Shown here piece by piece: positions 1 through 57,987 of a stretch of DNA of 57,987 nucleotides (the stretch's first letter is position 1; each line of letters starts with the position of its first letter). The stretch lies in IMG/VR virus record IMGVR_UViG_3300043411_001582, positions 1-57,987 of that record, one strand, 5' to 3'. A program made the translations under genes and the position numbers. The DNA is from a virus. The notes under the pieces were generated by a model. It was not told the DNA's origin, ran no database searches, and saw nothing but the letters and a program-made list of their open reading frames with translations.

Positions 1-36
1 CTGTCGGAAATGCTTCAAAAAGTTGACGAAAACTGA
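1..36 (+). CDS. C-terminal end of an upstream gene (partial)
   Basis: Frame 1 is open from the first base to a TGA at 34-36 and would encode the last 11 residues of a gene that starts before the window. It is too short to identify. The 70 bases that follow contain no gene, only an A/T-rich stretch leading to the ribosome binding site of the next gene. Confidence 0.35.
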   Translation: MSEMLQKVDEN

Positions 37-106
37 AGAAAACAGTGTACTTCTGTGCAGTTTTGAGTTAAAATAAATCATCAAGGAATAATTTATAGGA
101 TTTCTG

Positions 107-442
107 ATGATTCATCTTACTTCAGTTAGGTTTCGTAATCAAAGTTTTTCTGTTCTGGTGCGAAGCCAGATAGATGGCAAAATGAAAATCGAATCTATAA
201 ATGGGTTTGATTTAAAGTGTGTGCCTAATCTGTTGGTTCAGAAGGCTGCGGCGAAATTAGCCAATCTTCTAGACTCCTACAATAATCCAAAACAACCTGA
301 AAATATCACCATTCAATATGGTTATGATGATCGGTTTGATATTAAACACCCAACTACTAAAAAGACCGCCCCAGACATTGAAGACGAATTCGATGCGAAA
401 TTTGAAGATTATTTTTCTACCCACCCTGATTTAAATTTCTGA
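107..442 (+). CDS. hypothetical protein, 111 aa
   Basis: I do not recognise this protein. It begins at an ATG with an AGGA ribosome binding site about six bases upstream. It is soluble-looking, without membrane segments, and ends in an acidic, aromatic-rich tail. It lies 6 bp upstream of the phosphoesterase gene on the same strand, so the two are probably co-transcribed. It could be a small phage accessory protein; the sequence gives no function. Confidence 0.7.
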   Translation: MIHLTSVRFRNQSFSVLVRSQIDGKMKIESINGFDLKCVPNLLVQKAAAKLANLLDSYNNPKQPENITIQYGYDDRFDIKHPTTKKTAPDIEDEFDAKFEDYFSTHPDLNF

Positions 443-448
443 TTATCT

Positions 449-988
449 ATGTCTAAAATCTTCTTCAGTTCAGATTTGCATCTGAGCCATACTAACATTA
501 TCAAGTATTGCAATCGGCCATGGGAAACGGCCGAAGCAATGAATGAGGCTCTGATTATAAATTGGAATCGAACCGTTGGACCGGACGATATCGTTTATCT
601 TCTTGGTGATGTTTTCTTCTGCCAAGCCCAGGCGGCTATGCACCTCCTGTCAAGACTTAATGGGAAGATCCGTCTGGTTCTCGGCAATCATGACAAAGTG
701 ATTCGGAATCATGTACCACTTCAAAAGATGTTTGATATGGTTCTTCCGGCACTCTATGGAGAAACCATTGACGGTATCCATGTAGTGATGTGTCACTATC
801 CAATGCTGTCTTGGGATCGATCTGGACGTGGAAGCTTTTGCCTGCATGGGCATGTTCACTCTAGTACCCCAAATGATGGAAAATACCGTCGATATGATGT
901 TGGTGTAGATGGCAACGGATATGCACCGGTATCATTTGAGCATATCAAATCTGTTCTTACTAAGATTGAACCGTCGGTTCATCACTAA
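449..988 (+). CDS. calcineurin-like metallophosphoesterase
   Basis: The 179-residue protein has the full metal-binding motif series of the calcineurin-like phosphoesterase family: DLH at residues 9-11, GD at 53-54, GNHD at 79-82, a lone His at 116 (CHYP) and GHVH at 134-137. These residues normally hold two divalent metals in a cytoplasmic phosphomono- or phosphodiesterase. Its length fits the small single-domain YfcE-like branch. The substrate cannot be read from sequence; cyclic nucleotides, nucleotides or phosphoproteins are possible. There is no clear ribosome binding site, so coupling to the gene 6 bp upstream is likely. Its 3' end overlaps the convergent minus-strand gene by 29 bp. Confidence 0.9.
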   Translation: MSKIFFSSDLHLSHTNIIKYCNRPWETAEAMNEALIINWNRTVGPDDIVYLLGDVFFCQAQAAMHLLSRLNGKIRLVLGNHDKVIRNHVPLQKMFDMVLPALYGETIDGIHVVMCHYPMLSWDRSGRGSFCLHGHVHSSTPNDGKYRRYDVGVDGNGYAPVSFEHIKSVLTKIEPSVHH

Positions 989-1220
989 CTTCTGGTTCTG
1001 GCGGTGTCGTGTCAACTACATTGCCATGATCATCTGTCACCTCAAAGGGGCAGGGTATCTTGAATGTAGACCCTTGTTTTGGTACGACCTTCCCATTTAA
1101 ATCATCAAAGGCTTTTAAGAGGTGTTTCATCTCCGGCTTTGTGAGGTTGTGTCTGCCTAAAAGTCGGATCACTCCACAAATAGTTTCTGTTGGTCTGAAA
1201 GTATGTAGTACGTATCGCAT
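960..1220 (-). CDS. hypothetical protein, 86 aa
   Basis: This minus-strand gene is supported by a good ribosome binding site (AAGGAA, about 6-7 bases before the ATG) and by a TATAAATA-like promoter on the same strand just upstream. The product is basic at its N terminus and ends in a Pro/Glu-rich acidic tail. I do not recognise a family. It overlaps the last 29 bp of the phosphoesterase gene tail to tail. A competing plus-strand frame (909-1100) lacks start signals and has an unlikely composition. Confidence 0.65.
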   Translation of the reverse strand: MRYVLHTFRPTETICGVIRLLGRHNLTKPEMKHLLKAFDDLNGKVVPKQGSTFKIPCPFEVTDDHGNVVDTTPPEPEVSDEPTVQS

Positions 1221-1240
1221 GGTTTAGTTCCTTAAGTTAG

Positions 1241-1260
1241 TCTATTTATCCATAAATAGA
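1241..1260. promoter_or_regulatory. back-to-back late promoter pair
   Basis: The sequence TCTATTTATCCATAAATAGA is a perfect inverted repeat of 9 bp with a 2-bp centre. Each arm, read outward, is a T4-type late -10 element (ATAAATAGA). One fires toward gp13 at 1290, the other toward the minus-strand gene ending at 960. The position upstream of both ribosome binding sites supports divergent late transcription. Confidence 0.65.
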
Positions 1261-1289
1261 CGCATCGCCTTTTGACTTTAGGATACTGA

Positions 1290-3167
1290 ATGAGCACCAA
1301 CGATATTAGCGCTAAATCAACTCATACGCTTTGGGTTGAGTCTAGATTATTTCAACTAGATATTTCTAGACCTACACCTACGACTATTGCTTTAACAATC
1401 ACTAGACCTACATCAACGACTATAGTTGATGGGGCTATAATCCTGTTAAATGATCGGCCTATTTCTGGAAATAATTTCCCAGTAGATGGAACACAATATA
1501 TATCTTCGGCCGATTTTGCAGCTCCTGCCGATTTGTTATATGGACCACAGGGTGCACATGTCGTAGCATATTACTCGGAAATTTTAGGTATTCCTTGGCC
1601 AGTAGGTGTAGATGACCTTTCTACCGGATTAACATCCTTCACGATCACGATTGCCAATACTTTACCAAATGTATTGTATTATGCCTCTGTACACCCTAGT
1701 ACTAATATTCTTCAGTACTATCCAATTGGAGTGCAATCTTATCCTTTAGAAGCTTCAAGAATCGAGAAAGATTCTTCTACTTATACTGGGAACATCCCAT
1801 CACTGTCTGAAGCACCACTTGCACCTACAGTTGGATTAGTTTATCACGATCAACAATTAAATCTTGTTCAGTACTGGACAGGCACTCAGTGGATACCTAC
1901 AAGATCAGATGCTATTCTTACTGGACCAGTTAATCCAGGTATTGCCGGACACTCTTATATTCTTTCAGGTGGAGTATTAAAAACGTTCGACGGGGTTAAA
2001 TGGGTTTCGGCAGATCCATTGAATTTCCAATTTAGAGTTGGGGCTGGTTGGGTTCCATTTGTTAAAGTTTCTGCTGTAGTTAAACTTCCGGCCGTCCCAG
2101 TTGTAGGAGAATTAGTTTGGGATTATACAACAATGCGTGCCCAATATTGGGACGGCACTACTTGGGTATATCCAAATTCTACAAATTGTTTATTCAACAC
2201 CGGCACTGGTATAATTCCTGCAGCGGTATTGCCTCTATCCATAGAATCTTCTGAACTTCCAACACCAGTTCTTGGACAACTATTCTACAACACTACTTCT
2301 AAAGTTTTGAACGTTTGGACTGGGACAATCTGGAGACAGGCTAATACCGATCAACAGGGAACAGTTTCTACCGATAAGATTTCTATTGGTACTGATGGAT
2401 CATATGACGAACGTGTTCGTTTGATCAATATTTTAAAAGGGCAACTAGGTTGGCCACAGACATGTGTGGAATTAAAAGAAGAACAATTTAATATTGCCAT
2501 TGACAATGCTTTAGATAATTATAGGATTTGGAGTGCAGGTGCCTACACGACAAATTATGTAATGTTTCCATTAGTGTCTGATCAGCAAACTTATTATTTG
2601 AATAGTGCAGTCGATAAAACTGATCGAATTGTAGATGTTACTAAAATTCATAGATTGAATGTTCTTGGGATTCAAGCAGTAGCAGGTAATGATGCAATCT
2701 GGTCGTCTGGTATTCTGACCTCATATTATTCTGCTGTGACAGTCGATATATTATCTATGCACCTGATCAGTTCATTGTCTGAAGAATTTCAACGTTTGTT
2801 TGCTGGTGACCTAACATTTAATTGGAATGAAGCAAGGCGCGAATTGTTTATTACAAGAAAGATTTCTAGACCAGAAAAAGTGATTATTGAATGCATGATG
2901 GAGAAGACTGAACAAGAGATTCTTCTCGACAGATGGGCTAAACAATTTATACAGAATTGGGCCGCAAGTGAAGCCAAATATCAGCTCGGAATGATACGTA
3001 GTAAGTACTCGTCTGGAACGCCTGGAGCGGCTGGTTCAATCACGTTGAATGGCGAAATGTTGATTGCTGAAGCAAGGCAAGATCAGGCTGAACTAAAACA
3101 AAGTTGTCTTGATTATGAGTTTGGTGGTATGGTAGGAAATGGCAATTGCTCATTTTTGTTTGCCTGA
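1290..3167 (+). CDS. 13: neck protein gp13-like, with N-terminal repeat extension
   Basis: The C-terminal half (from about residue 370) resembles T4 gp13, a neck protein that joins the packaged head to the tail. An opening helix block (LINILKGQLGWP...VELKEEQF) matches the T4 start, and the end (WAKQFIQNWAASEAKYQLG... LNGEMLIAEARQDQAELKQ) matches the T4 C terminus in pattern. At 625 aa it is about twice the usual length. The extra N-terminal part is beta-rich and carries about four modules ending in W/F-x-G-x-x-W (for example YWTGTQW, YWDGTTW, VWTGTIW), as seen in tail fibres. The start has a TTTAGGA ribosome binding site and a late promoter at 1252-1259. In T4, gp14 would follow directly; here 3.3 kb of accessory genes intervene. 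Confidence 0.8.
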   Translation: MSTNDISAKSTHTLWVESRLFQLDISRPTPTTIALTITRPTSTTIVDGAIILLNDRPISGNNFPVDGTQYISSADFAAPADLLYGPQGAHVVAYYSEILGIPWPVGVDDLSTGLTSFTITIANTLPNVLYYASVHPSTNILQYYPIGVQSYPLEASRIEKDSSTYTGNIPSLSEAPLAPTVGLVYHDQQLNLVQYWTGTQWIPTRSDAILTGPVNPGIAGHSYILSGGVLKTFDGVKWVSADPLNFQFRVGAGWVPFVKVSAVVKLPAVPVVGELVWDYTTMRAQYWDGTTWVYPNSTNCLFNTGTGIIPAAVLPLSIESSELPTPVLGQLFYNTTSKVLNVWTGTIWRQANTDQQGTVSTDKISIGTDGSYDERVRLINILKGQLGWPQTCVELKEEQFNIAIDNALDNYRIWSAGAYTTNYVMFPLVSDQQTYYLNSAVDKTDRIVDVTKIHRLNVLGIQAVAGNDAIWSSGILTSYYSAVTVDILSMHLISSLSEEFQRLFAGDLTFNWNEARRELFITRKISRPEKVIIECMMEKTEQEILLDRWAKQFIQNWAASEAKYQLGMIRSKYSSGTPGAAGSITLNGEMLIAEARQDQAELKQSCLDYEFGGMVGNGNCSFLFA

Positions 3168-3211
3168 CTGAACAGTTTATTCAAATACTTCAAAACAATT
3201 CATACAGAAAC

Positions 3212-3219
3212 TATAAATA
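3212..3219 (+). promoter_or_regulatory. late promoter TATAAATA
   Basis: This is a perfect match to the T4 late -10 element, 25 bp before the endonuclease ATG. Transcripts would start around 3224-3226, inside the left arm of the hairpin at 3219-3238. A second, shorter TATAAAT lies at 3224-3230. Confidence 0.7.
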
Positions 3220-3238
3220 CTCCTATAAATCTAGGAGT
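3219..3238 (+). promoter_or_regulatory. hairpin hiding the endonuclease ribosome binding site
   Basis: ACTCCTA (3219-3225) pairs perfectly with TAGGAGT (3232-3238) across a 6-nt loop. The right arm contains the AGGAG ribosome binding site of the gene at 3244. Read-through transcripts would be poorly translated, while transcripts from the late promoter at 3212 lack most of the left arm. Confidence 0.65.
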
Positions 3239-3243
3239 ATGAG

Positions 3244-4797
3244 ATGGCATCTGTAGTTGAATTATTATTGAAAGCGAAAGATAAAATCGACAATGATCAA
3301 TTTTATTTAATAAAAGAAGCCTTCAAACTAAATCCTGTGGCGGCGTCAAGATCTTTTAAACATCATTTTAAAGATCTTTATCAAAGTCTCCCACAGTATA
3401 AATCACCTCCAGAAACTATCTTCAGATATCTTCATCCTGAAAGATGTCAAAGATTAACTTGTCATTGTGGGAAGGCTTTAAAATTCCACAATCCGCAAAG
3501 AGGATATGGAAAATTTTGTTCTACTAAGTGTTCTGCCATAAGTGAAGAAGTTAGACAAGGTTGTATTGAAACCGTCTTATCCCGATACGGAGTAGCACAC
3601 GTGAATCGAGTTAAATCAATAAAAGAAAAAACTGAAAAAACAAATTTAGAAAAATATGGGAATAAATGTTCGGCACAATCGAAAGAAATCTCTGAATTAA
3701 GAAATAAGATCTTAATTCAGAATAGAGAAGTCATTTCATTTAAACGAAAAGAAACTAATTTATCTAGATTTGGAATAGAAATCCCATTACAGCGTGAAGA
3801 AATAAAATCGAAGACACATAAAATTAATAAAGCTTTATTCAAAGAACGTCGAGATAAATCTTTATCTAAGATGCCTGATCTTGAATTTGTTTCTGGGGAC
3901 CCAGGTGAAGAAATCATGGTAAGACATACTTGTGGTCACGAATTCAGTATTGGGCCCTTTATCTCAGAAAAGTCTATTGAAAATAGAGGCTTAAGACTTT
4001 GTCCGCAATGTCACCCAAGAACTTCTAAGCCTGAAGCTATACTGGTGGAACATCTTAAAAAGAATAGTGTTTCATTTGAACTTCATAATAGAGATCTGAT
4101 AAAACCATATGAATTAGACATCGTATTCCCTGAAAAGAAATTAGCTATTGAAGTGAATGGGATTTATTGGCATCAAGAAAGTTCAAGAGCTTTACCGCTT
4201 TTAACAAAATTTGAAATGGCGGAAGCCGTTGGATATCGAGTACTCCATTTTTGGGATTTTGAAATAATCGATAAAGAAGAAATTGTTCAAAAACTTATTT
4301 TTTCAAATCTTGGATTATCACCAAAGTGTTCTGTTTTAGATTGTGAATTTAAAGAAATTAGCACAAAAGAAGCAAAATCTTTTTTAGAGAAAAATCATCT
4401 TCAAGGATATGTGAAAGGGGCAGCTCGATTTGGTTTGACTTATAAAGGTGAATTAAAAGCCTGCGCAGTTTTTACAAAATCTAAAATTGACAAAGGAATT
4501 TATGTGCTTTCGCGATTTGCATCTGATGGAACTACTATTGAAGGTGGATTAAGTAGAATAGCTTCAGAATTCAAGATTAAATTTAAAGATATAAAATTAG
4601 TATCTTATGTAGATCTTCGTTATACAAATGTTGATGAGTATCTTGAAAATGGATGGATCCTTGAAGGGCAAACAGCGCCACTCCAATTTTGGTATTACAC
4701 AAAATTAAAAAGGATTCTTTCTAAAGAAATATCTTTAGAAAAAACAAACATCTTTAAAGCAATAGATTGTGGTTCTCTAGTATTTGTTCATAAATAG
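3244..4797 (+). CDS. free-standing EDxHD (Vsr-like) homing endonuclease
   Basis: The 517-residue protein has an N-terminal helical part, a zinc-ribbon-like cluster (CHCGK near residue 74, then CSTKC near 95), repeated 'SRYGV/EKYG' segments, a second Cys pair (CGHEF ... CPQC near 230-255), and a nuclease core ELDIVFPEKKLAIEVNGIYWH near residues 290-310. That E-D-x-H pattern is the signature of EDxHD homing endonucleases, which are related to Vsr mismatch endonucleases. The C-terminal 150 residues are shared with the endonucleases ending at 18301 and starting at 19073. It sits between gp13 and gp14 with no sign of a host intron. Its stop codon lies within the late promoter for the next gene. 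Confidence 0.8.
   Translation: MASVVELLLKAKDKIDNDQFYLIKEAFKLNPVAASRSFKHHFKDLYQSLPQYKSPPETIFRYLHPERCQRLTCHCGKALKFHNPQRGYGKFCSTKCSAISEEVRQGCIETVLSRYGVAHVNRVKSIKEKTEKTNLEKYGNKCSAQSKEISELRNKILIQNREVISFKRKETNLSRFGIEIPLQREEIKSKTHKINKALFKERRDKSLSKMPDLEFVSGDPGEEIMVRHTCGHEFSIGPFISEKSIENRGLRLCPQCHPRTSKPEAILVEHLKKNSVSFELHNRDLIKPYELDIVFPEKKLAIEVNGIYWHQESSRALPLLTKFEMAEAVGYRVLHFWDFEIIDKEEIVQKLIFSNLGLSPKCSVLDCEFKEISTKEAKSFLEKNHLQGYVKGAARFGLTYKGELKACAVFTKSKIDKGIYVLSRFASDGTTIEGGLSRIASEFKIKFKDIKLVSYVDLRYTNVDEYLENGWILEGQTAPLQFWYYTKLKRILSKEISLEKTNIFKAIDCGSLVFVHK
4789..4796 (+). promoter_or_regulatory. late promoter CATAAATA
   Basis: The element overlaps the TAG stop of the homing endonuclease and lies 23 bp before the LRR gene start. 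The endonuclease gene thus carries the promoter for its downstream neighbour. Confidence 0.55.
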
Positions 4798-4819
4798 ATT
4801 GTTTAATCCTTACGCAATC

Positions 4820-5365
4820 ATGAAACTAAAAGAATTATTTGAATCTTCAGAAAAATCTATTCTTTCTGAGTATGGTGGACAACCAGAACATAACGTTTTA
4901 GGTTTTGATTGCAGTGATAAAGGCATGACATCTCTTGAGGGTGCGTCAAAATCATATTCATCGGGATTTTATTGTTTTAGCAATCATTTGAAATCTTTAA
5001 AAGGTGCTCCAGAAAAGGTAAATGGTACTTTTGATTGTTGTGATAATCAGATCGATTCTTTAGAATTTGCTCCTTCTTATATTAAAAATGATTTCTACTG
5101 TATAGACAATCAACTTACTAACCTCCATAATATTCATAAGATCATTAAGCACGTTGGTGGTGAAATTCATTTCACCAGCAATCCAATTGTTTCACATGTA
5201 CTTGGTCTCCTTTTGATCGAAGGTGTAACTTATGTTAATCTTGGTGCAAGTGGACCTAAGGGTCTGGTACAAAAAATTATCAACAAGCACTTAGATGAAA
5301 GAGACGTCTTTGCTTGTCAAGAAGAACTGATAGATGCTGGTTTAGAGGAGTTTGCACAATTATGA
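4820..5365 (+). CDS. LRR paralogue 1 with capsid-targeting-like leader
   Basis: The product has 181 aa. The leader MKLKELFE ends in L-F-E, matching the (L/I)xE head-protease site. Three 21-residue LRR units of the type F-x-C-x-x-N-x-L-x-S-L-x-x-A-P follow, then the family capping unit (LTNLHNIHK) and the conserved C-terminal region (SHVLGLLLIEG ... INKHL ... FACQEELIDAG ... FAQL). I place the start at ATG 4820 because it begins the family leader; there is no ribosome binding site, which is unusual. The gene overlaps the next LRR gene by ATGA. Its function is unknown; LRRs usually bind proteins. Confidence 0.85.
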   Translation: MKLKELFESSEKSILSEYGGQPEHNVLGFDCSDKGMTSLEGASKSYSSGFYCFSNHLKSLKGAPEKVNGTFDCCDNQIDSLEFAPSYIKNDFYCIDNQLTNLHNIHKIIKHVGGEIHFTSNPIVSHVLGLLLIEGVTYVNLGASGPKGLVQKIINKHLDERDVFACQEELIDAGLEEFAQL

Positions 5366-5955
5366 AAGTACATGAATTATTTGAAGCAAAAGAAAGAAGC
5401 ATTCTTTCTGTAATGGGCAAGCAACCAGAACACGTTGATGGTGATTTCTATTGTTCTGACAATAAGCTTACTTCTCTAGAAGGTGCTCCATCTTCAGTAG
5501 GTGGCAACTTCTCATGTTCTGACAATAAGCTCAAAAATTTAATAGGCGGACCTAAACGTGTAGATGGTGATTTCTTTTGTGGCCGCAATGAATTAGAATC
5601 ATTAGAAGGATCGCCAGAAACTGTAGGGATAGATTTCTATTGTCAGGCTAACAAGTTAAAGTCGTTAGTTGGTATTACAAAAAAAGTAAAAGATTTATGT
5701 GTTAATGGGAACCAATTGACAAACTTACATAACATTCATAAAATGGTTGATATTGATGGAGCTGCAGATTTTCTTGCAAATCCAATAACATCACATGTTC
5801 TCGGTTTATTGATGATGCCAAAATTAGAAGAGGTTTATCTTGATAATGTTAAAGTTCTTAGGATCATTAACAAGCACATTAAAGGAGACAAAGACATCTT
5901 TGCTTGTCAAGAAGAATTAATCGAGGCTGGTCTAGATGACTATGCACAACTATGA
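5362..5955 (+). CDS. LRR paralogue 2 with capsid-targeting-like leader
   Basis: The 197-aa product begins MKVHELFE and then the family segment ERSILSVMGKQPEH. Four LRR units and the LTNLHNIHK cap follow, with a slightly divergent C-terminal region (LLMMPKLEEVYLDN). The start ATG lies within the stop of paralogue 1 (ATGA) and the stop overlaps the start of the kinase-like gene in the same way, so translation of the three genes is probably coupled. The junction bases around both overlaps are almost identical (CAATTATGAAAGTACATG in one). Confidence 0.88.
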   Translation: MKVHELFEAKERSILSVMGKQPEHVDGDFYCSDNKLTSLEGAPSSVGGNFSCSDNKLKNLIGGPKRVDGDFFCGRNELESLEGSPETVGIDFYCQANKLKSLVGITKKVKDLCVNGNQLTNLHNIHKMVDIDGAADFLANPITSHVLGLLMMPKLEEVYLDNVKVLRIINKHIKGDKDIFACQEELIEAGLDDYAQL

Positions 5956-6518
5956 AAGTACATGAATTATTTGAAGAATCAAAGCCAGATTATTTTAATC
6001 GGCTAGAACAAGAACTAAAAATTAAACGTATTGGTAAAGGTGCTTTTGCCAGAGTCTTTCAGCATCCAACAGAACCTAATATTGCCGTCAAGGTCTTTAC
6101 TGATGAAGATCGTGCATTTAGACACTACTTAAAATTTTGTCAAGCTCATCCTGACAATAAATACTTACCTAAGATTTATAGTGTGGTGAAGCATCGCCAC
6201 AACCCCGCAAAGAAAGACAAAGACTTATCGATAGATGAAATAGTAGATTGGAAATACTCTATTGCCTTTATGGAGAAGTTAAAGCCTGTTACTAAAGAAA
6301 AACTCGTGAAGTTTGTATCAACTTTTGGAATTTATAATAAAGAGTTTGCTGATCTTACTGCAGGTGAATGGAGAATTTTTGCTTATAGGCAAGACGAAGA
6401 TCCAGATCTTGCAGAATTTGCCAAGTACTTGCTTAAAACAAGTTATATGCCAGATCTTCATACACAAAATGTAATGCTACGCGGTAATCAAATTGTTTTC
6501 ATAGACCCTATATCCTAA
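5952..6518 (+). CDS. kinase-like protein with the same leader as the LRR family
   Basis: The first eight residues, MKVHELFE, are identical to the leader of several LRR paralogues, yet the rest is unrelated to them. It looks like a small kinase: a Gly loop GKGAFARV (residues 28-35), AVKVF with the candidate ATP lysine at 47, a catalytic-loop-like PDLHTQNV (Asp168, His170, Asn173), and IDP in place of DFG (Asp185). At 188 aa it is far shorter than a full protein kinase and ends just after the metal-binding Asp. The D-x-H-x-x-N order resembles APH or HipA-like kinases. By analogy with T4 Alt it may be a packaged and injected enzyme; that is inference. It overlaps the preceding gene by ATGA. Confidence 0.65.
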   Translation: MKVHELFEESKPDYFNRLEQELKIKRIGKGAFARVFQHPTEPNIAVKVFTDEDRAFRHYLKFCQAHPDNKYLPKIYSVVKHRHNPAKKDKDLSIDEIVDWKYSIAFMEKLKPVTKEKLVKFVSTFGIYNKEFADLTAGEWRIFAYRQDEDPDLAEFAKYLLKTSYMPDLHTQNVMLRGNQIVFIDPIS

Positions 6519-6519
6519 A

Positions 6520-8385
6520 ATGCCAAACCTTACTACTTGCCCAGATGCAGCAGGTTCATTTAACAATCCAAATGATCCTACAGGCGGAATTACACCACCG
6601 CCTAAAGCTCCATTAAATCCTTACGTTGCACCTGACCTGTGTGTAGGTGATTGGTCACTTACAAATAATACAAGCACCACCGAAGAAAATCTTTATCAAG
6701 AAAGCTTAGCAGCCGAGAATCTGAATATTTCAGGTGCAGAGGTAAATGTGTTCAAGCTTTTAGGTATTCACGAACAAGGCAAATTATTAGATCTGACCGG
6801 TGCTGGTCAGGCTTTAGGCTCTGGTACACCGGCATTAGCCTTTGACGCTTTAGCCAGCGCTTGGGTTTCTACTGAGACAGGTGCAGCAGTTACTCAATCG
6901 GCATATCTTGGATATGACTTTGGTATTAGAAAAACATCTTTCGGCCAGCCTGAAGTTGCACCGGATGCTAATAATACCATGCATATTACTTCTCTTAGAA
7001 TTCAACAGGGAGCTATCGCCACTACGCGCGCTCTTCAAGTTAGAGTAGATCGAAGCAATGGCGGATACAAAATTGATCCATTAAAGATTCAGTTTTCTGG
7101 ATCAGGTACAGGTGGCTTAGGGTCGTTTGTTGCAGGTCCGTCTCCTAAGCCAGGTACCTTTATGGTGACTGCTACATCTTCGACGGTATTCACAGTAATG
7201 TTTACCAGCGCAGCCGGAACCTCTGTTATTGGGATTGCTAATGTTGGGCAGCGATTTAATTCGCCATTAGGTTCATTTACTATTTCTCCTGGTCTTGCAC
7301 CCTTTGCACCTGGTGATATGTTCTCTGCTCCAGTAGAGCTTGAATGGTTTAGAGTTGATGTTGTTAACTTACCAAATGTCCCAACAGCGGCTTTGATCAG
7401 GATTAAACAATCCTCAGCAAGTCGGTATTGGAGATTAGTTCCACTTAGCTTTGCCGGCGTTCTGTCTAATGATTCATGGGTTGTAGAAAAATTAGAGTTA
7501 TTCGACTTCCAACAAACCAGACTTGATGATATTCAGGATACTCTGTATCTTGAGAATCGCGATCGTGACTATGCAAAAGCCTCAATTCATATAAAAGCGG
7601 CATATCAACCTTTTGATGCTACTAGTGATCTTTCTAAATTTGGATTTCAGATCGCCGATATCTTTACCTTTACGGCTAGCTTTGCCACTATAGTTAAAGC
7701 CCTTGGACGTCCAATAGTTGTCGGAGATATTCTAGAGCTTCCAAGTGAAATGCAGTATGATCATAATCTAAGACCAGTTAGAAAGTTCTTAGAAGTGTCT
7801 GATGTAAGCTGGAGTTCTGAAGGGTATACCGCGACATGGAAACCAATTCTTTATAAATTCCAAGCGCAACAATTAATTCCGTCTCAAGAGAATCGTGACA
7901 TTATTGGCACTGCCGATACTCAGAAATACTTGATTGAAGATGGTAAGTTCTTTGAAGGCATTGAGCAAATTCAAACTGCACCGCTAACTGCATCAGAAGC
8001 AAATAAAGCCGATGCTGAAAAAGCCGTTCCAGAAAAAGGAACCAACGTTCGTGAATTAGCTTCTGGCACAAATATTAATGGTGCACCAGGATCATATGAC
8101 GGTCGGCAGTATTTTGTGGAAGATGGACTTCCACCTGATGGAGCACCTTATACTACTGGCTTTAAATTGCCAGATGTTGGAACTGCAACTGACGGTCAGT
8201 TCTTTAGATTAGAGTATGATCCAGCTCTTAATATTGCTGCTAGATTATATAAGTTTAGTGCAATTAAAAACAAGTTTATATTCGTAGAGAGCGACCGTTC
8301 CTCCAAGACTAGTTCTCATAGACCTTCTCAATTAGAAGTCTTAAATAGGACTCAAAACATGTCTCTAACTTCTAAGGTCGTTTAA
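6520..8385 (+). CDS. 14: neck protein gp14-like
   Basis: The product has 621 aa. The part from about residue 350 (KFGFQIADIFTFTAS ... PIVVGDILELPSEM ... WSSEGYTATWKP) follows the pattern of T4 gp14, a neck protein in the head-tail connector. It is more than twice the T4 length. The N-terminal half includes a discoidin-like beta region and, near residues 191-270, a module (TVFTVMFTS ... SFTISPGLAPFAPGDMF) that also occurs twice in the sheath protein. The start lies 1 bp after the kinase-like stop and the stop overlaps the gp15 ATG by 1 bp. Position directly before gp15 supports the call. Confidence 0.72.
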   Translation: MPNLTTCPDAAGSFNNPNDPTGGITPPPKAPLNPYVAPDLCVGDWSLTNNTSTTEENLYQESLAAENLNISGAEVNVFKLLGIHEQGKLLDLTGAGQALGSGTPALAFDALASAWVSTETGAAVTQSAYLGYDFGIRKTSFGQPEVAPDANNTMHITSLRIQQGAIATTRALQVRVDRSNGGYKIDPLKIQFSGSGTGGLGSFVAGPSPKPGTFMVTATSSTVFTVMFTSAAGTSVIGIANVGQRFNSPLGSFTISPGLAPFAPGDMFSAPVELEWFRVDVVNLPNVPTAALIRIKQSSASRYWRLVPLSFAGVLSNDSWVVEKLELFDFQQTRLDDIQDTLYLENRDRDYAKASIHIKAAYQPFDATSDLSKFGFQIADIFTFTASFATIVKALGRPIVVGDILELPSEMQYDHNLRPVRKFLEVSDVSWSSEGYTATWKPILYKFQAQQLIPSQENRDIIGTADTQKYLIEDGKFFEGIEQIQTAPLTASEANKADAEKAVPEKGTNVRELASGTNINGAPGSYDGRQYFVEDGLPPDGAPYTTGFKLPDVGTATDGQFFRLEYDPALNIAARLYKFSAIKNKFIFVESDRSSKTSSHRPSQLEVLNRTQNMSLTSKVV

Positions 8386-9176
8386 TGGCTATTCATAATT
8401 ATTTTTTCGACAATCAGATTCGTGCCTATATCCTGCAGGTGGCTGCAATCTTTAATGGGTTGCAGGTACAAACTGGAATCGGAGAATGTGGAGAAGCTGA
8501 ATTTATTTCAGTGCCTATTGTAATTGGACATAAAGATCGTGTTGTTGCAGCACTGATGGCTGGAAATACTTCTAATAGAATGTTTAGTCTTCCGACTATG
8601 GCACTTCATCTTTCGGCCTTGGCTATTGCGCCAGAACGTCGCAAAATTCAAGCCTATGTGGATCAACGTGTTACTTTAAAAGCCGGTGGGGTCTTTCCAG
8701 ATGATCTTACCGTTGTAAAACGTGCCATGCCTATTCCATATAATGCGACAATGGAATTGTCTATTCTGGTTTCTAACTCACAACAACGGGATCAGATTCT
8801 AGAACAAATTCTAGTTTTGTTTAATCCAGATATTCAAATTCAAAAGTCAGATGGCCCATTTGATTGGACTAAACTTACCAAAGTAGAGCTTACTGACATT
8901 GCTAATGAAGAGAACTATCCAGCTTCTACTGATCGTCGAATAATTAATTGGACTCTCACATTTGAGCTACCAATATTTTTAAGTATTCCAATGGGCACTA
9001 AAGATGATCTAGTCAGAAAGATTATCATTCAACTTGGCGACTTAAATTCGATGAACCTCAACGAGGTGGATGAGAACGGTGAATTAACACCATTTGGAAC
9101 ACCATTTGCTAAGATAGAATATTCTGGTAGACCTCCTGAAGGTCCTATTCCACCTGAGCCTATTCCAGTACCATGA
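8385..9176 (+). CDS. 15: tail completion / sheath stabiliser gp15-like
   Basis: The 263-residue protein matches T4 gp15 in length and layout: an N-terminal YFFDNQIRAYI block, a central PIPYNATMELSILVSN strand pair, and RRIINWTLTFELP (RRIEWSLTFE in T4) before a Pro-rich tail. gp15 caps the tail tube and sheath and joins the tail to the neck. It starts within the gp14 stop codon (TAATG). The stop overlaps a 29-codon reading frame by ATGA. Confidence 0.87.
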   Translation: MAIHNYFFDNQIRAYILQVAAIFNGLQVQTGIGECGEAEFISVPIVIGHKDRVVAALMAGNTSNRMFSLPTMALHLSALAIAPERRKIQAYVDQRVTLKAGGVFPDDLTVVKRAMPIPYNATMELSILVSNSQQRDQILEQILVLFNPDIQIQKSDGPFDWTKLTKVELTDIANEENYPASTDRRIINWTLTFELPIFLSIPMGTKDDLVRKIIIQLGDLNSMNLNEVDENGELTPFGTPFAKIEYSGRPPEGPIPPEPIPVP

Positions 9177-9262
9177 TAAAACGACTTGGAATTACTTTAG
9201 TTGATCTTCAAAACGGAAATTCAACAGTAAGACAGATAATTAAGATGTTTGGGTTTAAGTGA
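9173..9262 (+). CDS. small ORF, 29 aa
   Basis: An ATG overlapping the gp15 stop (ATGA) opens a 29-residue basic, hydrophobic peptide (MIKRLGITLVDLQNGNS...). The coupled overlap matches the style of other gene junctions here, but the peptide is too short to classify and could be noise. Confidence 0.35.
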   Translation: MIKRLGITLVDLQNGNSTVRQIIKMFGFK

Positions 9263-9301
9263 AGAAAGACACTCAAAATTTGGAGCAAAAACTGCATTTT
9301 C

Positions 9302-9309
9302 CATAAATA
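9302..9309 (+). promoter_or_regulatory. 18: late promoter CATAAATA for the sheath gene
   Basis: The late-type element lies 49 bp before the gp18 ATG. A 6-bp hairpin (AATAGC/GCTATT, 9327-9343) lies in the leader just ahead of the TTAGGAG ribosome binding site and may protect the 5' end of the message. Confidence 0.6.
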
Positions 9310-9357
9310 CTCTTATCATAAACAGTAATAGCCTTTTGCTATTTTAGGAGATTCAAT

Positions 9358-11196
9358 ATGTCAAGTCTAGTTTCAGCAGGTGTAAGTGTTTCGGTTATCG
9401 ATGACTCATTCTTCATCGCCACTTCAAGTGCCACCGTCCCATTGATATTTTTGGCATCCCGCGCAAACAAAGTTCAAGCTGATGGCATCTCTCCTGCCTC
9501 TGGAACTTTAGAGTCCGGTGTCGTTCGTACCATTACTTCTGTAAATCAATCGCTATCCTTATATGGTGTTCCATATTTTCAGAATGATGTTTCTGGAAAT
9601 GAATTCCACGGTGATGCACGTAACGAGTATGGTCTTCTTGCACTTAACAACTACTTGGGTGCCGGTGATCGTGCCTATGTTGTTCGTGCTAATGTTAACT
9701 TAAATGATAGTCCAGAAACCTTCATCAGCCTTGGTACCCCTGTTGCTGGTACTCCTTCTGTGATTGGAATTGGCAATGGCGTTATCTCTGGTATCACTGC
9801 ATTCTCTTCACAAGTGAAGCCACAAACCATTACTGTTACCTTTACATCGCCTACATCTTTTGGTGTAACTGGAACAACTTCTGGGCATGTTGGATCTGGA
9901 CTTGTTGGAACCCCATTTGCTTCTACTGTTGTCGGATTCAATATTGCCGCAGGTGCAACGCCTTTTGTTTCTGGAGATAGAATCGTATTCGCTCTGAACT
10001 ATGCTGCAGTTGCAGGTGGTGGTAACGTTGGCAATGGTGTGTTGTCTGGATTGCAGACTGATGTCTTAGCTGTCCCAGAAGTCATTACAGTCTCCTTTAC
10101 TTCGCCAACAGCCTTCACTGTTTCTAATGCCTTTGGGCCTGCTGGAGTTGGTGCCGTTAATACTCCTTTTGATGACAATCGTGTAGTGTTCACTATTACA
10201 ACTGGTGCAACACCTTTCGCCATTGGTGATACTTTCACTATTACTGCAACTTCAGTCACTATTACAGCTCCTTTAGGTACTTCTGACGCACAACGCCGCG
10301 TGACTATTGTGGCGGCTCTTCAAGCAGCTATAAACAGCAATGCTGAAGTTCGTTCTGAATTGTATGAGTACAATTTGATTCTTTGCCCTGGTTATTATGA
10401 AGTTGCCGATGAACTTGTTTCGTTAAGCAATGACATCTTCGAAGAAGCATTCGTGATCGCTGATACTCCTTGTAATCTGAATACCGATCAAACTTGCCAA
10501 TGGGCTTTGACCTCTGCACGTCAATCTAAGAACTCTATTGCATACTACTATCCTTGGGCTATTCAGTCTAACCTGGACGGACGTGACGTTCTTGGTGCAC
10601 CATCTGGTGTAGCTCTTAGAACCATCACCAACAGCGATAACATGTCCTATGTCTGGTTCGCACCAGCCGGTGTTACTAATGGCTTGACCTTTGGTGTGTC
10701 TAAGGTCGGATATGTAACTGGAACTCTTGGAACAGCTACTACATTTATCGAGACCAATTTGAATCAAGGTCAACGTGATAATTTGTATGAGTACTTCAAG
10801 AACATCAATCCGATTGTGTTCTTCCCGGGTCGTGGTATTCTTATCTGGGGTCAAAAGACTTCTTCTCCAGCTACATCAGCACTCGATCGTATCAACGCTG
10901 TCCGCTTGGTGATGTTCTTGCGTAGGACCTTAAGAAAAGGTGCTATGCCGTTTAATTTTAAACCAAATGATCAATCCACACGAGATGACTTGAAAGCTGC
11001 TGCTGATGGCGTGTTAGGTGATATTTTGACTAAGCGTGGCTTGTATGACTACGCATCATATTGCGATGAGAGCAATAATACGCCAACTCGTATTGATAAC
11101 AATGAATTATGGATGGATATAGGGATAAAAATTATAAAATCCGCCGAGTTCATATATATACCGATCCGAGTAGTAAATACCGGAGGAACTTTGTAA
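9358..11196 (+). CDS. 18: tail sheath protein gp18-like
   Basis: This 612-aa protein is the contractile sheath subunit. The N terminus (VSVIDDSFF ... SLYGVPYFQNDVSGN ... LALNNYLGAGDRAYVVRAN) and the C terminus (FLRRTLRKGAMPFNF ... WMDIGIKIIKSAEFIYIPIRVVNTGG) are typical of T4-type sheaths. Residues about 135-305 contain two tandem beta-rich modules (each FTSPT-x-F ... GATPF-x-x-GD) that likely form surface-exposed insertions and are shared with gp14. The gene has its own late promoter, a strong TTAGGAG ribosome binding site and a terminator at 11221. Confidence 0.93.
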   Translation: MSSLVSAGVSVSVIDDSFFIATSSATVPLIFLASRANKVQADGISPASGTLESGVVRTITSVNQSLSLYGVPYFQNDVSGNEFHGDARNEYGLLALNNYLGAGDRAYVVRANVNLNDSPETFISLGTPVAGTPSVIGIGNGVISGITAFSSQVKPQTITVTFTSPTSFGVTGTTSGHVGSGLVGTPFASTVVGFNIAAGATPFVSGDRIVFALNYAAVAGGGNVGNGVLSGLQTDVLAVPEVITVSFTSPTAFTVSNAFGPAGVGAVNTPFDDNRVVFTITTGATPFAIGDTFTITATSVTITAPLGTSDAQRRVTIVAALQAAINSNAEVRSELYEYNLILCPGYYEVADELVSLSNDIFEEAFVIADTPCNLNTDQTCQWALTSARQSKNSIAYYYPWAIQSNLDGRDVLGAPSGVALRTITNSDNMSYVWFAPAGVTNGLTFGVSKVGYVTGTLGTATTFIETNLNQGQRDNLYEYFKNINPIVFFPGRGILIWGQKTSSPATSALDRINAVRLVMFLRRTLRKGAMPFNFKPNDQSTRDDLKAAADGVLGDILTKRGLYDYASYCDESNNTPTRIDNNELWMDIGIKIIKSAEFIYIPIRVVNTGGTL

Positions 11197-11220
11197 GAAG
11201 ATAATTCTTCAACCTAAATG

Positions 11221-11247
11221 AAAGGACTGCCTAGGCAGTCCTTTTTT
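11221..11247 (+). terminator. rho-independent terminator after gp18
   Basis: AAAGGACTGC and GCAGTCCTTT form a 10-bp stem around the loop CTAG, followed by TTT. The 3' arm and tail (AGTCCTTTTTTGTTTCTG) are identical to those of the terminator after gp19. Confidence 0.88.
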
Positions 11248-11266
11248 GTTTCTGATCTACTTAAAG

Positions 11267-11274
11267 TATAAATA
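11267..11274 (+). promoter_or_regulatory. late promoter TATAAATA
   Basis: A perfect late element follows the sheath terminator and precedes the HNH endonuclease start by 30 bp. Confidence 0.65.
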
Positions 11275-11303
11275 GATTTGATCTTAACTTCAAGGAACAT
11301 TAC

Positions 11304-12254
11304 ATGATATACTGTGCCGTTTGCAATAAGCCATTTAAAGGGATTAATAAGAGACATCTGTTTCACCATAATCTTACAAGAGAAGAGTATATTCAAAAAT
11401 TTCCTGATTCACCTCTACAATCGCCTGAAAGTGCTGAAAAGAGAAAGTTGGCATCTCTTAAAAGAGAGACAGCTATGTTAGAAGAAACTAAAATCAAAAG
11501 AGCCGAAAAGATTTCAAAATCCAGAATTGGAATAGATCCTTGGAACAAAGACAAACCAGGTTATAAATTAGAGTGGTCCGATGAGGCTAGAGCTAGAGTC
11601 GCAGAACGTGGACCATATAATAAAGGTGTCCCGAGATCTGAAGAAGATAAAAGGAAACAGTCTATTACGATGAAAGCCAAATTTGCTTCAGGTGAATTGG
11701 AACATTGGAATAAAGGAAATCACTGGTCTGAAGAAGTTAAGAATAGGATTAGCACAAGCAATTTAGGCAAAACTTATACTGAAGAACAGTCCGCAAATCA
11801 TTTAGCCGCTATAAGACGAATCGTTTCTTCTCCTGATTATGTTTCGCCAATGAAAGGCAAATCTCATAATGACGAAACTAAAAAGAAACTTTCAGAAGCT
11901 AGCTTAAGAAATGCTGCTGCCGTAAGAAAGAAACATGAAGAAGCCGGACGGTGGATCCCAAAAGAGAATCTTTCAGAGATGGAACGATTCAGACAAGAGG
12001 TTTGGAAACTTACTAACAGGATAGTTCATCTGATAGAGGGTTTTGACGAATCTAAACGAGGAGTGAATAGTCTTACTGCGGATAATTATCAAGTTGATCA
12101 TCGGTACTCTATAACTCAAGGTTATCTAGACGGACTTTCTCCTGAACAACTAAGTCATCCGGCAAATCTACGATTCATTCCTTGGCGAGATAATGCTAAG
12201 AAAAGTGAAAGATGTGATTTTACACTTCATGAATTTCTAGAGTTGATCAAGTAA
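11304..12254 (+). CDS. HNH homing endonuclease with NUMOD3 motifs
   Basis: The 316-aa protein has an N-terminal zinc-finger-like CxxC ... H-x-x-x-H segment (CAVCNKPFK ... HLFHHNLTREEY), several NUMOD3-type DNA-binding motifs (SRIGIDPWNK, LGKTYTEEQ, GKSHNDETKKKLSEAS), and a C-terminal HNH core (VDHRYSITQGYL ... HPANLRFIPWRDN). It is a free-standing homing endonuclease inserted after the sheath gene. The ribosome binding site is AAGGA, 9 bases before the ATG. Confidence 0.82.
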   Translation: MIYCAVCNKPFKGINKRHLFHHNLTREEYIQKFPDSPLQSPESAEKRKLASLKRETAMLEETKIKRAEKISKSRIGIDPWNKDKPGYKLEWSDEARARVAERGPYNKGVPRSEEDKRKQSITMKAKFASGELEHWNKGNHWSEEVKNRISTSNLGKTYTEEQSANHLAAIRRIVSSPDYVSPMKGKSHNDETKKKLSEASLRNAAAVRKKHEEAGRWIPKENLSEMERFRQEVWKLTNRIVHLIEGFDESKRGVNSLTADNYQVDHRYSITQGYLDGLSPEQLSHPANLRFIPWRDNAKKSERCDFTLHEFLELIK

Positions 12255-12261
12255 ACGCAAA

Positions 12262-12285
12262 AATGGGATTCATTTGAATCCCATT
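12262..12285 (+). terminator. hairpin after the HNH gene, probable terminator
   Basis: AATGGGATTC pairs with GAATCCCATT across an ATTT loop (10 bp, perfect). The following tract (CCTTATTCTC) is only moderately T-rich, so termination may be weak. Confidence 0.55.
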
Positions 12286-12376
12286 CCTTATTCTCAAACT
12301 AGTGCTATTAAATTAGCGTTGCATTAGATTGGTGTGAGAGTTCATCTTAAAAAATTAGATACATGAATCAAATATC

Positions 12377-12384
12377 TATAAATA
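12377..12384 (+). promoter_or_regulatory. late promoter TATAAATA
   Basis: A perfect late element lies 27 bp before the hydrolase ATG. The rest of the 12286-12410 gap shows no gene. Confidence 0.62.
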
Positions 12385-12410
12385 GATAATCATATAAAAT
12401 TAAAAAAATC

Positions 12411-13286
12411 ATGTCTAGAATAACGCAGCTCAAGAGATCTCTGACAGATAGACGCACTCATGTTGAACCATGGGACGGGGAAGAGCGGCGAACTAGAATA
12501 GAAGGTACCCGAAGGTTTCCAGACGTTGCGGCACCTTCAATGTGGTTGCTAGCAAGTGAATATAGATCCATCTTTGAGATCTGTGCAGGCCTAGCATCAA
12601 TAAAAACTCTAAGTCATTTAACACCAAGAGGTGATGGGCATCCGGTAATGGTTTTGCCAGGACTTAGTGCGGCCGATGGTTCAACTTCATTGCTTAGAGC
12701 ATTTCTTGATGCACTTAGATATGTGACTTTTGGCTGGGGCTTTGGTCGCAATACTGGAGTTACTGAAGAAAGAATCTTAGAACTTCGGGATAGACTAGAT
12801 TACATATACGAGTTGCATGGGAAAAAAGTTAGCTTGATAGGACATAGCCTTGGCGGAGTTTATGCCAGAGAATTAGCCAGGCTTAGACCAGATCTAGTAC
12901 GTCAAGTAATAACATTAGGGTCGCCATTTACTGGGCATCCTTTAGCCAGCACTGGAACTTTGTTATATGAGTTCTTATCTGGAACCAAATTAAACACATT
13001 AGACTTTAATAGACATCTAGATATGCGCATTAAGCCACCAGTCCCTGTGACGTCAGTATATTCTAAGATGGACGGCGTGGTGGCTTGGCAGTGTTCTATA
13101 GAACAAAGAACCGAAACAAGTGAAAGCATTAATATAAGAGGCTGTAGCCATATTGGTATGGGCAGTGCACCAACTGCATTATATCTGATAGGCGAAAGAT
13201 TATCTCAAGAAGAAAATAAATGGATGCACTTTAAACCAAATGGTGTACAACAAATACTTTATGGTATCTACGATCATTTAATATAG
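12411..13286 (+). CDS. alpha/beta hydrolase, lipase/esterase-like
   Basis: The 291-aa protein has the classical alpha/beta hydrolase triad: nucleophile elbow GHSLGG (residues 144-149, Ser146), an acid in KMDGVVAW (Asp221) and a histidine in CSHIGMG (His247). An oxyanion-type MVLPGLSA lies near residue 80. The layout resembles bacterial triacylglycerol lipase/esterase-type enzymes. No signal peptide or membrane segment is visible; the N terminus is charged (RRTHVEPWDGEERR). It is unusual in a T4-like phage. It might act on host lipids during lysis or adsorption, or be a virion enzyme. It has a late promoter but no clear ribosome binding site. Confidence 0.82.
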   Translation: MSRITQLKRSLTDRRTHVEPWDGEERRTRIEGTRRFPDVAAPSMWLLASEYRSIFEICAGLASIKTLSHLTPRGDGHPVMVLPGLSAADGSTSLLRAFLDALRYVTFGWGFGRNTGVTEERILELRDRLDYIYELHGKKVSLIGHSLGGVYARELARLRPDLVRQVITLGSPFTGHPLASTGTLLYEFLSGTKLNTLDFNRHLDMRIKPPVPVTSVYSKMDGVVAWQCSIEQRTETSESINIRGCSHIGMGSAPTALYLIGERLSQEENKWMHFKPNGVQQILYGIYDHLI

Positions 13287-13292
13287 TTCTTT

Positions 13293-13838
13293 TTATTTAT
13301 GAATGAAGCTATTGCACTTTGCCATTAACTGATGGTGAACGTGTTCATTTAAGACTGTTTTTCCATCGTGTCGATCAAGTAAAAACCAGGCTGGACCATA
13401 TTCATGATATTCATCAATGATAGCATTGAATTTATCTTTTGGGATGCTGATTCTATCATCGACAAAGTCTTCTGTTATTTTTTCTCTAGAAAGAAAAATT
13501 TCAAGAACATCGAATCGAGACTTCAATTCTTCATAGTATTTTTTAGATAGTGCCAAATATTCTGGACTGGCATTTCTAAAAATTTTATCATAGACCAGAT
13601 TAGAGACTATGAATCTATCTAAAATATAAGTCTTACGCTTGTCAAGTAATTCAAACATGCTGAATAGCAGTTCAAAATCTTTCTCAGTGTTGATTCGAAG
13701 TAATTCACCAGACGGCAAAGTCTTTTTGAATTTAATTTCTTGAACGCGATCATAATGAAAAAGAAGATCCTGAATGAAGGTGGACTTACAACACTCGTCA
13801 GGCCCATCCAATATAATGAATTTGGTTTTAGCGCCCAT
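13293..13838 (-). CDS. thymidylate-kinase-like dNMP kinase
   Basis: The 181-aa protein starts MGAKTKFIILDGPDECCKST; its P-loop context (LDGPD-x-x-x-KST) and a downstream LDRF motif are those of thymidylate/deoxynucleoside kinases. The glycine usually found before the Walker lysine is replaced by Cys. I choose ATG 13838 because it has a GAGAGG ribosome binding site; an in-frame ATG at 13853 is possible. It overlaps the GT-B-like gene by 11 bp and is last in a minus-strand operon with a dCMP-hydroxymethylase-like gene, so a role like that of T4 gp1 (phosphorylating the modified dNMP) is plausible. Confidence 0.7.
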   Translation of the reverse strand: MGAKTKFIILDGPDECCKSTFIQDLLFHYDRVQEIKFKKTLPSGELLRINTEKDFELLFSMFELLDKRKTYILDRFIVSNLVYDKIFRNASPEYLALSKKYYEELKSRFDVLEIFLSREKITEDFVDDRISIPKDKFNAIIDEYHEYGPAWFLLDRHDGKTVLNEHVHHQLMAKCNSFIHK

Positions 13839-14868
13839 GAATAAACCTCTCATTCAAATAACTATCAACTTCGTCTTTTGAATATACGAATGAATGCATA
13901 CTTGTTCTATTATACACTACATTTGACAAGGCCATTGGCAGTTGATTCAGATCAGTAATAGAATTTTTATTACCAATCAATGCTGCATTAAAGGCGATTA
14001 CTGGGCAACCATAGTGGAAGAATTCGATTGTGCCAGGATGAAGAACCGTGTCAATATCATCCAACATTACAACTATTGGTTTAGATTGTAGAATTTTGTA
14101 ATATTCTTCTTTTGTCGGTTTGATCTTAACAACATATGGCGGAAGATCTCCACTTGTTTCATTCGGATCTGTAATTACGACAGTGTAGCCTTTATATATA
14201 GAGCTTTCAAAGACCTCTTTAAATTCTTCCCACTTATAGGCTTTATCAGAAAGCCTAAAAGGCCAGAAGATCATTTTACTAGGAAGCTCTTCAACATCTT
14301 CAGAAATAGGCAACAGGTTTTCATGTGCGCATTTAGTATGTACCAAGACTTTGTCTGCTAGATCTGGTCTAACTTCTACAATATATTCTTTCTGCCTCGG
14401 ATTCAAAACCGTAGTAAACAGACTGTGTTCAATAGACCAGAGATCCGTTTCAAAGAACTTATCAATATACGGACGATCCAGCTCAGGCAATTTAGTGATA
14501 TTGAAGTTATAAATTACAGGCAAAGTTCCAGGATAGCCTGTAATATCTGTGATCAGAACATCACAACCTTTTTGTGCAAACCAGATAGCACACCAATTAG
14601 TTCCCCAAAATACTTCTCTAGTGTTAGCTGCATTTACACCATAAGTAAAAGGAATAAAGACAAATTTTCCAGAATCGATTTCAACTTTAAACTTTTCTAA
14701 AGTTTCCTCAATATCGCAGGCATCATGTGGAAGGGCAATTCGTACTTCTTCAAAATCACTCGCATAAGCCCTGGCAATAGACAACTGAAAGTTTCCGTCC
14801 TTAAGAACTGAATACTTTCCATCAGTGTATCGCCGCATGGAAAACATGCTTAGAAATAAAGCTTTCAT
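13828..14868 (-). CDS. GT-B glycosyltransferase-like protein
   Basis: The 346-aa protein looks like a GT-B glycosyltransferase. The C-terminal half has a Rossmann-type segment (MIFWPFRLSDKAYKW ... YTVVITDPNE) and a donor-site-like HPGTIEFFHYGCPVIAFN near residue 285. The N-terminal half (KALFLSMFSMRRYTDG ... VRIALPHDA) also fits. It follows the hydroxymethylase-like gene by 6 bp, with a TAGGAT ribosome binding site. In T4, hydroxymethylated cytosines are glucosylated, which makes a DNA glycosyltransferase the natural guess; a sugar or teichoic-type substrate cannot be ruled out. Confidence 0.5.
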   Translation of the reverse strand: MKALFLSMFSMRRYTDGKYSVLKDGNFQLSIARAYASDFEEVRIALPHDACDIEETLEKFKVEIDSGKFVFIPFTYGVNAANTREVFWGTNWCAIWFAQKGCDVLITDITGYPGTLPVIYNFNITKLPELDRPYIDKFFETDLWSIEHSLFTTVLNPRQKEYIVEVRPDLADKVLVHTKCAHENLLPISEDVEELPSKMIFWPFRLSDKAYKWEEFKEVFESSIYKGYTVVITDPNETSGDLPPYVVKIKPTKEEYYKILQSKPIVVMLDDIDTVLHPGTIEFFHYGCPVIAFNAALIGNKNSITDLNQLPMALSNVVYNRTSMHSFVYSKDEVDSYLNERFIHGR

Positions 14869-14874
14869 AAAATC

Positions 14875-15642
14875 CTAAAGTTTCTTTTGAATCATTCCAA
14901 CTTCGCCGGCTATGTCAGCCGCAAGAATCTTATCAACCAACGGTTGCTCACGATCAAAGTAGTGTGCACTCATCATTGTATGATGATATGAACCCAATTT
15001 CAAATCTGGGTAAGTTTTCTTCAAAACTCTATACAGATGCTCTTGCAACATAGTCATATTGAAAATGTCAAAGCAAATAGTTAAGCAACAGTTATTAGAT
15101 CGCATGTTTGAGTACATATGCAATGCGTCGTTGCGAATCATGAAACTAAATGTCATTGAACATGGATACTCTTCCTTAGTATCTGTTCCAAGCATGTCAA
15201 GATCGCCTTCATTTAGAATGTGAATTACAGCTCTACGCGAACTTGAGTCTCGCACAAGTTCATCAACAATATACGGCAATTGCTTCAGAATTCTAGGCCC
15301 ATATGCTGTAGAGAAATTAGTCGGCATGACCTTTTCGTCTTTTGGCTTGTCAATGAAATTGGCAGCGTTCTTATTTGAACTAAACACGTACGAAAAATCA
15401 GTGTCACCATTAATCATCCAGAGCCAGAATTTGGTCGCGAAGACATAATCTACTTCACGAGCCTTGTTCCAGATATAACGGTCGCGCGGATTGGTCAGTT
15501 CAAATGAAAGATTGGTAATCTCTCGAGATCCAATGCCACGCGGATTAGGTGTGAACTCTGGATTATCATTCAGCTCTTGTAAAATTGAAATGTAAATATC
15601 TTCAAAAGAATCGCCACTCAAGTGTTTCATAACATTACTCAT
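14875..15642 (-). CDS. ThyA-family dCMP hydroxymethylase-like enzyme
   Basis: The 255-aa protein is a thymidylate-synthase-family enzyme: FSTAYGPRI near 110-118, the SRRAV arginines at 136-137, the catalytic Cys in YPCSMTF (Cys161), RSNN at 181-184, and a His/Phe pair at 227-229. In ThyA the RSCD...PFN Asn contacts the uracil ring; here the matching position is Asp192 (CFDI). In T4 gp42 the equivalent Asn-to-Asp change gives dCMP specificity. I therefore favour a deoxycytidylate 5-hydroxymethylase over a dTMP synthase. The usual Asp of RSCD is Asn184, so the active site is not typical of either. The ribosome binding site is AAGGAT. It overlaps the upstream gene by 8 bp. Confidence 0.75.
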   Translation of the reverse strand: MSNVMKHLSGDSFEDIYISILQELNDNPEFTPNPRGIGSREITNLSFELTNPRDRYIWNKAREVDYVFATKFWLWMINGDTDFSYVFSSNKNAANFIDKPKDEKVMPTNFSTAYGPRILKQLPYIVDELVRDSSSRRAVIHILNEGDLDMLGTDTKEEYPCSMTFSFMIRNDALHMYSNMRSNNCCLTICFDIFNMTMLQEHLYRVLKKTYPDLKLGSYHHTMMSAHYFDREQPLVDKILAADIAGEVGMIQKKL

Positions 15643-16135
15643 CTTGATCCTTATAAGCCTTTTGGCTATTAATTTGTTCTGTCACAGCATCAATCATAAA
15701 CTGATTCAAAGTGACATTCAGTTTATGTGCGGCTAATGAAATTGCTACAAGCTCACTTTGTGTTAATTCAATCGGAATCAAAATTCCCTGATCATACTCA
15801 CGTCCTTCAATTATAGCTGTAGCTTTTTCCATAAAGTCTTCTTCAATGATGTCGATGTAATCTACTTCTTCCCAGGCAGTGTTATCGTTCTCATCAAACT
15901 CAAACTTTTCGTTCTTCCATCGAAAAGCTTTTTCCAAAGCATAATCACAGACTTCCATCATAATGACGTCTTGTGTTGCACAATCAAAAATACAGGCAAT
16001 GCTGAATCCACCATCGCTGTGTTTGCCATTCCAATAGTCAAAGTTATAGGCGGCGTTACTTTGAGTACAATTGTAATCACAACCCTCAGATAACTTATAT
16101 CCGGTTAATTCAAAAAATGTTTTTATCGTAAGCAT
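15635..16135 (-). CDS. hypothetical protein with RHH-like C terminus
   Basis: The 166-aa product is acidic. Its last 50 residues (IPIELTQSELVAISLAAHKLNVTLNQF) resemble an Arc/CopG-type ribbon-helix-helix segment, which would suggest DNA binding or dimerisation. The N-terminal 110 residues are unrecognised, with several Cys and aromatic residues. It starts within the end of the reductase gene (13-bp overlap) with an AAGGGAT ribosome binding site. Confidence 0.6.
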   Translation of the reverse strand: MLTIKTFFELTGYKLSEGCDYNCTQSNAAYNFDYWNGKHSDGGFSIACIFDCATQDVIMMEVCDYALEKAFRWKNEKFEFDENDNTAWEEVDYIDIIEEDFMEKATAIIEGREYDQGILIPIELTQSELVAISLAAHKLNVTLNQFMIDAVTEQINSQKAYKDQDE

Positions 16136-16629
16136 AATTTATCCCTTAATTTTGATCCGCTGTGATAAGCCATATTCAAATACTGTTCTTTTTTCACTTG
16201 AGGCAAGTCTGGACCTACACCATTAAAAATGTAGAAGTGTGGATACAATCCACAGTACCTCATTGCATCTCCCATATTGTAGCTATTATAATCCTTCTTT
16301 TGACCCATGCTGACCAAACACGTGGTTGTAAGATCAAGCAAAGGTTGCATTCTACCATTCTTTAGATCAAAGGCAAAACCCTTAACAAAGACCGTTTGAA
16401 GTAATTCGACCAAAGGCGCGGGTGGCATCTCCCACCAAGAAGGCCAAGCAAAACACAAATGGTCGGCCGCTAGAATCTGATCTTTAACATCTGCCTCTGT
16501 CCATCGATCATAAACATCTATCAGAGAAATAGAATGACCTTTGCTGATAGCACCATCTGCAAATGATTTGGCTAAAGCTCTTGTAAAACTTAGATCAGCA
16601 GGATGTGCAATGATTTGAAGGATTTTCAT
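16123..16629 (-). CDS. flavodoxin-fold NAD(P)H:quinone reductase-like protein
   Basis: The 168-aa protein has the layout of the small NAD(P)H dehydrogenase (quinone) / ModaB-KefF group: an N-terminal KILQIIAHPADLSFTRALAKSF FMN phosphate loop, then DHLCFAWPSWWEMPPAPL near residues 56-75, the flavin-contact region of this family. It is the first gene of the minus-strand operon and is an uncommon phage gene. A role in redox balance or in a base-modification step is possible; neither is shown. Confidence 0.7.
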   Translation of the reverse strand: MKILQIIAHPADLSFTRALAKSFADGAISKGHSISLIDVYDRWTEADVKDQILAADHLCFAWPSWWEMPPAPLVELLQTVFVKGFAFDLKNGRMQPLLDLTTTCLVSMGQKKDYNSYNMGDAMRYCGLYPHFYIFNGVGPDLPQVKKEQYLNMAYHSGSKLRDKLCLR

Positions 16630-16655
16630 AGACGAGAAAAGATTGAGAATGCACT

Positions 16656-16664
16656 ATTGTACCA
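16656..16664 (-). promoter_or_regulatory. extended -10 host-type promoter for the minus-strand operon
   Basis: On the minus strand the sequence reads TGGTACAAT, an extended -10 element, 27 bp before the reductase ATG. No good -35 is visible, as is usual for this class. Confidence 0.4.
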
Positions 16665-16687
16665 TGTCTAAGACCGAAAAGGAAAGC

Positions 16688-18301
16688 TTATTCTAGGATC
16701 CAAGTAGATGTTCCTCTGTCAAAGTTCTTAAGAAACCTGTGGGATTTCATGTTATCCTCTTCGCTGAGATGTTCTGAAAACCGTAAATTTAAGTTCTCTA
16801 ATAATCTTGGCAATTTTGATCGTTGAGTTTGATAACGAGAATAAACACCATGCTTTCCAGAAATCCAGAAATACGAAGGTTCATTATTACTAATAAATCT
16901 AAAACCACACTCTTTATATAACTGACCTTGACTCCAACACCTATCAGCATATCCGATTATGGAACCTAAATGATCATTTCTAAAAGTCTTTATTAATGTT
17001 GTTTCGCCACCAACTACCTTTACACCAGGCAAGGTCGCCACCCTTAAAAGTTCCCATTTGGCTTTTCTATTAAACCTTGGCTTGCCAAATGACATTAATG
17101 AGATTAAATTATTCTGTTCGAACAAACCATAAAAACATGTAGCACTTTTGCTTGTATTTTGCAAATGGTACTTATTAAGAAAATCACCACTTTCCTCTTT
17201 AGTCATTTCTTTTACCAAGAGAGTTTCGGCAAGTATTTGTTTATCGAAGATATCTAATGCACACTTTAAATGCTCTCGTGCTTTTTCTTTTTGGAGAAAC
17301 CAAAGGTGTTCTTGAATTGTAATAAGCCTATAACCACGTGCCTCCATTTTACACAGTTTTTCTTGAGATTTTGTCCTTGAAACAAAATCAGCAGAATGCC
17401 AATAGGTCCCGTCAAATTCTATTCCAATTTTCAAAGATGGAATCCATATGTCAATCTCTTGTGGTGCTATAACTTTCCTATCTCTTCTAACGATTTCTAA
17501 ACCTAAACTTTCAATATAGTCACCAATTTCTTGTTCGCCTTTTGAAGTGCTGCCACTGCATCTTGGACATTTTTTAAGTCCTCTTATACTAATATTTGAT
17601 TCATAAGTTTTTCCGCAGGTGTGTTCCCATTTAAACTCGTGATCATAAATTCTATAAATTTGTCCAAGATCTGATAGATTTGAAATACACTTAACATCAA
17701 AAAGCTTTTCTAATTCTTTAATTTTCGTTGGGAGATGTAGTGTCGTTTGTTTAGAAATAGATTCTATAATTTTCTTATGAACACCAGCCATAGCTCTGAT
17801 ACTTTCAACACCGTGATTTTCTTTTAATTTTTCTCTAAATTTAGGTGAACTCCATCTCATTGGCCATTCTTCGCCAGTTCTTTTCAGATTAGTTTGTTTC
17901 AATATTTCTACTACAACTGGAGATTGCATAGCATTTTCTACACCATATCTTTCCAGGGTAGTGGCTTTCATCTTTGCTAGTTTTATTCCTTCAAAGGTAT
18001 AGGCACAACTTCTACTACAGAATTGTCGATATCCTGATTTTAAATTTTGATTTTCTCGAAATTCAGGTTTCAGGAAGGGACACCAATGAAATGAATTTAA
18101 TGTTTTTCCACAGGCCTTACATTGCGGATAGTCTTTTAGATTATTCTGAATCCAAAATAATCTTTCTGGATTAGTAGCATCTGCATCACACAGTGAAGTA
18201 AGTCTCTTCAATTCCGCGAGTGCAGCTTCTCCAATATAGCGAGTATGATTTTTACTAATGAAGTGAGAAAGTGGAGCTTCACTTTTATTTATTTTTCGCA
18301 T
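16688..18301 (-). CDS. free-standing EDxHD (Vsr-like) homing endonuclease
   Basis: The 537-aa protein shares its plan with the endonuclease at 3244: Cys clusters (CKACGKTLNSFHWCP ... FCSRSC near 57-95), an ERYGVENAMQSP segment, CGKTYES ... KCPRC, then the nuclease core EIDIWIPSLKIGIEFDGTYWH and a C-terminal domain (EESGDFLNKYHLQNTSKSA). It lies opposite in strand to the flanking gp19 gene. Its ribosome binding site lies in a hairpin (18309-18327) next to a late promoter. Confidence 0.8.
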   Translation of the reverse strand: MRKINKSEAPLSHFISKNHTRYIGEAALAELKRLTSLCDADATNPERLFWIQNNLKDYPQCKACGKTLNSFHWCPFLKPEFRENQNLKSGYRQFCSRSCAYTFEGIKLAKMKATTLERYGVENAMQSPVVVEILKQTNLKRTGEEWPMRWSSPKFREKLKENHGVESIRAMAGVHKKIIESISKQTTLHLPTKIKELEKLFDVKCISNLSDLGQIYRIYDHEFKWEHTCGKTYESNISIRGLKKCPRCSGSTSKGEQEIGDYIESLGLEIVRRDRKVIAPQEIDIWIPSLKIGIEFDGTYWHSADFVSRTKSQEKLCKMEARGYRLITIQEHLWFLQKEKAREHLKCALDIFDKQILAETLLVKEMTKEESGDFLNKYHLQNTSKSATCFYGLFEQNNLISLMSFGKPRFNRKAKWELLRVATLPGVKVVGGETTLIKTFRNDHLGSIIGYADRCWSQGQLYKECGFRFISNNEPSYFWISGKHGVYSRYQTQRSKLPRLLENLNLRFSEHLSEEDNMKSHRFLKNFDRGTSTWILE

Positions 18302-18308
18302 ACCTTTT

Positions 18309-18327
18309 CCTAAACTTATTCTTTAGG
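18309..18327 (-). promoter_or_regulatory. hairpin hiding the endonuclease ribosome binding site
   Basis: CCTAAA and TTTAGG form a 6-bp stem around a 7-nt loop. On the minus strand the 3' arm supplies the AGG of the ribosome binding site (TTTAGGA, 6-7 bases before the ATG). The late promoter at 18328-18335 abuts the other arm. Confidence 0.5.
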
Positions 18328-18335
18328 TATTTATT
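18328..18335 (-). promoter_or_regulatory. late promoter AATAAATA
   Basis: The late-type element on the minus strand directly abuts the hairpin above, so transcripts would begin inside its 5' arm. Confidence 0.5.
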
Positions 18336-18364
18336 CATTTTTACGAAAAGAATTCTTCAATGCA

Positions 18365-18371
18365 CTAAATA
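18365..18371 (+). promoter_or_regulatory. 19: degenerate late promoter CTAAATA for gp19
   Basis: A one-base-short late element lies 48 bp before the tube gene. It is followed by a 6-bp inverted repeat (TTTTAG/CTAAAA) in the leader. Confidence 0.35.
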
Positions 18372-18418
18372 ATTTTAGGTTAGAAAATCTAAAACACTTC
18401 TTAAAAAGGAAAATCACC

Positions 18419-19012
18419 ATGGCTACTCTATCCAATTTTGGTATACCCGGCGTAGGCTCGGGTATACTTCATCCTCGCCTCAAGCATAAGTTCAGAATCA
18501 CTTTCACAAAAATGGCTGCGCTTATTTCTGGAACTGAATCTAACAATTTATCGATGCAAGTAACTAACATTACTCTGCCTAACTTGACATTTGAAGAAGT
18601 TACTCTTCATCGTTATAATTCTACGGCTTATGTTGCTGGCAAACACTCATGGGAGCCAATCAGCGTTACACTTGAAGATGACATTAACGGTGTTGCTGCT
18701 TCTGTCATTCGTAATCAATTAGAAACGCAACAACGTATTATTGGCGCCGATTTAGACGGCCGCTGGTTGAATACTGCTGCTACTGGTAGTGACTACAAGT
18801 TTGGTGTTAAGATTGATCAACTAGATGGTGACGAGACCGTTGTTCAACAATGGTTGCTTGAAGGTGCACAAATTATGAGCAGTGATTATGGTGATCGGGA
18901 TTACAGTGCATCAGAATCGGCAACGATTACCTTGAGCATTAGATTCGATCATGCCCGCACGATCGAAATGGCTCCAGGAAAAGGTACGGCTTTGGGAGGT
19001 CATATTTCGTAA
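18419..19012 (+). CDS. 19: tail tube protein gp19-like
   Basis: The 197-aa protein has the layout of T4-type tube subunits: an N-terminal ILHPRLKHKFRITF strand, NLSMQVTNITLPNLTFEEVTLHRYNSTAYVAGKHSW with the conserved 'HRYNS' turn, EPISVTLEDDINGVAAS, and a C-terminal ASESATITLSIRFDHA. It forms the inner tube within the sheath. A strong AAAAGGA ribosome binding site precedes it, and a terminator follows at 19029. Endonuclease genes flank it on both sides. Confidence 0.92.
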   Translation: MATLSNFGIPGVGSGILHPRLKHKFRITFTKMAALISGTESNNLSMQVTNITLPNLTFEEVTLHRYNSTAYVAGKHSWEPISVTLEDDINGVAASVIRNQLETQQRIIGADLDGRWLNTAATGSDYKFGVKIDQLDGDETVVQQWLLEGAQIMSSDYGDRDYSASESATITLSIRFDHARTIEMAPGKGTALGGHIS

Positions 19013-19028
19013 AAGTTTTACGACTTAT

Positions 19029-19055
19029 AAAAAGGACTCGAAAGAGTCCTTTTTT
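19029..19055 (+). terminator. rho-independent terminator after gp19
   Basis: AAAAAGGACTC pairs with GAGTCCTTTTT across a GAAA tetraloop, followed by T-rich sequence. It shares an 18-nt 3' part with the gp18 terminator. Confidence 0.9.
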
Positions 19056-19060
19056 GTTTC

Positions 19061-19068
19061 TGTAAATA
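19061..19068 (+). promoter_or_regulatory. degenerate late promoter TGTAAATA
   Basis: This late-like element is only 5 bp before the ATG at 19073, so transcripts starting from it would be nearly leaderless or begin inside the gene. No ribosome binding site is visible. Confidence 0.25.
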
Positions 19069-19072
19069 ACTA

Positions 19073-20458
19073 ATGAACATTCTTTCTTTACTTGACAAAA
19101 ACGGTAATCTTAGCTCACGAAAGATTACAAAAGAAATTGCTGAAGAAGCTATTTCAAAAACCGAATGGCTTCCTTCTACAGCCACCACTTGTGAGCGTCT
19201 TTGGAACTTACACCATTCATTCACTGGATACGAAAAATTCTGTCAATGTGGATTTCCAATAACCACATTCGAATCATGGAAATTAGGCTATCGTCCCAAT
19301 TCATGTTCTTTCGAATGTGGAATGAAATATGCAAATAGACCTGGACTTTCTGTAGAAGAGAAACAGAGACGACAACTAGAAAAAATTGAGTCGAATAGAA
19401 CAAAGAACACTCGTGCAAAAGAGACTAGATTAAAAACCAATCTAGAAAAGTATGGTGTTGCTTTACCGTGGATGATGCCTGGTGCAAAAGAAAAGATTCT
19501 GAAAGACAAACTATTTAGATTTGCTGAAAAATGGATTACTGAATTAGAACAAGCTGAAACTAAAGCCTTGTTTGATCCTAAAGACTACACTTCAAATAGG
19601 CTTCGCTATCAAGTTCAGTGTCTGAAGTGCAATTCGGAATATGGTTTACATCGCCTGCATTGGACAACAGATAAAGGCAAAACTTGTCCTACTTGTTATT
19701 CAAAGAATTCTAGTTCTGGCCAACATGAGATGAATGATTGGATTAGAAGCCTAGGCGTGAAAACAAGGTTAAATGATCGTAAGGTCTTTAAAGGCAAATT
19801 TGAAATAGACATCTATGTAGCATCGGCTAATTTGGCTATTGAGTTTGACGGATTGTACTGGCACTCTGAAAAAGGTAGACCTAATATCAAAGAAGAAAGC
19901 TTTGCTAAATTTTTAGCATTTAGAAATAAAGGTCTAAACCATTTGATGATTTTTGAAGATGATTGGAATGACAAGAGGGATCAAGTTAAAGAACTAATTA
20001 AAGAAGCTTTAGGATTTAACGAGGAAGTTGAAGCAGAACCTGAATTTATTAAAAAGGAAGAAGCTAAAGCCTTTCTAGAAAAATATCATATCAACGGATT
20101 TGTGGAGGCTGATATATTTGTTGGGCAAAAACTTAATTGGCAAATTAGAACGCTAATGTCATTTTCTGCTAGTGGATTAGAAATTAAACAAATCTATAAA
20201 CCAAATACAGAGCTTTTAGAATTTGCCATTTATGAACTAGAGGTCAATAAAGTAATAGCATTAGAAGATAATCGTTTGCCGAGAAGGTTCTTTAGAACAA
20301 ACTTTGTCGAGACAGAACAAATTCAGCAAGTCTGTTTCTATATCAATTCCAGTGGCAAAAGATTCAAAACTAAAGAATCAGAGAAGCACTATAGAGTTTG
20401 GGATCTTGGACACACAAAATTAGAATTATCCATAAATACTTCTTTTAAGAATCATTGA
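19073..20458 (+). CDS. free-standing EDxHD (Vsr-like) homing endonuclease
   Basis: The 461-aa protein is a shorter member of the same group: CQCGFPITTF ... CSFEC near residues 60-82, a LEKYGVALPWMMP segment, CLKCNSEYG ... CPTC, the nuclease core FEIDIYVASANLAIEFDGLYW near 243-263, and the EEAKAFLEKYHINGFVEADI C-terminal domain. It follows the gp19 terminator. It has no visible ribosome binding site at its ATG, so the start is uncertain. Its 3' coding end contains a late promoter for the following LRR genes, as in the endonuclease at 3244. Confidence 0.8.
   Translation: MNILSLLDKNGNLSSRKITKEIAEEAISKTEWLPSTATTCERLWNLHHSFTGYEKFCQCGFPITTFESWKLGYRPNSCSFECGMKYANRPGLSVEEKQRRQLEKIESNRTKNTRAKETRLKTNLEKYGVALPWMMPGAKEKILKDKLFRFAEKWITELEQAETKALFDPKDYTSNRLRYQVQCLKCNSEYGLHRLHWTTDKGKTCPTCYSKNSSSGQHEMNDWIRSLGVKTRLNDRKVFKGKFEIDIYVASANLAIEFDGLYWHSEKGRPNIKEESFAKFLAFRNKGLNHLMIFEDDWNDKRDQVKELIKEALGFNEEVEAEPEFIKKEEAKAFLEKYHINGFVEADIFVGQKLNWQIRTLMSFSASGLEIKQIYKPNTELLEFAIYELEVNKVIALEDNRLPRRFFRTNFVETEQIQQVCFYINSSGKRFKTKESEKHYRVWDLGHTKLELSINTSFKNH
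20431..20438 (+). promoter_or_regulatory. late promoter CATAAATA
   Basis: The element lies inside the last codons of the endonuclease and 23 bp before the LRR gene at 20461, the same geometry as at 4789. Confidence 0.55.
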
Positions 20459-20460
20459 TT

Positions 20461-20934
20461 ATGAAACTACACGAATTATTTGAAGACCAAGAAAGATCTG
20501 TTCTTTCAGTAATGGGCAAGCAACCAGAACATGTTAATGGCTCCTTCTTTTGTTCTTACAATAAGCTTACTTCTCTGAAAGGCGGCCCATCTTCTGTAGG
20601 TGATGATTTCAATTGTCACGGTAACAATCTGACTTCACTAGAAGGCGCGCCATCTTCGGTAGGTGGTAATTTATCTTGTTTCAACAACAAGCTTACATCT
20701 CTACACAACATCCACAAGCAAATTAAGCACATTGGTGGCTTTGCCACATTTAATGATAATCCGATTACATCTCATGTGCTTGGATTACTTTTGATAGATG
20801 GTTTACAGAAAGTTTTTCTTGATAATATGAAAGTACGTGTCATTATCAATAAACACTTGAAAGGCGATCGAGACATCTTCGCTTGTCAAGAAGAATTGAT
20901 CGAAGCCGATTATGAGGAGTATGCGCAATTATGA
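20461..20934 (+). CDS. LRR paralogue 3 with capsid-targeting-like leader
   Basis: The 157-aa product opens MKLHELFE then ERSVLSVMGKQPEHVNG. Two LRR units precede the LTSLHNIHK cap, followed by the C-terminal region with DNPITSHVLGLLLIDGL, INKHLKGDRDIFACQEELIE and YAQL. It is close to the family consensus and a good reference copy. The start is 2 bp after the endonuclease stop and lacks a clear ribosome binding site. Confidence 0.88.
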   Translation: MKLHELFEDQERSVLSVMGKQPEHVNGSFFCSYNKLTSLKGGPSSVGDDFNCHGNNLTSLEGAPSSVGGNLSCFNNKLTSLHNIHKQIKHIGGFATFNDNPITSHVLGLLLIDGLQKVFLDNMKVRVIINKHLKGDRDIFACQEELIEADYEEYAQL

Positions 20935-21485
20935 AACTACACGAATTATTTGAAACCACTGGCAAAAGCTTTAGAGACGTCTATGGTGATGAACTCGGCG
21001 AAGAACCCGACCAGTATAATGGAAGTCTCAGCTGCAATAAAATGTCTCTTACTTCTTTAGAAGGCTGCCCAAGGAAGATCATGGGCGATTTCTCATGTTT
21101 TAATAATCAGCTAACGTCATTAAAAGGCGGACCCGAATATGTGGATGATATTTTTACATGTACTAATAATGAGATAGAGACTTTAGAAGGATGTCCGTCT
21201 TATCTTGGCAATGATGCTTATTTTAATCACAACAATCTTACGTCACTTCATAATGTCCATAAGCATATAAAAACGTTAAAAGGGTCATTTATTAGTTTTG
21301 CCAACAATCCAATCAAGTCACATGTGCTAGGATTACTTTTGATCGATGGGTTATATGGAGTAATTCTTGATAACGATGAAGTTAGTGAAATTATTGATAA
21401 GCATTTAGCACCAGACATGCGTGATGTCTTTGCTTGTCAAGAAGAATTGATTGAAGCGGGATATGAGGAGTTTGCACAGCTCTGA
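20931..21485 (+). CDS. LRR paralogue 4 with capsid-targeting-like leader
   Basis: The 184-aa product has the leader MKLHELFE but a divergent linker (TTGKSFRDVYGDELGEEPDQ) instead of the usual ERSVLSVMG segment. Three LRR units are present; the first lacks the Asn (LSCNKMSLTSL). The cap is LTSLHNVHK. The C-terminal region is typical (DMRDVFACQEELIEAGYEEF). ATG overlaps the previous stop. Confidence 0.86.
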   Translation: MKLHELFETTGKSFRDVYGDELGEEPDQYNGSLSCNKMSLTSLEGCPRKIMGDFSCFNNQLTSLKGGPEYVDDIFTCTNNEIETLEGCPSYLGNDAYFNHNNLTSLHNVHKHIKTLKGSFISFANNPIKSHVLGLLLIDGLYGVILDNDEVSEIIDKHLAPDMRDVFACQEELIEAGYEEFAQL

Positions 21486-21498
21486 TTGTCCTGAATTA

Positions 21499-21506
21499 CA
21501 TAAATA
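21499..21506 (+). promoter_or_regulatory. late promoter CATAAATA
   Basis: The late-type element lies 36 bp before the tube-like gene and drives the block from 21542. Confidence 0.6.
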
Positions 21507-21541
21507 GACTTATCTATCATTTTACTTGGTAAGTTTATCCT

Positions 21542-22993
21542 ATGGCTTTTTCAGTTGATTCACTTTTAAAAGACGCAAAAGTCTCTCTTGAAAAAACGGC
21601 AGTCGATCAGTTTGGTGCCGTAGTTGAAGACTTTGGCAAACAGGTTGGGTCTGTCTTTGGGGACTTAGAAAAGGGAATCTTTTCTGCTAAGGGTGGCAGA
21701 CCTAAATCAGCAAATTCAAATCCACAGAGATCCTGGGATGCTACTTCTTATGCAGCTCATCTTGCAGGCGGAACAGATTATCGACCTAAGTTAAAATTCT
21801 TATTCAAAGTCGAATTCATCTTTAATGCCGAGGCATTAAAGATGATCAATAAGATAGATCCACTTTTTGTAAAAAAGTCTAAAGAATGCACCTTTATGAT
21901 CAAGTCTGTAGATCGTCCTAAGATCGACTTTGAATATGAAGAAGAAGTGAATATGTATAACTTCAGAACCAAGGTTCTGAAGAAGGTTCGCCACCGCGAC
22001 TTGACTGTTGTATTCATGGACGATACTGGAAATCGGGTATTTGATTTCTTTAGAATTCTGATGATGATCCATTCTCCCATTACAACACGCCAGTTGTCCC
22101 GTGACGGAACGATGACACAGCCGAATGCATCTTCTCTTTTAAACGGTTCTGGCATGGCATTTACTGGCACCAACACAGATAATGCACATCGACAAGTAGT
22201 TAATTCAGAATTTGGAAATTCAATTGAAGCTATTAGAGTAAAACAAATCTTTATTGATCCTAGTCCGACAGAAGGTGTTGAGACCATGCTGAAGATGGTC
22301 TCCTTTGATTTTATGAATCCAAGAATTGTATCATTTGATTTAGATGATCTATCTCATGAATCGAATGAGGTTGTTTTGATGACTATGGTTTTTGATTATG
22401 ACTGGATGGAGATGGTTAAAATCGGGTCATTAGGTGCTAATGGGAATACCTGGGGTGACGATCAAAAAAATGTTATCGTATCGCCCAATATCACTCAGGC
22501 ACCGAGCGATATTTCATCACATAAAACTTCAGGTGGAAAGGCTAAGGCACCTGGTGGAAATGCGGCTTCAAATCCGAATGGACCAAAAGATGCAGCGGCA
22601 CTTGGTAAATCAAACAATAAAAGCAATCCATTTGCTGATACATTGTCAAGTCTCCTTGGACGTCAGATGACTAACATTACCAACGATGCTATTAATAAGA
22701 TCATTCCACAAGGTGGGGGCGGTCTTCAAGGTAAGCTTTCAGGCATTCTTGGGGATCAATCCAAAAAACTTCTTGCACCTATTACTGGAATTATTCAGCG
22801 AACAGCTAATGAGAAGTTAACCTCAGTAGCTAATGGCGTTGTGGATTATGGTAAAGAAACTTTTTCTAGCATTAAAAATAAAGTCATAGTAAATGATTCG
22901 TCTACGCCAGGGCCAGATACTCCAACAGCCGTAGTCTCATCGACTCCGGCAATAATACCTGTTCAACCAGTGTCGCCTTATCCAATAGCATAA
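21542..22993 (+). CDS. tail tube-like structural protein
   Basis: The 483-aa protein has a central region (KFLFKVEFIFN ... CTFMIKSVDRPKIDFEYEEEVNMYNFRTKV ... RHRDLTVVFMDDTGN) with the same strand order as gp19 tube proteins: a P-x-I/L-x-F-E strand, an 'NMYNF' turn, then a D-x-T-V-x-F-x-D strand. T4 gp48 and gp54, which start the tube on the baseplate, share this fold, so a baseplate-tube adaptor is likely. The C-terminal 170 residues are low-complexity, rich in Gly, Ser, Asn and Pro. The ribosome binding site is weak (GGTAAG). Confidence 0.62.
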   Translation: MAFSVDSLLKDAKVSLEKTAVDQFGAVVEDFGKQVGSVFGDLEKGIFSAKGGRPKSANSNPQRSWDATSYAAHLAGGTDYRPKLKFLFKVEFIFNAEALKMINKIDPLFVKKSKECTFMIKSVDRPKIDFEYEEEVNMYNFRTKVLKKVRHRDLTVVFMDDTGNRVFDFFRILMMIHSPITTRQLSRDGTMTQPNASSLLNGSGMAFTGTNTDNAHRQVVNSEFGNSIEAIRVKQIFIDPSPTEGVETMLKMVSFDFMNPRIVSFDLDDLSHESNEVVLMTMVFDYDWMEMVKIGSLGANGNTWGDDQKNVIVSPNITQAPSDISSHKTSGGKAKAPGGNAASNPNGPKDAAALGKSNNKSNPFADTLSSLLGRQMTNITNDAINKIIPQGGGGLQGKLSGILGDQSKKLLAPITGIIQRTANEKLTSVANGVVDYGKETFSSIKNKVIVNDSSTPGPDTPTAVVSSTPAIIPVQPVSPYPIA

Positions 22994-23006
22994 CTTCGGT
23001 ACAAGA

Positions 23007-23465
23007 ATGGCTACTAAATTTGCAAATGGAAGATTCATTCCACAGAATCCACAGAAGTATGTGGGCGATGTTCGCCAGATTTTCTGGAGGTCAAGTTGGG
23101 AATACAAATTTATGTTGTGGCTTGACAAGAATAATGCTGTGCTGCGCTGGGGTTCGGAATCCTTAGCAATACCTTATATCAATCCACTTGATAATAAAGT
23201 ACATAAATACTATCCGGACATGATTATTATGTATATTGATAATAGTGGTCAAGTTAAAAAAGAAATCATTGAGATCAAACCTTACAAACAAACAGTTGCC
23301 ACTCCTAAAATGTCAGAACGTGATAAACTTGCTGTGATTGTGAATCAAGCTAAATGGAAGTATGCTGCCGAATGGGCACAGCGAAATGGGGCCGAATTTC
23401 GTATATTAACGGAGCGGAACCTATTTTTACAGAAGGCTAAGAAAGTCAAAGGAACTTCAGTATGA
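23007..23465 (+). CDS. 4: head completion protein gp4-like
   Basis: The 152-aa protein follows T4 gp4 (head completion, nuclease-like fold) in length and in the diagnostic N-terminal block: GRFIPQNPQKYVGDV, then IFWRSSWEYKFMLWLDKNN, WGSESLAIPYINPLDNKVHKYYPDM and a later IIEIKP. The E..D..E-x-K spacing is that of a PD-(D/E)XK-type fold. T4 gp4 acts after DNA packaging so that tails can join. ATGA overlap with the next gene. Confidence 0.85.
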   Translation: MATKFANGRFIPQNPQKYVGDVRQIFWRSSWEYKFMLWLDKNNAVLRWGSESLAIPYINPLDNKVHKYYPDMIIMYIDNSGQVKKEIIEIKPYKQTVATPKMSERDKLAVIVNQAKWKYAAEWAQRNGAEFRILTERNLFLQKAKKVKGTSV

Positions 23466-23896
23466 AAAAAATGGTTAATCCACTAGATACCTTCTTCGAT
23501 ACTCCGCCTATCGATATAGAAGACAATGCAATTGTGACTACTGAAGGTGCTCTTGCCAATATTCAAGGTACCGAAGCTCCTCCTGAAAAGGATGCTGAAG
23601 ACGTTCAGATTGATAGTAAAATTGATGAAGTATATGATGCAGCTATGCAAGCGTATAATACTCAAACTCAATTTGCTAAAATTCTAGAACCAAGATATGC
23701 GGCACGAAACGGTGAGGTCGCAGCTAACTTTCTAAACATCGCTCTGAATGCTGCCTCGGTTCGTGCTAAAGTCAAAGGCGATCGTAAGAAGAATGCCCAA
23801 TTTATTCCATTCACTAATAACAAAGCCAGCGGAACCGTAGTAGCTTCTAGAGAAGATATTATGAAGATGCTAGCTATCGATGCTGATACAAAATGA
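23462..23896 (+). CDS. 16: probable small terminase gp16-like
   Basis: The 144-aa protein has the layout of T4 gp16: a variable acidic N terminus, a central pair of long helices (IDEVYDAAMQAYNTQTQFAKIL ... EVAANFLNIALNAASVRAKV) and a C-terminal strand-helix region (GTVVASREDIMKMLAI). The small terminase recognises DNA and stimulates gp17. Position between gp4 and the leader-bearing block is not that of T4, and the family is weakly conserved, so this is tentative. ATGA overlaps on both sides. Confidence 0.5.
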   Translation: MKKMVNPLDTFFDTPPIDIEDNAIVTTEGALANIQGTEAPPEKDAEDVQIDSKIDEVYDAAMQAYNTQTQFAKILEPRYAARNGEVAANFLNIALNAASVRAKVKGDRKKNAQFIPFTNNKASGTVVASREDIMKMLAIDADTK

Positions 23897-25026
23897 TTAC
23901 TTTCAAACAATTCCTTACTGAAGAATTCCTGATAGAAGCTTCCTCAGGCGAAGCAAAATGGGATAAGTATTTTGGCAATGTAGATGTTGAAACCATTGCT
24001 AAGAATGATTCTAAGCTTTATGATGTCTTTGGGAATTTGGTAGACAAAGAAATAAAGAAAGGCGATACACTTACCGTTCTTGCTGCTGATTACGATACTA
24101 AGCCTAGAATTAGAATCGGCAAGGGCGAGTATAGGATGAAGTTTGCTGACATCGACAAACCATTCAAAATCAATCTTGCTGTTCGTGGTAATTTAAAACC
24201 AGATGTCTTAAAGATCACCGGCAAAATTAAATTGTCAGATTTAAACAAACGGATTAAGAAAGCTATTGATGCTGATTCAGGAATTCCTGATGCGCAAGGA
24301 GAATATCTAAAAGCTTTAGTTGATCTTGCCGAAGATATGGATGATAAAGATTTTGCTGATACAGTAAAAGAATTATTCGAATCCGCCGGAGTAAAGGAAG
24401 ATAAGGCACTTCAAAATACTATCAACAATGATTTTATGGAATGTCTTGGACCATTCTTTGTAGCCGATGAAATGTCTGAATATAAAAATTCAGATGTATT
24501 ATTTCCGACTTCTGGAAGTGAACCGCTATATGACTTCGAAATGATTATTAAAGATCCAACTCAGTTCTCGTCTAAGCGAAGTGGCGGACATTCTAATACT
24601 CTGAAGGCAGCTCAAGTGTTTACTGCTGCATCTAAAGACTCTAAGCTTAAAAAGAAATATTCTAAAGAGCTAGAGCTTCTTAAAATCATCACCGAAAATA
24701 CTGTTCGTAATGCACCTGGTCTAATCAATACCTGGCTTGCTGAAAACTTTAGGGATTATAAAATTGCTCCAGCACCTACAGACAATACTACTATTGCCAG
24801 ACTAGAGGCAGCAGTTGTAAAGTTTATCACCTTACATTCTAAGTTGAATTTTGTACCATTAGTTAAAGAAGCAATTCCGGATCTTTGGTACGTCAAGTCT
24901 AAATTAAAGGCGGATGGGACTATTAAAGTAGAACCTTTAAAGAATGGACGAGACATTGATAAGACAGAATTGAGAAGTAAATCTTCTCCGGGCCATCTGG
25001 CTGATAAGCTTGGATTTGTGGTCTAA
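23893..25026 (+). CDS. leader-bearing putative head-packaged protein, nuclease-like motif
   Basis: The 377-aa protein opens MITFKQFLTE, close to the T4 internal-protein leader (MKTYQEFIAE as I recall it), with L-T-E and a second site L-I-E at the expected place. The remainder is charged and soluble. Residues about 207-235 (GSEPLYDFEMIIKDP-x-x-FSSKRSGGHSNTLK) resemble the D...(S/E)xK core of PD-(D/E)XK nucleases; this is only a pattern match. I do not recognise a named family. It is coupled to gp16-like by ATGA and starts a run of similar leader-bearing genes. Confidence 0.6.
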   Translation: MITFKQFLTEEFLIEASSGEAKWDKYFGNVDVETIAKNDSKLYDVFGNLVDKEIKKGDTLTVLAADYDTKPRIRIGKGEYRMKFADIDKPFKINLAVRGNLKPDVLKITGKIKLSDLNKRIKKAIDADSGIPDAQGEYLKALVDLAEDMDDKDFADTVKELFESAGVKEDKALQNTINNDFMECLGPFFVADEMSEYKNSDVLFPTSGSEPLYDFEMIIKDPTQFSSKRSGGHSNTLKAAQVFTAASKDSKLKKKYSKELELLKIITENTVRNAPGLINTWLAENFRDYKIAPAPTDNTTIARLEAAVVKFITLHSKLNFVPLVKEAIPDLWYVKSKLKADGTIKVEPLKNGRDIDKTELRSKSSPGHLADKLGFVV

Positions 25027-25040
25027 AGACTTCTTTTTCC

Positions 25041-25048
25041 AATAAATA
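25041..25048 (+). promoter_or_regulatory. late promoter AATAAATA
   Basis: The late-type element lies 28 bp before the gene at 25076. Confidence 0.45.
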
Positions 25049-25075
25049 AAGAACACATCCATTTGAAAGATTACT

Positions 25076-26629
25076 ATGAGCATTCTGAAAGAATTATCAC
25101 AAATCATTAACCCTATTACCGAAGGTGTTGATAAACCTACTTGCTGTAAAGTCGGAGATACCGTCTGGGCTAAAGATCCTTTTAACAAAGCAAAAACTGT
25201 TACTGGCAAAGTTAAGCGCGTCGGACGGACCTCTTATACACTAACCTTGAAAGATGGATCAGAAGAAACTTATCCGCACAAAGATGTAAGCGCCGATTAC
25301 GATATAGTGAATCCAAAAACCAAACGCAAGATTGATGAGGTGTCGACCGCAGCACTTGGAAGATACAAGAAAAAAGCCGGAGAAGATGCCAGTTCCAAAG
25401 ATAAAGAAGCCGATATTGCTTTTAAGGACGGTGATCTTGAGACTGGAAAGAAACTGACTAAGAAGGCAGACAAAAGGTTTTCTGGTATTGTTAAAGCTAC
25501 TAAAAAACAATTTGACAATGACAAATCATTAGAAGAACAATTGCTTGAAAATGCCGAACTTCACAAGTTAGGCAAACAATTAAAAGGGGATAAGGAAGAA
25601 GGTGCCACTGGCGACGTAGAGGCTGAAGAATCTAAACCAGCACCGTATGGTGTCGAAATTGGACAAGTCTACGTACCAGCCGATGGATCTACAGGAGAAC
25701 TTACTGTAGTCGGATTGGACATTGAAAAGGACGATGCAATAGTTCAGGATTCTGATACGGGCGAAGAACGCAATATTGATTTGTTTAAGCTAGCCAAAGT
25801 TCGTTATAAACTTAAAGACGAACAGGCACCATCTGAAGAAGAACCTGTTTCTGATGAATCAACCGCTGAAGTACCTTCAGAAGAGTCTGAATCAACAGAA
25901 GCTGATCCAAAAGCTTTTGACATCGGTGACATCGTTATTCCGAATGCAGGCAATCATAAAGGCGAACGTCATGAAATCACAAAGATTAAAAGCGACGGAC
26001 GTTTAGTAATCAAACCAAAAGACCTAGAAGGTGAAGCTGTAAAATACCGTAATGGTGCAATTATCGCTAAACCAGAAGATGTGGTTCTGGCTGAATCTTA
26101 TAAGGACGCATTCAAAGGTTTTAAGTTATTTGACAAGAACGCAACTTTGATGTCGCAGGTAAATGTTCCACTTAATGAAGCGGATAAGAAAGCCGAATGG
26201 GAAGCCGAAATTAAAAAGGTTCATCCAGATTTAGTAGGCAAGATGAAGTTTAAGAATCGTATCGAACAAGGCAAAGATACTACCTCTGCTGAAATCGGTG
26301 ATCGTTCCTATGGAGTCTTTGATAACGATACTAATAAAGGTAAAGTTTTCAAGTTGAATGAAAGTGTCAAATCTGTAAAAGACTCTAATAGGTTTATTTC
26401 TAGACTTACTGCTAAATTGAAACCACTTGGATTTGAATATGACCGAGATAGTTGGGTTGATTCAAATAAAAACTTCGTCAAAATGGCCATTGATATGGAT
26501 GAAAAAGATGGTTGGATTACTTGGTCTGCCGGCAAAAAAGCTAAAGTTATTTTTAGAGGAAGTGTAGGCTTTGATAAGGCACAAGACGTATTAGACAAAA
26601 TTATAGCATTTGCTAATAGTGCAAAATGA
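25076..26629 (+). CDS. multi-domain protein with KOW-like modules, putative head-packaged
   Basis: The 517-aa protein starts MSILKELSQIINPITEG, containing an I-T-E site compatible with head-protease cleavage. Three SH3/KOW-like modules follow: KVGDTVWAKDPF (about 28-65), IGQVYVPADGSTGELTVVGL (about 192-235) and IGDIVIPNAGNHKGERHEI (about 283-330). Between the first two is a basic helical segment (AALGRYKKKAGEDAS ... KADKRFSGIVKATKKQF) that I associate with other phage structural proteins. The linkers are acidic. A DNA- or core-binding internal head protein is a reasonable guess. Confidence 0.6.
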   Translation: MSILKELSQIINPITEGVDKPTCCKVGDTVWAKDPFNKAKTVTGKVKRVGRTSYTLTLKDGSEETYPHKDVSADYDIVNPKTKRKIDEVSTAALGRYKKKAGEDASSKDKEADIAFKDGDLETGKKLTKKADKRFSGIVKATKKQFDNDKSLEEQLLENAELHKLGKQLKGDKEEGATGDVEAEESKPAPYGVEIGQVYVPADGSTGELTVVGLDIEKDDAIVQDSDTGEERNIDLFKLAKVRYKLKDEQAPSEEEPVSDESTAEVPSEESESTEADPKAFDIGDIVIPNAGNHKGERHEITKIKSDGRLVIKPKDLEGEAVKYRNGAIIAKPEDVVLAESYKDAFKGFKLFDKNATLMSQVNVPLNEADKKAEWEAEIKKVHPDLVGKMKFKNRIEQGKDTTSAEIGDRSYGVFDNDTNKGKVFKLNESVKSVKDSNRFISRLTAKLKPLGFEYDRDSWVDSNKNFVKMAIDMDEKDGWITWSAGKKAKVIFRGSVGFDKAQDVLDKIIAFANSAK

Positions 26630-27192
26630 TTACGTTTAAACAATTTCTGTTAGAAATTACGGCCTCCACTAAAGATGGCCATAAAATTACTACTTACTTT
26701 GAAACTGCACAGGGATCAAAATATGTTTTGTCAGAAAAAGGTGAAAGCAAACGAATCAAATCATTACACGACAACACCGGCCCTGATGATGTAGGCCTTA
26801 AAGATTGGATGCAACATTGTGTGTTTGCCGATCCAAAGGATGAAAAGTCGGCTAATGCATTTCAATTTTTAATGAATTATCATGATAACATTTTAATTTC
26901 GGCTAAAAATGGTAAGATTACTTTTATGGTTGTCGATAATAAACAATGGCGAAATGCTACATTTGGGGATGCTTATCCTAAAGCAGCAAAAGAACCTGAA
27001 CATAGCGATAAAAAAGATAATATCCTTTCATTTACCTACGTCAAAGATCCAAAAATGGGTTATCTTTGTGTAGAGTTTGATGTCAGAACAAACCAAACTG
27101 TTTCTAGTTATCATTGCGGTAGCCCAGTATCAAAGATTAAAAAACTTTCTGATATGTCTGAAACAGAGTTAAGAGCATTTCAAACAAAATAA
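26626..27192 (+). CDS. leader-bearing putative head-packaged protein
   Basis: The 188-aa product opens MITFKQFLLEI: the first eight residues are identical to those of the protein at 23893, and the site is L-L-E. The remaining sequence is unrelated to that protein (KITTYFETAQGSKYVL ... NGKITFMVVDNKQW) and unrecognised. ATGA overlap with the preceding gene. Confidence 0.65.
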   Translation: MITFKQFLLEITASTKDGHKITTYFETAQGSKYVLSEKGESKRIKSLHDNTGPDDVGLKDWMQHCVFADPKDEKSANAFQFLMNYHDNILISAKNGKITFMVVDNKQWRNATFGDAYPKAAKEPEHSDKKDNILSFTYVKDPKMGYLCVEFDVRTNQTVSSYHCGSPVSKIKKLSDMSETELRAFQTK

Positions 27193-27196
27193 TATG

Positions 27197-27541
27197 ATGA
27201 CCTTTAAACAATTCCTGTTAGAAGCTGTTAAAGGCGATGAAGGCCATTATCCTGAAGATACTTCAGAACGAGCTATGATTCATCGAATCATTCAGTTGAA
27301 TAATCTTGGTGGCAAAACCAAAGAGAACTATGATACGGCATATTCTTTTTTAGAGTCTGACTGGGGTGGTCAACTCTGGGACAAATACTACGAATTGTTC
27401 CATGAGAAGAATCCTAATTTTGAAGGACCAGCCAATATCCGAAGATTTTCTAAGTTCAAGAATGATTGTGTTGCTTGGTTCAACCACTGGAAGAACAATC
27501 GAACATTCAAGGGAACAACTCTAAGTAAACTAGACAACTAA
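27197..27541 (+). CDS. leader-bearing putative head-packaged protein
   Basis: The 114-aa product opens MTFKQFLLEA (an extra ATG at 27194 would add one Met). The site L-L-E then A is very like the T4 internal-protein site. The body is aromatic-rich (SDWGGQLWDKYYELFHEKN) with no family I recognise. It starts within a few bases of the preceding stop. Confidence 0.62.
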   Translation: MTFKQFLLEAVKGDEGHYPEDTSERAMIHRIIQLNNLGGKTKENYDTAYSFLESDWGGQLWDKYYELFHEKNPNFEGPANIRRFSKFKNDCVAWFNHWKNNRTFKGTTLSKLDN

Positions 27542-27546
27542 TAATC

Positions 27547-27903
27547 ATGTCTGAACTCTTAACACTTCTTTTCCAAGCAAGAAATATTGCTCATGTACTT
27601 CACTGGAAGTCTAAATCGTTTTCAATGCATCTAGCATTAGGTGAGCTATATGAAACCCTAATTTCTTTTGCTGATGACCTTGCTGAAATGTATATGGGAC
27701 GCCACGGTACTGATTTTGATATCGACGCAAATGCTACTTCTGATCTTGATCAACATGATGCAGCGAACTTCATAAAACAATTAGATGACAAACTCGAAGG
27801 AATGAAATCTACATTTGCACAAGAAGACTTCTTAATCAATAAGTTCGAAGAGTTGCAAGCTGTAGTTTCTCAAACACGTTACAAACTCGAAAATTTACGC
27901 TAA
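27547..27903 (+). CDS. ferritin/Dps-like helical protein
   Basis: The 118-aa protein is all-helical: LLFQARNIAHVLHWKSKSFSMHLALGELYETLISFADDLAEMYMG. The His-x-x-His/Trp-Lys-x-x-S-F then Glu/Asp pattern on two helices resembles small Dps/ferritin-like proteins common in T4-like phages, whose role is not established. The ribosome binding site is weak. Confidence 0.5.
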   Translation: MSELLTLLFQARNIAHVLHWKSKSFSMHLALGELYETLISFADDLAEMYMGRHGTDFDIDANATSDLDQHDAANFIKQLDDKLEGMKSTFAQEDFLINKFEELQAVVSQTRYKLENLR

Positions 27904-27912
27904 AGGTTAATA

Positions 27913-28278
27913 ATGTCAGAATTCAAAAAACTTGATGACCTTCCTAAAGGTAGACCAAATTCTTATGAAGAAGTTATGAAGGCTATGTCTGTACTTCATA
28001 AGTTATTGTTAAAGCAATCCGAAGCCTATGGTGGAAAGAACTCTAAGTATCTTCCGGCACAAGTGGTAGAAGGATCATTATTAAAATCCTTTGCAAATGA
28101 AGAGACTGAACTATTTGAAGGTTCAGAAGTAGATCGTTTACTAGGGATAGCCCATGATCGTGCTGAAGCTTTAAGTGATCATCTAAAATCTAAAGATGAT
28201 GAAAAGGCTATGAGGCTACTCGGTAGTCTTTTAAGAATGATTGGCGCCGCAATGGGTGCTAATCACGACGACAAATAA
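27913..28278 (+). CDS. hypothetical helical protein, 121 aa
   Basis: I do not recognise this protein. It is predicted to be mostly helical, with an internal ETELFEGSE segment (residues about 64-72) that resembles the LFE site of neighbouring leaders, and a C-terminal amphipathic helix (LLGSLLRMIGAAMGANHD). The ribosome binding site is AAAGG. The context suggests a head or virion component. Confidence 0.55.
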   Translation: MSEFKKLDDLPKGRPNSYEEVMKAMSVLHKLLLKQSEAYGGKNSKYLPAQVVEGSLLKSFANEETELFEGSEVDRLLGIAHDRAEALSDHLKSKDDEKAMRLLGSLLRMIGAAMGANHDDK

Positions 28279-28303
28279 ATTGTATTTTAAGGAACCGCTA
28301 CAA

Positions 28304-28906
28304 ATGACAACACAACATTTAAAAACCATGCTTCAAGACATCATTAACGATCGTCCTGAACAAGCACAAGCCGCAATGCACGAGTACTTTATTGCTAAGT
28401 CACGTGAGTTGACGGAAGGTAGTTCATCAATGATTAACGAATCATCAGGAGGATCAATTCTTACGGTCTTAGGTAAGCAACCTGAAATATATAATAAATC
28501 ATTTAATTGTTCTGGAAAAAAGCTTACTTCATTAAAAGGGGCTCCAAAGGAAGTAGGCGGCGATTTTGATTGTACCGATAACGAACTTACTTCGCTAGAA
28601 GGAGCACCATCTTCTATTGCACACACTTTTAGATGTGCCGGTAATAATATTGATAATCTTTACAATATTCATAAGATTATTAAACATATTGGCGGTGATG
28701 CTGATTTTAGAAATAATCCAATTAACTCGCACATACTCGGATTATTTCATATAGGCGGGCTTGAAAGAGTATGGCTTAATCACAAAGGTGTTCAAGAAAT
28801 TGTTAATAAGTGTTTAGCTTTAAAGCCTGGTTCAGAGGTGGATAAGATTGATCGTTGTAGGGGTGAATTGATTGCCCATAACCTTGATGACTTTGCCAAG
28901 CTGTAA
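28304..28906 (+). CDS. LRR paralogue 5 with a different, longer leader
   Basis: The 200-aa product replaces the short leader by about 50 residues (MTTQHLKTMLQDIINDRPEQ ... SRELTEGSS) containing an L-T-E site; this helical segment resembles N termini of phage head/scaffold proteins. The family sequence then resumes at SILTVLGKQPE with two LRR units and the cap IDNLYNIHK. The C terminus is degraded (CRGELIAHNLDDFAKL instead of CQEELIE). The start has a TTAAGGAA ribosome binding site. Confidence 0.82.
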   Translation: MTTQHLKTMLQDIINDRPEQAQAAMHEYFIAKSRELTEGSSSMINESSGGSILTVLGKQPEIYNKSFNCSGKKLTSLKGAPKEVGGDFDCTDNELTSLEGAPSSIAHTFRCAGNNIDNLYNIHKIIKHIGGDADFRNNPINSHILGLFHIGGLERVWLNHKGVQEIVNKCLALKPGSEVDKIDRCRGELIAHNLDDFAKL

Positions 28907-28924
28907 ATTTAAAAATCAGTATTT

Positions 28925-28954
28925 GAAAGTGAACTTTAGTTCCCTTTCTTGTTT
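28925..28954 (+). terminator. probable terminator after LRR paralogue 5
   Basis: GAAAG-T-GAAC pairs with GTTC-C-CTTTC (one internal mismatch) around TTTA, followed by TTGTTT. A TATAAAT lies just downstream and may serve the next gene. Confidence 0.55.
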
Positions 28955-29005
28955 ATAAATTGTAACAACCGAACCTAAACTCAAAAATCATGATAGAATC
29001 TTATC

Positions 29006-29446
29006 ATGATTGAAATAGATGGCTCATGTTATGAAACCTACATTAGGATAGATCAAGATCATCCAACATTAGCTTCTGCTTGTAGATTAATTCCAAATCA
29101 TGTTAAGATAAATTATGACTTGATTATTAGAGACAATAATCTATCGTCTCTAAAAGGTATTTCTCCAAGAGTTGGACATAATCTTTGGGCGGCAAGAAAC
29201 AATCTCACTTCACTTCATAACATACATAAACACTTAAAATATGTTGGGATTTCAATTGGATTTAAACACAATCCTATCAAATCGCATGTTCTCGGATTAC
29301 TTTTGATAGACGGTCTTCAAAAAATCTTCTTAGATAATAAAGAAGTAGAAGACATTATCAATAAACATCTGAAGAACGGTAGAGACATCTTCGCTTGCCA
29401 AGAAGAATTAATTGAATCAGGTTTTGAAGATTTTGCTCAGTTGTAG
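29006..29446 (+). CDS. LRR paralogue 6, leaderless
   Basis: The 146-aa product lacks the MKVHELFE-type leader and the ERSVLSVMG segment; it opens MIEIDGSCYETYIRID. Only one full LRR unit (LIIRDNNLSSLKG) and the cap LTSLHNIHK remain, but the C-terminal region is intact (SHVLGLLLIDGLQ ... NGRDIFACQEELIESG ... FAQL). There is no ribosome binding site; the ATG lies in a repeated ATCATGAT. It may be a decaying copy. Confidence 0.72.
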   Translation: MIEIDGSCYETYIRIDQDHPTLASACRLIPNHVKINYDLIIRDNNLSSLKGISPRVGHNLWAARNNLTSLHNIHKHLKYVGISIGFKHNPIKSHVLGLLLIDGLQKIFLDNKEVEDIINKHLKNGRDIFACQEELIESGFEDFAQL

Positions 29447-29456
29447 TCAGGATTTC

Positions 29457-29464
29457 TATAAATA
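29457..29464 (+). promoter_or_regulatory. late promoter TATAAATA
   Basis: A perfect late element lies 32 bp before the GTG start at 29496 and upstream of the MoxR gene. Confidence 0.6.
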
Positions 29465-29495
29465 TCTCATTGATAATGTCATTGAGGGGTTTATC

Positions 29496-29675
29496 GTGAA
29501 ATTGACTGATTTATTTAAAAACGTTCCAAAAAGCAAAGACGAAGTAGTCACAGAGGATACACATGACTATTCGGCAAAAGCCAAAGTAGATGAAGATCCT
29601 GAATTTGATCAGTGGCTTGAAGGCTATAAAGATCGTAATCCACACGCTCATCATAAAATCTCCAACTTACACTAA
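29496..29675 (+). CDS. small acidic protein, 59 aa
   Basis: The start is a GTG with a strong GAGGGG ribosome binding site; the first residues MKLTDLFKNV resemble the LRR leaders except that the LFE glutamate is Lys. The rest is acidic and hydrophilic (EDPEFDQWLEGYKDRNPHAHH). Its function is unknown; it immediately precedes the MoxR ATPase gene and may be part of that module. Confidence 0.6.
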   Translation: MKLTDLFKNVPKSKDEVVTEDTHDYSAKAKVDEDPEFDQWLEGYKDRNPHAHHKISNLH

Positions 29676-29684
29676 GCAATCAAA

Positions 29685-32201
29685 ATGACAAACGAATTTA
29701 AAGTATCTAATAATGTAGTTGCCAAAACCAGCATGGTTGAACGCATACTAGCAAATAGAGAAGAAAATAGTTCTTCAACAGTTGGTATGTTACTCGCCGG
29801 AGATCCAGGAACCGGCAAAACATCTTTTGTCAGATTTTTGGCTCATCTTTTAGGTATGCAACTTATAGTAATTGAAGCTCCACATATTACTGAAGAACAT
29901 ATTATCAATATCCCATTTATTGTTTTTAATGACGATAATTCACCAGGGGTTAAAGGGGAGCAAAAAGTTGAAGAACATGGACCAACTATCGAATTAGCCG
30001 ATAGTTATTTATTCTCTCAATTAAATAGGGCCAAAGGTATTGATGATTCAACTTTGCTGAAGAATATCTATAAAGGACATGACCAATATCAACACGTTTG
30101 GGAAGAACTTGGCGGTGATGAAACTACCATACCAGAGCCAGTTGCCGAATTTCGCGCTCATACCAAGGTGATGTTATTTATTGATGAGTTCTTCCGCAAT
30201 CCATCAAATAGAATTAAGAATATTTTGCGTGGTATTCTAAATGGCAAATTAGGCACACATAGTCTTCCGCAAAATGCGTATGTTATTTATGCATCAAATC
30301 TTAAAGATGAAGGTGTAACGGATATTCCGAAAAACACAGATTTTGTAAAAATTAAGCTTGAAGTTCCTGACAAAGATGAATGGTTCTCTTGGCTCGTGAA
30401 TAAGTATAAAGACTCAGAAGAAGTTCATTTAAATATGGACATTATTAATGCTTTCTATAAACTTCTTAAGCAAGAGCATTTGAGTTCACACGATTTAGAG
30501 GCCAATGTTCGTGCTTCGCCACGTTCATGGGAACAAATTTTACTTTATATCAATAGCTCTTTACCTGCTGAAAATGAGAAGGATGCAAAATCGTTAATTT
30601 CAAATATTAGATCTAAATTCTCTAATTATCAAACAGGTGAAGAACATACGATTGCGGCTGGTGTTTTAGATGTAGTTTCTAAATTGATTAAAGAAACTAG
30701 TGATTTTGAAGTTGGTACTGCTGGTAATACTGAAGAAGAATGGCGTTCCACTTTTGAACACCAAATTAAACAGAAAATGAAACTTGGTAATGCACGAACT
30801 TATGTACCAATTGTTTCAGGCCCTCCTGGGATCGGAAAGACTTCGGAGATGGCACTTACTGCATTGAATTTAGATCTTCGCTATATCTATGTTGATTGCT
30901 CTACGTTAGATCCAGAAATGACCTTGGGCATCCCACTGCCAGATAATCCAAAGGGGTCAAAGACGAGAGCCGTACGATTTTCCTTCCCGCAGCTATATAC
31001 TCAGATAATGAACGATATTGCTAAAGAGGACGCGGCACATATCAAGAATATGTCATCCGCTGAAAAGAAAGCTTATTCTAAAAAGAAATACAAGTACATG
31101 ATTTTCTTTGATGAATTTAATCGTACTTCTGTAAAAGTCTTCAACGGGCTTCGTCGTGTTCTGCTTGAAAAAGATTTTGGTCCAGGACTTGAACTTCCGG
31201 ATGAAGCCATTATGGTCGCCGCCATTAATCCAACAGATGTTGGAACACAAGAGTTGACCATGCACATGCGTGACGTGGTTGATATTATTGATTCCCAACC
31301 AAGCTGGAAGTTGGCATTAGGATTTATTGATAAACTCAAAGTTAAAGCATTACCTGTTGCACTTGAAACTGCAAAGAACACCGTTATTAAGATGATGCTC
31401 AATTTTAAAGAGACCGATCCAAAGAGATCTGCCGATCAGCGTCCATTCTATATGGGTATGGGTGAAACACCTTTGTATGTTTCACCGCGCGAAATAGTTA
31501 CCATGATCAGAAATACGGCCAGAGTTCTTTCTTTGAAACTTAACAATAAACGGTTGAAAGCAATGATCGAGACTGATGATGTAGAACAACGCAAACAGGC
31601 CTTCGATGCCTTGGCTTTGGCCACTTTTACGACGATAGATGGTGTTTTGTCTATTGGTATGGATAAACAAGGTATTGATGCACCAGAGTTCCTGCACGAT
31701 TTAGAAAACTGGATTCATGAACATCTTGACGTAGCCGGTATCTTTGTAAAGAAGAATAAGACACTCGGGCTAGAATCTATTATTGATCCGTACTTTGGCG
31801 ATTCTAAAAAGGATATGACCAAAGAACTCGAGTTGATTAATTATGTCGAAGGCAATGACATTCAAGTCTTCAAGGATGAATTGAGTCAATATCTGGTCGA
31901 GAAGCTTAAAAATGATAAAACTCATTTGACAAACAAGAAGCATCATATCCGCGGGATTGCTGATGGTAAACTTACTAAAGACGAAAACGTTTTAGTTTCT
32001 AACCTGGAACATCTCGTACGTGATATAATCTTAGCATTCAAGGTTAATAAGGTTAGCTCTGAAATGTTTGATGGTGTTAAGTTTGCAACTCGTGATGCTT
32101 TGAAAGAACTTATTCGAGTTCTTAAAGAAGCCGATGAGGGTGATCTTAATGCTGAAGCAGTTGAATTGAATGGGCGTTTGTTTAGATTGTTTAAGGCTTG
32201 A
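29685..32201 (+). CDS. dual-AAA MoxR-type ATPase
   Basis: The 838-aa protein has two AAA+ ATPase units. The first has Walker A GDPGTGKT (residues 39-46) and Walker B MLFIDEF near 165. The second has GPPGIGKTS near 380 and MIFFDEFNR near 472 followed by the sensor region VAAINPTD. The second unit has the MoxR layout (LGIPLPD, FDEFNRTSVKVFNGLRRVL). MoxR ATPases work with VWA-domain partners as chaperones in assembly or metal insertion; such a partner lies at 32827 with one LRR gene between. There is no clear ribosome binding site. Confidence 0.87.
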   Translation: MTNEFKVSNNVVAKTSMVERILANREENSSSTVGMLLAGDPGTGKTSFVRFLAHLLGMQLIVIEAPHITEEHIINIPFIVFNDDNSPGVKGEQKVEEHGPTIELADSYLFSQLNRAKGIDDSTLLKNIYKGHDQYQHVWEELGGDETTIPEPVAEFRAHTKVMLFIDEFFRNPSNRIKNILRGILNGKLGTHSLPQNAYVIYASNLKDEGVTDIPKNTDFVKIKLEVPDKDEWFSWLVNKYKDSEEVHLNMDIINAFYKLLKQEHLSSHDLEANVRASPRSWEQILLYINSSLPAENEKDAKSLISNIRSKFSNYQTGEEHTIAAGVLDVVSKLIKETSDFEVGTAGNTEEEWRSTFEHQIKQKMKLGNARTYVPIVSGPPGIGKTSEMALTALNLDLRYIYVDCSTLDPEMTLGIPLPDNPKGSKTRAVRFSFPQLYTQIMNDIAKEDAAHIKNMSSAEKKAYSKKKYKYMIFFDEFNRTSVKVFNGLRRVLLEKDFGPGLELPDEAIMVAAINPTDVGTQELTMHMRDVVDIIDSQPSWKLALGFIDKLKVKALPVALETAKNTVIKMMLNFKETDPKRSADQRPFYMGMGETPLYVSPREIVTMIRNTARVLSLKLNNKRLKAMIETDDVEQRKQAFDALALATFTTIDGVLSIGMDKQGIDAPEFLHDLENWIHEHLDVAGIFVKKNKTLGLESIIDPYFGDSKKDMTKELELINYVEGNDIQVFKDELSQYLVEKLKNDKTHLTNKKHHIRGIADGKLTKDENVLVSNLEHLVRDIILAFKVNKVSSEMFDGVKFATRDALKELIRVLKEADEGDLNAEAVELNGRLFRLFKA

Positions 32202-32204
32202 TAT

Positions 32205-32816
32205 ATGAAAGTATCTGATTTATTTGAAGCCGAAGAAAAAAGCATCTTGTCTGTAATGGGCAAACAAGAAGATCAGGTCGCTGGTGACTTTTCTTGTTAC
32301 AACAATAATCTTACGTCTCTAGAAGGCTCGCCAAAAGAAGTAGGTGGCATTTTCTTTTGTTCCTACAATAATCTTACGTCTCTAGAAGGCTCGCCAAAAG
32401 AAGTAGGTGGCAACTTTTCTTGTTACCACAATAAGCTTACGTCTCTAGAAGGCTCGCCAAAAGAAGTAGGTGGCAACTTTGACTGTTCCTACAATAATCT
32501 TACGTCTCTAGAAGGCTCGCCAAAAGAAGTAGGTGGCAACTTTGACTGTTCCTGCAATAAGCTTACGTCTCTTCGTAATATTCATAAGCATGTAAAGAAG
32601 ATGATTGGTGAAGCCAATTTTGAAGATAATAATATTAAGTCTTGTGTTCTTGGATTACTTTTAATAGATGGATTAACAGTAGTACTTCTTAAAAATAAGA
32701 AAGTACAGAAGATTATCAATAAACACTTGAAAGGTGATCGTAAAGGTGATCGAGACATCTTTGCTTGTCAAGAAGAATTAATTGAACATGGATATGATGA
32801 GTTTGCAAAACTATAG
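32205..32816 (+). CDS. LRR paralogue 7 with recently expanded repeats
   Basis: The 203-aa product has the leader MKVSDLFE and ERSVLSVMG-like segment (EKSILSVMGKQEDQV). Four 21-residue LRR units are nearly identical in protein and DNA (LTSLEGSPKEVGG in each), then the cap LTSLRNIHK. The C terminus has an extra seven-residue duplication (GDRKGDRDIFACQEELIEHG). It starts 3 bp after the MoxR stop. Confidence 0.88.
   Translation: MKVSDLFEAEEKSILSVMGKQEDQVAGDFSCYNNNLTSLEGSPKEVGGIFFCSYNNLTSLEGSPKEVGGNFSCYHNKLTSLEGSPKEVGGNFDCSYNNLTSLEGSPKEVGGNFDCSCNKLTSLRNIHKHVKKMIGEANFEDNNIKSCVLGLLLIDGLTVVLLKNKKVQKIINKHLKGDRKGDRDIFACQEELIEHGYDEFAKL
32311..32562 (+). repeat. four tandem 63-bp LRR-coding repeats
   Basis: The repeat starts TTACGTCTCTAGAAGGCTCG at 32311, 32374, 32437 and 32500, exactly 63 bp apart; the next partial copy begins at 32563 and diverges after TTACGTCTCT. 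The first about 38 bp are identical in all four, including silent positions, which points to recent duplication. Confidence 0.95.
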
Positions 32817-32826
32817 GATTTTATAA

Positions 32827-34572
32827 ATGGCTAATCTCGCCTCAAAAATTAAAGCCGATATCGGCGTAGTCAAATTTCTAAAGTCTGCTTGGACCGACAA
32901 AAATATTTCTGACTCTCTTGATCTTATTGCAAAAGAACAAAAGGTTACTGTTCAAGATGTAAAAGATAAAATTCAGAAAAAGATTGATGAATTTCAAGAC
33001 ATCGCAAAATATTCTAAAATGCTTTATGAAACTATTGCATTGAATATTATCGAGTCTGAAATCTTCAATATGCTTACTGACCTTACTCATAAGGCCGAAG
33101 AAGAACAGAAATTTGATCCAGCCACATTTATGGCGTTGATTCGTGCTGTCAAGGCAGAGCATGCTCGATTTTTTCCGCTTCGCAATTTTTCTGATTCTAA
33201 GCATCTACACAATCCTCGCTGGATTCTTGTGCCGAGTGATAAAGAAGAAAACAAAAAATACAACAGCATCACTACTGCTGCTGCAACTCCAAAAGGCGAG
33301 TTTATTTTCTGTGTACCTTTCATGCAGAAACTTTTAGACTATGCACGAATTAAAGGTCTACAACCAAAGAGTAAAAAGTATTCTAATAACGGTGGTCCAT
33401 TTCCACCAGGCTATGCGTATATTGAATTTCTGATCATTCATGAATTGCTTCACTATACTCAGTCGGACTTTCATTACGGAAAGATCTACAAAGAAGTAAG
33501 TCCACAACTCCTTAATTGGGTCGGCGACTTCAGGTCTAATTACGAATTAGTAAAGGGTGGATACGAACAACTCCCAATCGGACTTTATAGCGATCATATC
33601 AACTATGATCGTCAGAACACCTATAAAGAAATGATCGATATTGTCAAAGCCGAGATGGATAAGCTTCCTAAGAAGGAACAGGACAAAGTCAAGCAACAGA
33701 TGGATGAGATGACCGATGAACACGGCGAAGGCGAAGAGGAAGAAGGCGAAGGTCCTGACATGGAAGGCAAGGAAGGCGAGGTCGATAAAGCTGGAAAAGC
33801 TACCAGCAAAGCCATGGGCGAAAAGAAAGATTCTAAAGGTGAAGGTGAAGGCGAAGGTGGTGATAAACCTTCTGACAAAAAAGGTTCTCAACCTGGCAAA
33901 GGTAATGTTACTACAACTTCTAAGTTTGATCCTTCATCTATTAAGCCAAGATATTCTTGGCGCGATCTGATTTCTAAGGCTGTTAAGAGCTCTGCCGAAA
34001 CCGAAGAAACTTACATGAAGCCGAATCGTCGTGGCATTACCGGTGCAGTACTTGCACACACCCGTGGTTCAGCAGCTGTAAAGCCTGGTGATATTGAGAC
34101 TCAAGTCAATGTCAAGCTATTAGTTATTGTCGATTCGTCTGGATCAATGGGAAGTGAACTTGGCAAGGTCTATGCTAATATTAAAAATCTTTTGAGCAAT
34201 CGCGAAGTTGGACACACGTTCTTGTTGACTAGATTCTCTGATGTATTTGATGAATGGGCATGTAATGTCAAGACTGATAAGGCTGTTAATACTGAAGATA
34301 AAAAAGTAGATAAAGTCTCTCATGTCTTTACCACCACCTACGGTGGTGGAACACAATTACAAGCTGATATGGTAGAACAAGCCAGACAACGTATGTCTAA
34401 AGGATATAATGTACTATTCTTTAGTGATACCGATGTATTGGCCTCTTCAAACTTCACTCAATTGAAAGCTCTGCTTGACATGAAAGCTTTTGTAATCTTT
34501 GATAGCAAAGCCACATTTGAACAAGCCGTTGGAAAATTAAAATCAGTTCCATTTGGTATGTCACACTTATGA
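32827..34572 (+). CDS. VWA-domain protein with metallopeptidase-like N-terminal domain
   Basis: The 581-aa protein has a zinc-peptidase-like HELLH near residues 205-209 followed by NWVGDFRSNYELV, a long acidic/basic low-complexity stretch near 296-358 (Glu-Gly runs), and a C-terminal VWA domain with the MIDAS motif DSSGSMG near 435-441, plus TTYGGGTQ. This is the DUF2201-type layout (putative metallopeptidase plus VWA-like), usually paired with MoxR ATPases. The pairing with the ATPase at 29685 fits. It overlaps the following LRR gene by ATGA. Confidence 0.83.
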   Translation: MANLASKIKADIGVVKFLKSAWTDKNISDSLDLIAKEQKVTVQDVKDKIQKKIDEFQDIAKYSKMLYETIALNIIESEIFNMLTDLTHKAEEEQKFDPATFMALIRAVKAEHARFFPLRNFSDSKHLHNPRWILVPSDKEENKKYNSITTAAATPKGEFIFCVPFMQKLLDYARIKGLQPKSKKYSNNGGPFPPGYAYIEFLIIHELLHYTQSDFHYGKIYKEVSPQLLNWVGDFRSNYELVKGGYEQLPIGLYSDHINYDRQNTYKEMIDIVKAEMDKLPKKEQDKVKQQMDEMTDEHGEGEEEEGEGPDMEGKEGEVDKAGKATSKAMGEKKDSKGEGEGEGGDKPSDKKGSQPGKGNVTTTSKFDPSSIKPRYSWRDLISKAVKSSAETEETYMKPNRRGITGAVLAHTRGSAAVKPGDIETQVNVKLLVIVDSSGSMGSELGKVYANIKNLLSNREVGHTFLLTRFSDVFDEWACNVKTDKAVNTEDKKVDKVSHVFTTTYGGGTQLQADMVEQARQRMSKGYNVLFFSDTDVLASSNFTQLKALLDMKAFVIFDSKATFEQAVGKLKSVPFGMSHL

Positions 34573-35105
34573 AAGTATCTGAATTATTTGAAGAGACAGA
34601 AAGATCAGTGACGTCTGTGATGGGACAGCAACCAGAACATATAGCACGTGATTTCTTTTGTAGTTACAACAAGCTTACTTCTCTGAAAGGTGCTCCAATA
34701 TCTATAGACGGAAATTTCAATTGCAGTAATAATAATCTCACATCATTAAAAGGTGGACCTACCTCTGTTAGTGGTTATTACTATTGTTATGAAAATAGCT
34801 TAACTTCTTTAGAAGGGTTACCTTCTTCAATGGACAGTTTATCCATTTCATGTAATAAGATTACGTCACTTCACAACATCCATAAGATTATTAAACGAAT
34901 AAACGGGGCTGCAAATTTTAGTAATAATCCAATTAAGTCACATCTATTAGGTTTACTTCTAATAGATGGGTTAACTAAAATTTGGTTTGATGATAACTGG
35001 CCATTAGTTAGAATTATTAACAAGCACTTACAAGGCGAACGAGACATCTTTGCTTGTCAAGAAGAGCTAATTGAGAATGGCTTTGAGGTCTTTGCGCAAT
35101 TATGA
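34569..35105 (+). CDS. LRR paralogue 8 with capsid-targeting-like leader
   Basis: The 178-aa product has the leader MKVSELFE, then ERSVTSVMGQQPEH. Three LRR units (FFCSYNKLTSL, FNCSNNNLTSL, YYCYENSLTSL) precede a cap with altered spacing (LSISCNKITSLHNIHK). The C-terminal region is typical. It is coupled by ATGA to the VWA gene upstream and to the YkgJ-like gene downstream. Confidence 0.88.
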   Translation: MKVSELFEETERSVTSVMGQQPEHIARDFFCSYNKLTSLKGAPISIDGNFNCSNNNLTSLKGGPTSVSGYYYCYENSLTSLEGLPSSMDSLSISCNKITSLHNIHKIIKRINGAANFSNNPIKSHLLGLLLIDGLTKIWFDDNWPLVRIINKHLQGERDIFACQEELIENGFEVFAQL

Positions 35106-35341
35106 AAGTGTGTCCTTACTTCAAGGATGAACTCTGTAGCATCTACGATCAGAGACCACAGTGTTGTAGATCATTTCCGAATAGAACTAGTGGCATGTTC
35201 TGCGCCGATTCTAAATGTGATGAAGATTGCATTAGCTGCAAAGATAAATGCTGTAGGCACATCGAAGGCGAAGGTACTGATGTTTTTGAATTGCTAAACA
35301 TCAGCTGTTCTGAATGTCAGAACAAATATTGCCTTAATTAA
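35102..35341 (+). CDS. YkgJ-like cysteine-rich metal-cluster protein
   Basis: The 79-aa protein has fifteen Cys residues. The first part (CPYFKDELCSIYDQRPQCCRSFP) matches the Zn/Fe-chelating YkgJ family, in which a C-x(n)-C-x-I-Y-x-x-R-P-x-x-CR-x-FP block binds a metal cluster. Further pairs follow (CDEDCISCKDKCC, CSECQNKYC). Its role in a phage is unknown; a link to MoxR/VWA-assisted metal insertion is only a thought. It starts within the LRR stop (ATGA). Confidence 0.68.
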   Translation: MKVCPYFKDELCSIYDQRPQCCRSFPNRTSGMFCADSKCDEDCISCKDKCCRHIEGEGTDVFELLNISCSECQNKYCLN

Positions 35342-35360
35342 AATCTGGTGAAATTAGAAT

Positions 35361-35368
35361 GATAAATA
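35361..35368 (+). promoter_or_regulatory. late promoter GATAAATA within a terminator stem
   Basis: The element overlaps the 5' arm of the hairpin at 35364-35387, combining a stop for upstream transcripts with a start for new ones. Confidence 0.4.
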
Positions 35369-35388
35369 GGTTCTAATGAACCTATTTT
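35364..35388 (+). terminator. rho-independent terminator
   Basis: AAATAGGTTC pairs with GAACCTATTT around TAAT (10 bp, perfect), followed by a T. It ends the VWA-LRR-YkgJ unit. Confidence 0.7.
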
Positions 35389-35402
35389 GAAGGGCACGCG
35401 TA

Positions 35403-35480
35403 ATGAACCTAGAAATAGTCAATAGGAATCATGTGAAGGTTATTTCATCTAGCATAAATACTAATGGACTAACCCCTTAA
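35403..35480 (+). CDS. small ORF, 25 aa
   Basis: An ATG with a GAAGGG ribosome binding site opens a 25-residue peptide (MNLEIVNRNHVKVISSS...). It overlaps the late promoter for the HNH gene, so it may be chance. Confidence 0.25.
   Translation: MNLEIVNRNHVKVISSSINTNGLTP
35453..35460 (+). promoter_or_regulatory. late promoter CATAAATA
   Basis: The late-type element lies 30 bp before the HNH endonuclease ATG. Confidence 0.55.
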
Positions 35481-35489
35481 GGAACTATT

Positions 35490-36575
35490 ATGCTAACCTA
35501 TGAAGATTTTGGACAACCTACACGTCATCTTAAACGCTATTTGAAATTGATCGAATCACAAGCTTTACCTAAGAAAGTTAAGGGCGATTATCTGGAAGAA
35601 CATCATATCTATCCTCGCTGTATTTTTGGTGATACTGATCAATTAGTGGTATTGAACCTACGTGCACATTTTATTGCACATGAACTTATCTGGAGACACT
35701 ATAAAGAAATTAAACATCCAAAAGCCAATAAGCTAGCTTATCCTTTAAACAGAATGAAGAGCGCTGTAAAGAATCAGCATTCTACTACAGAAAAGTTAAG
35801 GGTCACTAGTCGCATGGCTGAGATAGCTAGGAGATCGATGCACGAAGCTTTAATTGGGAAGAATAATCCTTTCTACGGTAAGAAGCATTCACCTGAAGCT
35901 TTAGCTAAAATGAGTGCGAAAAATGTTGGGAGGAAAGTATCACCAGAAACCCTCACAAAGATGAGTGAGGCGACGAAGGGGTTTTGGAAAGACGAAATTT
36001 ATCGTGCTACTATTTGTGAGGCACTCCGTAACAGAGAGATTACTGAGGAAACTAGGGAAAAGATTAGTAAAGTACATAGAGGAAAAGTTCTTTCAGATGA
36101 AACTAAACAAAAATTAAGTATAGCACATAAAGGTATTAGACTTGGGTGGAAGGATAGCAAAGAAACACTTGAGAAAAAGAGTAAGTCACAAAAAGGTAAA
36201 AAGAAATCAGAAGAGCATATTAACAAAATTAATAGAAATCCTGAGAAAATTAGAAAGACTGCTGAAAAACATCGCGGCATGAAACGAAGCGAAGAGACGT
36301 GCCGCAAGATTTCTGAAAAGGCAAAAGGCCGCATTTCTAAAATTAAAGGATTAAAAACTTTTTACCATCCGATAACTTTAGAGGTGATAAAGATAATTGG
36401 GGATCAAGAAATTCCAGAAGGATTCATAAAAGGATATCCTCTGATGAGGGATTCTAATGGAATGAAAGGAAGAGAATGGTGGTTTAACCCACTCACAAGA
36501 GAAGTAAAACCATTTTCTAGAGATGAAACAAAGCCAGATGGATGGCAACGCGGGAGACCAAAAAAGGTAAAATAA
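35490..36575 (+). CDS. HNH homing endonuclease with NUMOD3 array
   Basis: The 361-aa protein has an N-terminal HNH core (LEEHHIYPRCIFGD ... VLNLRAHFIAHELI) and about five NUMOD3 DNA-binding motifs (GKKHSPEALAKMS, GRKVSPETLTKMS, GKVLSDETKQKLS, GKKKSEEHINKI, GMKRSEETCRKIS). The C terminus carries repeated W-W-F-N-P / P-x-G-W modules. It sits directly before the large terminase gene and its TAA shares one base with the terminase ATG, so translation may be coupled. The ribosome binding site is TTAAGGAA. Confidence 0.85.
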   Translation: MLTYEDFGQPTRHLKRYLKLIESQALPKKVKGDYLEEHHIYPRCIFGDTDQLVVLNLRAHFIAHELIWRHYKEIKHPKANKLAYPLNRMKSAVKNQHSTTEKLRVTSRMAEIARRSMHEALIGKNNPFYGKKHSPEALAKMSAKNVGRKVSPETLTKMSEATKGFWKDEIYRATICEALRNREITEETREKISKVHRGKVLSDETKQKLSIAHKGIRLGWKDSKETLEKKSKSQKGKKKSEEHINKINRNPEKIRKTAEKHRGMKRSEETCRKISEKAKGRISKIKGLKTFYHPITLEVIKIIGDQEIPEGFIKGYPLMRDSNGMKGREWWFNPLTREVKPFSRDETKPDGWQRGRPKKVK

Positions 36576-38095
36576 TGAAAAATGAACAGATTAAGAGAGC
36601 TTATGCAGAGGATGAATATACCCCATTCATGATAAGTGAACTTCGCAAATGTAAAAAAGATCCTATTTACTTTATGCGAAACTACATAAAGATTCAACAT
36701 CCAACAAGAGGAACAATACCTTTTGAGATGTTTGAATTTCAAGAACGATATGTTAGGAGTTTACACGAGAATAGATTTGTGGCGTGTTTAATGCCCAGGC
36801 AGTGCGGCAAGACTGTTACAACGGCTATGTATCTTTTGTGGTTTGCCTCTTTTAATCAGGACTCTACAATTCTTATTGCTTCAAAAAATCAAAGTCATGC
36901 TTTAGAAATTGCAGCAAGAATTAGATTTGCCTATGAAGAACTTCCAAACTGGATTAAACCAGGAATGAAGTATTATAACCGGCATAATCTAGAGATGGAC
37001 AATAAATCAAGGATTATTTCTGAAGCTACAACTGCAAAAACAGGTCGAGGCACATCACTCACTAAGCTATACCTTGACGAGCTCGGATTTGTAGACAAAA
37101 GGATTCAGGATGAGATGTGGAGTTCTTTAGCACCTACGCTTTCTACTGGTGGTTCTGCTATTATTTCTTCAACCCCAAATGGTGATACTGATCTTTTTGC
37201 TTCTCTTTGGCGCGGTGCTATGTCAGGAACAAATGGCTTTGTGCCATTTCAAGTACATTGGAGAGAACACCCAGAACGATCTGATGCCTATTGGGATGAA
37301 ATGGTCGGTCAATTAGGAGAATTGAAGTGTCGGCAAGAAGTAGGAACAGAATTTTTATCTTCCGACGCCCTCCTCATCAACTCGATGAAGCTGCAGCAGC
37401 TTAAGTACTCACGTCCTTCATTCGAAGACATGGGCTTCAAGTTCTGGGCCGATCCTAATACTCTAGGTGGTCAAGGCAAAACTTATCTTGTCTCTTTAGA
37501 TCCCGCTACAGGCAATGGTAAAGACTTTTCAGTAATTCAAATCTTTGACTTTCCAAAGCTTACACAGATTGCCGAATGGCGAAGTAATGAGATTAATATT
37601 CCGTTGCTATATGCTAAATTGAAATGGGTCCTTAATAAGCTTACTATGCCTGTAGGTCGTGGTCGAGCCGAAGTATTATGGACCTTCGAGCGTAATGGTA
37701 TTGGTGAAGCCATGAGTGCATTGTATGTAAATGATGAGAAGCCACCAGAATTTGCAGAACTATATAATGATGCACCTGGCAAATACGGTGTATATACTTC
37801 TGGCAAATCGAAAATTTTGTCTTGCTTACAATTGAAGACGTTAATCGAGAAGGTTAATAATGGCTTCACGATTAATTCTGAGATATTGTTATTTGAATTG
37901 AAGAATTTTGTTGCGAAGGGCGGAAGCTATGAAGCAAAATCTGGTTGTACTGATGACTGTGTCATGGCGACTGTTGGGATCACGAGGTTGATTAAACGAT
38001 TAGCAGAGTATAATGATGAAGCGTTTAAACGAGTAAACGAATACGTCGAGGCGAATGATCCGAGTGACGATGAGCCATTAGGAATGGTTTTTTGA
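36575..38095 (+). CDS. 17: large terminase gp17-like
   Basis: The 506-aa protein is the packaging ATPase-nuclease. Walker A MPRQCGKT is near residues 72-79, Walker B LYLDELGF near 165, the coupling motif SSTPNG near 200, and the nuclease domain begins with SLDPATGNGKD near 306, with TFERNGIGEA and a C-terminal GCTDDCVMA. I start at ATG 36575 rather than the in-frame ATG at 36542, because it overlaps the stop of the upstream gene (TAATG) and matches the usual start. No intron or intein interrupts it. A late promoter overlaps its stop codon. Confidence 0.95.
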   Translation: MKNEQIKRAYAEDEYTPFMISELRKCKKDPIYFMRNYIKIQHPTRGTIPFEMFEFQERYVRSLHENRFVACLMPRQCGKTVTTAMYLLWFASFNQDSTILIASKNQSHALEIAARIRFAYEELPNWIKPGMKYYNRHNLEMDNKSRIISEATTAKTGRGTSLTKLYLDELGFVDKRIQDEMWSSLAPTLSTGGSAIISSTPNGDTDLFASLWRGAMSGTNGFVPFQVHWREHPERSDAYWDEMVGQLGELKCRQEVGTEFLSSDALLINSMKLQQLKYSRPSFEDMGFKFWADPNTLGGQGKTYLVSLDPATGNGKDFSVIQIFDFPKLTQIAEWRSNEINIPLLYAKLKWVLNKLTMPVGRGRAEVLWTFERNGIGEAMSALYVNDEKPPEFAELYNDAPGKYGVYTSGKSKILSCLQLKTLIEKVNNGFTINSEILLFELKNFVAKGGSYEAKSGCTDDCVMATVGITRLIKRLAEYNDEAFKRVNEYVEANDPSDDEPLGMVF

Positions 38096-38101
38096 TAAAT
38101 A
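38094..38101 (+). promoter_or_regulatory. late promoter GATAAATA
   Basis: The element overlaps the terminase TGA and lies 20 bp before the first gene of the four-gene LRR array. Confidence 0.58.
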
Positions 38102-38120
38102 GATGTTTTAATGGTAGCCT

Positions 38121-38594
38121 ATGAAAGTAAGTGAATTATTTGAAGACGAAGAAAGAAGTGTCTTATCTGTAATGGGACAGCGGCCAGAACACTGTTATGG
38201 TAATTTTCGTTGTTCAGATAAAGATATTGAATCGTTAAAAGGGGCACCTAAATCAGTGTCTCACTCAGTATTTTGTTCTAGAAATAAATTTTCTTCGTTG
38301 GATGGTGTACCTTCTGAAATAGGCGATAACTTATATTTTGAGTACAACAATTTGACCACACTTCATAATATTCATAAGTACATTAAAAAGATTGGGAATG
38401 TTGCTGATTTCAGATGGAATCCCATCACCTCGCATGTACTTGGGCTACTTCTAATAGATGGTCTGAAGGTATGTTTTCTTGACAATACGAAAGTAGAAGT
38501 CATTATCAATAAGCATCTGAAAGGCGAACGAGATGTCTTCGCATGTCAAGAAGAATTAATTGAAAATGGATTTGAGGACTTTGCGCAATTATGA
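38121..38594 (+). CDS. LRR paralogue 9 with capsid-targeting-like leader
   Basis: The 157-aa product opens MKVSELFE, then ERSVLSVMGQRPEH. Two divergent LRR units (FRCSDKDIESL, VFCSRNKFSSL) precede the cap LTTLHNIHK. The family motif DFRWNPITSHVLGLLLIDGL is intact. This is the first gene of the tandem array behind terminase, joined to the next by ATGA. Confidence 0.87.
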   Translation: MKVSELFEDEERSVLSVMGQRPEHCYGNFRCSDKDIESLKGAPKSVSHSVFCSRNKFSSLDGVPSEIGDNLYFEYNNLTTLHNIHKYIKKIGNVADFRWNPITSHVLGLLLIDGLKVCFLDNTKVEVIINKHLKGERDVFACQEELIENGFEDFAQL

Positions 38595-39061
38595 AATTAC
38601 AAGAATTATTTGAAGAAGAAAGAAGTGTTCTTTCGGTCTGTGGTCGATTTCCAAGGGTGTTTACCGGAATATTTGTTGCCAACAATATAGAGCTGACATC
38701 TTTGAAAGGATCTCCTGAAGAGATAATAGGCGACTTTGATTGTAGTGCTAATTATCTGACTTCATTAGAAGGTGCTCCATCTTCAATAGGCGGTAATTTC
38801 GTATGTGATTATAATGCTATTACTTCATTACATAATATCCATAAGCAAATTAAATATATTGGAGGATATGCAAATTTCGAATATAATCCAATTAAGTCAC
38901 ATGTACTTGGATTACTTCTAATAAAAGGATTAAAGTATGTTTATCTAACCAACGGAAAAGTGGCAGACATTATTGATAAGCATCTATCTGGTGATCGAGA
39001 TGTCTTCGCTTGTCAAGAAGAATTGATTGAAGCTGGTTTTGAGGACTATGCACAATTATGA
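38591..39061 (+). CDS. LRR paralogue 10 with capsid-targeting-like leader
   Basis: The 156-aa product opens MKLQELFE and has a changed segment SVCGRFPRVFTG in place of SVMGKQPEHV. The first LRR unit lacks the Cys (FVANNIELTSL); the second is standard. The cap is ITSLHNIHK. The C terminus is typical (FACQEELIEAGFEDYAQL). ATGA overlaps on both sides. Confidence 0.87.
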   Translation: MKLQELFEEERSVLSVCGRFPRVFTGIFVANNIELTSLKGSPEEIIGDFDCSANYLTSLEGAPSSIGGNFVCDYNAITSLHNIHKQIKYIGGYANFEYNPIKSHVLGLLLIKGLKYVYLTNGKVADIIDKHLSGDRDVFACQEELIEAGFEDYAQL

Positions 39062-39531
39062 AGGTGCACGAATTATTTGAAGCTGAAGAAAGAAGTGTTC
39101 TTTCGGTAATGGGAAAGCAAAAAGAACATTACATTGGTGAATACTCTTGTTCTAGGCGTTTTCTAACCTCATTAAAAGGTGCACCAACATCAATAGACGG
39201 TAAATTCTATTGTATGGATAATAAGATTACTTCCCTAGAAGGTGCACCGTCTTCAATAGAAGGTAATTTCTATTGTACAAAAAACAAGCTTACTTCTTTA
39301 CACAATATCCACAAGCACATTAAACATATTCGAGCCTTTGCGGGTTTTGGCAATAACCCGATTACTTCCCATGTCCTTGGTCTACTTCTAATAGATGGTC
39401 TTAAGGGAGTTTATCTTGATAATAACGAAGTAACAGACATTATATGTAAGCACTTACAAGGCGATCGAGATGTATTTGCCTGTCAAGAAGAATTGATTAA
39501 TGCTGGATATGAGGACTTTGCTCAATTATGA
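39058..39531 (+). CDS. LRR paralogue 11 with capsid-targeting-like leader
   Basis: The 157-aa product opens MKVHELFE, then ERSVLSVMGKQKEH. Two LRR units (YSCSRRFLTSL, FYCMDNKITSL) precede the cap LTSLHNIHK. The conserved INKHL is here ICKHL. ATGA overlaps on both sides. Confidence 0.88.
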   Translation: MKVHELFEAEERSVLSVMGKQKEHYIGEYSCSRRFLTSLKGAPTSIDGKFYCMDNKITSLEGAPSSIEGNFYCTKNKLTSLHNIHKHIKHIRAFAGFGNNPITSHVLGLLLIDGLKGVYLDNNEVTDIICKHLQGDRDVFACQEELINAGYEDFAQL

Positions 39532-40014
39532 AAGTACACGAATTATTCGAACAAGAAGAAAGATCTGTTCTTTCTGTAATGGGCAAGCAACCAGAACTAA
39601 AAACTTCATCTTTCTTTTGTAATAACAAAGCCCTAACCTCTTTAAATGGATCACCTTCTACAGTCGCGGGTGATTTTGAATGTTTTAACAATGAGCTCAC
39701 TTCATTAGAAGGTATTGCATCTCATATAAGTGGTAACCTAACATGTTATAATAACGCATATCTTACATCTTTACATAACATCCATAAACAAATTAAACAT
39801 ATCGGACGAGAGGCTAATTTTTTGGAATTGTCCAATTACTTCACATGTGCTTGGATTACTTCTGATTGATGGACTTAAGGCAGCTTTTTTCTCTCAAGGG
39901 TGGAATGACGAGCTTCAAACAATTATTAACAAACACTTAGCCGGCGAACGTGACGTCTTTGCTTGTCAAGAAGAATTAATCGAAAATGGTCTAGAGGACT
40001 TTGCTCAATTGTAA
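39528..40014 (+). pseudogene. LRR paralogue 12, frameshifted
   Basis: The frame opens MKVHELFEQEERSVLSVMGK and runs through two LRR units and a cap (AYLTSLHNIHK). It then leaves frame at a run of six T (39818-39823) and stops at 39869. Removing one T restores NFWNCPITSHVLGLLLIDGL and the complete family C terminus, ending in FAQL at the TAA of 40012-40014. The downstream half has no disabling changes, so this is a recent mutation, a programmed slip or a homopolymer sequencing error. Confidence 0.85.
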
Positions 40015-40031
40015 CGGTTACGCTTTCATTG

Positions 40032-40060
40032 TTTACATTCTTTTAGGATTAGAGTAGAAT
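40032..40060 (+). promoter_or_regulatory. host sigma-70-type promoter
   Basis: TTTACA and TAGAAT are separated by 17 bp. The -10 overlaps the start of the hairpin loop at 40055-40063, so transcripts start in the 3' arm, near the ribosome binding site of the gene at 40088. This marks the switch from late to early/middle genes. Confidence 0.65.
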
Positions 40061-40078
40061 CAGCTCTAATCCTAAAAG
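40040..40078 (+). promoter_or_regulatory. 15-bp inverted repeat overlapping promoter and ribosome binding site
   Basis: CTTTTAGGATTAGAG pairs perfectly with CTCTAATCCTAAAAG around a 9-nt loop. The 3' arm runs into AAAAGGG, the ribosome binding site of the next gene. It lacks a T run on the plus strand, so a simple terminator is less likely than control of read-through translation or a repressor site. Confidence 0.6.
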
Positions 40079-40087
40079 GGCTTTAGC

Positions 40088-40537
40088 ATGGAACTCCAAG
40101 TACATATTAGAAAAGGTAAGAGGCAAAGCCTTGTTAGGAACATGGTCATGTTCTACATGCACCATTTGAAAATTCAAAATAGCAGATTCAGCTTAACAGT
40201 AGTTTCTCAAATCAACTTGCAAAAAGATACTGGTGGGTGGGGTCGTACTACTCACACAGATACAGATATTGTAATGTGTATAGACGCACGTTTAAATATG
40301 CAAACGTTAATGACCACCTTGGCACACGAGATGGTTCATGTCAAACAGATTGCTACAGGACTTTTAAAGTTAGACATGATACGTAATAAACCTGTAACGA
40401 TCTGGAAAGGCAAAGTTCACAAAGAGGTAGATTATCTAGATCAACCTTGGGAAATCCTGGCCTTTTCGAAACAAGAGATCATGACACAAAGACTTTACAA
40501 TTTTATGATAAAAATTGCATTTGACTTCACAAAGTGA
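40088..40537 (+). CDS. SprT-like metallopeptidase
   Basis: The 149-aa protein has HEMVH at residues 80-84 in the context TLAHEMVHVKQ, and a downstream W-E-I-L-A that could supply the third ligand. This fits the small SprT-like zinc peptidases seen in T4-like phages. Substrate unknown. It is the first gene after a sigma-70-type promoter, so early expression is likely. Confidence 0.72.
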   Translation: MELQVHIRKGKRQSLVRNMVMFYMHHLKIQNSRFSLTVVSQINLQKDTGGWGRTTHTDTDIVMCIDARLNMQTLMTTLAHEMVHVKQIATGLLKLDMIRNKPVTIWKGKVHKEVDYLDQPWEILAFSKQEIMTQRLYNFMIKIAFDFTK

Positions 40538-40566
40538 TGTACATTTCCTAGGTTCTAGAGTATAAT
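40538..40566 (+). promoter_or_regulatory. host sigma-70-type promoter
   Basis: TGTACA and a perfect TATAAT are separated by 17 bp; the ATG of the next gene is 31 bp downstream. The -35 is a weak match. Confidence 0.5.
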
Positions 40567-40596
40567 TACTTATCGGAAACAAAACAGGACTTTAAT

Positions 40597-41019
40597 ATGT
40601 TTTATGTTCTTTTTAAAGACAATGTTGTAGTAGGTACCACTCAAATGTACCCAACTACAGAATGTCCTATTGATTTTAATCGTGTTGAAACATCTATTGA
40701 TTGGGCATCATTTGATCAAGTTACAGCGATTGCAGCAAAACTTACTGAATTGACTGGTAAAACTTATCTGCCAACAGATAGTGGCCATGGACATTACCGA
40801 TTTGGGATGACTCAAGCACCAATGATTGGCGATGAAGTTTCTTATACTTTTAACGGTGACTACTATCCATGCGGTAAGGTTGAAAAGATTTCTAAGACCT
40901 ATCTGATTACAGTTTCTGGTGGCAAAGTCTTTCGTTGGCATCAAAAAACTTCTAGCTGGCTTCATCATGGCTGGACTCTTATTAAAGGTCATCGTTCAGA
41001 ACAAAATCCTTCTTTCTAA
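40597..41019 (+). CDS. hypothetical protein, 140 aa
   Basis: I do not recognise this protein. The N-terminal half is aromatic/charged, and the C-terminal half (GDEVSYTFNGDYYPCGKVEKISKT ... KVFRWHQKTSSWLHHGWTLIKG) looks like a small SH3-like beta barrel. The ribosome binding site (AGGAC) is good and a sigma-70-type promoter precedes it. Confidence 0.7.
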   Translation: MFYVLFKDNVVVGTTQMYPTTECPIDFNRVETSIDWASFDQVTAIAAKLTELTGKTYLPTDSGHGHYRFGMTQAPMIGDEVSYTFNGDYYPCGKVEKISKTYLITVSGGKVFRWHQKTSSWLHHGWTLIKGHRSEQNPSF

Positions 41020-41030
41020 GAAAGCCTATC

Positions 41031-41255
41031 ATGAAATTCGAACATCGCGTTTATTTTCAAGAACATGATAGGGATGTTCAAGATCCTATCGTTTCAATTG
41101 ATGTTCCATTTGTTCCAAGAAAATCTGATATACTGATTGTCAAAGGGCAAAATTATCGTGTTCTGGATATCGAAATTGAGTATGGGCCACGTTCCGTGTA
41201 TGCAGTTAACTTATCAGTCACTATCACCATCCGACTTGAAAAGACCATGAAATGA
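41031..41255 (+). CDS. hypothetical protein, 74 aa
   Basis: This small, beta-rich protein (MKFEHRVYFQEHDRDVQDPI...) is unrecognised. Its stop overlaps the next tiny membrane-protein gene by ATGA. Confidence 0.6.
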   Translation: MKFEHRVYFQEHDRDVQDPIVSIDVPFVPRKSDILIVKGQNYRVLDIEIEYGPRSVYAVNLSVTITIRLEKTMK

Positions 41256-41332
41256 TTTTCTACGCACTCTATCTGTTTGTTACTTTTATTATTTTTTATT
41301 TTTATCTAACTAAAGGTGATTATGATGTCTAA
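41252..41332 (+). CDS. tiny membrane protein, 26 aa
   Basis: The ATG overlaps the previous stop (ATGA) and the product is one hydrophobic helix (MIFYALYLFVTFIIFYFYLT) with a short polar tail (KGDYDV). Its frame overlaps the next gene by 8 bp. The tight coupling and composition support a real small gene. Confidence 0.55.
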   Translation: MIFYALYLFVTFIIFYFYLTKGDYDV

Positions 41333-41654
41333 GTTTCAAAAAGAAAAAGAAATCATTCAAGCTGCAATTATGCAGGCTGCTCAGGCTGCAAAAAACTTAG
41401 TTGATGAAAATCCAAATGTTTGGTATCCTTGTGGTATGGCCGGGATAAAGATTAAGCCTGCACGAGGCAGATTTGTAAGTGCTTTGAAAGAGCTTGAGTT
41501 AGGTTGGACTAGCGAAGAAGGCGGATATGTTGTATCAAATCCTAGTATGGCCTGCACCCAATGGATGCCTGCTCAGGAACTTGGTGCCGAAGTATTTGCG
41601 GATCTTCTTAAGGAACACGGCGTTGGTTGTAGAGTTTATACTAGGATTGATTAA
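41325..41654 (+). CDS. hypothetical protein, 109 aa
   Basis: I start at ATG 41325 because AAAGGTG is 8 bases away; ATG 41322 and GTG 41316 are alternatives. The product is helical at the N terminus (EIIQAAIMQAAQAAKNLV) followed by a mixed domain (GMAGIKIKPARGRFVSALKELELGW). I do not recognise it. Confidence 0.65.
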   Translation: MSKFQKEKEIIQAAIMQAAQAAKNLVDENPNVWYPCGMAGIKIKPARGRFVSALKELELGWTSEEGGYVVSNPSMACTQWMPAQELGAEVFADLLKEHGVGCRVYTRID

Positions 41655-41656
41655 GA

Positions 41657-42265
41657 ATGTTCTCAATGACAAAAATTAATTTTGAAGAGTTCCTCGAGGG
41701 ATTTAAACTCGGGCGACTCTGGTACGATATGGAGAAGACCGTTGAGGGGAGTAAATGGCACAAGGAGCCGAATGTTTCCTGCCATACTCAAATGCTGATT
41801 GATTGGTACTATAATAACCTTTTTGATCTCCGTACAGAACATCAGCGGATGCTTTCTCTTGTAGCTTCTACATTTCATGATGTGGGAAAGCCTAGAGCTA
41901 TGATCATGAAGTTCTCAGAAGAACGAGGACATTATAAAGCCTTTCATGGGCATGAGCAGATTTCGGCCAGACTTTGGATTGACTATGCTTATTCAAATCC
42001 TGAAATTGTAAAAGATCTTCTCAACCTTGGAATTTACGATGTGCATAACATCGCACAGATGATAGAATATCATTTGCCATTCGAATTGAAGAATAAAGAA
42101 AAACGTAAGGCCTTGAAGACATCGTTTTTGAATCGATGCGGGGCTGCGAATCATCAAGCCTGGCTTGATTTTATTCTGAGTGATCAGAACGGTAGGATCG
42201 CCGAAGATCAAGTTACAAAGCTTGCTAAGGTTGATGTTTGGATTAAAGAATGGGAAACCGTATGA
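41657..42265 (+). CDS. HD-domain phosphohydrolase
   Basis: The 202-aa protein has an HD-type arrangement: His43 (SCHTQMLID), the HD pair at 74-75 in FHDVGKPRAM, a later HGHEQIS and IEYHLPFE. HD enzymes use these to bind a divalent metal and hydrolyse phosphate esters. Substrate unknown; nucleotides are likely given the neighbouring kinase gene. An internal ATG at codon 4 is an alternative start. Confidence 0.82.
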   Translation: MFSMTKINFEEFLEGFKLGRLWYDMEKTVEGSKWHKEPNVSCHTQMLIDWYYNNLFDLRTEHQRMLSLVASTFHDVGKPRAMIMKFSEERGHYKAFHGHEQISARLWIDYAYSNPEIVKDLLNLGIYDVHNIAQMIEYHLPFELKNKEKRKALKTSFLNRCGAANHQAWLDFILSDQNGRIAEDQVTKLAKVDVWIKEWETV

Positions 42266-42483
42266 GAGACTTTTTTAAAAATCCTTTGATTGGGGAAGCA
42301 CTGCTCGTTTCGGCAATACTTCTAATTCTAGTCTTAGGAGTTTTCTTTGGACAAATGAGAACTTCCAGGGTCGATTATAAAGACTGTGAAAATAATGGTG
42401 GAAAACTTGTAAAAGGTCTAAACTATACAGTGGTTTGCATTAAATCAGAAGCGATCATTCAACTTTCAGGTCAATCAAAATGA
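42262..42483 (+). CDS. small membrane protein
   Basis: The 73-aa product has one transmembrane helix near residues 10-32 (GEALLVSAILLILVLGVFFG) and a C-terminal domain with two Cys (KDCENNGG, VVCIKS) that would face the periplasm if the N terminus is inside. I choose ATG 42262 for its ATGA overlap; ATG 42250 is upstream. It overlaps the kinase gene by ATGA. Confidence 0.68.
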   Translation: MRDFFKNPLIGEALLVSAILLILVLGVFFGQMRTSRVDYKDCENNGGKLVKGLNYTVVCIKSEAIIQLSGQSK

Positions 42484-43013
42484 AAACTGCATTTATTCTC
42501 TCAGGTGTTCCTGGGGCTGGTAAGTCGACTTTTATTCCTCGAATCAAAGAGATTAATAAGTTGGCAGCCACTTCGGATATTGCGACCTTCTCGCTTGATA
42601 CTTGTCGCCTTGCCTTTTTCGATCGGCAATTTCGCGACAAAGAAATGAATGCCGCCTTTTATAAAGCAGCATTTGATAATGCTAATGAAAATAAAGTCAA
42701 GTTCGATGCTTTTGTAATCTCGCAATGGAAACGTTTTCTTGAACGTGATTTCGTAGTTGTAGATAACACAAACTTGACACGTAAGCCTCGTGCTCGTTGG
42801 ATCAATGATCTTCGTGCTAAAGGCTTCACTATTGTCGGTGTTCAAGTTAATGTACCATTGCAAGTTGCACTTGATCGACAGGCAACTCGTGGCGATAAAT
42901 CGGTCCCATTGAAAATTGTTGAGGACATGTATATGCAACAACAAGAATTTTTGCTTGGGTCTGAAGTTGATTATGTAATGTATGTTGATGGCGTTACTGG
43001 GTCAGTGACTTAA
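42480..43013 (+). CDS. P-loop kinase, polynucleotide-kinase-like
   Basis: The 177-aa protein has Walker A GVPGAGKST at residues 9-17, SLDTCR, VVVDNTNLTRKPRARWI near 95-110 and a lid arginine region (LDRQATRGD). This is the layout of the T4 polynucleotide kinase N-terminal domain and related zeta-like small kinases. It lacks the phosphatase domain of T4 Pnk. It may phosphorylate 5' ends of nucleic acids in repair. Confidence 0.8.
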   Translation: MKTAFILSGVPGAGKSTFIPRIKEINKLAATSDIATFSLDTCRLAFFDRQFRDKEMNAAFYKAAFDNANENKVKFDAFVISQWKRFLERDFVVVDNTNLTRKPRARWINDLRAKGFTIVGVQVNVPLQVALDRQATRGDKSVPLKIVEDMYMQQQEFLLGSEVDYVMYVDGVTGSVT

Positions 43014-43030
43014 CTTATTTGGGATTGTTT

Positions 43031-43252
43031 ATGACACTCGAAGAATTTGCTAAGAAGGCCGGTGTTTCGGTTTTCAAATGCGATCCAGATTGGGGAGGGA
43101 GCATTGGTTATAAATGCTTGGATTATCCTAATTCACGTGTTTGCGGTTTTAGATCTGAAGCTGCCGCCTACAAAAGCTGGCTCGAAGATTCATTTGGCAC
43201 AAATACTGCAAAGGCGGTGATGACACTATTAAAACAAACCAAGTCCGTTTAA
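43031..43252 (+). CDS. hypothetical protein, 73 aa
   Basis: The start at ATG 43031 has TTGGGAT upstream. The product has a basic helix then a Trp/Gly/Cys-rich stretch (DWGGSIGYKCLDYPNSRVCGF) and is unrecognised. Confidence 0.55.
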   Translation: MTLEEFAKKAGVSVFKCDPDWGGSIGYKCLDYPNSRVCGFRSEAAAYKSWLEDSFGTNTAKAVMTLLKQTKSV

Positions 43253-43280
43253 CTTCATCCACAAAAGAACTTGCACAAGT

Positions 43281-43406
43281 ATCCTAATCTTAGGATGCGA
43301 AGATCAAAAATCTTGTTACAATAACCATATCGACATGAAAATTGTCGATAGAAATTTCAGCTTATACTGAAATTCTCTATAAATAGACTGTCACGAAAGA
43401 GTGACA
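43281..43406 (+). promoter_or_regulatory. 32: structured leader of gp32 with five hairpins
   Basis: The 193-bp gap before gp32 holds five stems in a row: ATCCTA/TAGGAT (43281-43296), AAGAT/ATCTT (43300-43314), TATCGACA/TGTCGATA (43328-43350), AATTTCAG/CTGAAATT (43353-43374) and TGTCAC/GTGACA (43389-43406). T4 gp32 controls its own translation through a leader structure, so an equivalent operator is plausible. No other gene is visible here. Confidence 0.55.
43378..43385 (+). promoter_or_regulatory. 32: late promoter TATAAATA for gp32
   Basis: A perfect late element lies between the fourth and fifth leader hairpins; transcripts starting here would keep only the last hairpin. Confidence 0.6.
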
Positions 43407-43445
43407 AACTTTATTATTTTTAATCTTTGAAAAGGAAATTTTATT

Positions 43446-44324
43446 ATGACAAAACGTACACTTGCTGCTTTGGCCGAGCAATTCAAACAAAAGACCTCTG
43501 ATACGAATGACGCGGCGGATTGGAGAAGGTTTTTTCCATTTTGGAAAGCAGAAATGGACACCGTCTCGGTAGTTCGTTTCCTCCCTGATGCTGATGAAGA
43601 AAATCCTATGGGATTCCTTGTTGAGAACCATTCTCACGAACTTACCGTTAATGGTAAGCGTGAAAAGGTCCCTTGTCTTAAGATGTATGGCGAAGAATGC
43701 CCTGTCTGCCAGCTCTCACAAAAATACTACGACGAAAAATCTCCTGACCATAACGAAACGCTTGGCAAGAAATACTATCGCAAGAAATCCTATATCGGAC
43801 AAGTTCTGGTGATGGAAACTTCTATTCCACATGATCAAGAACAATTGGTTAAGCTTATTGACTTTGGACCAGCGGTCTTCAAAGCTATTCAAGCTGCATT
43901 CCAATCTGGTGATCTTGAGGAAGCTCCTTCTGAATTGAAAGGTGGATACAATTTCCGGATCAAGAAAACCAAGTCTGGTGAATATGCTTCTTACACAACT
44001 TCGAGCTTTGCACCTAAAGCTTCTGATGTTGGTGATGATGTCATTGAGCAACTTAACCTGTATGATTTGAAAGAGTATCGTACTGCAAAAATGTCTCGTG
44101 ATGTTCTTGAAGCTATGTTGATGGCCGATCAAACTGGTGCACAATTTGGTAATGCACCTAAAGCTGCACAAGAGGCTCCTAAGGCTGCTGCAAAGGCACC
44201 TGAAGCGCCAGCCGAGCAATCTGCTCCTTCAGCTGATGCTCCACCTCCTGCAGAAAAGAAGATGTCTGTAGTTGAAGCTCTCCGTGCACGCGCTGCGGCT
44301 GCAAAGGCTGCGCAGTCGGATTAA
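43446..44324 (+). CDS. 32: single-stranded DNA-binding protein gp32-like
   Basis: The 292-aa protein matches T4 gp32. It has a basic N-terminal cooperativity segment (TKRTLAALAEQFKQK) and an OB domain with a zinc site (His64, Cys77, Cys85, Cys88; T4 uses His64, Cys77, Cys87, Cys90). The FRIKKTKSGEYASYTTSSF strand pair also fits. The C-terminal tail is Ala/Pro-rich and less acidic than in T4. It coats ssDNA in replication and recombination. The ribosome binding site is AAAAGGA. Confidence 0.9.
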   Translation: MTKRTLAALAEQFKQKTSDTNDAADWRRFFPFWKAEMDTVSVVRFLPDADEENPMGFLVENHSHELTVNGKREKVPCLKMYGEECPVCQLSQKYYDEKSPDHNETLGKKYYRKKSYIGQVLVMETSIPHDQEQLVKLIDFGPAVFKAIQAAFQSGDLEEAPSELKGGYNFRIKKTKSGEYASYTTSSFAPKASDVGDDVIEQLNLYDLKEYRTAKMSRDVLEAMLMADQTGAQFGNAPKAAQEAPKAAAKAPEAPAEQSAPSADAPPPAEKKMSVVEALRARAAAAKAAQSD

Positions 44325-44343
44325 TGTAAGAGAAAATTGAGAG

Positions 44344-44370
44344 ATGTACCTACCATAAAGGTAGGTACAT
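44344..44370 (+). promoter_or_regulatory. strong hairpin hiding the endonuclease ribosome binding site
   Basis: ATGTACCTACC pairs perfectly with GGTAGGTACAT (11 bp) around ATAAA. The 3' arm holds the only purine-rich sequence (GGTAGG) at the right distance from the ATG at 44377. There is no T run, so this is not a simple terminator of gp32. Confidence 0.65.
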
Positions 44371-44376
44371 AAAATC

Positions 44377-45264
44377 ATGTCCTCAAAAGATATTTGTCTA
44401 GCTAAGTTCAAGGAGCTAAATGGGGCTAGGGTAGATGCTGAACACGTCATTTGGCTAAAATCTAACCTGATAAAGGTAGCTGTTAGATTTATTTTTTCTT
44501 TGCCAGAATATACCGAATTGAGAAAAGAATTAAATGACATTTTACAGAATGGGGCTAAAAGCCGATCTGAAGCTGTTTATCTTTTTACAATAGGAAAAAT
44601 AGAACCGTTACGATGTGCTTGTGGCAAGTTTAGAAGTTTTTCAATTGGCGGTAAGGATAATTATCCAAAGGTACTTTGTCCTAGTTGTGCTAATAAACAA
44701 GCCGTTTTAAATGGTATTGCTACAAAAAATAAAATAGGTGAGGATGGATTAACATCTCATTCTCGGGCTGCGTTTAAAGCCTCAAAGACTAAAAAAGCTA
44801 CTATTCACGAAAACGGATTAAACACAATCCAACAAATTCAAGCAAAGTGTGCCGATAAGAAAGCAATGGCTATGAGTAGGTTTATGGCCGAACTTCAAGC
44901 TAAATGCTCTACTAATGATATGTCTGATGCGGCTTTGTATGTTGTTTTTGATCCGGCAATCGATGCTTATAAAATTGGGCGAAGCAAAGACCCTGGGCGC
45001 CGCGTATGCGATATGATGAAACAAATAAAAAGGCCGCTTTCATTAGCCTATATCGGCCAAGGCAAACTTTGTGACATCGCTAAAATTGAACTTCAGCTGC
45101 ATGAATATTTTGAAGAAGATAATGTATTACAACCCAAAGGGTTTCCAGGGAGAACAGAATGGTTCTCATCTAAAATCAAAGATGAGTTGGCACTGATTTT
45201 AGAAGACTTAACTTTAACGACTTTATTTTTTAAAGGAAAATTTTATGGCACTAGCATTTCTTAA
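44377..45264 (+). CDS. GIY-YIG/T5orf172-type putative homing endonuclease
   Basis: The 295-aa protein has a Cys cluster (CACGKFRSF ... LCPSC near 80-105) and a C-terminal domain of the T5orf172/MUG113 type (ALYVVFDPAIDAYKIGRSKD then RRVCDMMKQIKRPLSLAYIG and E-x-x-LHEYF). This is a GIY-YIG relative: the Y-V...Y-K-I-G-R-S-x-D order replaces GIY...YIG. Position between gp32 and uvsX suggests a free-standing homing endonuclease; a host-type nuclease is possible. Its stop overlaps the start of uvsX by 20 bp. Confidence 0.7.
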   Translation: MSSKDICLAKFKELNGARVDAEHVIWLKSNLIKVAVRFIFSLPEYTELRKELNDILQNGAKSRSEAVYLFTIGKIEPLRCACGKFRSFSIGGKDNYPKVLCPSCANKQAVLNGIATKNKIGEDGLTSHSRAAFKASKTKKATIHENGLNTIQQIQAKCADKKAMAMSRFMAELQAKCSTNDMSDAALYVVFDPAIDAYKIGRSKDPGRRVCDMMKQIKRPLSLAYIGQGKLCDIAKIELQLHEYFEEDNVLQPKGFPGRTEWFSSKIKDELALILEDLTLTTLFFKGKFYGTSIS

Positions 45265-46300
45265 AACTTTCAGAAAGGACCTTGAAAAGGCCACTGATAT
45301 AATTACATCATTTGAACCTCCTACATTTTGGTATTCTACTGGCAATTATGCAGTAAACAAAATTGTATCAGGATCATATTTCAAAGGCATCCCACAGGGT
45401 CGTATCACTTGTGTGGCCGGACCTTCGCAAAGTGGAAAATCCTATGAATTGTGCAACATTCTAAAAAATGCTCAGGATGAAGGTGCTTTTGTTTTGGCAT
45501 TAGATTCTGAGAGCGCTTTGGATCGGGCATATATGAGCAAGATCGGTATGAAGCTAGATCCTGATAACTTCCAATATGCCGGTGTTTCGAAATTCTCAGA
45601 TTGCGTTAGTGTCATTTCTGACTTCATTAAAGCCTATGTTAAGGAATATGGGAATGATAAACTCGATTCGCCAAAAGTGATTATTGCTCTAGATTCGCTT
45701 GATATGTTATTGACTGATTCTGAAGAAGCTCATTTTAATTCTGGGGAACAGAAAGGTGATCAAGGTCAGCGCGCCAAACAAGCGAAGCACATGCTTCGCA
45801 CCATTGTGTCACGAATCAAACGTCTCCCAATTGCCTTTGTTGTCACACATCAAGTATATCCAAATTCAGAGCTCACTAATGGGCAAGGGATGTGGATCAT
45901 CAACAATGCCATTAAGTATTCTGCATCTCAAATCTTTCTGATTACTGCAACTAAGCTGAAAGAAGGAACAGATATTAAAGGTATGAAGATGAAGATTGAA
46001 TCTTACAAGAGTCGATTCTCACAACCTGGACGTAAAGTTGAAGTCGAGGTTCCATATACTGCCGGCATGAATAAATTCTCAGGCTTTCTTGAGTTGATGG
46101 AAGAGCTCGGAGTTGTACAATCAGCCGGCGCTTGGAAGAAGCTCCAGTTGCCAAATCAAGAGGTAATTAGTTTCCAAACTAAAAATCTTGACGAGGAACT
46201 CTTCAAAAAGATTATGTCTCACCCATTGGTCTCTAAAGAGGAACAAGAAATTGCTGCTCTTCTTGACAATGACGTTGAAACCTTAGACTCTCAATCCTAA
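45245..46300 (+). CDS. uvsX: RecA-like recombinase UvsX
   Basis: The 351-aa protein is the T4-type RecA: Walker A GPSQSGKS near residues 59-66, a Glu/Asp catalytic region (ALDSESALD), Walker B VIIALDSLDML near 145, and FVVTHQVY followed by loop 2 (NSELTNGQGMW). It makes filaments on gp32-coated ssDNA and drives strand exchange with UvsY. The ribosome binding site is AAAGGA. UvsY-like and UvsW genes follow after two small insertions. Confidence 0.93.
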   Translation: MALAFLKTFRKDLEKATDIITSFEPPTFWYSTGNYAVNKIVSGSYFKGIPQGRITCVAGPSQSGKSYELCNILKNAQDEGAFVLALDSESALDRAYMSKIGMKLDPDNFQYAGVSKFSDCVSVISDFIKAYVKEYGNDKLDSPKVIIALDSLDMLLTDSEEAHFNSGEQKGDQGQRAKQAKHMLRTIVSRIKRLPIAFVVTHQVYPNSELTNGQGMWIINNAIKYSASQIFLITATKLKEGTDIKGMKMKIESYKSRFSQPGRKVEVEVPYTAGMNKFSGFLELMEELGVVQSAGAWKKLQLPNQEVISFQTKNLDEELFKKIMSHPLVSKEEQEIAALLDNDVETLDSQS

Positions 46301-46304
46301 TCCT

Positions 46305-46337
46305 ATTATACTACCTAACCAAAAAAGGTAGTATAAT
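46305..46337 (+). terminator. hairpin after uvsX, possible terminator or promoter region
   Basis: ATTATACTACC pairs perfectly with GGTAGTATAAT (11 bp) around an 11-nt loop. There is no 3' T run. The 3' arm contains TATAAT, a possible host -10 for the gene at 46366, although no -35 fits. Confidence 0.45.
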
Positions 46338-46365
46338 GCTCTATCTCTTATAAAGGAATTTTATC

Positions 46366-46545
46366 ATGCAAAATGCAACTATTACTATCCAAATGGTCAA
46401 AGGCGGTTATGTAGTCGAAACAGTCGCTGAAGATACAAATACTGAAGTCTTTACTTCTACTGCAAAGATGTTTCGCGCCGTTCGTGCTGCTGTTGACGAG
46501 TTCACCTTGGTTCCTAAGAAATCAGCAGATAAAGACGAAGATTGA
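46366..46545 (+). CDS. small hypothetical protein, 59 aa
   Basis: The ATG has an AAAGGAA ribosome binding site. The product (MQNATITIQMVKGGYVVETV...) looks like a small alpha/beta protein with a basic C-terminal half and an acidic end (ADKDED). The family is unknown; it lies between uvsX and an LRR gene. Confidence 0.68.
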   Translation: MQNATITIQMVKGGYVVETVAEDTNTEVFTSTAKMFRAVRAAVDEFTLVPKKSADKDED

Positions 46546-46558
46546 ATGGATTTTTGAG

Positions 46559-46984
46559 ATGGCGACTCCTATAGCTTATCAAGGCAACTGGAATTATTCT
46601 AGAAATGAACTTTACACATTAGGCCTCGAAAATATACCGAGTCGTATTTCTGGTTATTTCTATTGTTCTGTCAACAAGCTTACTTCTTTGGAAGGTGCAC
46701 CATCTTCTATAGGCGGAGATCTAGATTGTTTTAGTAACTGTCTTTCGTCCCTTCATAATATCCACAAACAGATTAAACATATCGGTGGCTATGCTGATTT
46801 CCGTAAAAATCCAATCACCTCTTGTGTCCTAGGATTACTTTTGATAGATGGATTAGAGAAGGTTTATCTTAACACGAATGGAGTAGAAGACATTATCAAT
46901 AAGCACCTAAAAGGCGATCGAGATGTCTTCGCTTGTCAAGAAGAACTGATCGAAGCGGGATATGAAGAATTTACACAATTATGA
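46559..46984 (+). CDS. LRR paralogue 13, leaderless
   Basis: The 141-aa product starts MATPIAYQGNWNYSRNELYT, without the family leader. One standard LRR unit (FYCSVNKLTSLEGAPSSIGGD) and the cap LSSLHNIHK are followed by an intact C-terminal region. In-frame bases just upstream of the ATG encode IEWIFE, possibly a worn-down leader. The stop overlaps the UvsY-like start by ATGA. Confidence 0.78.
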   Translation: MATPIAYQGNWNYSRNELYTLGLENIPSRISGYFYCSVNKLTSLEGAPSSIGGDLDCFSNCLSSLHNIHKQIKHIGGYADFRKNPITSCVLGLLLIDGLEKVYLNTNGVEDIINKHLKGDRDVFACQEELIEAGYEEFTQL

Positions 46985-47442
46985 GCTTTCTATTAGAACT
47001 CGATGAGCATAAGCTGATTGAGCAATTGCCTCCTATCTTTGAAAAGGCTGAACTGGCTATTAAGAATGCCGAACCGCTTTTCAAGATAGAGGGCCAATTA
47101 CTCGAAGTCTTATCTCGCAATGTGCCTATGCATCAAGCACATTTTGATTTGAAGGCACAAGAGATGAAGCAACTTATGAAGTGGCTCGAGAATTATAAGG
47201 GCAAACTAGAAGCTATTCACCTAAAGAATTATAATAAAGGACAACGTGCACTGTCAGCAACCGATCAGCGAATTTTAATGGGTGGTGAACGTGATATAAT
47301 TGAAGTCAATCAGTTGATTATTGAAGCGACTTTATTCTATTCAAAGTTTGATGCCATTACTGAAGCATTCAAACAAATGGGCTGGAGTTTGTCGTCTATT
47401 GTGAAATTGAGAATTGCCGAATTGCATCAAGTTATTATTTAG
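46981..47442 (+). CDS. uvsY: UvsY-like recombination mediator
   Basis: The 153-aa protein is helical, with a region (YNKGQRALSATDQRILMGGERDI... FYSKFDAITEAFKQMGWSLSSIVKLR) that follows T4 UvsY in pattern: LS-x-x-D, a long helix, then G-W-x-(I/L)-x-x-(I/M). T4 UvsY loads UvsX on gp32-coated ssDNA. Position between uvsX and uvsW supports the call. It starts inside the LRR stop, with no separate ribosome binding site. Confidence 0.7.
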   Translation: MSFLLELDEHKLIEQLPPIFEKAELAIKNAEPLFKIEGQLLEVLSRNVPMHQAHFDLKAQEMKQLMKWLENYKGKLEAIHLKNYNKGQRALSATDQRILMGGERDIIEVNQLIIEATLFYSKFDAITEAFKQMGWSLSSIVKLRIAELHQVII

Positions 47443-47455
47443 AAAGAGAATAATC

Positions 47456-48046
47456 ATGGAACGAAAAGAAGTTAAAATCGATTTTGATCGTATGATCAAC
47501 GTTGAGATTAAGCCGGATCTAACTACTAAGGATATTGTTAAGGCGTTGAATCTTGACTCGCCGCCATGCCTCTACTTTTATCTTGGCGGATCTCGAGCAA
47601 TGGCAAAACGCGCTGCGCTGGATGATTTCAGTGAGGTTCAAATCGATATCAAACCATCGACTGATTTTGATTACTATGCTACTAATAGTCCTCAATCTGT
47701 TGATTATTTAATTTCGCTAGGTTTTAAAGAAAAGACCATTAAAAGAAAAGAATATATGGACGATGAAGCCATTGCCATCTATGAAATAAATACCAATCCG
47801 AAAGTACAAGTAGTGCTTCGCAAAGATGCAACCTTTTATCAAAAAGTCTTTCAAAGTATTTCACTTAAGTTCTACTACGATCATCTTTGGAAGTCTGCAC
47901 CTCATTTTGCTTCAAGGCTTGAACGAGAACATTCGAAAATAAAAGATATAATGAATCAACTGTTTGCTATAGGCCGAGCATTTATGCCTATAGAAGAACG
48001 TGGCAAGATTCCTGAAGGCCCTATTAATCGAAATCACAGCCGATGA
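47456..48046 (+). CDS. nucleotidyltransferase-like protein
   Basis: The 196-aa protein has GGSRAMAKRA (residues 44-53) followed by STDFDYYA (68-75). The G-S ... D-x-D arrangement is that of the Pol-beta nucleotidyltransferase fold (Asp70 and Asp72 as metal ligands). Substrate unknown. The ribosome binding site is AAGAG. Its stop overlaps UvsW by ATGA. Confidence 0.65.
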   Translation: MERKEVKIDFDRMINVEIKPDLTTKDIVKALNLDSPPCLYFYLGGSRAMAKRAALDDFSEVQIDIKPSTDFDYYATNSPQSVDYLISLGFKEKTIKRKEYMDDEAIAIYEINTNPKVQVVLRKDATFYQKVFQSISLKFYYDHLWKSAPHFASRLEREHSKIKDIMNQLFAIGRAFMPIEERGKIPEGPINRNHSR

Positions 48047-49506
48047 AAAAATGCACCATTACCGTTAAAGACGAAGTCTATTGCACGATAGGTGGCTTAG
48101 ACCCTCAAGATCATGCCTATATAACTGAGAAATTTTCTTATTATGTAGAGGGATATCGGTTTATGCCTCGCTTCACTTGCGGTTCCTGGTCCGGCAAGAT
48201 CGCCTTCTTCAGTGCTACAGGCAAAGTTTACTTCAGGCTTCTGGATCAGATTGTCCCTTATCTAGAAGGTTGGAACTATGAAATTGATTTAGTAGATCTT
48301 CGTGCACCTGTAAACCTAATCGAAGGCAGAGTAGATACTGATTACTTCAAAAGAAATCCTGAAGTAGAAGTTCCTATTACATTAAGGCCATATCAAGTCG
48401 AAGGTGTAAACAAAGCACTTGATGCCGGATCTGGATTTATTCTAGCCGCAACATCGGCCGGCAAAACAATTATGATCGCCGCCCTTTGTGATATTTTGAA
48501 TAAAGAAGGCGTCCGCTGTTTAATCATTGTCCCAAGTGCTGATCTCGTAGAACAAACTGCTATCACCTTAAGATTAACTAAACTTGATGTTGGCACTTAT
48601 TCTGGATCTACAAAAGATTTTAATCATGCAACTGTTGTAGCTACTTGGCAATCATTACAAAATAATCCAGGATTAGTAGAACAACTGGCCACACGTGCAG
48701 AATTTGACGCAGATGGAAAACAGATAAAGTCAGCAAATGGCGGGGCTTTGATAATTGACGAAGCACACGGATTGCGGGCCGACTCTATAGGCAAATTAGT
48801 TAACGAACATGGTAAAAATTGTCCGTATCGTTTCGGCTTTACTGGAACAATGCCAAAGCCTTTAATTGACCAAGCCACCCTCAAAGGATCTGTTGGAGAG
48901 GTCATTTATGAAATTAGTGCTTCGGATTTAATGAAGATGGGTTATGTAGCACAGCTAGAAATTCAACCTATTCAGATTATAGATGATGTTGCTGAAGAAT
49001 TTCCTGATTATGCTTCAGAGAAAGCTTTTATAAGTAAGAGCCCAAAACGCATTGATCTATTGGCTGACTTAATTATTTCAAAAGCCGAGAAACATGGTAA
49101 CACTTTAGTCCTTGTAAGTAATATCAAACAAGGACAACAACTCCAAAAGCTTATTAAAGACAGTGTCTTCCTGTATGGCAACTCTGATAATGATGTGCGA
49201 GCCGAATGGTATTCCATGTTTGCAGAGCGCGACGATCTAATTGTGATTGCGACATACGGAATAGCGTCGACAGGGATTTCAATTGACCGAATTTTCGCAT
49301 TGTGCATGATAGATGCTGGCAAGTCATATATCCGCGCAATACAGACAATTGGGAGAAGTTTACGCAAAGCCATCGATAAGAATGAAGTAACAGTATATGA
49401 CATCCACTCCAAATTAAAATGGTCACGTAAACATTTTAATGAACGGAACAAGTATTACAAAGATGCAAAATATCGCGTTTTGCCTACTGTTAAACTTTCT
49501 GTATAA
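48043..49506 (+). CDS. uvsW: UvsW-like DNA helicase
   Basis: The 487-aa protein is a superfamily 2 helicase: Walker A AATSAGKT near 135-142, DEAH-box IIDEAHGLR near 237-245, FGFTGTMP (motif III), then a C-terminal RecA domain with YGIASTGISIDR and AIQTIGRSLRK (motif VI). The N terminus (YVEGYRFMPRFTCGSWSGKIAFF) matches the small T4 UvsW N-terminal domain. T4 UvsW remodels branched DNA in recombination-dependent replication. Confidence 0.92.
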   Translation: MKKCTITVKDEVYCTIGGLDPQDHAYITEKFSYYVEGYRFMPRFTCGSWSGKIAFFSATGKVYFRLLDQIVPYLEGWNYEIDLVDLRAPVNLIEGRVDTDYFKRNPEVEVPITLRPYQVEGVNKALDAGSGFILAATSAGKTIMIAALCDILNKEGVRCLIIVPSADLVEQTAITLRLTKLDVGTYSGSTKDFNHATVVATWQSLQNNPGLVEQLATRAEFDADGKQIKSANGGALIIDEAHGLRADSIGKLVNEHGKNCPYRFGFTGTMPKPLIDQATLKGSVGEVIYEISASDLMKMGYVAQLEIQPIQIIDDVAEEFPDYASEKAFISKSPKRIDLLADLIISKAEKHGNTLVLVSNIKQGQQLQKLIKDSVFLYGNSDNDVRAEWYSMFAERDDLIVIATYGIASTGISIDRIFALCMIDAGKSYIRAIQTIGRSLRKAIDKNEVTVYDIHSKLKWSRKHFNERNKYYKDAKYRVLPTVKLSV

Positions 49507-50218
49507 AGCACCCTTTTAATGGGCCGGTTTTAAGAAAAATCCCTAAATTTGGTCTTTTAGCATTTACCTCTTCACAGTATTTGCTTAAATTTTTAATTAT
49601 CTTTTCAGATTTGTCAGGAAAAATGATTTTATATTCTTTTGATAAAGCCTCAGATAATACGGCTTTGTGTTTATCAGAGACTTTATGATTTTTTCCTTGT
49701 GTATTTCCGATTAACCGCTTAGACATAGCTTTTTTAAATTCTTCGGTATGCTTTTGCCCAAGACCAGCATCGGCTTTCTGTTTTAAAGTATTTTTATGTT
49801 TTTGTTTTGTTTCATCGGTTCTAACTTGTTTCCATCCAGCCTCTCGTCTTTCGGCCCAAGCTTTTGATATTTTTTTATTTCTTTCTTCAGTGTACATTCC
49901 ATCTTTACAAATTCGACGTGCCAAGTCATAATCTCTAGCTGATACCGACCTATTCAAACGTTTATTGTTTGTTGTGAAAGCCATATAACAAAAAGCATTT
50001 ATCATCTTCTTGAGAGCAAGCCCTGTGAAAAATTTAGTGAGTAATTTATGAACTAGAAAATGTTCTCGAGGTGTTAGAAAAACTAAATTCTCAGGATCAT
50101 CTTTGCCACCTACCGATTTGGGAACAATATGGTGTTTTTCAAAATTCTTTCTTAATACCGGTAACCCTCTATTTTTAGCATTGACAATGATAGAATCGTG
50201 AATTTTTTGATAATTCAT
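49490..50218 (-). CDS. HNH homing endonuclease with NUMOD3 motifs
   Basis: The 242-aa protein has an N-terminal HNH core (FEKHHIVPKSVGGKDDPENL then REHFLVHKLL) and NUMOD3 motifs (GLGQKHTEEFKKAMS, GKNHKVSDKHKAVLS). I use ATG 50218, with AAGGAG 8 bases upstream, instead of the TTG at 50221. It converges on uvsW, overlapping its end by 17 bp. It has its own late promoter. Confidence 0.82.
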   Translation of the reverse strand: MNYQKIHDSIIVNAKNRGLPVLRKNFEKHHIVPKSVGGKDDPENLVFLTPREHFLVHKLLTKFFTGLALKKMINAFCYMAFTTNNKRLNRSVSARDYDLARRICKDGMYTEERNKKISKAWAERREAGWKQVRTDETKQKHKNTLKQKADAGLGQKHTEEFKKAMSKRLIGNTQGKNHKVSDKHKAVLSEALSKEYKIIFPDKSEKIIKNLSKYCEEVNAKRPNLGIFLKTGPLKGCFIQKV

Positions 50219-50244
50219 CAATGAACTCCTTTGATAGTATATTC

Positions 50245-50252
50245 TATTTATA
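50245..50252 (-). promoter_or_regulatory. late promoter TATAAATA (minus strand)
   Basis: A perfect late element read on the minus strand, 27 bp before the endonuclease ATG. Confidence 0.62.
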
Positions 50253-50306
50253 GGATTATTTTTAGTACCGAACCTATGAAATAGATAAAGCTTATTATAA
50301 AAGTCG

Positions 50307-50312
50307 TATAAT
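50307..50312 (+). promoter_or_regulatory. possible host -10 element
   Basis: TATAAT lies 40 bp before the ATG at 50352, without a recognisable -35. Confidence 0.3.
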
Positions 50313-50351
50313 GTTATTAACTGTCAAAATTAAAACTTAAGGAATATTAGA

Positions 50352-50861
50352 ATGTTGACCCTCTCAGAAATTTCGCGCCCATATTTAATCGATTCATTTA
50401 CAGCACCTCTTGGTGTCACTCATTTCTGGACATTTAGTGGACACATGCTCGACTTCAAGCTAGAGGAGATGCAGTATCTCGAGGAGATTGTAGGTCAAAC
50501 TATTCGAATTCGAGTAGAGAACCTAGAAATAGATTTACCGGCTTCTTGGTCTGTTATGGCTGTAGAGAAGGAGAACTATACAGTGGATTTTGTACCCATT
50601 GCTCGGTGTGCTACTTTTGATCAAGATATTTTATTGTTCTCACCTTATGACAGCAAGCTAAAAACGTGCAAAGTGAACGTAATCGACTTCAAAAATAAGG
50701 GTATTTGTATCGCTCCTGAAATTCCTAAAGGCTCTGCCTTAGTTCATCCGGTCTGCCAAGATATGCTTCATGGCAAAATGCTTCACTACGGCATTGTAGT
50801 GACACCACATGATCTCTGGAAATATGTGGGTGGCAAGACCGTCGGTGATATTTTGGGATAA
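50352..50861 (+). CDS. hypothetical protein, 169 aa
   Basis: The protein is beta-rich (IGCTIRIRVE-like strands, VNVIDFKNKGICIAPEIP) and unrecognised. The ribosome binding site is TTAAGGAA. It precedes the endolysin gene but has a separate promoter region, so they need not be linked. Confidence 0.65.
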   Translation: MLTLSEISRPYLIDSFTAPLGVTHFWTFSGHMLDFKLEEMQYLEEIVGQTIRIRVENLEIDLPASWSVMAVEKENYTVDFVPIARCATFDQDILLFSPYDSKLKTCKVNVIDFKNKGICIAPEIPKGSALVHPVCQDMLHGKMLHYGIVVTPHDLWKYVGGKTVGDILG

Positions 50862-50888
50862 AAGCCGTCTATTCCATAGTCAAAAAAC

Positions 50889-50896
50889 TATAAATA
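50889..50896 (+). promoter_or_regulatory. late promoter TATAAATA for the endolysin
   Basis: A perfect late element lies 26 bp before the endolysin ATG, as expected for a lysis gene. Confidence 0.65.
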
Positions 50897-50921
50897 AATC
50901 TCATCTAAAGGAGAATTATAA

Positions 50922-51482
50922 ATGGTTTCTGAACAAGGTTATATTGACGCAGCTAAAGTGATTGGATGCAACGTTGCTGCTGTAAAGGCAGTAGCTGTAG
51001 TAGAGAGTTCTGGCGGAGGATTTGATCCTGAAGGATTCCCGAAGACATTATTTGAAGGTCATTGGTTCCATAAACTTACTAATGGTAAGTTTGCAGCAGA
51101 AAATCCTACACTGAGCTATGCAAAGTGGACTAAGCAATTCTACGGTAAGACGTGGCAAGAAGAAAAGGCACGTCTTGCAAAGGCTGCAGAACTAGATAAA
51201 ACTTCGGCACATATGTCTGCCTCTTGGGGCATGTTCCAAATCATGGGATTCAATTTTGCTAAATGCGGGTTTAAAACCATTCAGCAATTTGTAAATGCGA
51301 TGTGCAAGGATGAAGATTCACAAATGACTGTATTTGCTGAGTATATTGTTAATGCTGGATTAGCTGACGAACTTAGAGATCAGCGTTGGGCAGACTTCGC
51401 TAGGCTGTATAATGGACCTGAATATGCTAAAAACAAATATGATACCAAATTAGCAAAGGCCTACGAAAAAGCAAAAGGCTAA
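50922..51482 (+). CDS. endolysin, N-acetylmuramidase type
   Basis: The 186-aa protein matches the DUF3380 N-acetylmuramidase family: AVKAVAVVESSGGGFD with the candidate catalytic Glu28, then TLFEGHWFHKLT and SASWGMFQIMGFNF. It cleaves the glycan strands of peptidoglycan. There is no signal peptide or binding domain, so a holin is needed for release; the membrane protein at 54182 is a candidate. The ribosome binding site is AAAGGAG. Confidence 0.9.
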   Translation: MVSEQGYIDAAKVIGCNVAAVKAVAVVESSGGGFDPEGFPKTLFEGHWFHKLTNGKFAAENPTLSYAKWTKQFYGKTWQEEKARLAKAAELDKTSAHMSASWGMFQIMGFNFAKCGFKTIQQFVNAMCKDEDSQMTVFAEYIVNAGLADELRDQRWADFARLYNGPEYAKNKYDTKLAKAYEKAKG

Positions 51483-51532
51483 AAATATTCTTAATTATTC
51501 TTAAAATAATAATTATACCGAACACTAATAAT

Positions 51533-51552
51533 TGACGGACGAAGGTCCGTCA
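51533..51552 (+). terminator. 8-bp hairpin between endolysin and reductase genes
   Basis: TGACGGAC pairs perfectly with GTCCGTCA around GAAG. The stable tetraloop stem suggests an RNA element; the lack of a T run weakens a terminator call. It lies 31 bp before the reductase ATG. Confidence 0.45.
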
Positions 51553-51582
51553 TCGTATCAATCTCATCTTCAATATTCTATA

Positions 51583-53433
51583 ATGGACATTTCACAAAAA
51601 ATTCTTTCAGACATCACAGCCTTTTCAAAATACGCTAAACATCTCCCAGCAAAGAAACGTCGAGAGACATGGGAAGAAGTATGCGATCGTAATTTAGCGA
51701 TGCACGTTAAGAAGTTTCCTATTATAGCAGATGAGATTACTGAGACATATAAAAAATATGTTTATACAAGGAAGGTATTGCCTTCGATGCGATCGATGCA
51801 ATTTGCTGGTCGTCCGGCAGAGCTTTCAAATAATCGAATCTATAATTGTGCATACTTAGCTGTAGACAGCATAGAGGCATTTCACGAAACGCTATTCCTT
51901 CTTTTAGGTGGAACAGGTATTGGCTTTTCTGTTCAACAACACCACATTGCTAAATTGCCAATTGTGGTTGGTACTAGGAAGCAGACTCGTCGCTTTCTTG
52001 TTGGTGATTCTATCGAAGGATGGGGAGATGCCGTCAAAGTTCTAGTTAAAGCCTTTTTTCAAGGCAAAGCCGAACCGACTTTCGATTTTAGAGACATTCG
52101 ACCAAAAGGGGCTTTACTTGTTACTTCTGGCGGCAAAGCTCCAGGCCCAGATCCACTTAGGATTTGCATTGAACATATTCGCGCTATTCTTCATAATGCT
52201 GTAGGACGTAAATTAACATCATTAGAAATCCATGATATTATGTGTCATATTGCTGATGCAGTTTTATCTGGCGGGATTAGGCGTGCGGCATTAATTTCGT
52301 TGTTCAGCCCAGATGATCTTGATATGATCTCGTGTAAATCTGGGGATTGGTGGGAACTGAATCCACAACGCGGACGCTCAAATAACTCTGCGGTATTACA
52401 TCGTGAGCACACTACCGAGGACCAATTTAAAGCCTTGTGGGAACGTATTAAAGATTCTAATGCCGGCGAACCTGGAATCTTTTGGACGAATGACTTAGAT
52501 CTTGGTACGAACCCATGTTGCGAAATTTCCCTGAACAGCAATCAATTTTGTAATTTGACAGAGATGAATGTCAGCGATGTAGAGACACAAGAAGAATTAA
52601 ACGATATGGCCAAAGCCGCATCTTTAATTGGAACTCTCCAAGCAGCGTATACCGACTTTCATTATCTTCGTCCTGAATGGGAAGAGAATACTAAGCGTGA
52701 AGCCTTGATTGGTGTTGGGCAAACTGGAATTGGATCTGGGAAAGTTTTAAAACTAGACTTGGCACAATCTGCTCAAGTTGTCAAAGACGAAAATGAACGT
52801 GTTGCAAAATTGCTGAATATTAACCCAGCGGCAAGAACGACGGCTGTAAAACCGAGTGGCTCCAGTTCCCTTATTGTAGGTTCTTCTTCAGGTGTTCATG
52901 CCTGGCATAATGACTTTTATATTCGAAGAATGCGTGTTGGAAAGAACGAAGCACTTTATTCTTACATGGCTAAGAATTTTCCTTCGCTAATTGAAGACTG
53001 TAAGTTCAAACCTCATCTTGACGCAGTCATGTCCTTTCCTCAAAAGGCGCCAGAAGGTTCTATTCTCAGATCAGAATCGGCGCATGATACACTAGAACGT
53101 GTCAAAAAGTTTAATAAGGAATGGGTACAAAACGGACATCGTACTGGTAAGAACTTCCATAATGTTTCTTGTACTATTTCTTTAAGAAATAGAGAATGGG
53201 AATCCGTCCAACGCTGGATGTGGAAGAATCGTGCTGATTATACTGGCATCTCTGTTCTGCCGTATGATGGTGGATCTTATGTACAAGCACCTTTTGAAGA
53301 TTGCACTGAAGAAACATTTAATGAGATGATGAAACACCTTCATAATATCAATTTGGCGGATGTTATCGAAATCGATGATAATACGGCTTTAAATGATCAA
53401 GTGGCATGCGGACAAGGCGGATGCGCTATTTGA
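51583..53433 (+). CDS. nrdJ: class II (B12-dependent) ribonucleotide reductase
   Basis: The 616-aa protein is a monomeric adenosylcobalamin-dependent ribonucleotide reductase. Cys89 (RIYNCAY) and Cys312-x-Glu314 ... Cys323 (NPCCEI ... QFCNL) keep the spacing of Cys408/Glu410/Cys419 in the Lactobacillus leichmannii enzyme, and the C-terminal redox pair is CGQGGC (Cys609, Cys614). It makes deoxynucleotides without oxygen. It is shorter than the 739-aa reference. I start at ATG 51583; no ribosome binding site is visible. Glutaredoxin follows immediately. Confidence 0.9.
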   Translation: MDISQKILSDITAFSKYAKHLPAKKRRETWEEVCDRNLAMHVKKFPIIADEITETYKKYVYTRKVLPSMRSMQFAGRPAELSNNRIYNCAYLAVDSIEAFHETLFLLLGGTGIGFSVQQHHIAKLPIVVGTRKQTRRFLVGDSIEGWGDAVKVLVKAFFQGKAEPTFDFRDIRPKGALLVTSGGKAPGPDPLRICIEHIRAILHNAVGRKLTSLEIHDIMCHIADAVLSGGIRRAALISLFSPDDLDMISCKSGDWWELNPQRGRSNNSAVLHREHTTEDQFKALWERIKDSNAGEPGIFWTNDLDLGTNPCCEISLNSNQFCNLTEMNVSDVETQEELNDMAKAASLIGTLQAAYTDFHYLRPEWEENTKREALIGVGQTGIGSGKVLKLDLAQSAQVVKDENERVAKLLNINPAARTTAVKPSGSSSLIVGSSSGVHAWHNDFYIRRMRVGKNEALYSYMAKNFPSLIEDCKFKPHLDAVMSFPQKAPEGSILRSESAHDTLERVKKFNKEWVQNGHRTGKNFHNVSCTISLRNREWESVQRWMWKNRADYTGISVLPYDGGSYVQAPFEDCTEETFNEMMKHLHNINLADVIEIDDNTALNDQVACGQGGCAI

Positions 53434-53444
53434 AAGGAATAAAA

Positions 53445-53726
53445 ATGAATTCAAAACACTTTACAGTATATTCAAAGCCGGCTTGCCCGGCTTGTGTTGA
53501 AGCCAAGAATATTCTTACTTCAAAAGGGCTTCCATTTACAGAGATCAGTCTTGATGTAGGACAACCGAAATCTGCTGATAAATTTTATATTTCTAGAGAA
53601 GATCTAATGGTCTTATTTCCAGAGGCTAGAACTGTTCCTCAGATTTCTTTATACGAAGACCATGAGGTTTTCAATATTGGCGATATTTCTAATCTAAAAG
53701 AATTCTTGTCAAATGCTTGTGTCTAA
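53445..53726 (+). CDS. nrdC: glutaredoxin
   Basis: The 93-aa protein has the redox motif CPAC at residues 14-17 and a TVPQI cis-Pro strand near 66-70, as in glutaredoxins. It probably re-reduces the ribonucleotide reductase encoded just upstream. The start has AAAGGAA 6-7 bases away. It overlaps the next gene by 14 bp. Confidence 0.88.
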   Translation: MNSKHFTVYSKPACPACVEAKNILTSKGLPFTEISLDVGQPKSADKFYISREDLMVLFPEARTVPQISLYEDHEVFNIGDISNLKEFLSNACV

Positions 53727-54126
53727 TTCAAGTGGGTTATATGTTGCTGTAAAGCCCACACTGGAAACAAAGATCAAGTTATATGAGTGGGCAGCACCTA
53801 CTGGACTATTACTAGATCTAGATTTACATGTCACGTTGTTATATTCTAGAAAGAACTTTCCAGTAGTATTAAGTCCAGGTATTCTATTTGCAAAGCCAAA
53901 GCATATTTCTTCTTTAGGATCAGCAGCTGTAGTTTTACATCTAGATTCTTTAGCTTTAATAAATCGTCATAATCACTTTATAGCACATGGCCATACTCAC
54001 GATTGGGAAGACTATACTCCGCATATAACTCTTAAGATGAGTGACTTCGATTATCGAAAGCTTCCACCTATTTTATTCGATCTGACATTTGATAGTGAAT
54101 ACCAAGAAGAATTGATGGATCCTTAG
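53713..54126 (+). CDS. 2H phosphoesterase, Acb1-like
   Basis: The 137-aa protein has the two H-x-T motifs of the 2H phosphoesterase superfamily: LHVTLLYS (His39, Thr41) and PHITLKM (His104, Thr106), preceded by HTHDWEDY. T4 Acb1 is a small phage 2H enzyme that degrades cyclic oligonucleotide signals of CBASS immunity, and the size and motif context fit it. An RNA ligase/CPDase-type activity is the alternative. Confidence 0.68.
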   Translation: MLVSNSSGLYVAVKPTLETKIKLYEWAAPTGLLLDLDLHVTLLYSRKNFPVVLSPGILFAKPKHISSLGSAAVVLHLDSLALINRHNHFIAHGHTHDWEDYTPHITLKMSDFDYRKLPPILFDLTFDSEYQEELMDP

Positions 54127-54146
54127 TGTATTTTAAGGTTAGGTTG

Positions 54147-54153
54147 CTAAATA
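54147..54153 (+). promoter_or_regulatory. degenerate late promoter CTAAATA
   Basis: A one-base-short late element lies 28 bp before the membrane-protein gene. Confidence 0.35.
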
Positions 54154-54181
54154 GGTCATTCGACTAGTTTGGGGGTGATCT

Positions 54182-54550
54182 ATGGCTAATGCTACGTATA
54201 TAACAATTTTCGGTGCGTCTATTAATGTCATGGCCATTGCAATGCTGTGCATTGTTGTTGGTTTGATGGTTCTGTTCTATAGAATTCAATCTTCAAAGAA
54301 GCTTGATTTCGCTGACATGATCACAAAAAATGGAACTTCGGTTTCATTGACCAAGGTTCTTCAATTAGTTGGTGGCCTTACGGCCACCTGGGTCATTGTC
54401 AAACTCACACTCGGTAATAATCTTACCGAGGCGGTATTTGGGTTGTATTTAACTTATGTTGGGGCTGTTGAAGGCTACAGCAAATATCTTTCCGCAAAAC
54501 ACGGATATAATGAAAATTCTGTAAAATCCGTTGCAAAGAAAGAGGAATAA
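54182..54550 (+). CDS. membrane protein, possible holin
   Basis: The 122-aa protein has a first transmembrane helix near 13-34 (VMAIAMLCIVVGLMVLFY), and one or two more near 58-95 (VLQLVGGLTATWVIVKLTL, AVFGLYLTYVGAVEGY), ending in a charged tail. The size and lack of other domains would fit a holin, but it is not next to the endolysin. The ribosome binding site is GGGGGTGAT. Confidence 0.6.
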   Translation: MANATYITIFGASINVMAIAMLCIVVGLMVLFYRIQSSKKLDFADMITKNGTSVSLTKVLQLVGGLTATWVIVKLTLGNNLTEAVFGLYLTYVGAVEGYSKYLSAKHGYNENSVKSVAKKEE

Positions 54551-54551
54551 A

Positions 54552-55583
54552 ATGAACGAAGAATCCTATACCACATTAGACAATTTGTCGATTCACGACA
54601 AAATTAGAATAGCAATGTTGGAATCTTCAAAGGCAAATGTTGCCCACCAACATCTAATAACTGATGTTCAAGATTTAAAAGATACCTTGGCTGGCAAGTC
54701 GACCGTAGGTCACGATCATGACGTTGCTAATATTACAGAACTTCAAAATCTCTTAGATAGCAAAGCTGACTTAGTACACACTCATCCTGTAGTGTCTATT
54801 CAGGTTAAGGACGATACACCACATATAGCATCGGCAAGCCTGTCATTTCCAGGTTCTACTGTAGAAGGTCAAGGCGATGTTGTTATACATCCTCAGCAAA
54901 TAAGCATTTATGAAGGCCAGACTCTTGTTGGAATATTCCCAAGAGAGATTAAAGTTCAATCTAAATTAATCTTTAATTCTGGCTTACGTGTTTCAGCTTC
55001 AGGCGATCAAAATGAAATTATCACCGTAGATGTTTCTAATTCAGCACTTGGAGATTATTTGAATCTTACAACTGGTGGGACAATTGAAGGCGATCTATTC
55101 GGAAAGTCTTTTAGTGTCTTGAACGACTTTTTTGACGGAGTCTTAATTTCTTTGAACAACTCTGGGTCTATTACTGCAAAAGGGTCTGAAGGGGAGTTTG
55201 GGCAAGTTTTAACTTCTGGTGGCGCAAATTCCGCTGCATTCTGGTCCAGACCAGCTTCGTCTACAAGTGGTGTCTCGACAATTAGGTCTGGCGAGTTTAA
55301 TGATATTTCTATTGGGTCAGCCCAAGATCTAAATGTTCAGATTAGACATTGTGGAGTTAAGAACATAACCTTGACTTTACAAAATGATTCAGTCTGGTAT
55401 GGTGCAGACTCGGCTATGCCTATTGGCGGAAGTTTTACTATAGGCAAACATGGATTTGGTAATATTTTAATTCAAGCAGGGACAGGCGTTACTATCAATG
55501 CTGCAGAATCGTTGTCACTTACAAGACCACATGGTAAATTAACGTTGCTTAAGGTGTCTCAAGATACTTGGGATCTGTTCTGA
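54552..55583 (+). CDS. tail fibre-like structural protein
   Basis: The 343-aa protein has the His-x-His and 'ADLVHTHP' repeats typical of phage fibre N-terminal parts (VAHQHLITDV, VGHDHDVANI), then beta-rich segments with G-E-F-G-Q-V-L-T-S-G-G and a C-terminal TLLKVSQDTWDLF. It may be a short fibre, whisker or fibre-attachment protein. I use ATG 54552 instead of an upstream start, as it follows the previous stop. Confidence 0.66.
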   Translation: MNEESYTTLDNLSIHDKIRIAMLESSKANVAHQHLITDVQDLKDTLAGKSTVGHDHDVANITELQNLLDSKADLVHTHPVVSIQVKDDTPHIASASLSFPGSTVEGQGDVVIHPQQISIYEGQTLVGIFPREIKVQSKLIFNSGLRVSASGDQNEIITVDVSNSALGDYLNLTTGGTIEGDLFGKSFSVLNDFFDGVLISLNNSGSITAKGSEGEFGQVLTSGGANSAAFWSRPASSTSGVSTIRSGEFNDISIGSAQDLNVQIRHCGVKNITLTLQNDSVWYGADSAMPIGGSFTIGKHGFGNILIQAGTGVTINAAESLSLTRPHGKLTLLKVSQDTWDLF

Positions 55584-55597
55584 TTCTGTGTTATAAT
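55568..55597 (+). promoter_or_regulatory. host sigma-70-type promoter for dCMP deaminase
   Basis: TTGGGA and a perfect TATAAT are separated by 18 bp. Transcripts would start near 55604, at the end of the left arm of the hairpin below. Confidence 0.5.
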
Positions 55598-55620
55598 TCC
55601 TCTACATTGTTAGAGGAATT
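55595..55620 (+). promoter_or_regulatory. hairpin hiding the dCMP deaminase ribosome binding site
   Basis: AATTCCTCTA pairs perfectly with TAGAGGAATT (10 bp) around CATTGT. The AGAGGA ribosome binding site lies in the 3' arm. Locally started transcripts would lack the 5' arm and be translated; read-through ones would not. Confidence 0.62.
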
Positions 55621-55624
55621 CTTT

Positions 55625-56062
55625 ATGGCAGATAAACAAAAATTAGATACTCTTTACCTAGACATTGCTGAACGTGTAGCCGAAATGTCTGTTGCCCAAC
55701 GACTTAAGGTCGGCGCCATCATTGTTAAAAATGATAATATTGTTTCGATGGGCTGGAATGGAAGTCCTTCTGGATTTGATAATTGTTGTGAAATTCAAAA
55801 TCCTGATGGCACTTTAACTACGCGGCCTGAAACAATTCATGCTGAAAGCAATGCACTTATGAAGTTAGCACGTAGTGGAGGTGTTGGATCTTTAGGCGCT
55901 ACCATGTACACATCTTACTCACCTTGTCCTGAATGTGCAAAGCTTATCAAACAAGCTGGAATAGATCGTGTAGTCTATAAACACCAATACCGGTTAACAG
56001 GCGGCCTAGATATGTTAAAATCACTAGGTGTGACAGTAGAACATTTAGAATCAACTAACTGA
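55625..56062 (+). CDS. cd: dCMP deaminase
   Basis: The 145-aa protein has the zinc-site motifs of deoxycytidylate deaminases: HAE at 72-74 and PCPEC at 100-104 (Cys101, Cys104). It turns dCMP into dUMP for dTMP synthesis. In T4-like phages that modify cytosine, it competes with the hydroxymethylase for dCMP. The ribosome binding site AGAGGA is in a hairpin. Confidence 0.92.
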   Translation: MADKQKLDTLYLDIAERVAEMSVAQRLKVGAIIVKNDNIVSMGWNGSPSGFDNCCEIQNPDGTLTTRPETIHAESNALMKLARSGGVGSLGATMYTSYSPCPECAKLIKQAGIDRVVYKHQYRLTGGLDMLKSLGVTVEHLESTN

Positions 56063-56076
56063 AAAAGAAGGACATC

Positions 56077-56445
56077 ATGCCAGACATTTTGAAACAAGTT
56101 TTTATTGAACGTGTATATTTTGATCCAAGTAATGCCGCACATGTTGAATCATTTAAATGCTTCATCAGTACTGGCAACTGGGGAGACATTCAATTTTACC
56201 CAGAACTTCCATACATCGAAGTTCCTATTACTGTCTTGATGAAGTTCGCCTTACACCAATTGAATACAAAACGCGAAACTGAAGAAGAACGAGTTCTTCG
56301 GCATTCTAAAAAGAATCTTGTTCCTTGGGACACTATTGAAACCCGTAAAGAACGACGTCGTCGCCTTGAAGCGACAAACATCAAAATTTTTGATCAGCTT
56401 AAGATTAACGCTGAGCAACTAGCCCGCGAAGATGAAGACTCTTGA
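56077..56445 (+). CDS. hypothetical protein, 122 aa
   Basis: This protein is unrecognised. The second half is a long basic/acidic helix (ETRKERRRRLEATNIKIFDQ...). The ribosome binding site is AAGGACAT. It overlaps the polymerase-like gene by 14 bp. Confidence 0.65.
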   Translation: MPDILKQVFIERVYFDPSNAAHVESFKCFISTGNWGDIQFYPELPYIEVPITVLMKFALHQLNTKRETEEERVLRHSKKNLVPWDTIETRKERRRRLEATNIKIFDQLKINAEQLAREDEDS

Positions 56446-56986
56446 GACACAGTTAAAAGATCGAACTTTAAGGTTCGATGGTGTTTCAATTGTTAGTCCA
56501 AATTTATTAGCCGATCTTTTAACTCGTGGGATTCATCCTTCTTTACTTAGAGTTTCTTCTACCTCTTCTGAGGTAGAAGCCTTTAATCTTCAGGTCGCCG
56601 ATTCAGAAAAAATAAATGAATCTAAATTAGAGCCTTTGAAATTTAATTTAGAGTGGCGCCTGCCAGAATACTATAAAGTCTTGCCGCTAAATGAATATGT
56701 GATTGATATTTTTTCATCTAGAATCAATCATCTAGACTATTCTAATCAGATGAAAGAACTAGCCTTTAGTAGAATAGCTGATGAGCTAGAAGAAATTCAA
56801 ATACGTGGAATGACAGAGTTTTTTAAATCTATCATTTACGTGTTAGATTCATTTAAAGAAAAAAACATAGTCTGGGGCGTTGGTAGAGGTAGTTCGTGTG
56901 CATCGTATATTTTATTCATCCTAGGTTTACATGTTGTAGACTGTGTAAAATATGATGTTCCCATGGACGAATTTTTTCACTATTGA
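56432..56986 (+). CDS. DNA polymerase III alpha-like fragment
   Basis: The 184-aa product ends with VWGVGRGSSCASYILFILGL and HVVDCVKYDVPMDEFF, which matches the conserved catalytic-palm entry of bacterial DnaE/PolC polymerases (G-P-G-R-G-S-x-x-G/A-S ... G-I-x-x-x-D-P-L-x-Y). It lacks the downstream palm aspartates and other domains, so it cannot be a polymerase. Similar fragments occur in T4-like cyanophages, as I recall, with unknown role. No frameshift restores more. Confidence 0.62.
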   Translation: MKTLETQLKDRTLRFDGVSIVSPNLLADLLTRGIHPSLLRVSSTSSEVEAFNLQVADSEKINESKLEPLKFNLEWRLPEYYKVLPLNEYVIDIFSSRINHLDYSNQMKELAFSRIADELEEIQIRGMTEFFKSIIYVLDSFKEKNIVWGVGRGSSCASYILFILGLHVVDCVKYDVPMDEFFHY

Positions 56987-56995
56987 AAATTTTTT

Positions 56996-57003
56996 GATAA
57001 ATA
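56996..57003 (+). promoter_or_regulatory. late promoter GATAAATA
   Basis: The late-type element lies 36 bp before the gene at 57039. Confidence 0.5.
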
Positions 57004-57038
57004 ATACTACGGCATTTGCCGATTTTTCTGGAGAAATT

Positions 57039-57281
57039 ATGGCTAAACTTATTCGGAGTGCTAGAGGCGAGGTTATCGATTTTGAATTGATGGCTATCAA
57101 ACAACAATTGGCCTCTGCCCCAGTCCCAAAAGTTGTTGAACAACGAAAACAAGCTATCGATGAGAAGGATGGAATTCGGACTACAGTAACCCAGGATTCA
57201 GATTTTCTGGCTATGGCTTCTGAAGCTGCAGCAGTGAGTGCCTCAACTAGCACTCAAGGCAAACAACTCAATAAAAAATAA
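57039..57281 (+). CDS. small conserved-looking phage protein, 80 aa
   Basis: The start ATG has TGGAGAAATT upstream. The product (MAKLIRSARGEVIDFELMAI...) is polar, with an Ala/Ser-rich C terminus (MASEAAAVSASTSTQGK). I do not know a function; it may be a minor virion protein. Confidence 0.62.
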   Translation: MAKLIRSARGEVIDFELMAIKQQLASAPVPKVVEQRKQAIDEKDGIRTTVTQDSDFLAMASEAAAVSASTSTQGKQLNKK

Positions 57282-57296
57282 ATTAGGAATACTATA

Positions 57297-57611
57297 ATGA
57301 ATATTAAGCCTTTGGGAAATAATGTGATGTTTCGTTTTCTAGATATTACAGGTGGTGCAAAAGGCCGCTTTACCGATACACATCGTAGTGGTATTATTTT
57401 AGTTCCTTCTGTATCTAGTCAGAAAGTTCATCGTTGGGGTCAGGTCATTGCCGCTGGTCCTGACGCTGCTGTAAAGCCTGATGATTATATCCTCATTGAA
57501 AGTTTGATGTGGATGGAAGGAACTAAAGTTGACGGTGTTGCTATGTGGAAGACCGACGATAGTAAAATCTTGGCTGTCACAGACGATATCGATTCTTGTG
57601 ATAGGCAATGA
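57297..57611 (+). CDS. 31: GroES/gp31-like co-chaperonin
   Basis: The 104-aa protein has the GroES layout: KPLGNNVMFRFL at the start, a mobile-loop-like region with SGIILVPS, KVHRWGQVIAAGPD and DDYILIESLMW. T4 gp31 replaces GroES so that GroEL can fold the major capsid protein. It may do the same here. Confidence 0.82.
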   Translation: MNIKPLGNNVMFRFLDITGGAKGRFTDTHRSGIILVPSVSSQKVHRWGQVIAAGPDAAVKPDDYILIESLMWMEGTKVDGVAMWKTDDSKILAVTDDIDSCDRQ

Positions 57612-57612
57612 T

Positions 57613-57620
57613 TCTAAATA
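57613..57620 (+). promoter_or_regulatory. degenerate late promoter TCTAAATA
   Basis: A late-like element follows the co-chaperonin stop and precedes the membrane-protein gene by 53 bp. Confidence 0.3.
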
Positions 57621-57632
57621 GATTTTCTATTA

Positions 57633-57660
57633 ATTGGCATCGATGATGCCAATGTTGTTT
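57633..57660 (+). terminator. terminator after the co-chaperonin gene
   Basis: ATTGGCATC pairs perfectly with GATGCCAAT (9 bp) around GAT, followed by GTTGTTT. Confidence 0.62.
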
Positions 57661-57673
57661 ATATGGATCCAAA

Positions 57674-57987
57674 ATGATTTTTATTTTACTTACTTTTTTA
57701 GCTGCTTTTTCTATTGAGGCTTTAGGGACCCTAGTTTCTATTTTAGGTCTCACTTCCTTGTTTGGAATGAATGCCATCATTGTTTCACTGGCCATTGCTC
57801 TCGACCTTGGAAAAATCGTCGTTGTAACACTCCTTTATTCGTATTTCAGGCAATTAGGCCTCATGATGAAAAGTTATGCTGTCATCGCTTCAATCATCAC
57901 AATGGTTATTACATCGGCAGGCGCTGGTTCGTATCTCACAGCGGAGTTCCAAAAAGCTATGCTTGGAACACAAGAAGGATCTTTGAA
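57674..57987 (+). CDS. membrane protein (3' end outside window)
   Basis: The open frame runs off the window end. The 104 visible residues contain three hydrophobic segments (FILLTFLAAFSIEALGTLV, IIVSLAIALDLGKIVVVTLL, AVIASIITMVITSAGAGSY) and then a polar part that probably starts a coiled coil. The layout is like a phage multi-pass membrane protein of unknown function. The ribosome binding site is weak. Confidence 0.68.
   Translation, partial: MIFILLTFLAAFSIEALGTLVSILGLTSLFGMNAIIVSLAIALDLGKIVVVTLLYSYFRQLGLMMKSYAVIASIITMVITSAGAGSYLTAEFQKAMLGTQEGSL

Follow-up and report, generated by a model that had tools for sequence, protein, structure and literature searches.

Eleven open reading frames in the window, the whole 57,987-nt stretch of viral DNA that was analysed, begin with the short leader MK[VL]x[ED]LFE. 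We consider it very probable that this leader, in its wider form MK[VLI]x[ED]L[FL](x)E, serves jumbo phages of the T4 superfamily as a capsid-targeting sequence whose cargo would be packaged, cut and injected. Judged from sequence, it most likely represents a lineage-specific dialect of the targeting that T4 internal proteins use, and addresses proteins into the head. The kind of leader is known, but the dialect is new and the cargo set far wider. Injected phage proteins act ahead of the host defence response; to our knowledge, in most large phages they cannot be told apart among hundreds of uncharacterised genes. A leader that can be read in a sequence would provide a list of candidate injected proteins (dozens of uncharacterised families besides LRR-like proteins, kinases and ADP-ribosyltransferase-like proteins). 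It would also offer a tag, open to testing, for bringing proteins into the heads of jumbo phages.

Leader-bearing genes in the window

Ten of the eleven genes are LRR-like, and the other encodes a kinase resembling T7 gp0.7. All start with ATG on the plus strand, and LFE, an L/I-x-E type site for the protease gp21, was present in 11/11 leaders. A degenerate DNA pattern for the leader, allowing up to two mismatches, matched 11 times in the window against a mean of 0.28 in shuffled sequences, and none of 100 shuffles reached 11. This bears out the claim, made in a sequence-only reading of this DNA, that the LRR genes and the unrelated kinase-like protein at 5952 share a start of the MKxxELFE type. 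The genes discussed here, including those with other N-termini, are as follows.

4820..5365, +, LRR-like gene, leader MKLKELFE (ORF and pattern match)
5362..5955, +, LRR-like gene, leader MKVHELFE, overlaps the following gene by ATGA (ORF)
5952..6518, +, T7 gp0.7-like kinase, leader MKVHELFE (phrog_15752 profile match)
20461..20934, +, LRR-like gene, leader MKLHELFE (ORF)
20931..21485, +, LRR-like gene, leader MKLHELFE (ORF)
23893..25026, +, protein of no assigned function, second-type leader MITFKQFLTE (ORF)
26626..27192, +, protein of no assigned function, second-type leader MITFKQFLLE (ORF)
27194..27541, +, protein with second-type leader MMTFKQFLLE (ORF; homologue in G003)
28304..28417, +, N-terminal 38-residue module from a prohead core protein, with LTE at its end, joined to an LRR body (gene 28304-28906)
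29006..29446, +, leaderless LRR-family gene
32205..32816, +, LRR-like gene, leader MKVSDLFE (ORF)
34569..35105, +, LRR-like gene, leader MKVSELFE (ORF)
38121..38594, +, LRR-like gene, leader MKVSELFE (ORF)
38591..39061, +, LRR-like gene, leader MKLQELFE (ORF)
39058..39531, +, LRR-like gene, leader MKVHELFE (ORF)
39528..39869, +, LRR-like gene, leader MKVHELFE, frameshifted; its C-terminal module runs on to about 40014 in a different frame
46559..46984, +, leaderless LRR-family gene

Three further LRR-family genes thus lack MKxxELFE; the gene at 28304 has a core-protein N-terminus instead, and those at 29006 and 46559 have neither. The name LRR-like refers to the visible repeat pattern alone, since matches of Pfam LRR models to the window genes fell below the cut-offs (LRR_4, 16.8 bits against a cut-off of 27), and the collection of phage isolates yielded only distant matches to the family. 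The body of the kinase, at residues 13-188, belongs to phrog_15752, the T7 gp0.7 family (profile E = 2.1e-15).

The conserved C-terminal tail ELIEAG was unsupported as a gp21 site, its E being replaced by D or N in two of nine full-length copies. T4-type late promoters (TATAAATA) were not enriched in the window (7 against 4.8 expected), and searching the genome of the window itself with a 16-residue peptide gave no matches; both outcomes are uninformative.

Unrelated bodies and the prohead cluster

In G003, a relative of 336 kb that lacks LRR genes, the leader opened at least 13 of 515 N-termini and followed none of 1482 internal methionines. The G003 proteins that bear it have unrelated bodies, and among them is a homologue of the kinase (23675-24292, E = 3e-35) that starts MKVSELFE. 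An unrelated protein in L001 carries exactly MKVHELFEAKE, encoded by DNA that differs at 5 of 33 nt; the amino acids of the leader are conserved between phages while the codons change. When IMG/VR was scanned, the leader lay at the ORF start in 112 of 115 ORFs of at least 50 residues, and was found on 63 unrelated body families as compared to 15 with a permuted control. The permuted control likewise yielded 63 start-like matches, so that the contrast is one of body diversity and not of match number. At least two leader starts were present in 31 of 115 leader loci, and any leader start in 0 of 100 control loci. One small, basic leader protein of 58 residues had no match among isolates. The scan and G003 thus reveal a short leader common to otherwise unrelated proteins, as a T4-type capsid-targeting sequence demands. 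By these sequence comparisons the leader is modular, moving between LRR-like proteins, the gp0.7-like kinase, ADP-ribosyltransferase-like proteins and others.

The leader is also related to the head cluster and the prohead core. The conserved protein phrog_13986, encoded right after the portal in related jumbo phages, starts MKLVELFE, MLNELFE, MLDEIFE, MKLTELF or MKIHELFE; MKLVELFE is the form found in Vibrio phage 2.275.O. The 38-residue module of gene 28304 matched core proteins of several phages at a level reached in none of 2000 shuffles, and the DNA of this gene is near-identical to that of L002 and L003 through codon 38, the end of the L/I-x-E site LTE, and divergent beyond. Three other window genes (23893, 26626 and 27194) open with a leader of a second type, M[IM]TFKQFL[TL]E, and the G003 homologue of the last (24993-26144) has ...FLKSLAE at the same place; this leader type and the core module both end in LxE.

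The gp21 protease cleaves after L/I-X-E, and the capsid-targeting sequence alone is enough for targeting (PMC9026906). While gp20-gp24 are absent from the window itself, the protease is known from the sister contigs L003 (E = 8e-56, flanked on either side by LRR genes), G002 and G003. Major capsid proteins of relatives read ...YLTE/TAGAT and ...NLTE/TATAG before the conserved body, with LxE at the expected cut (slash). Both the gp21 homologue and the (L/I)xE capsid sites that the sequence-only reading proposed to seek beyond the window were hence found. The gp21 family occurred in 9 of 30 leader contigs and 0 of 30 controls, a contrast that is weaker at contigs of at least 50 kb (p = 0.07).

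The leader is probably cut after LFE, because 25 of 30 non-LRR leaders retain E at positions 8-10, where the background is 18%. About one-sixth of leaders have no E at these positions (MKLNELLSTKKF, MKLYELVGVKKF), and these would either be uncut or not be leaders. A cut at position 5, modelled on the ITE-6 site of T4 Alt, is disfavoured, as 8 of the 51 leaders have D at position 5 and 20 have V at position 3. Alt had earlier been taken to be cut at LFDE; it is in fact processed at ITE-6, and at its C-terminus as well (PMC5694885), and likeness to its ELFDE is consequently no argument for the leader. The earlier head-leader interpretation thus loses its Alt analogy and keeps its core, a leader separable from the body (63 against 15 families) and linked to the head through phrog_13986, gp21 and LxE, for which the comparative evidence is strong.

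Alternative explanations and a proposed route

If the shared start reflected common descent of the LRR genes, the kinase would have acquired it by recombining with the neighbouring gene at their ATGA junction, which is conserved. The first 25 nt of the kinase gene are indeed those of the adjacent LRR gene at 5362, and such junctions are common to the tandem copies. We nevertheless regard this explanation as highly improbable, since in G003, whose genome is free of LRR genes, many bodies bear the leader, the kinase homologue among them, and IMG/VR has it on 63 body families. Descent is refuted as a full account, in agreement with the earlier argument that LRR homology alone explains the leader poorly, and local copying at junctions may be the route by which the leader spreads. 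It also appears very unlikely that the leader has its role inside the infected cell, whether by easing translation, by addressing proteins to a membrane or compartment, or by forming a dimerising helix. Many proteins begin with short amphipathic stretches and the leader DNA is AT-rich, but its amino acids are kept despite codon change, the permuted control lacked comparable body diversity, and the same start opens phrog_13986 of the portal-to-protease cluster.

A docking peptide to the head or another virion part, kept on and never removed, would accommodate the leaders without E at positions 8-10. It would also recall the mass spectrometry-found proteins of phage CBB, probably surface parts, which all begin with MLPFPRLxEYGN ahead of Laminin-G or Kelch bodies. 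We consider this unlikely in view of the E kept at positions 8-10 in most non-LRR leaders, the LxE ends of the second leader type and core module, and the presence of gp21 in the lineage.

As a capsid-targeting sequence, the leader would be a copy of the N-terminus of phrog_13986, a prohead-cluster protein encoded beside the portal. Leader-bearing proteins would attach to the scaffold core as it assembles and become enclosed in the prohead, where a gp21-type protease would free the cargo by cutting after L/I-x-E at the leader end. The freed cargo would remain among the packaged DNA, enter the next host with it, and act on host defences or host transcription. On balance, we lean towards a broader proposal, that T4-superfamily jumbo phages use lineage-specific head addresses that reproduce N-termini of their core-cluster proteins, here placed on an LRR-like arsenal and a kinase. 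There would be two source N-termini, one short (phrog_13986-like) and one of 38 residues (acidic core protein-like), and any gene could be placed behind the dialect. The cargo here would comprise a fast-diversifying LRR-like set and the kinase, the latter delivered before phage gene expression. If true, the dialect read from the portal-protease cluster would list a phage's injected effectors.

Other dialects and known systems

The dialect of Atu_ph07 is M[KR]WxQL[TN]E, and that of a Rhizobium phage is M[IKQ][ST]FKxHLxE, present on a kinase homologue as MKSFSEHIAE. Leader genes of Atu_ph07 (CDS 43 and 53-63) lie within the cluster CDS 31-76, which has 29 proteins found by mass spectrometry (PMC6102473). 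Leader genes made up 14 of 148 genes in three published virion clusters against 27 of 677 (p = 0.008), by a loose regex (28 of 2032 in the internal methionine control) and with tandem paralogues that are non-independent. CBB_253, the leader-bearing phrog_13986 of CBB, is missing from the published mass spectrometry list for that phage, which includes its neighbour CBB_254, and the dialect was not found in CBB apart from CBB_253. The virion-found chitinase of XacN1 has no leader.

T7 gp0.7 and the window kinase both belong to phrog_15752. The gp0.7 homologues examined in 121Q and Munch are without a leader, unlike the window kinase and kinase homologues in two other phages, which bear head-type leaders; such a leader on a kinase would mean delivery at time zero. 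The head propeptides of phiKZ and SPN3US are, like the proposed leader, targeting propeptides taken off by a prohead protease, but are mostly much longer and have A/S/G-x-E sites, and a counterpart of the T4 scaffold gp22 is unconfirmed (PMC5694885).

Leaders of T4 internal proteins and Alt are about ten residues long (MKTYQEFIAE and MELITELFDE). Alt is an effector packaged with a short propeptide at its N-terminus, as is proposed for the leader proteins of the window, and the ADP-ribosyltransferase-like proteins with leaders in related phages recall it. In the T4 IPIII leader, exchange of the E for D is reported to leave packaging intact while preventing the cut. T-even internal proteins have nothing but the leader in common (PMC12373910). 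The targeting sequence of T4 IPI-III, like the window leader, is short, N-terminal, carried by unrelated proteins and ends at a gp21 L/I-x-E site, and both T4 and the leader-bearing lineage have a gp20-gp21-gp22-gp23 cluster. By eye, MITFKQFLLE of the second type and MKSFSEHIAE of the Rhizobium phage resemble the T4 internal protein leader, whereas MKxxELFE gives no clear alignment with it. MKxxELFE differs in being a mostly 8-residue dialect common to phrog_13986, and its predicted cargo includes LRR-like arrays and kinases, unlike that of the T4 internal proteins.

A modular leader on unrelated bodies

The pattern MK[VL]x[ED]LFE was found at the start of 11 open reading frames (ORFs) in the window, and its DNA pattern gave 11 matches there against 0.28 expected. 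Ten of the bodies are LRR-like paralogues, on which the sequence-only reading had reported starts of the MKxxELFE type; the eleventh is the kinase-like protein at 5952, which was said to have the same leader. This protein matches phrog_15752 (T7 gp0.7 family) from residue 13 onward, and the leader that precedes the match is therefore additional to the kinase body. Mean identity among nine LRR paralogues is 81% for the first eight residues and 58% for the remainder. The family members at 28304, 29006 and 46559 are without leader, and a copy at 39528-40014 is frameshifted, with its leader half and C-terminal half in different frames. KTKIEWIFE, read in the frame 5' of a leaderless LRR gene (46484-46600), has no ATG and may be a decayed leader.

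Leader and protein body are separable. No LRR genes were found in G003, a 336-kb relative, and at least 13 of its proteins have the leader on mutually unrelated bodies, which bears out the earlier suggestion that LRR homology alone can hardly explain it. None of 1482 internal methionines of G003 matched the leader expression, and the G003 homologue of the window kinase (37% identical) starts MKVSELFE. On contig L001, an unrelated protein of 171 aa starts exactly MKVHELFEAKE, with 5 of 33 nucleotides differing. A scan for MK[VLI]xELFE codons across 2.9 million viral contigs returned at least 118 stretches; among the matches listed, the leader stood at the start in 112 of 115 ORFs of at least 50 aa, on at least 63 unrelated body families. 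The control, with two codons swapped, returned 100 stretches, 63 at starts and in 15 families, one of which holds 35 of the 63. A second leader start lay nearby at 31 of 115 leader loci among the matches listed, and at none of the control loci. The cargo in these matches includes LRR-like proteins (L139, L103), ADP-ribosyltransferase-like proteins and many unknowns, and one G003 leader protein exceeds the ART-PolyVal cut-off. A recurrent, leader-bearing basic protein of 58 aa, MKIKELFETASSMGAGDVATFIKGG... (L104 887-1060 and seven other IMG/VR loci; no isolate match found), is a candidate small internal protein.

The conserved LRR C-terminus, EEFAQL/EDFAQL, forms a self-stacking cassette at 5362-5955, 20461-20934 and 38121-39531. 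The codons of ...EEFAQL contain GAGGAG and end in ATGA, and so provide a GAGGA-type ribosome site and a stop-start overlap for the gene that follows. This arrangement favours tandem insertion, and leaders may be copied by way of it.

Association with the head genes

T4-type genes in the window include tail sheath, tail tube, a gp15-like sheath stabiliser, head closure, terminase large subunit, ssDNA-binding protein and UvsX. The closest isolates by sheath are the jumbo phages (319-385 kb) CM1 and RAS14 of Stenotrophomonas and XacN1 of Xanthomonas. In the window, which is a fragment, no gp20-gp24 cluster was seen. The LRR family also occurs in IMG/VR sister contigs L002, L003 and G005, from one metagenome. 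The L003 order is portal, LRR gene (MKVKELFEEE), GIY-YIG-like homing endonuclease, gp21 protease (phrog_207, E=8e-56), LRR gene with MKTSRILELAGLPNHQAKLLE and core-module gene. Endonuclease genes lie among LRR cassettes in structural regions of the window (HNH, phrog_1314, 32827-34572) and of L003 (GIY-YIG-like, 1724-2680).

RaK2-like and related jumbo phages encode a small protein, phrog_13986, directly after the portal; on contig L100 the order is portal, phrog_13986 protein, acidic core protein, gp21.

N-termini of phrog_13986 proteins
Vibrio phage 2.275.O: MKLVELFEA
Munch: MLNELFES
CBB: MLDEIFEA
Atu_ph07: MKLTELFNPLTE
Contig L100: MKIHELFEP

The leader belongs to the head cluster. In place of it, the window LRR gene at 28304-28906 has a 38-residue module, nearly identical in DNA to modules on two other bodies (L002 5162-5725, L003 3905-4153); identity does not extend beyond codon 38, which encodes the E of LTE. 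The module matches N-termini of prohead core proteins beside gp21 in several phages, with a score reached by 0 of 2000 shuffles, and one of these, CBB_254, was detected in virions by mass spectrometry (PMC5259590). On contig L143 (1110-4137), differing bodies in a row of small genes between gp21 and gp22 bear MKINELFTE, MKINELFEK or a longer leader that ends LITE. The long leader common to genes of this row reads MKxEKSMKELFEIAGIKDIDxALSLITE, and IAGI within it is similar to LAGI, a motif at the C-terminus of gp22 in related contigs.

Protease, cut site and leader dialects

Relatives of gp21, for which a check outside the window had been proposed, are present in L003, G003, G001, G002, G004 and L011. 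The (L/I)xE sites to be checked for in capsid genes precede the conserved body of the major capsid protein in G003 (...AKYLTE|TAGATSV), G002 (...RRNLTE|TATAGST) and XacN1 (...NIMLAE|TASAG); in T4, cleavage follows L/I-X-E (PMC9026906). Leaders have E at position 8-10 in 25 of 30 non-LRR cases against an 18% background. Because this E is kept and position 5 tolerates D, the cut is likely after LFE or LLxE. LFE fits L/I-x-E, as the sequence-only reading said. T4 Alt, which that reading gave as a parallel, is cut elsewhere, at ITE-6 (PMC5694885), and offers no precedent for a cut at this place. Of 30 contigs with the leader, 9 encode a member of the Peptidase_S77 family, as against none of 30 controls; among contigs of at least 50 kb the counts are 8 of 24 and 0 of 10 (p=0.07).

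Other leader dialects were observed. Several bodies in Rhizobium phage RHph_I1_18 bear M[IKQ][ST]FKxHLxE, among them a kinase homologue (MKSFSEHIAE) that adjoins a protein with MISFKSHLNE. For kinase homologues in different phages to bear two different head-type leaders is hard to account for without selection for delivery. In Agrobacterium phage Atu_ph07, M[KR]WxQL[TN]E starts the products of CDS 53-62 (numbering confirmed by MCP = 215), a tandem family that has YRGM motifs. These genes lie in the cluster CDS 31-76, of which, as a whole, 29 proteins were detected in virions by mass spectrometry (PMC6102473). A second window dialect, M[IM]TFKQFL[TL]E, is on three proteins, one with a G003 homologue that has LxE in the same place. 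A common N-terminus in CBB (KU574722; 173132-173866 and 344368-353952), MLPFPRLxEYGN on Laminin-G and Kelch bodies, may represent another type of shared start, a surface anchor; several of these proteins appear in the published virion mass spectrometry list.

Comparison with T4 internal proteins

The modular leader occurs on unrelated bodies, and also on a head-cluster protein, in phages that encode gp21 and have LxE sites in the capsid protein. In T4, ten leader residues are enough for targeting, gp21 cuts the leader off, and the leader-bearing proteins are injected and act against host defences (PMC9026906, PMC9391042, PMC12373910). By analogy, we infer that the window leader proteins share this fate: the leader would direct its cargo to the head, gp21 would remove it, and the injected cargo would counter host defences. 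No prior description of the MKxxELFE dialect, of the phrog_13986 link, or of the dialect on LRR-like proteins and kinases was found in the open-access literature searched; leaders that define internal proteins are already known in T-even phages.
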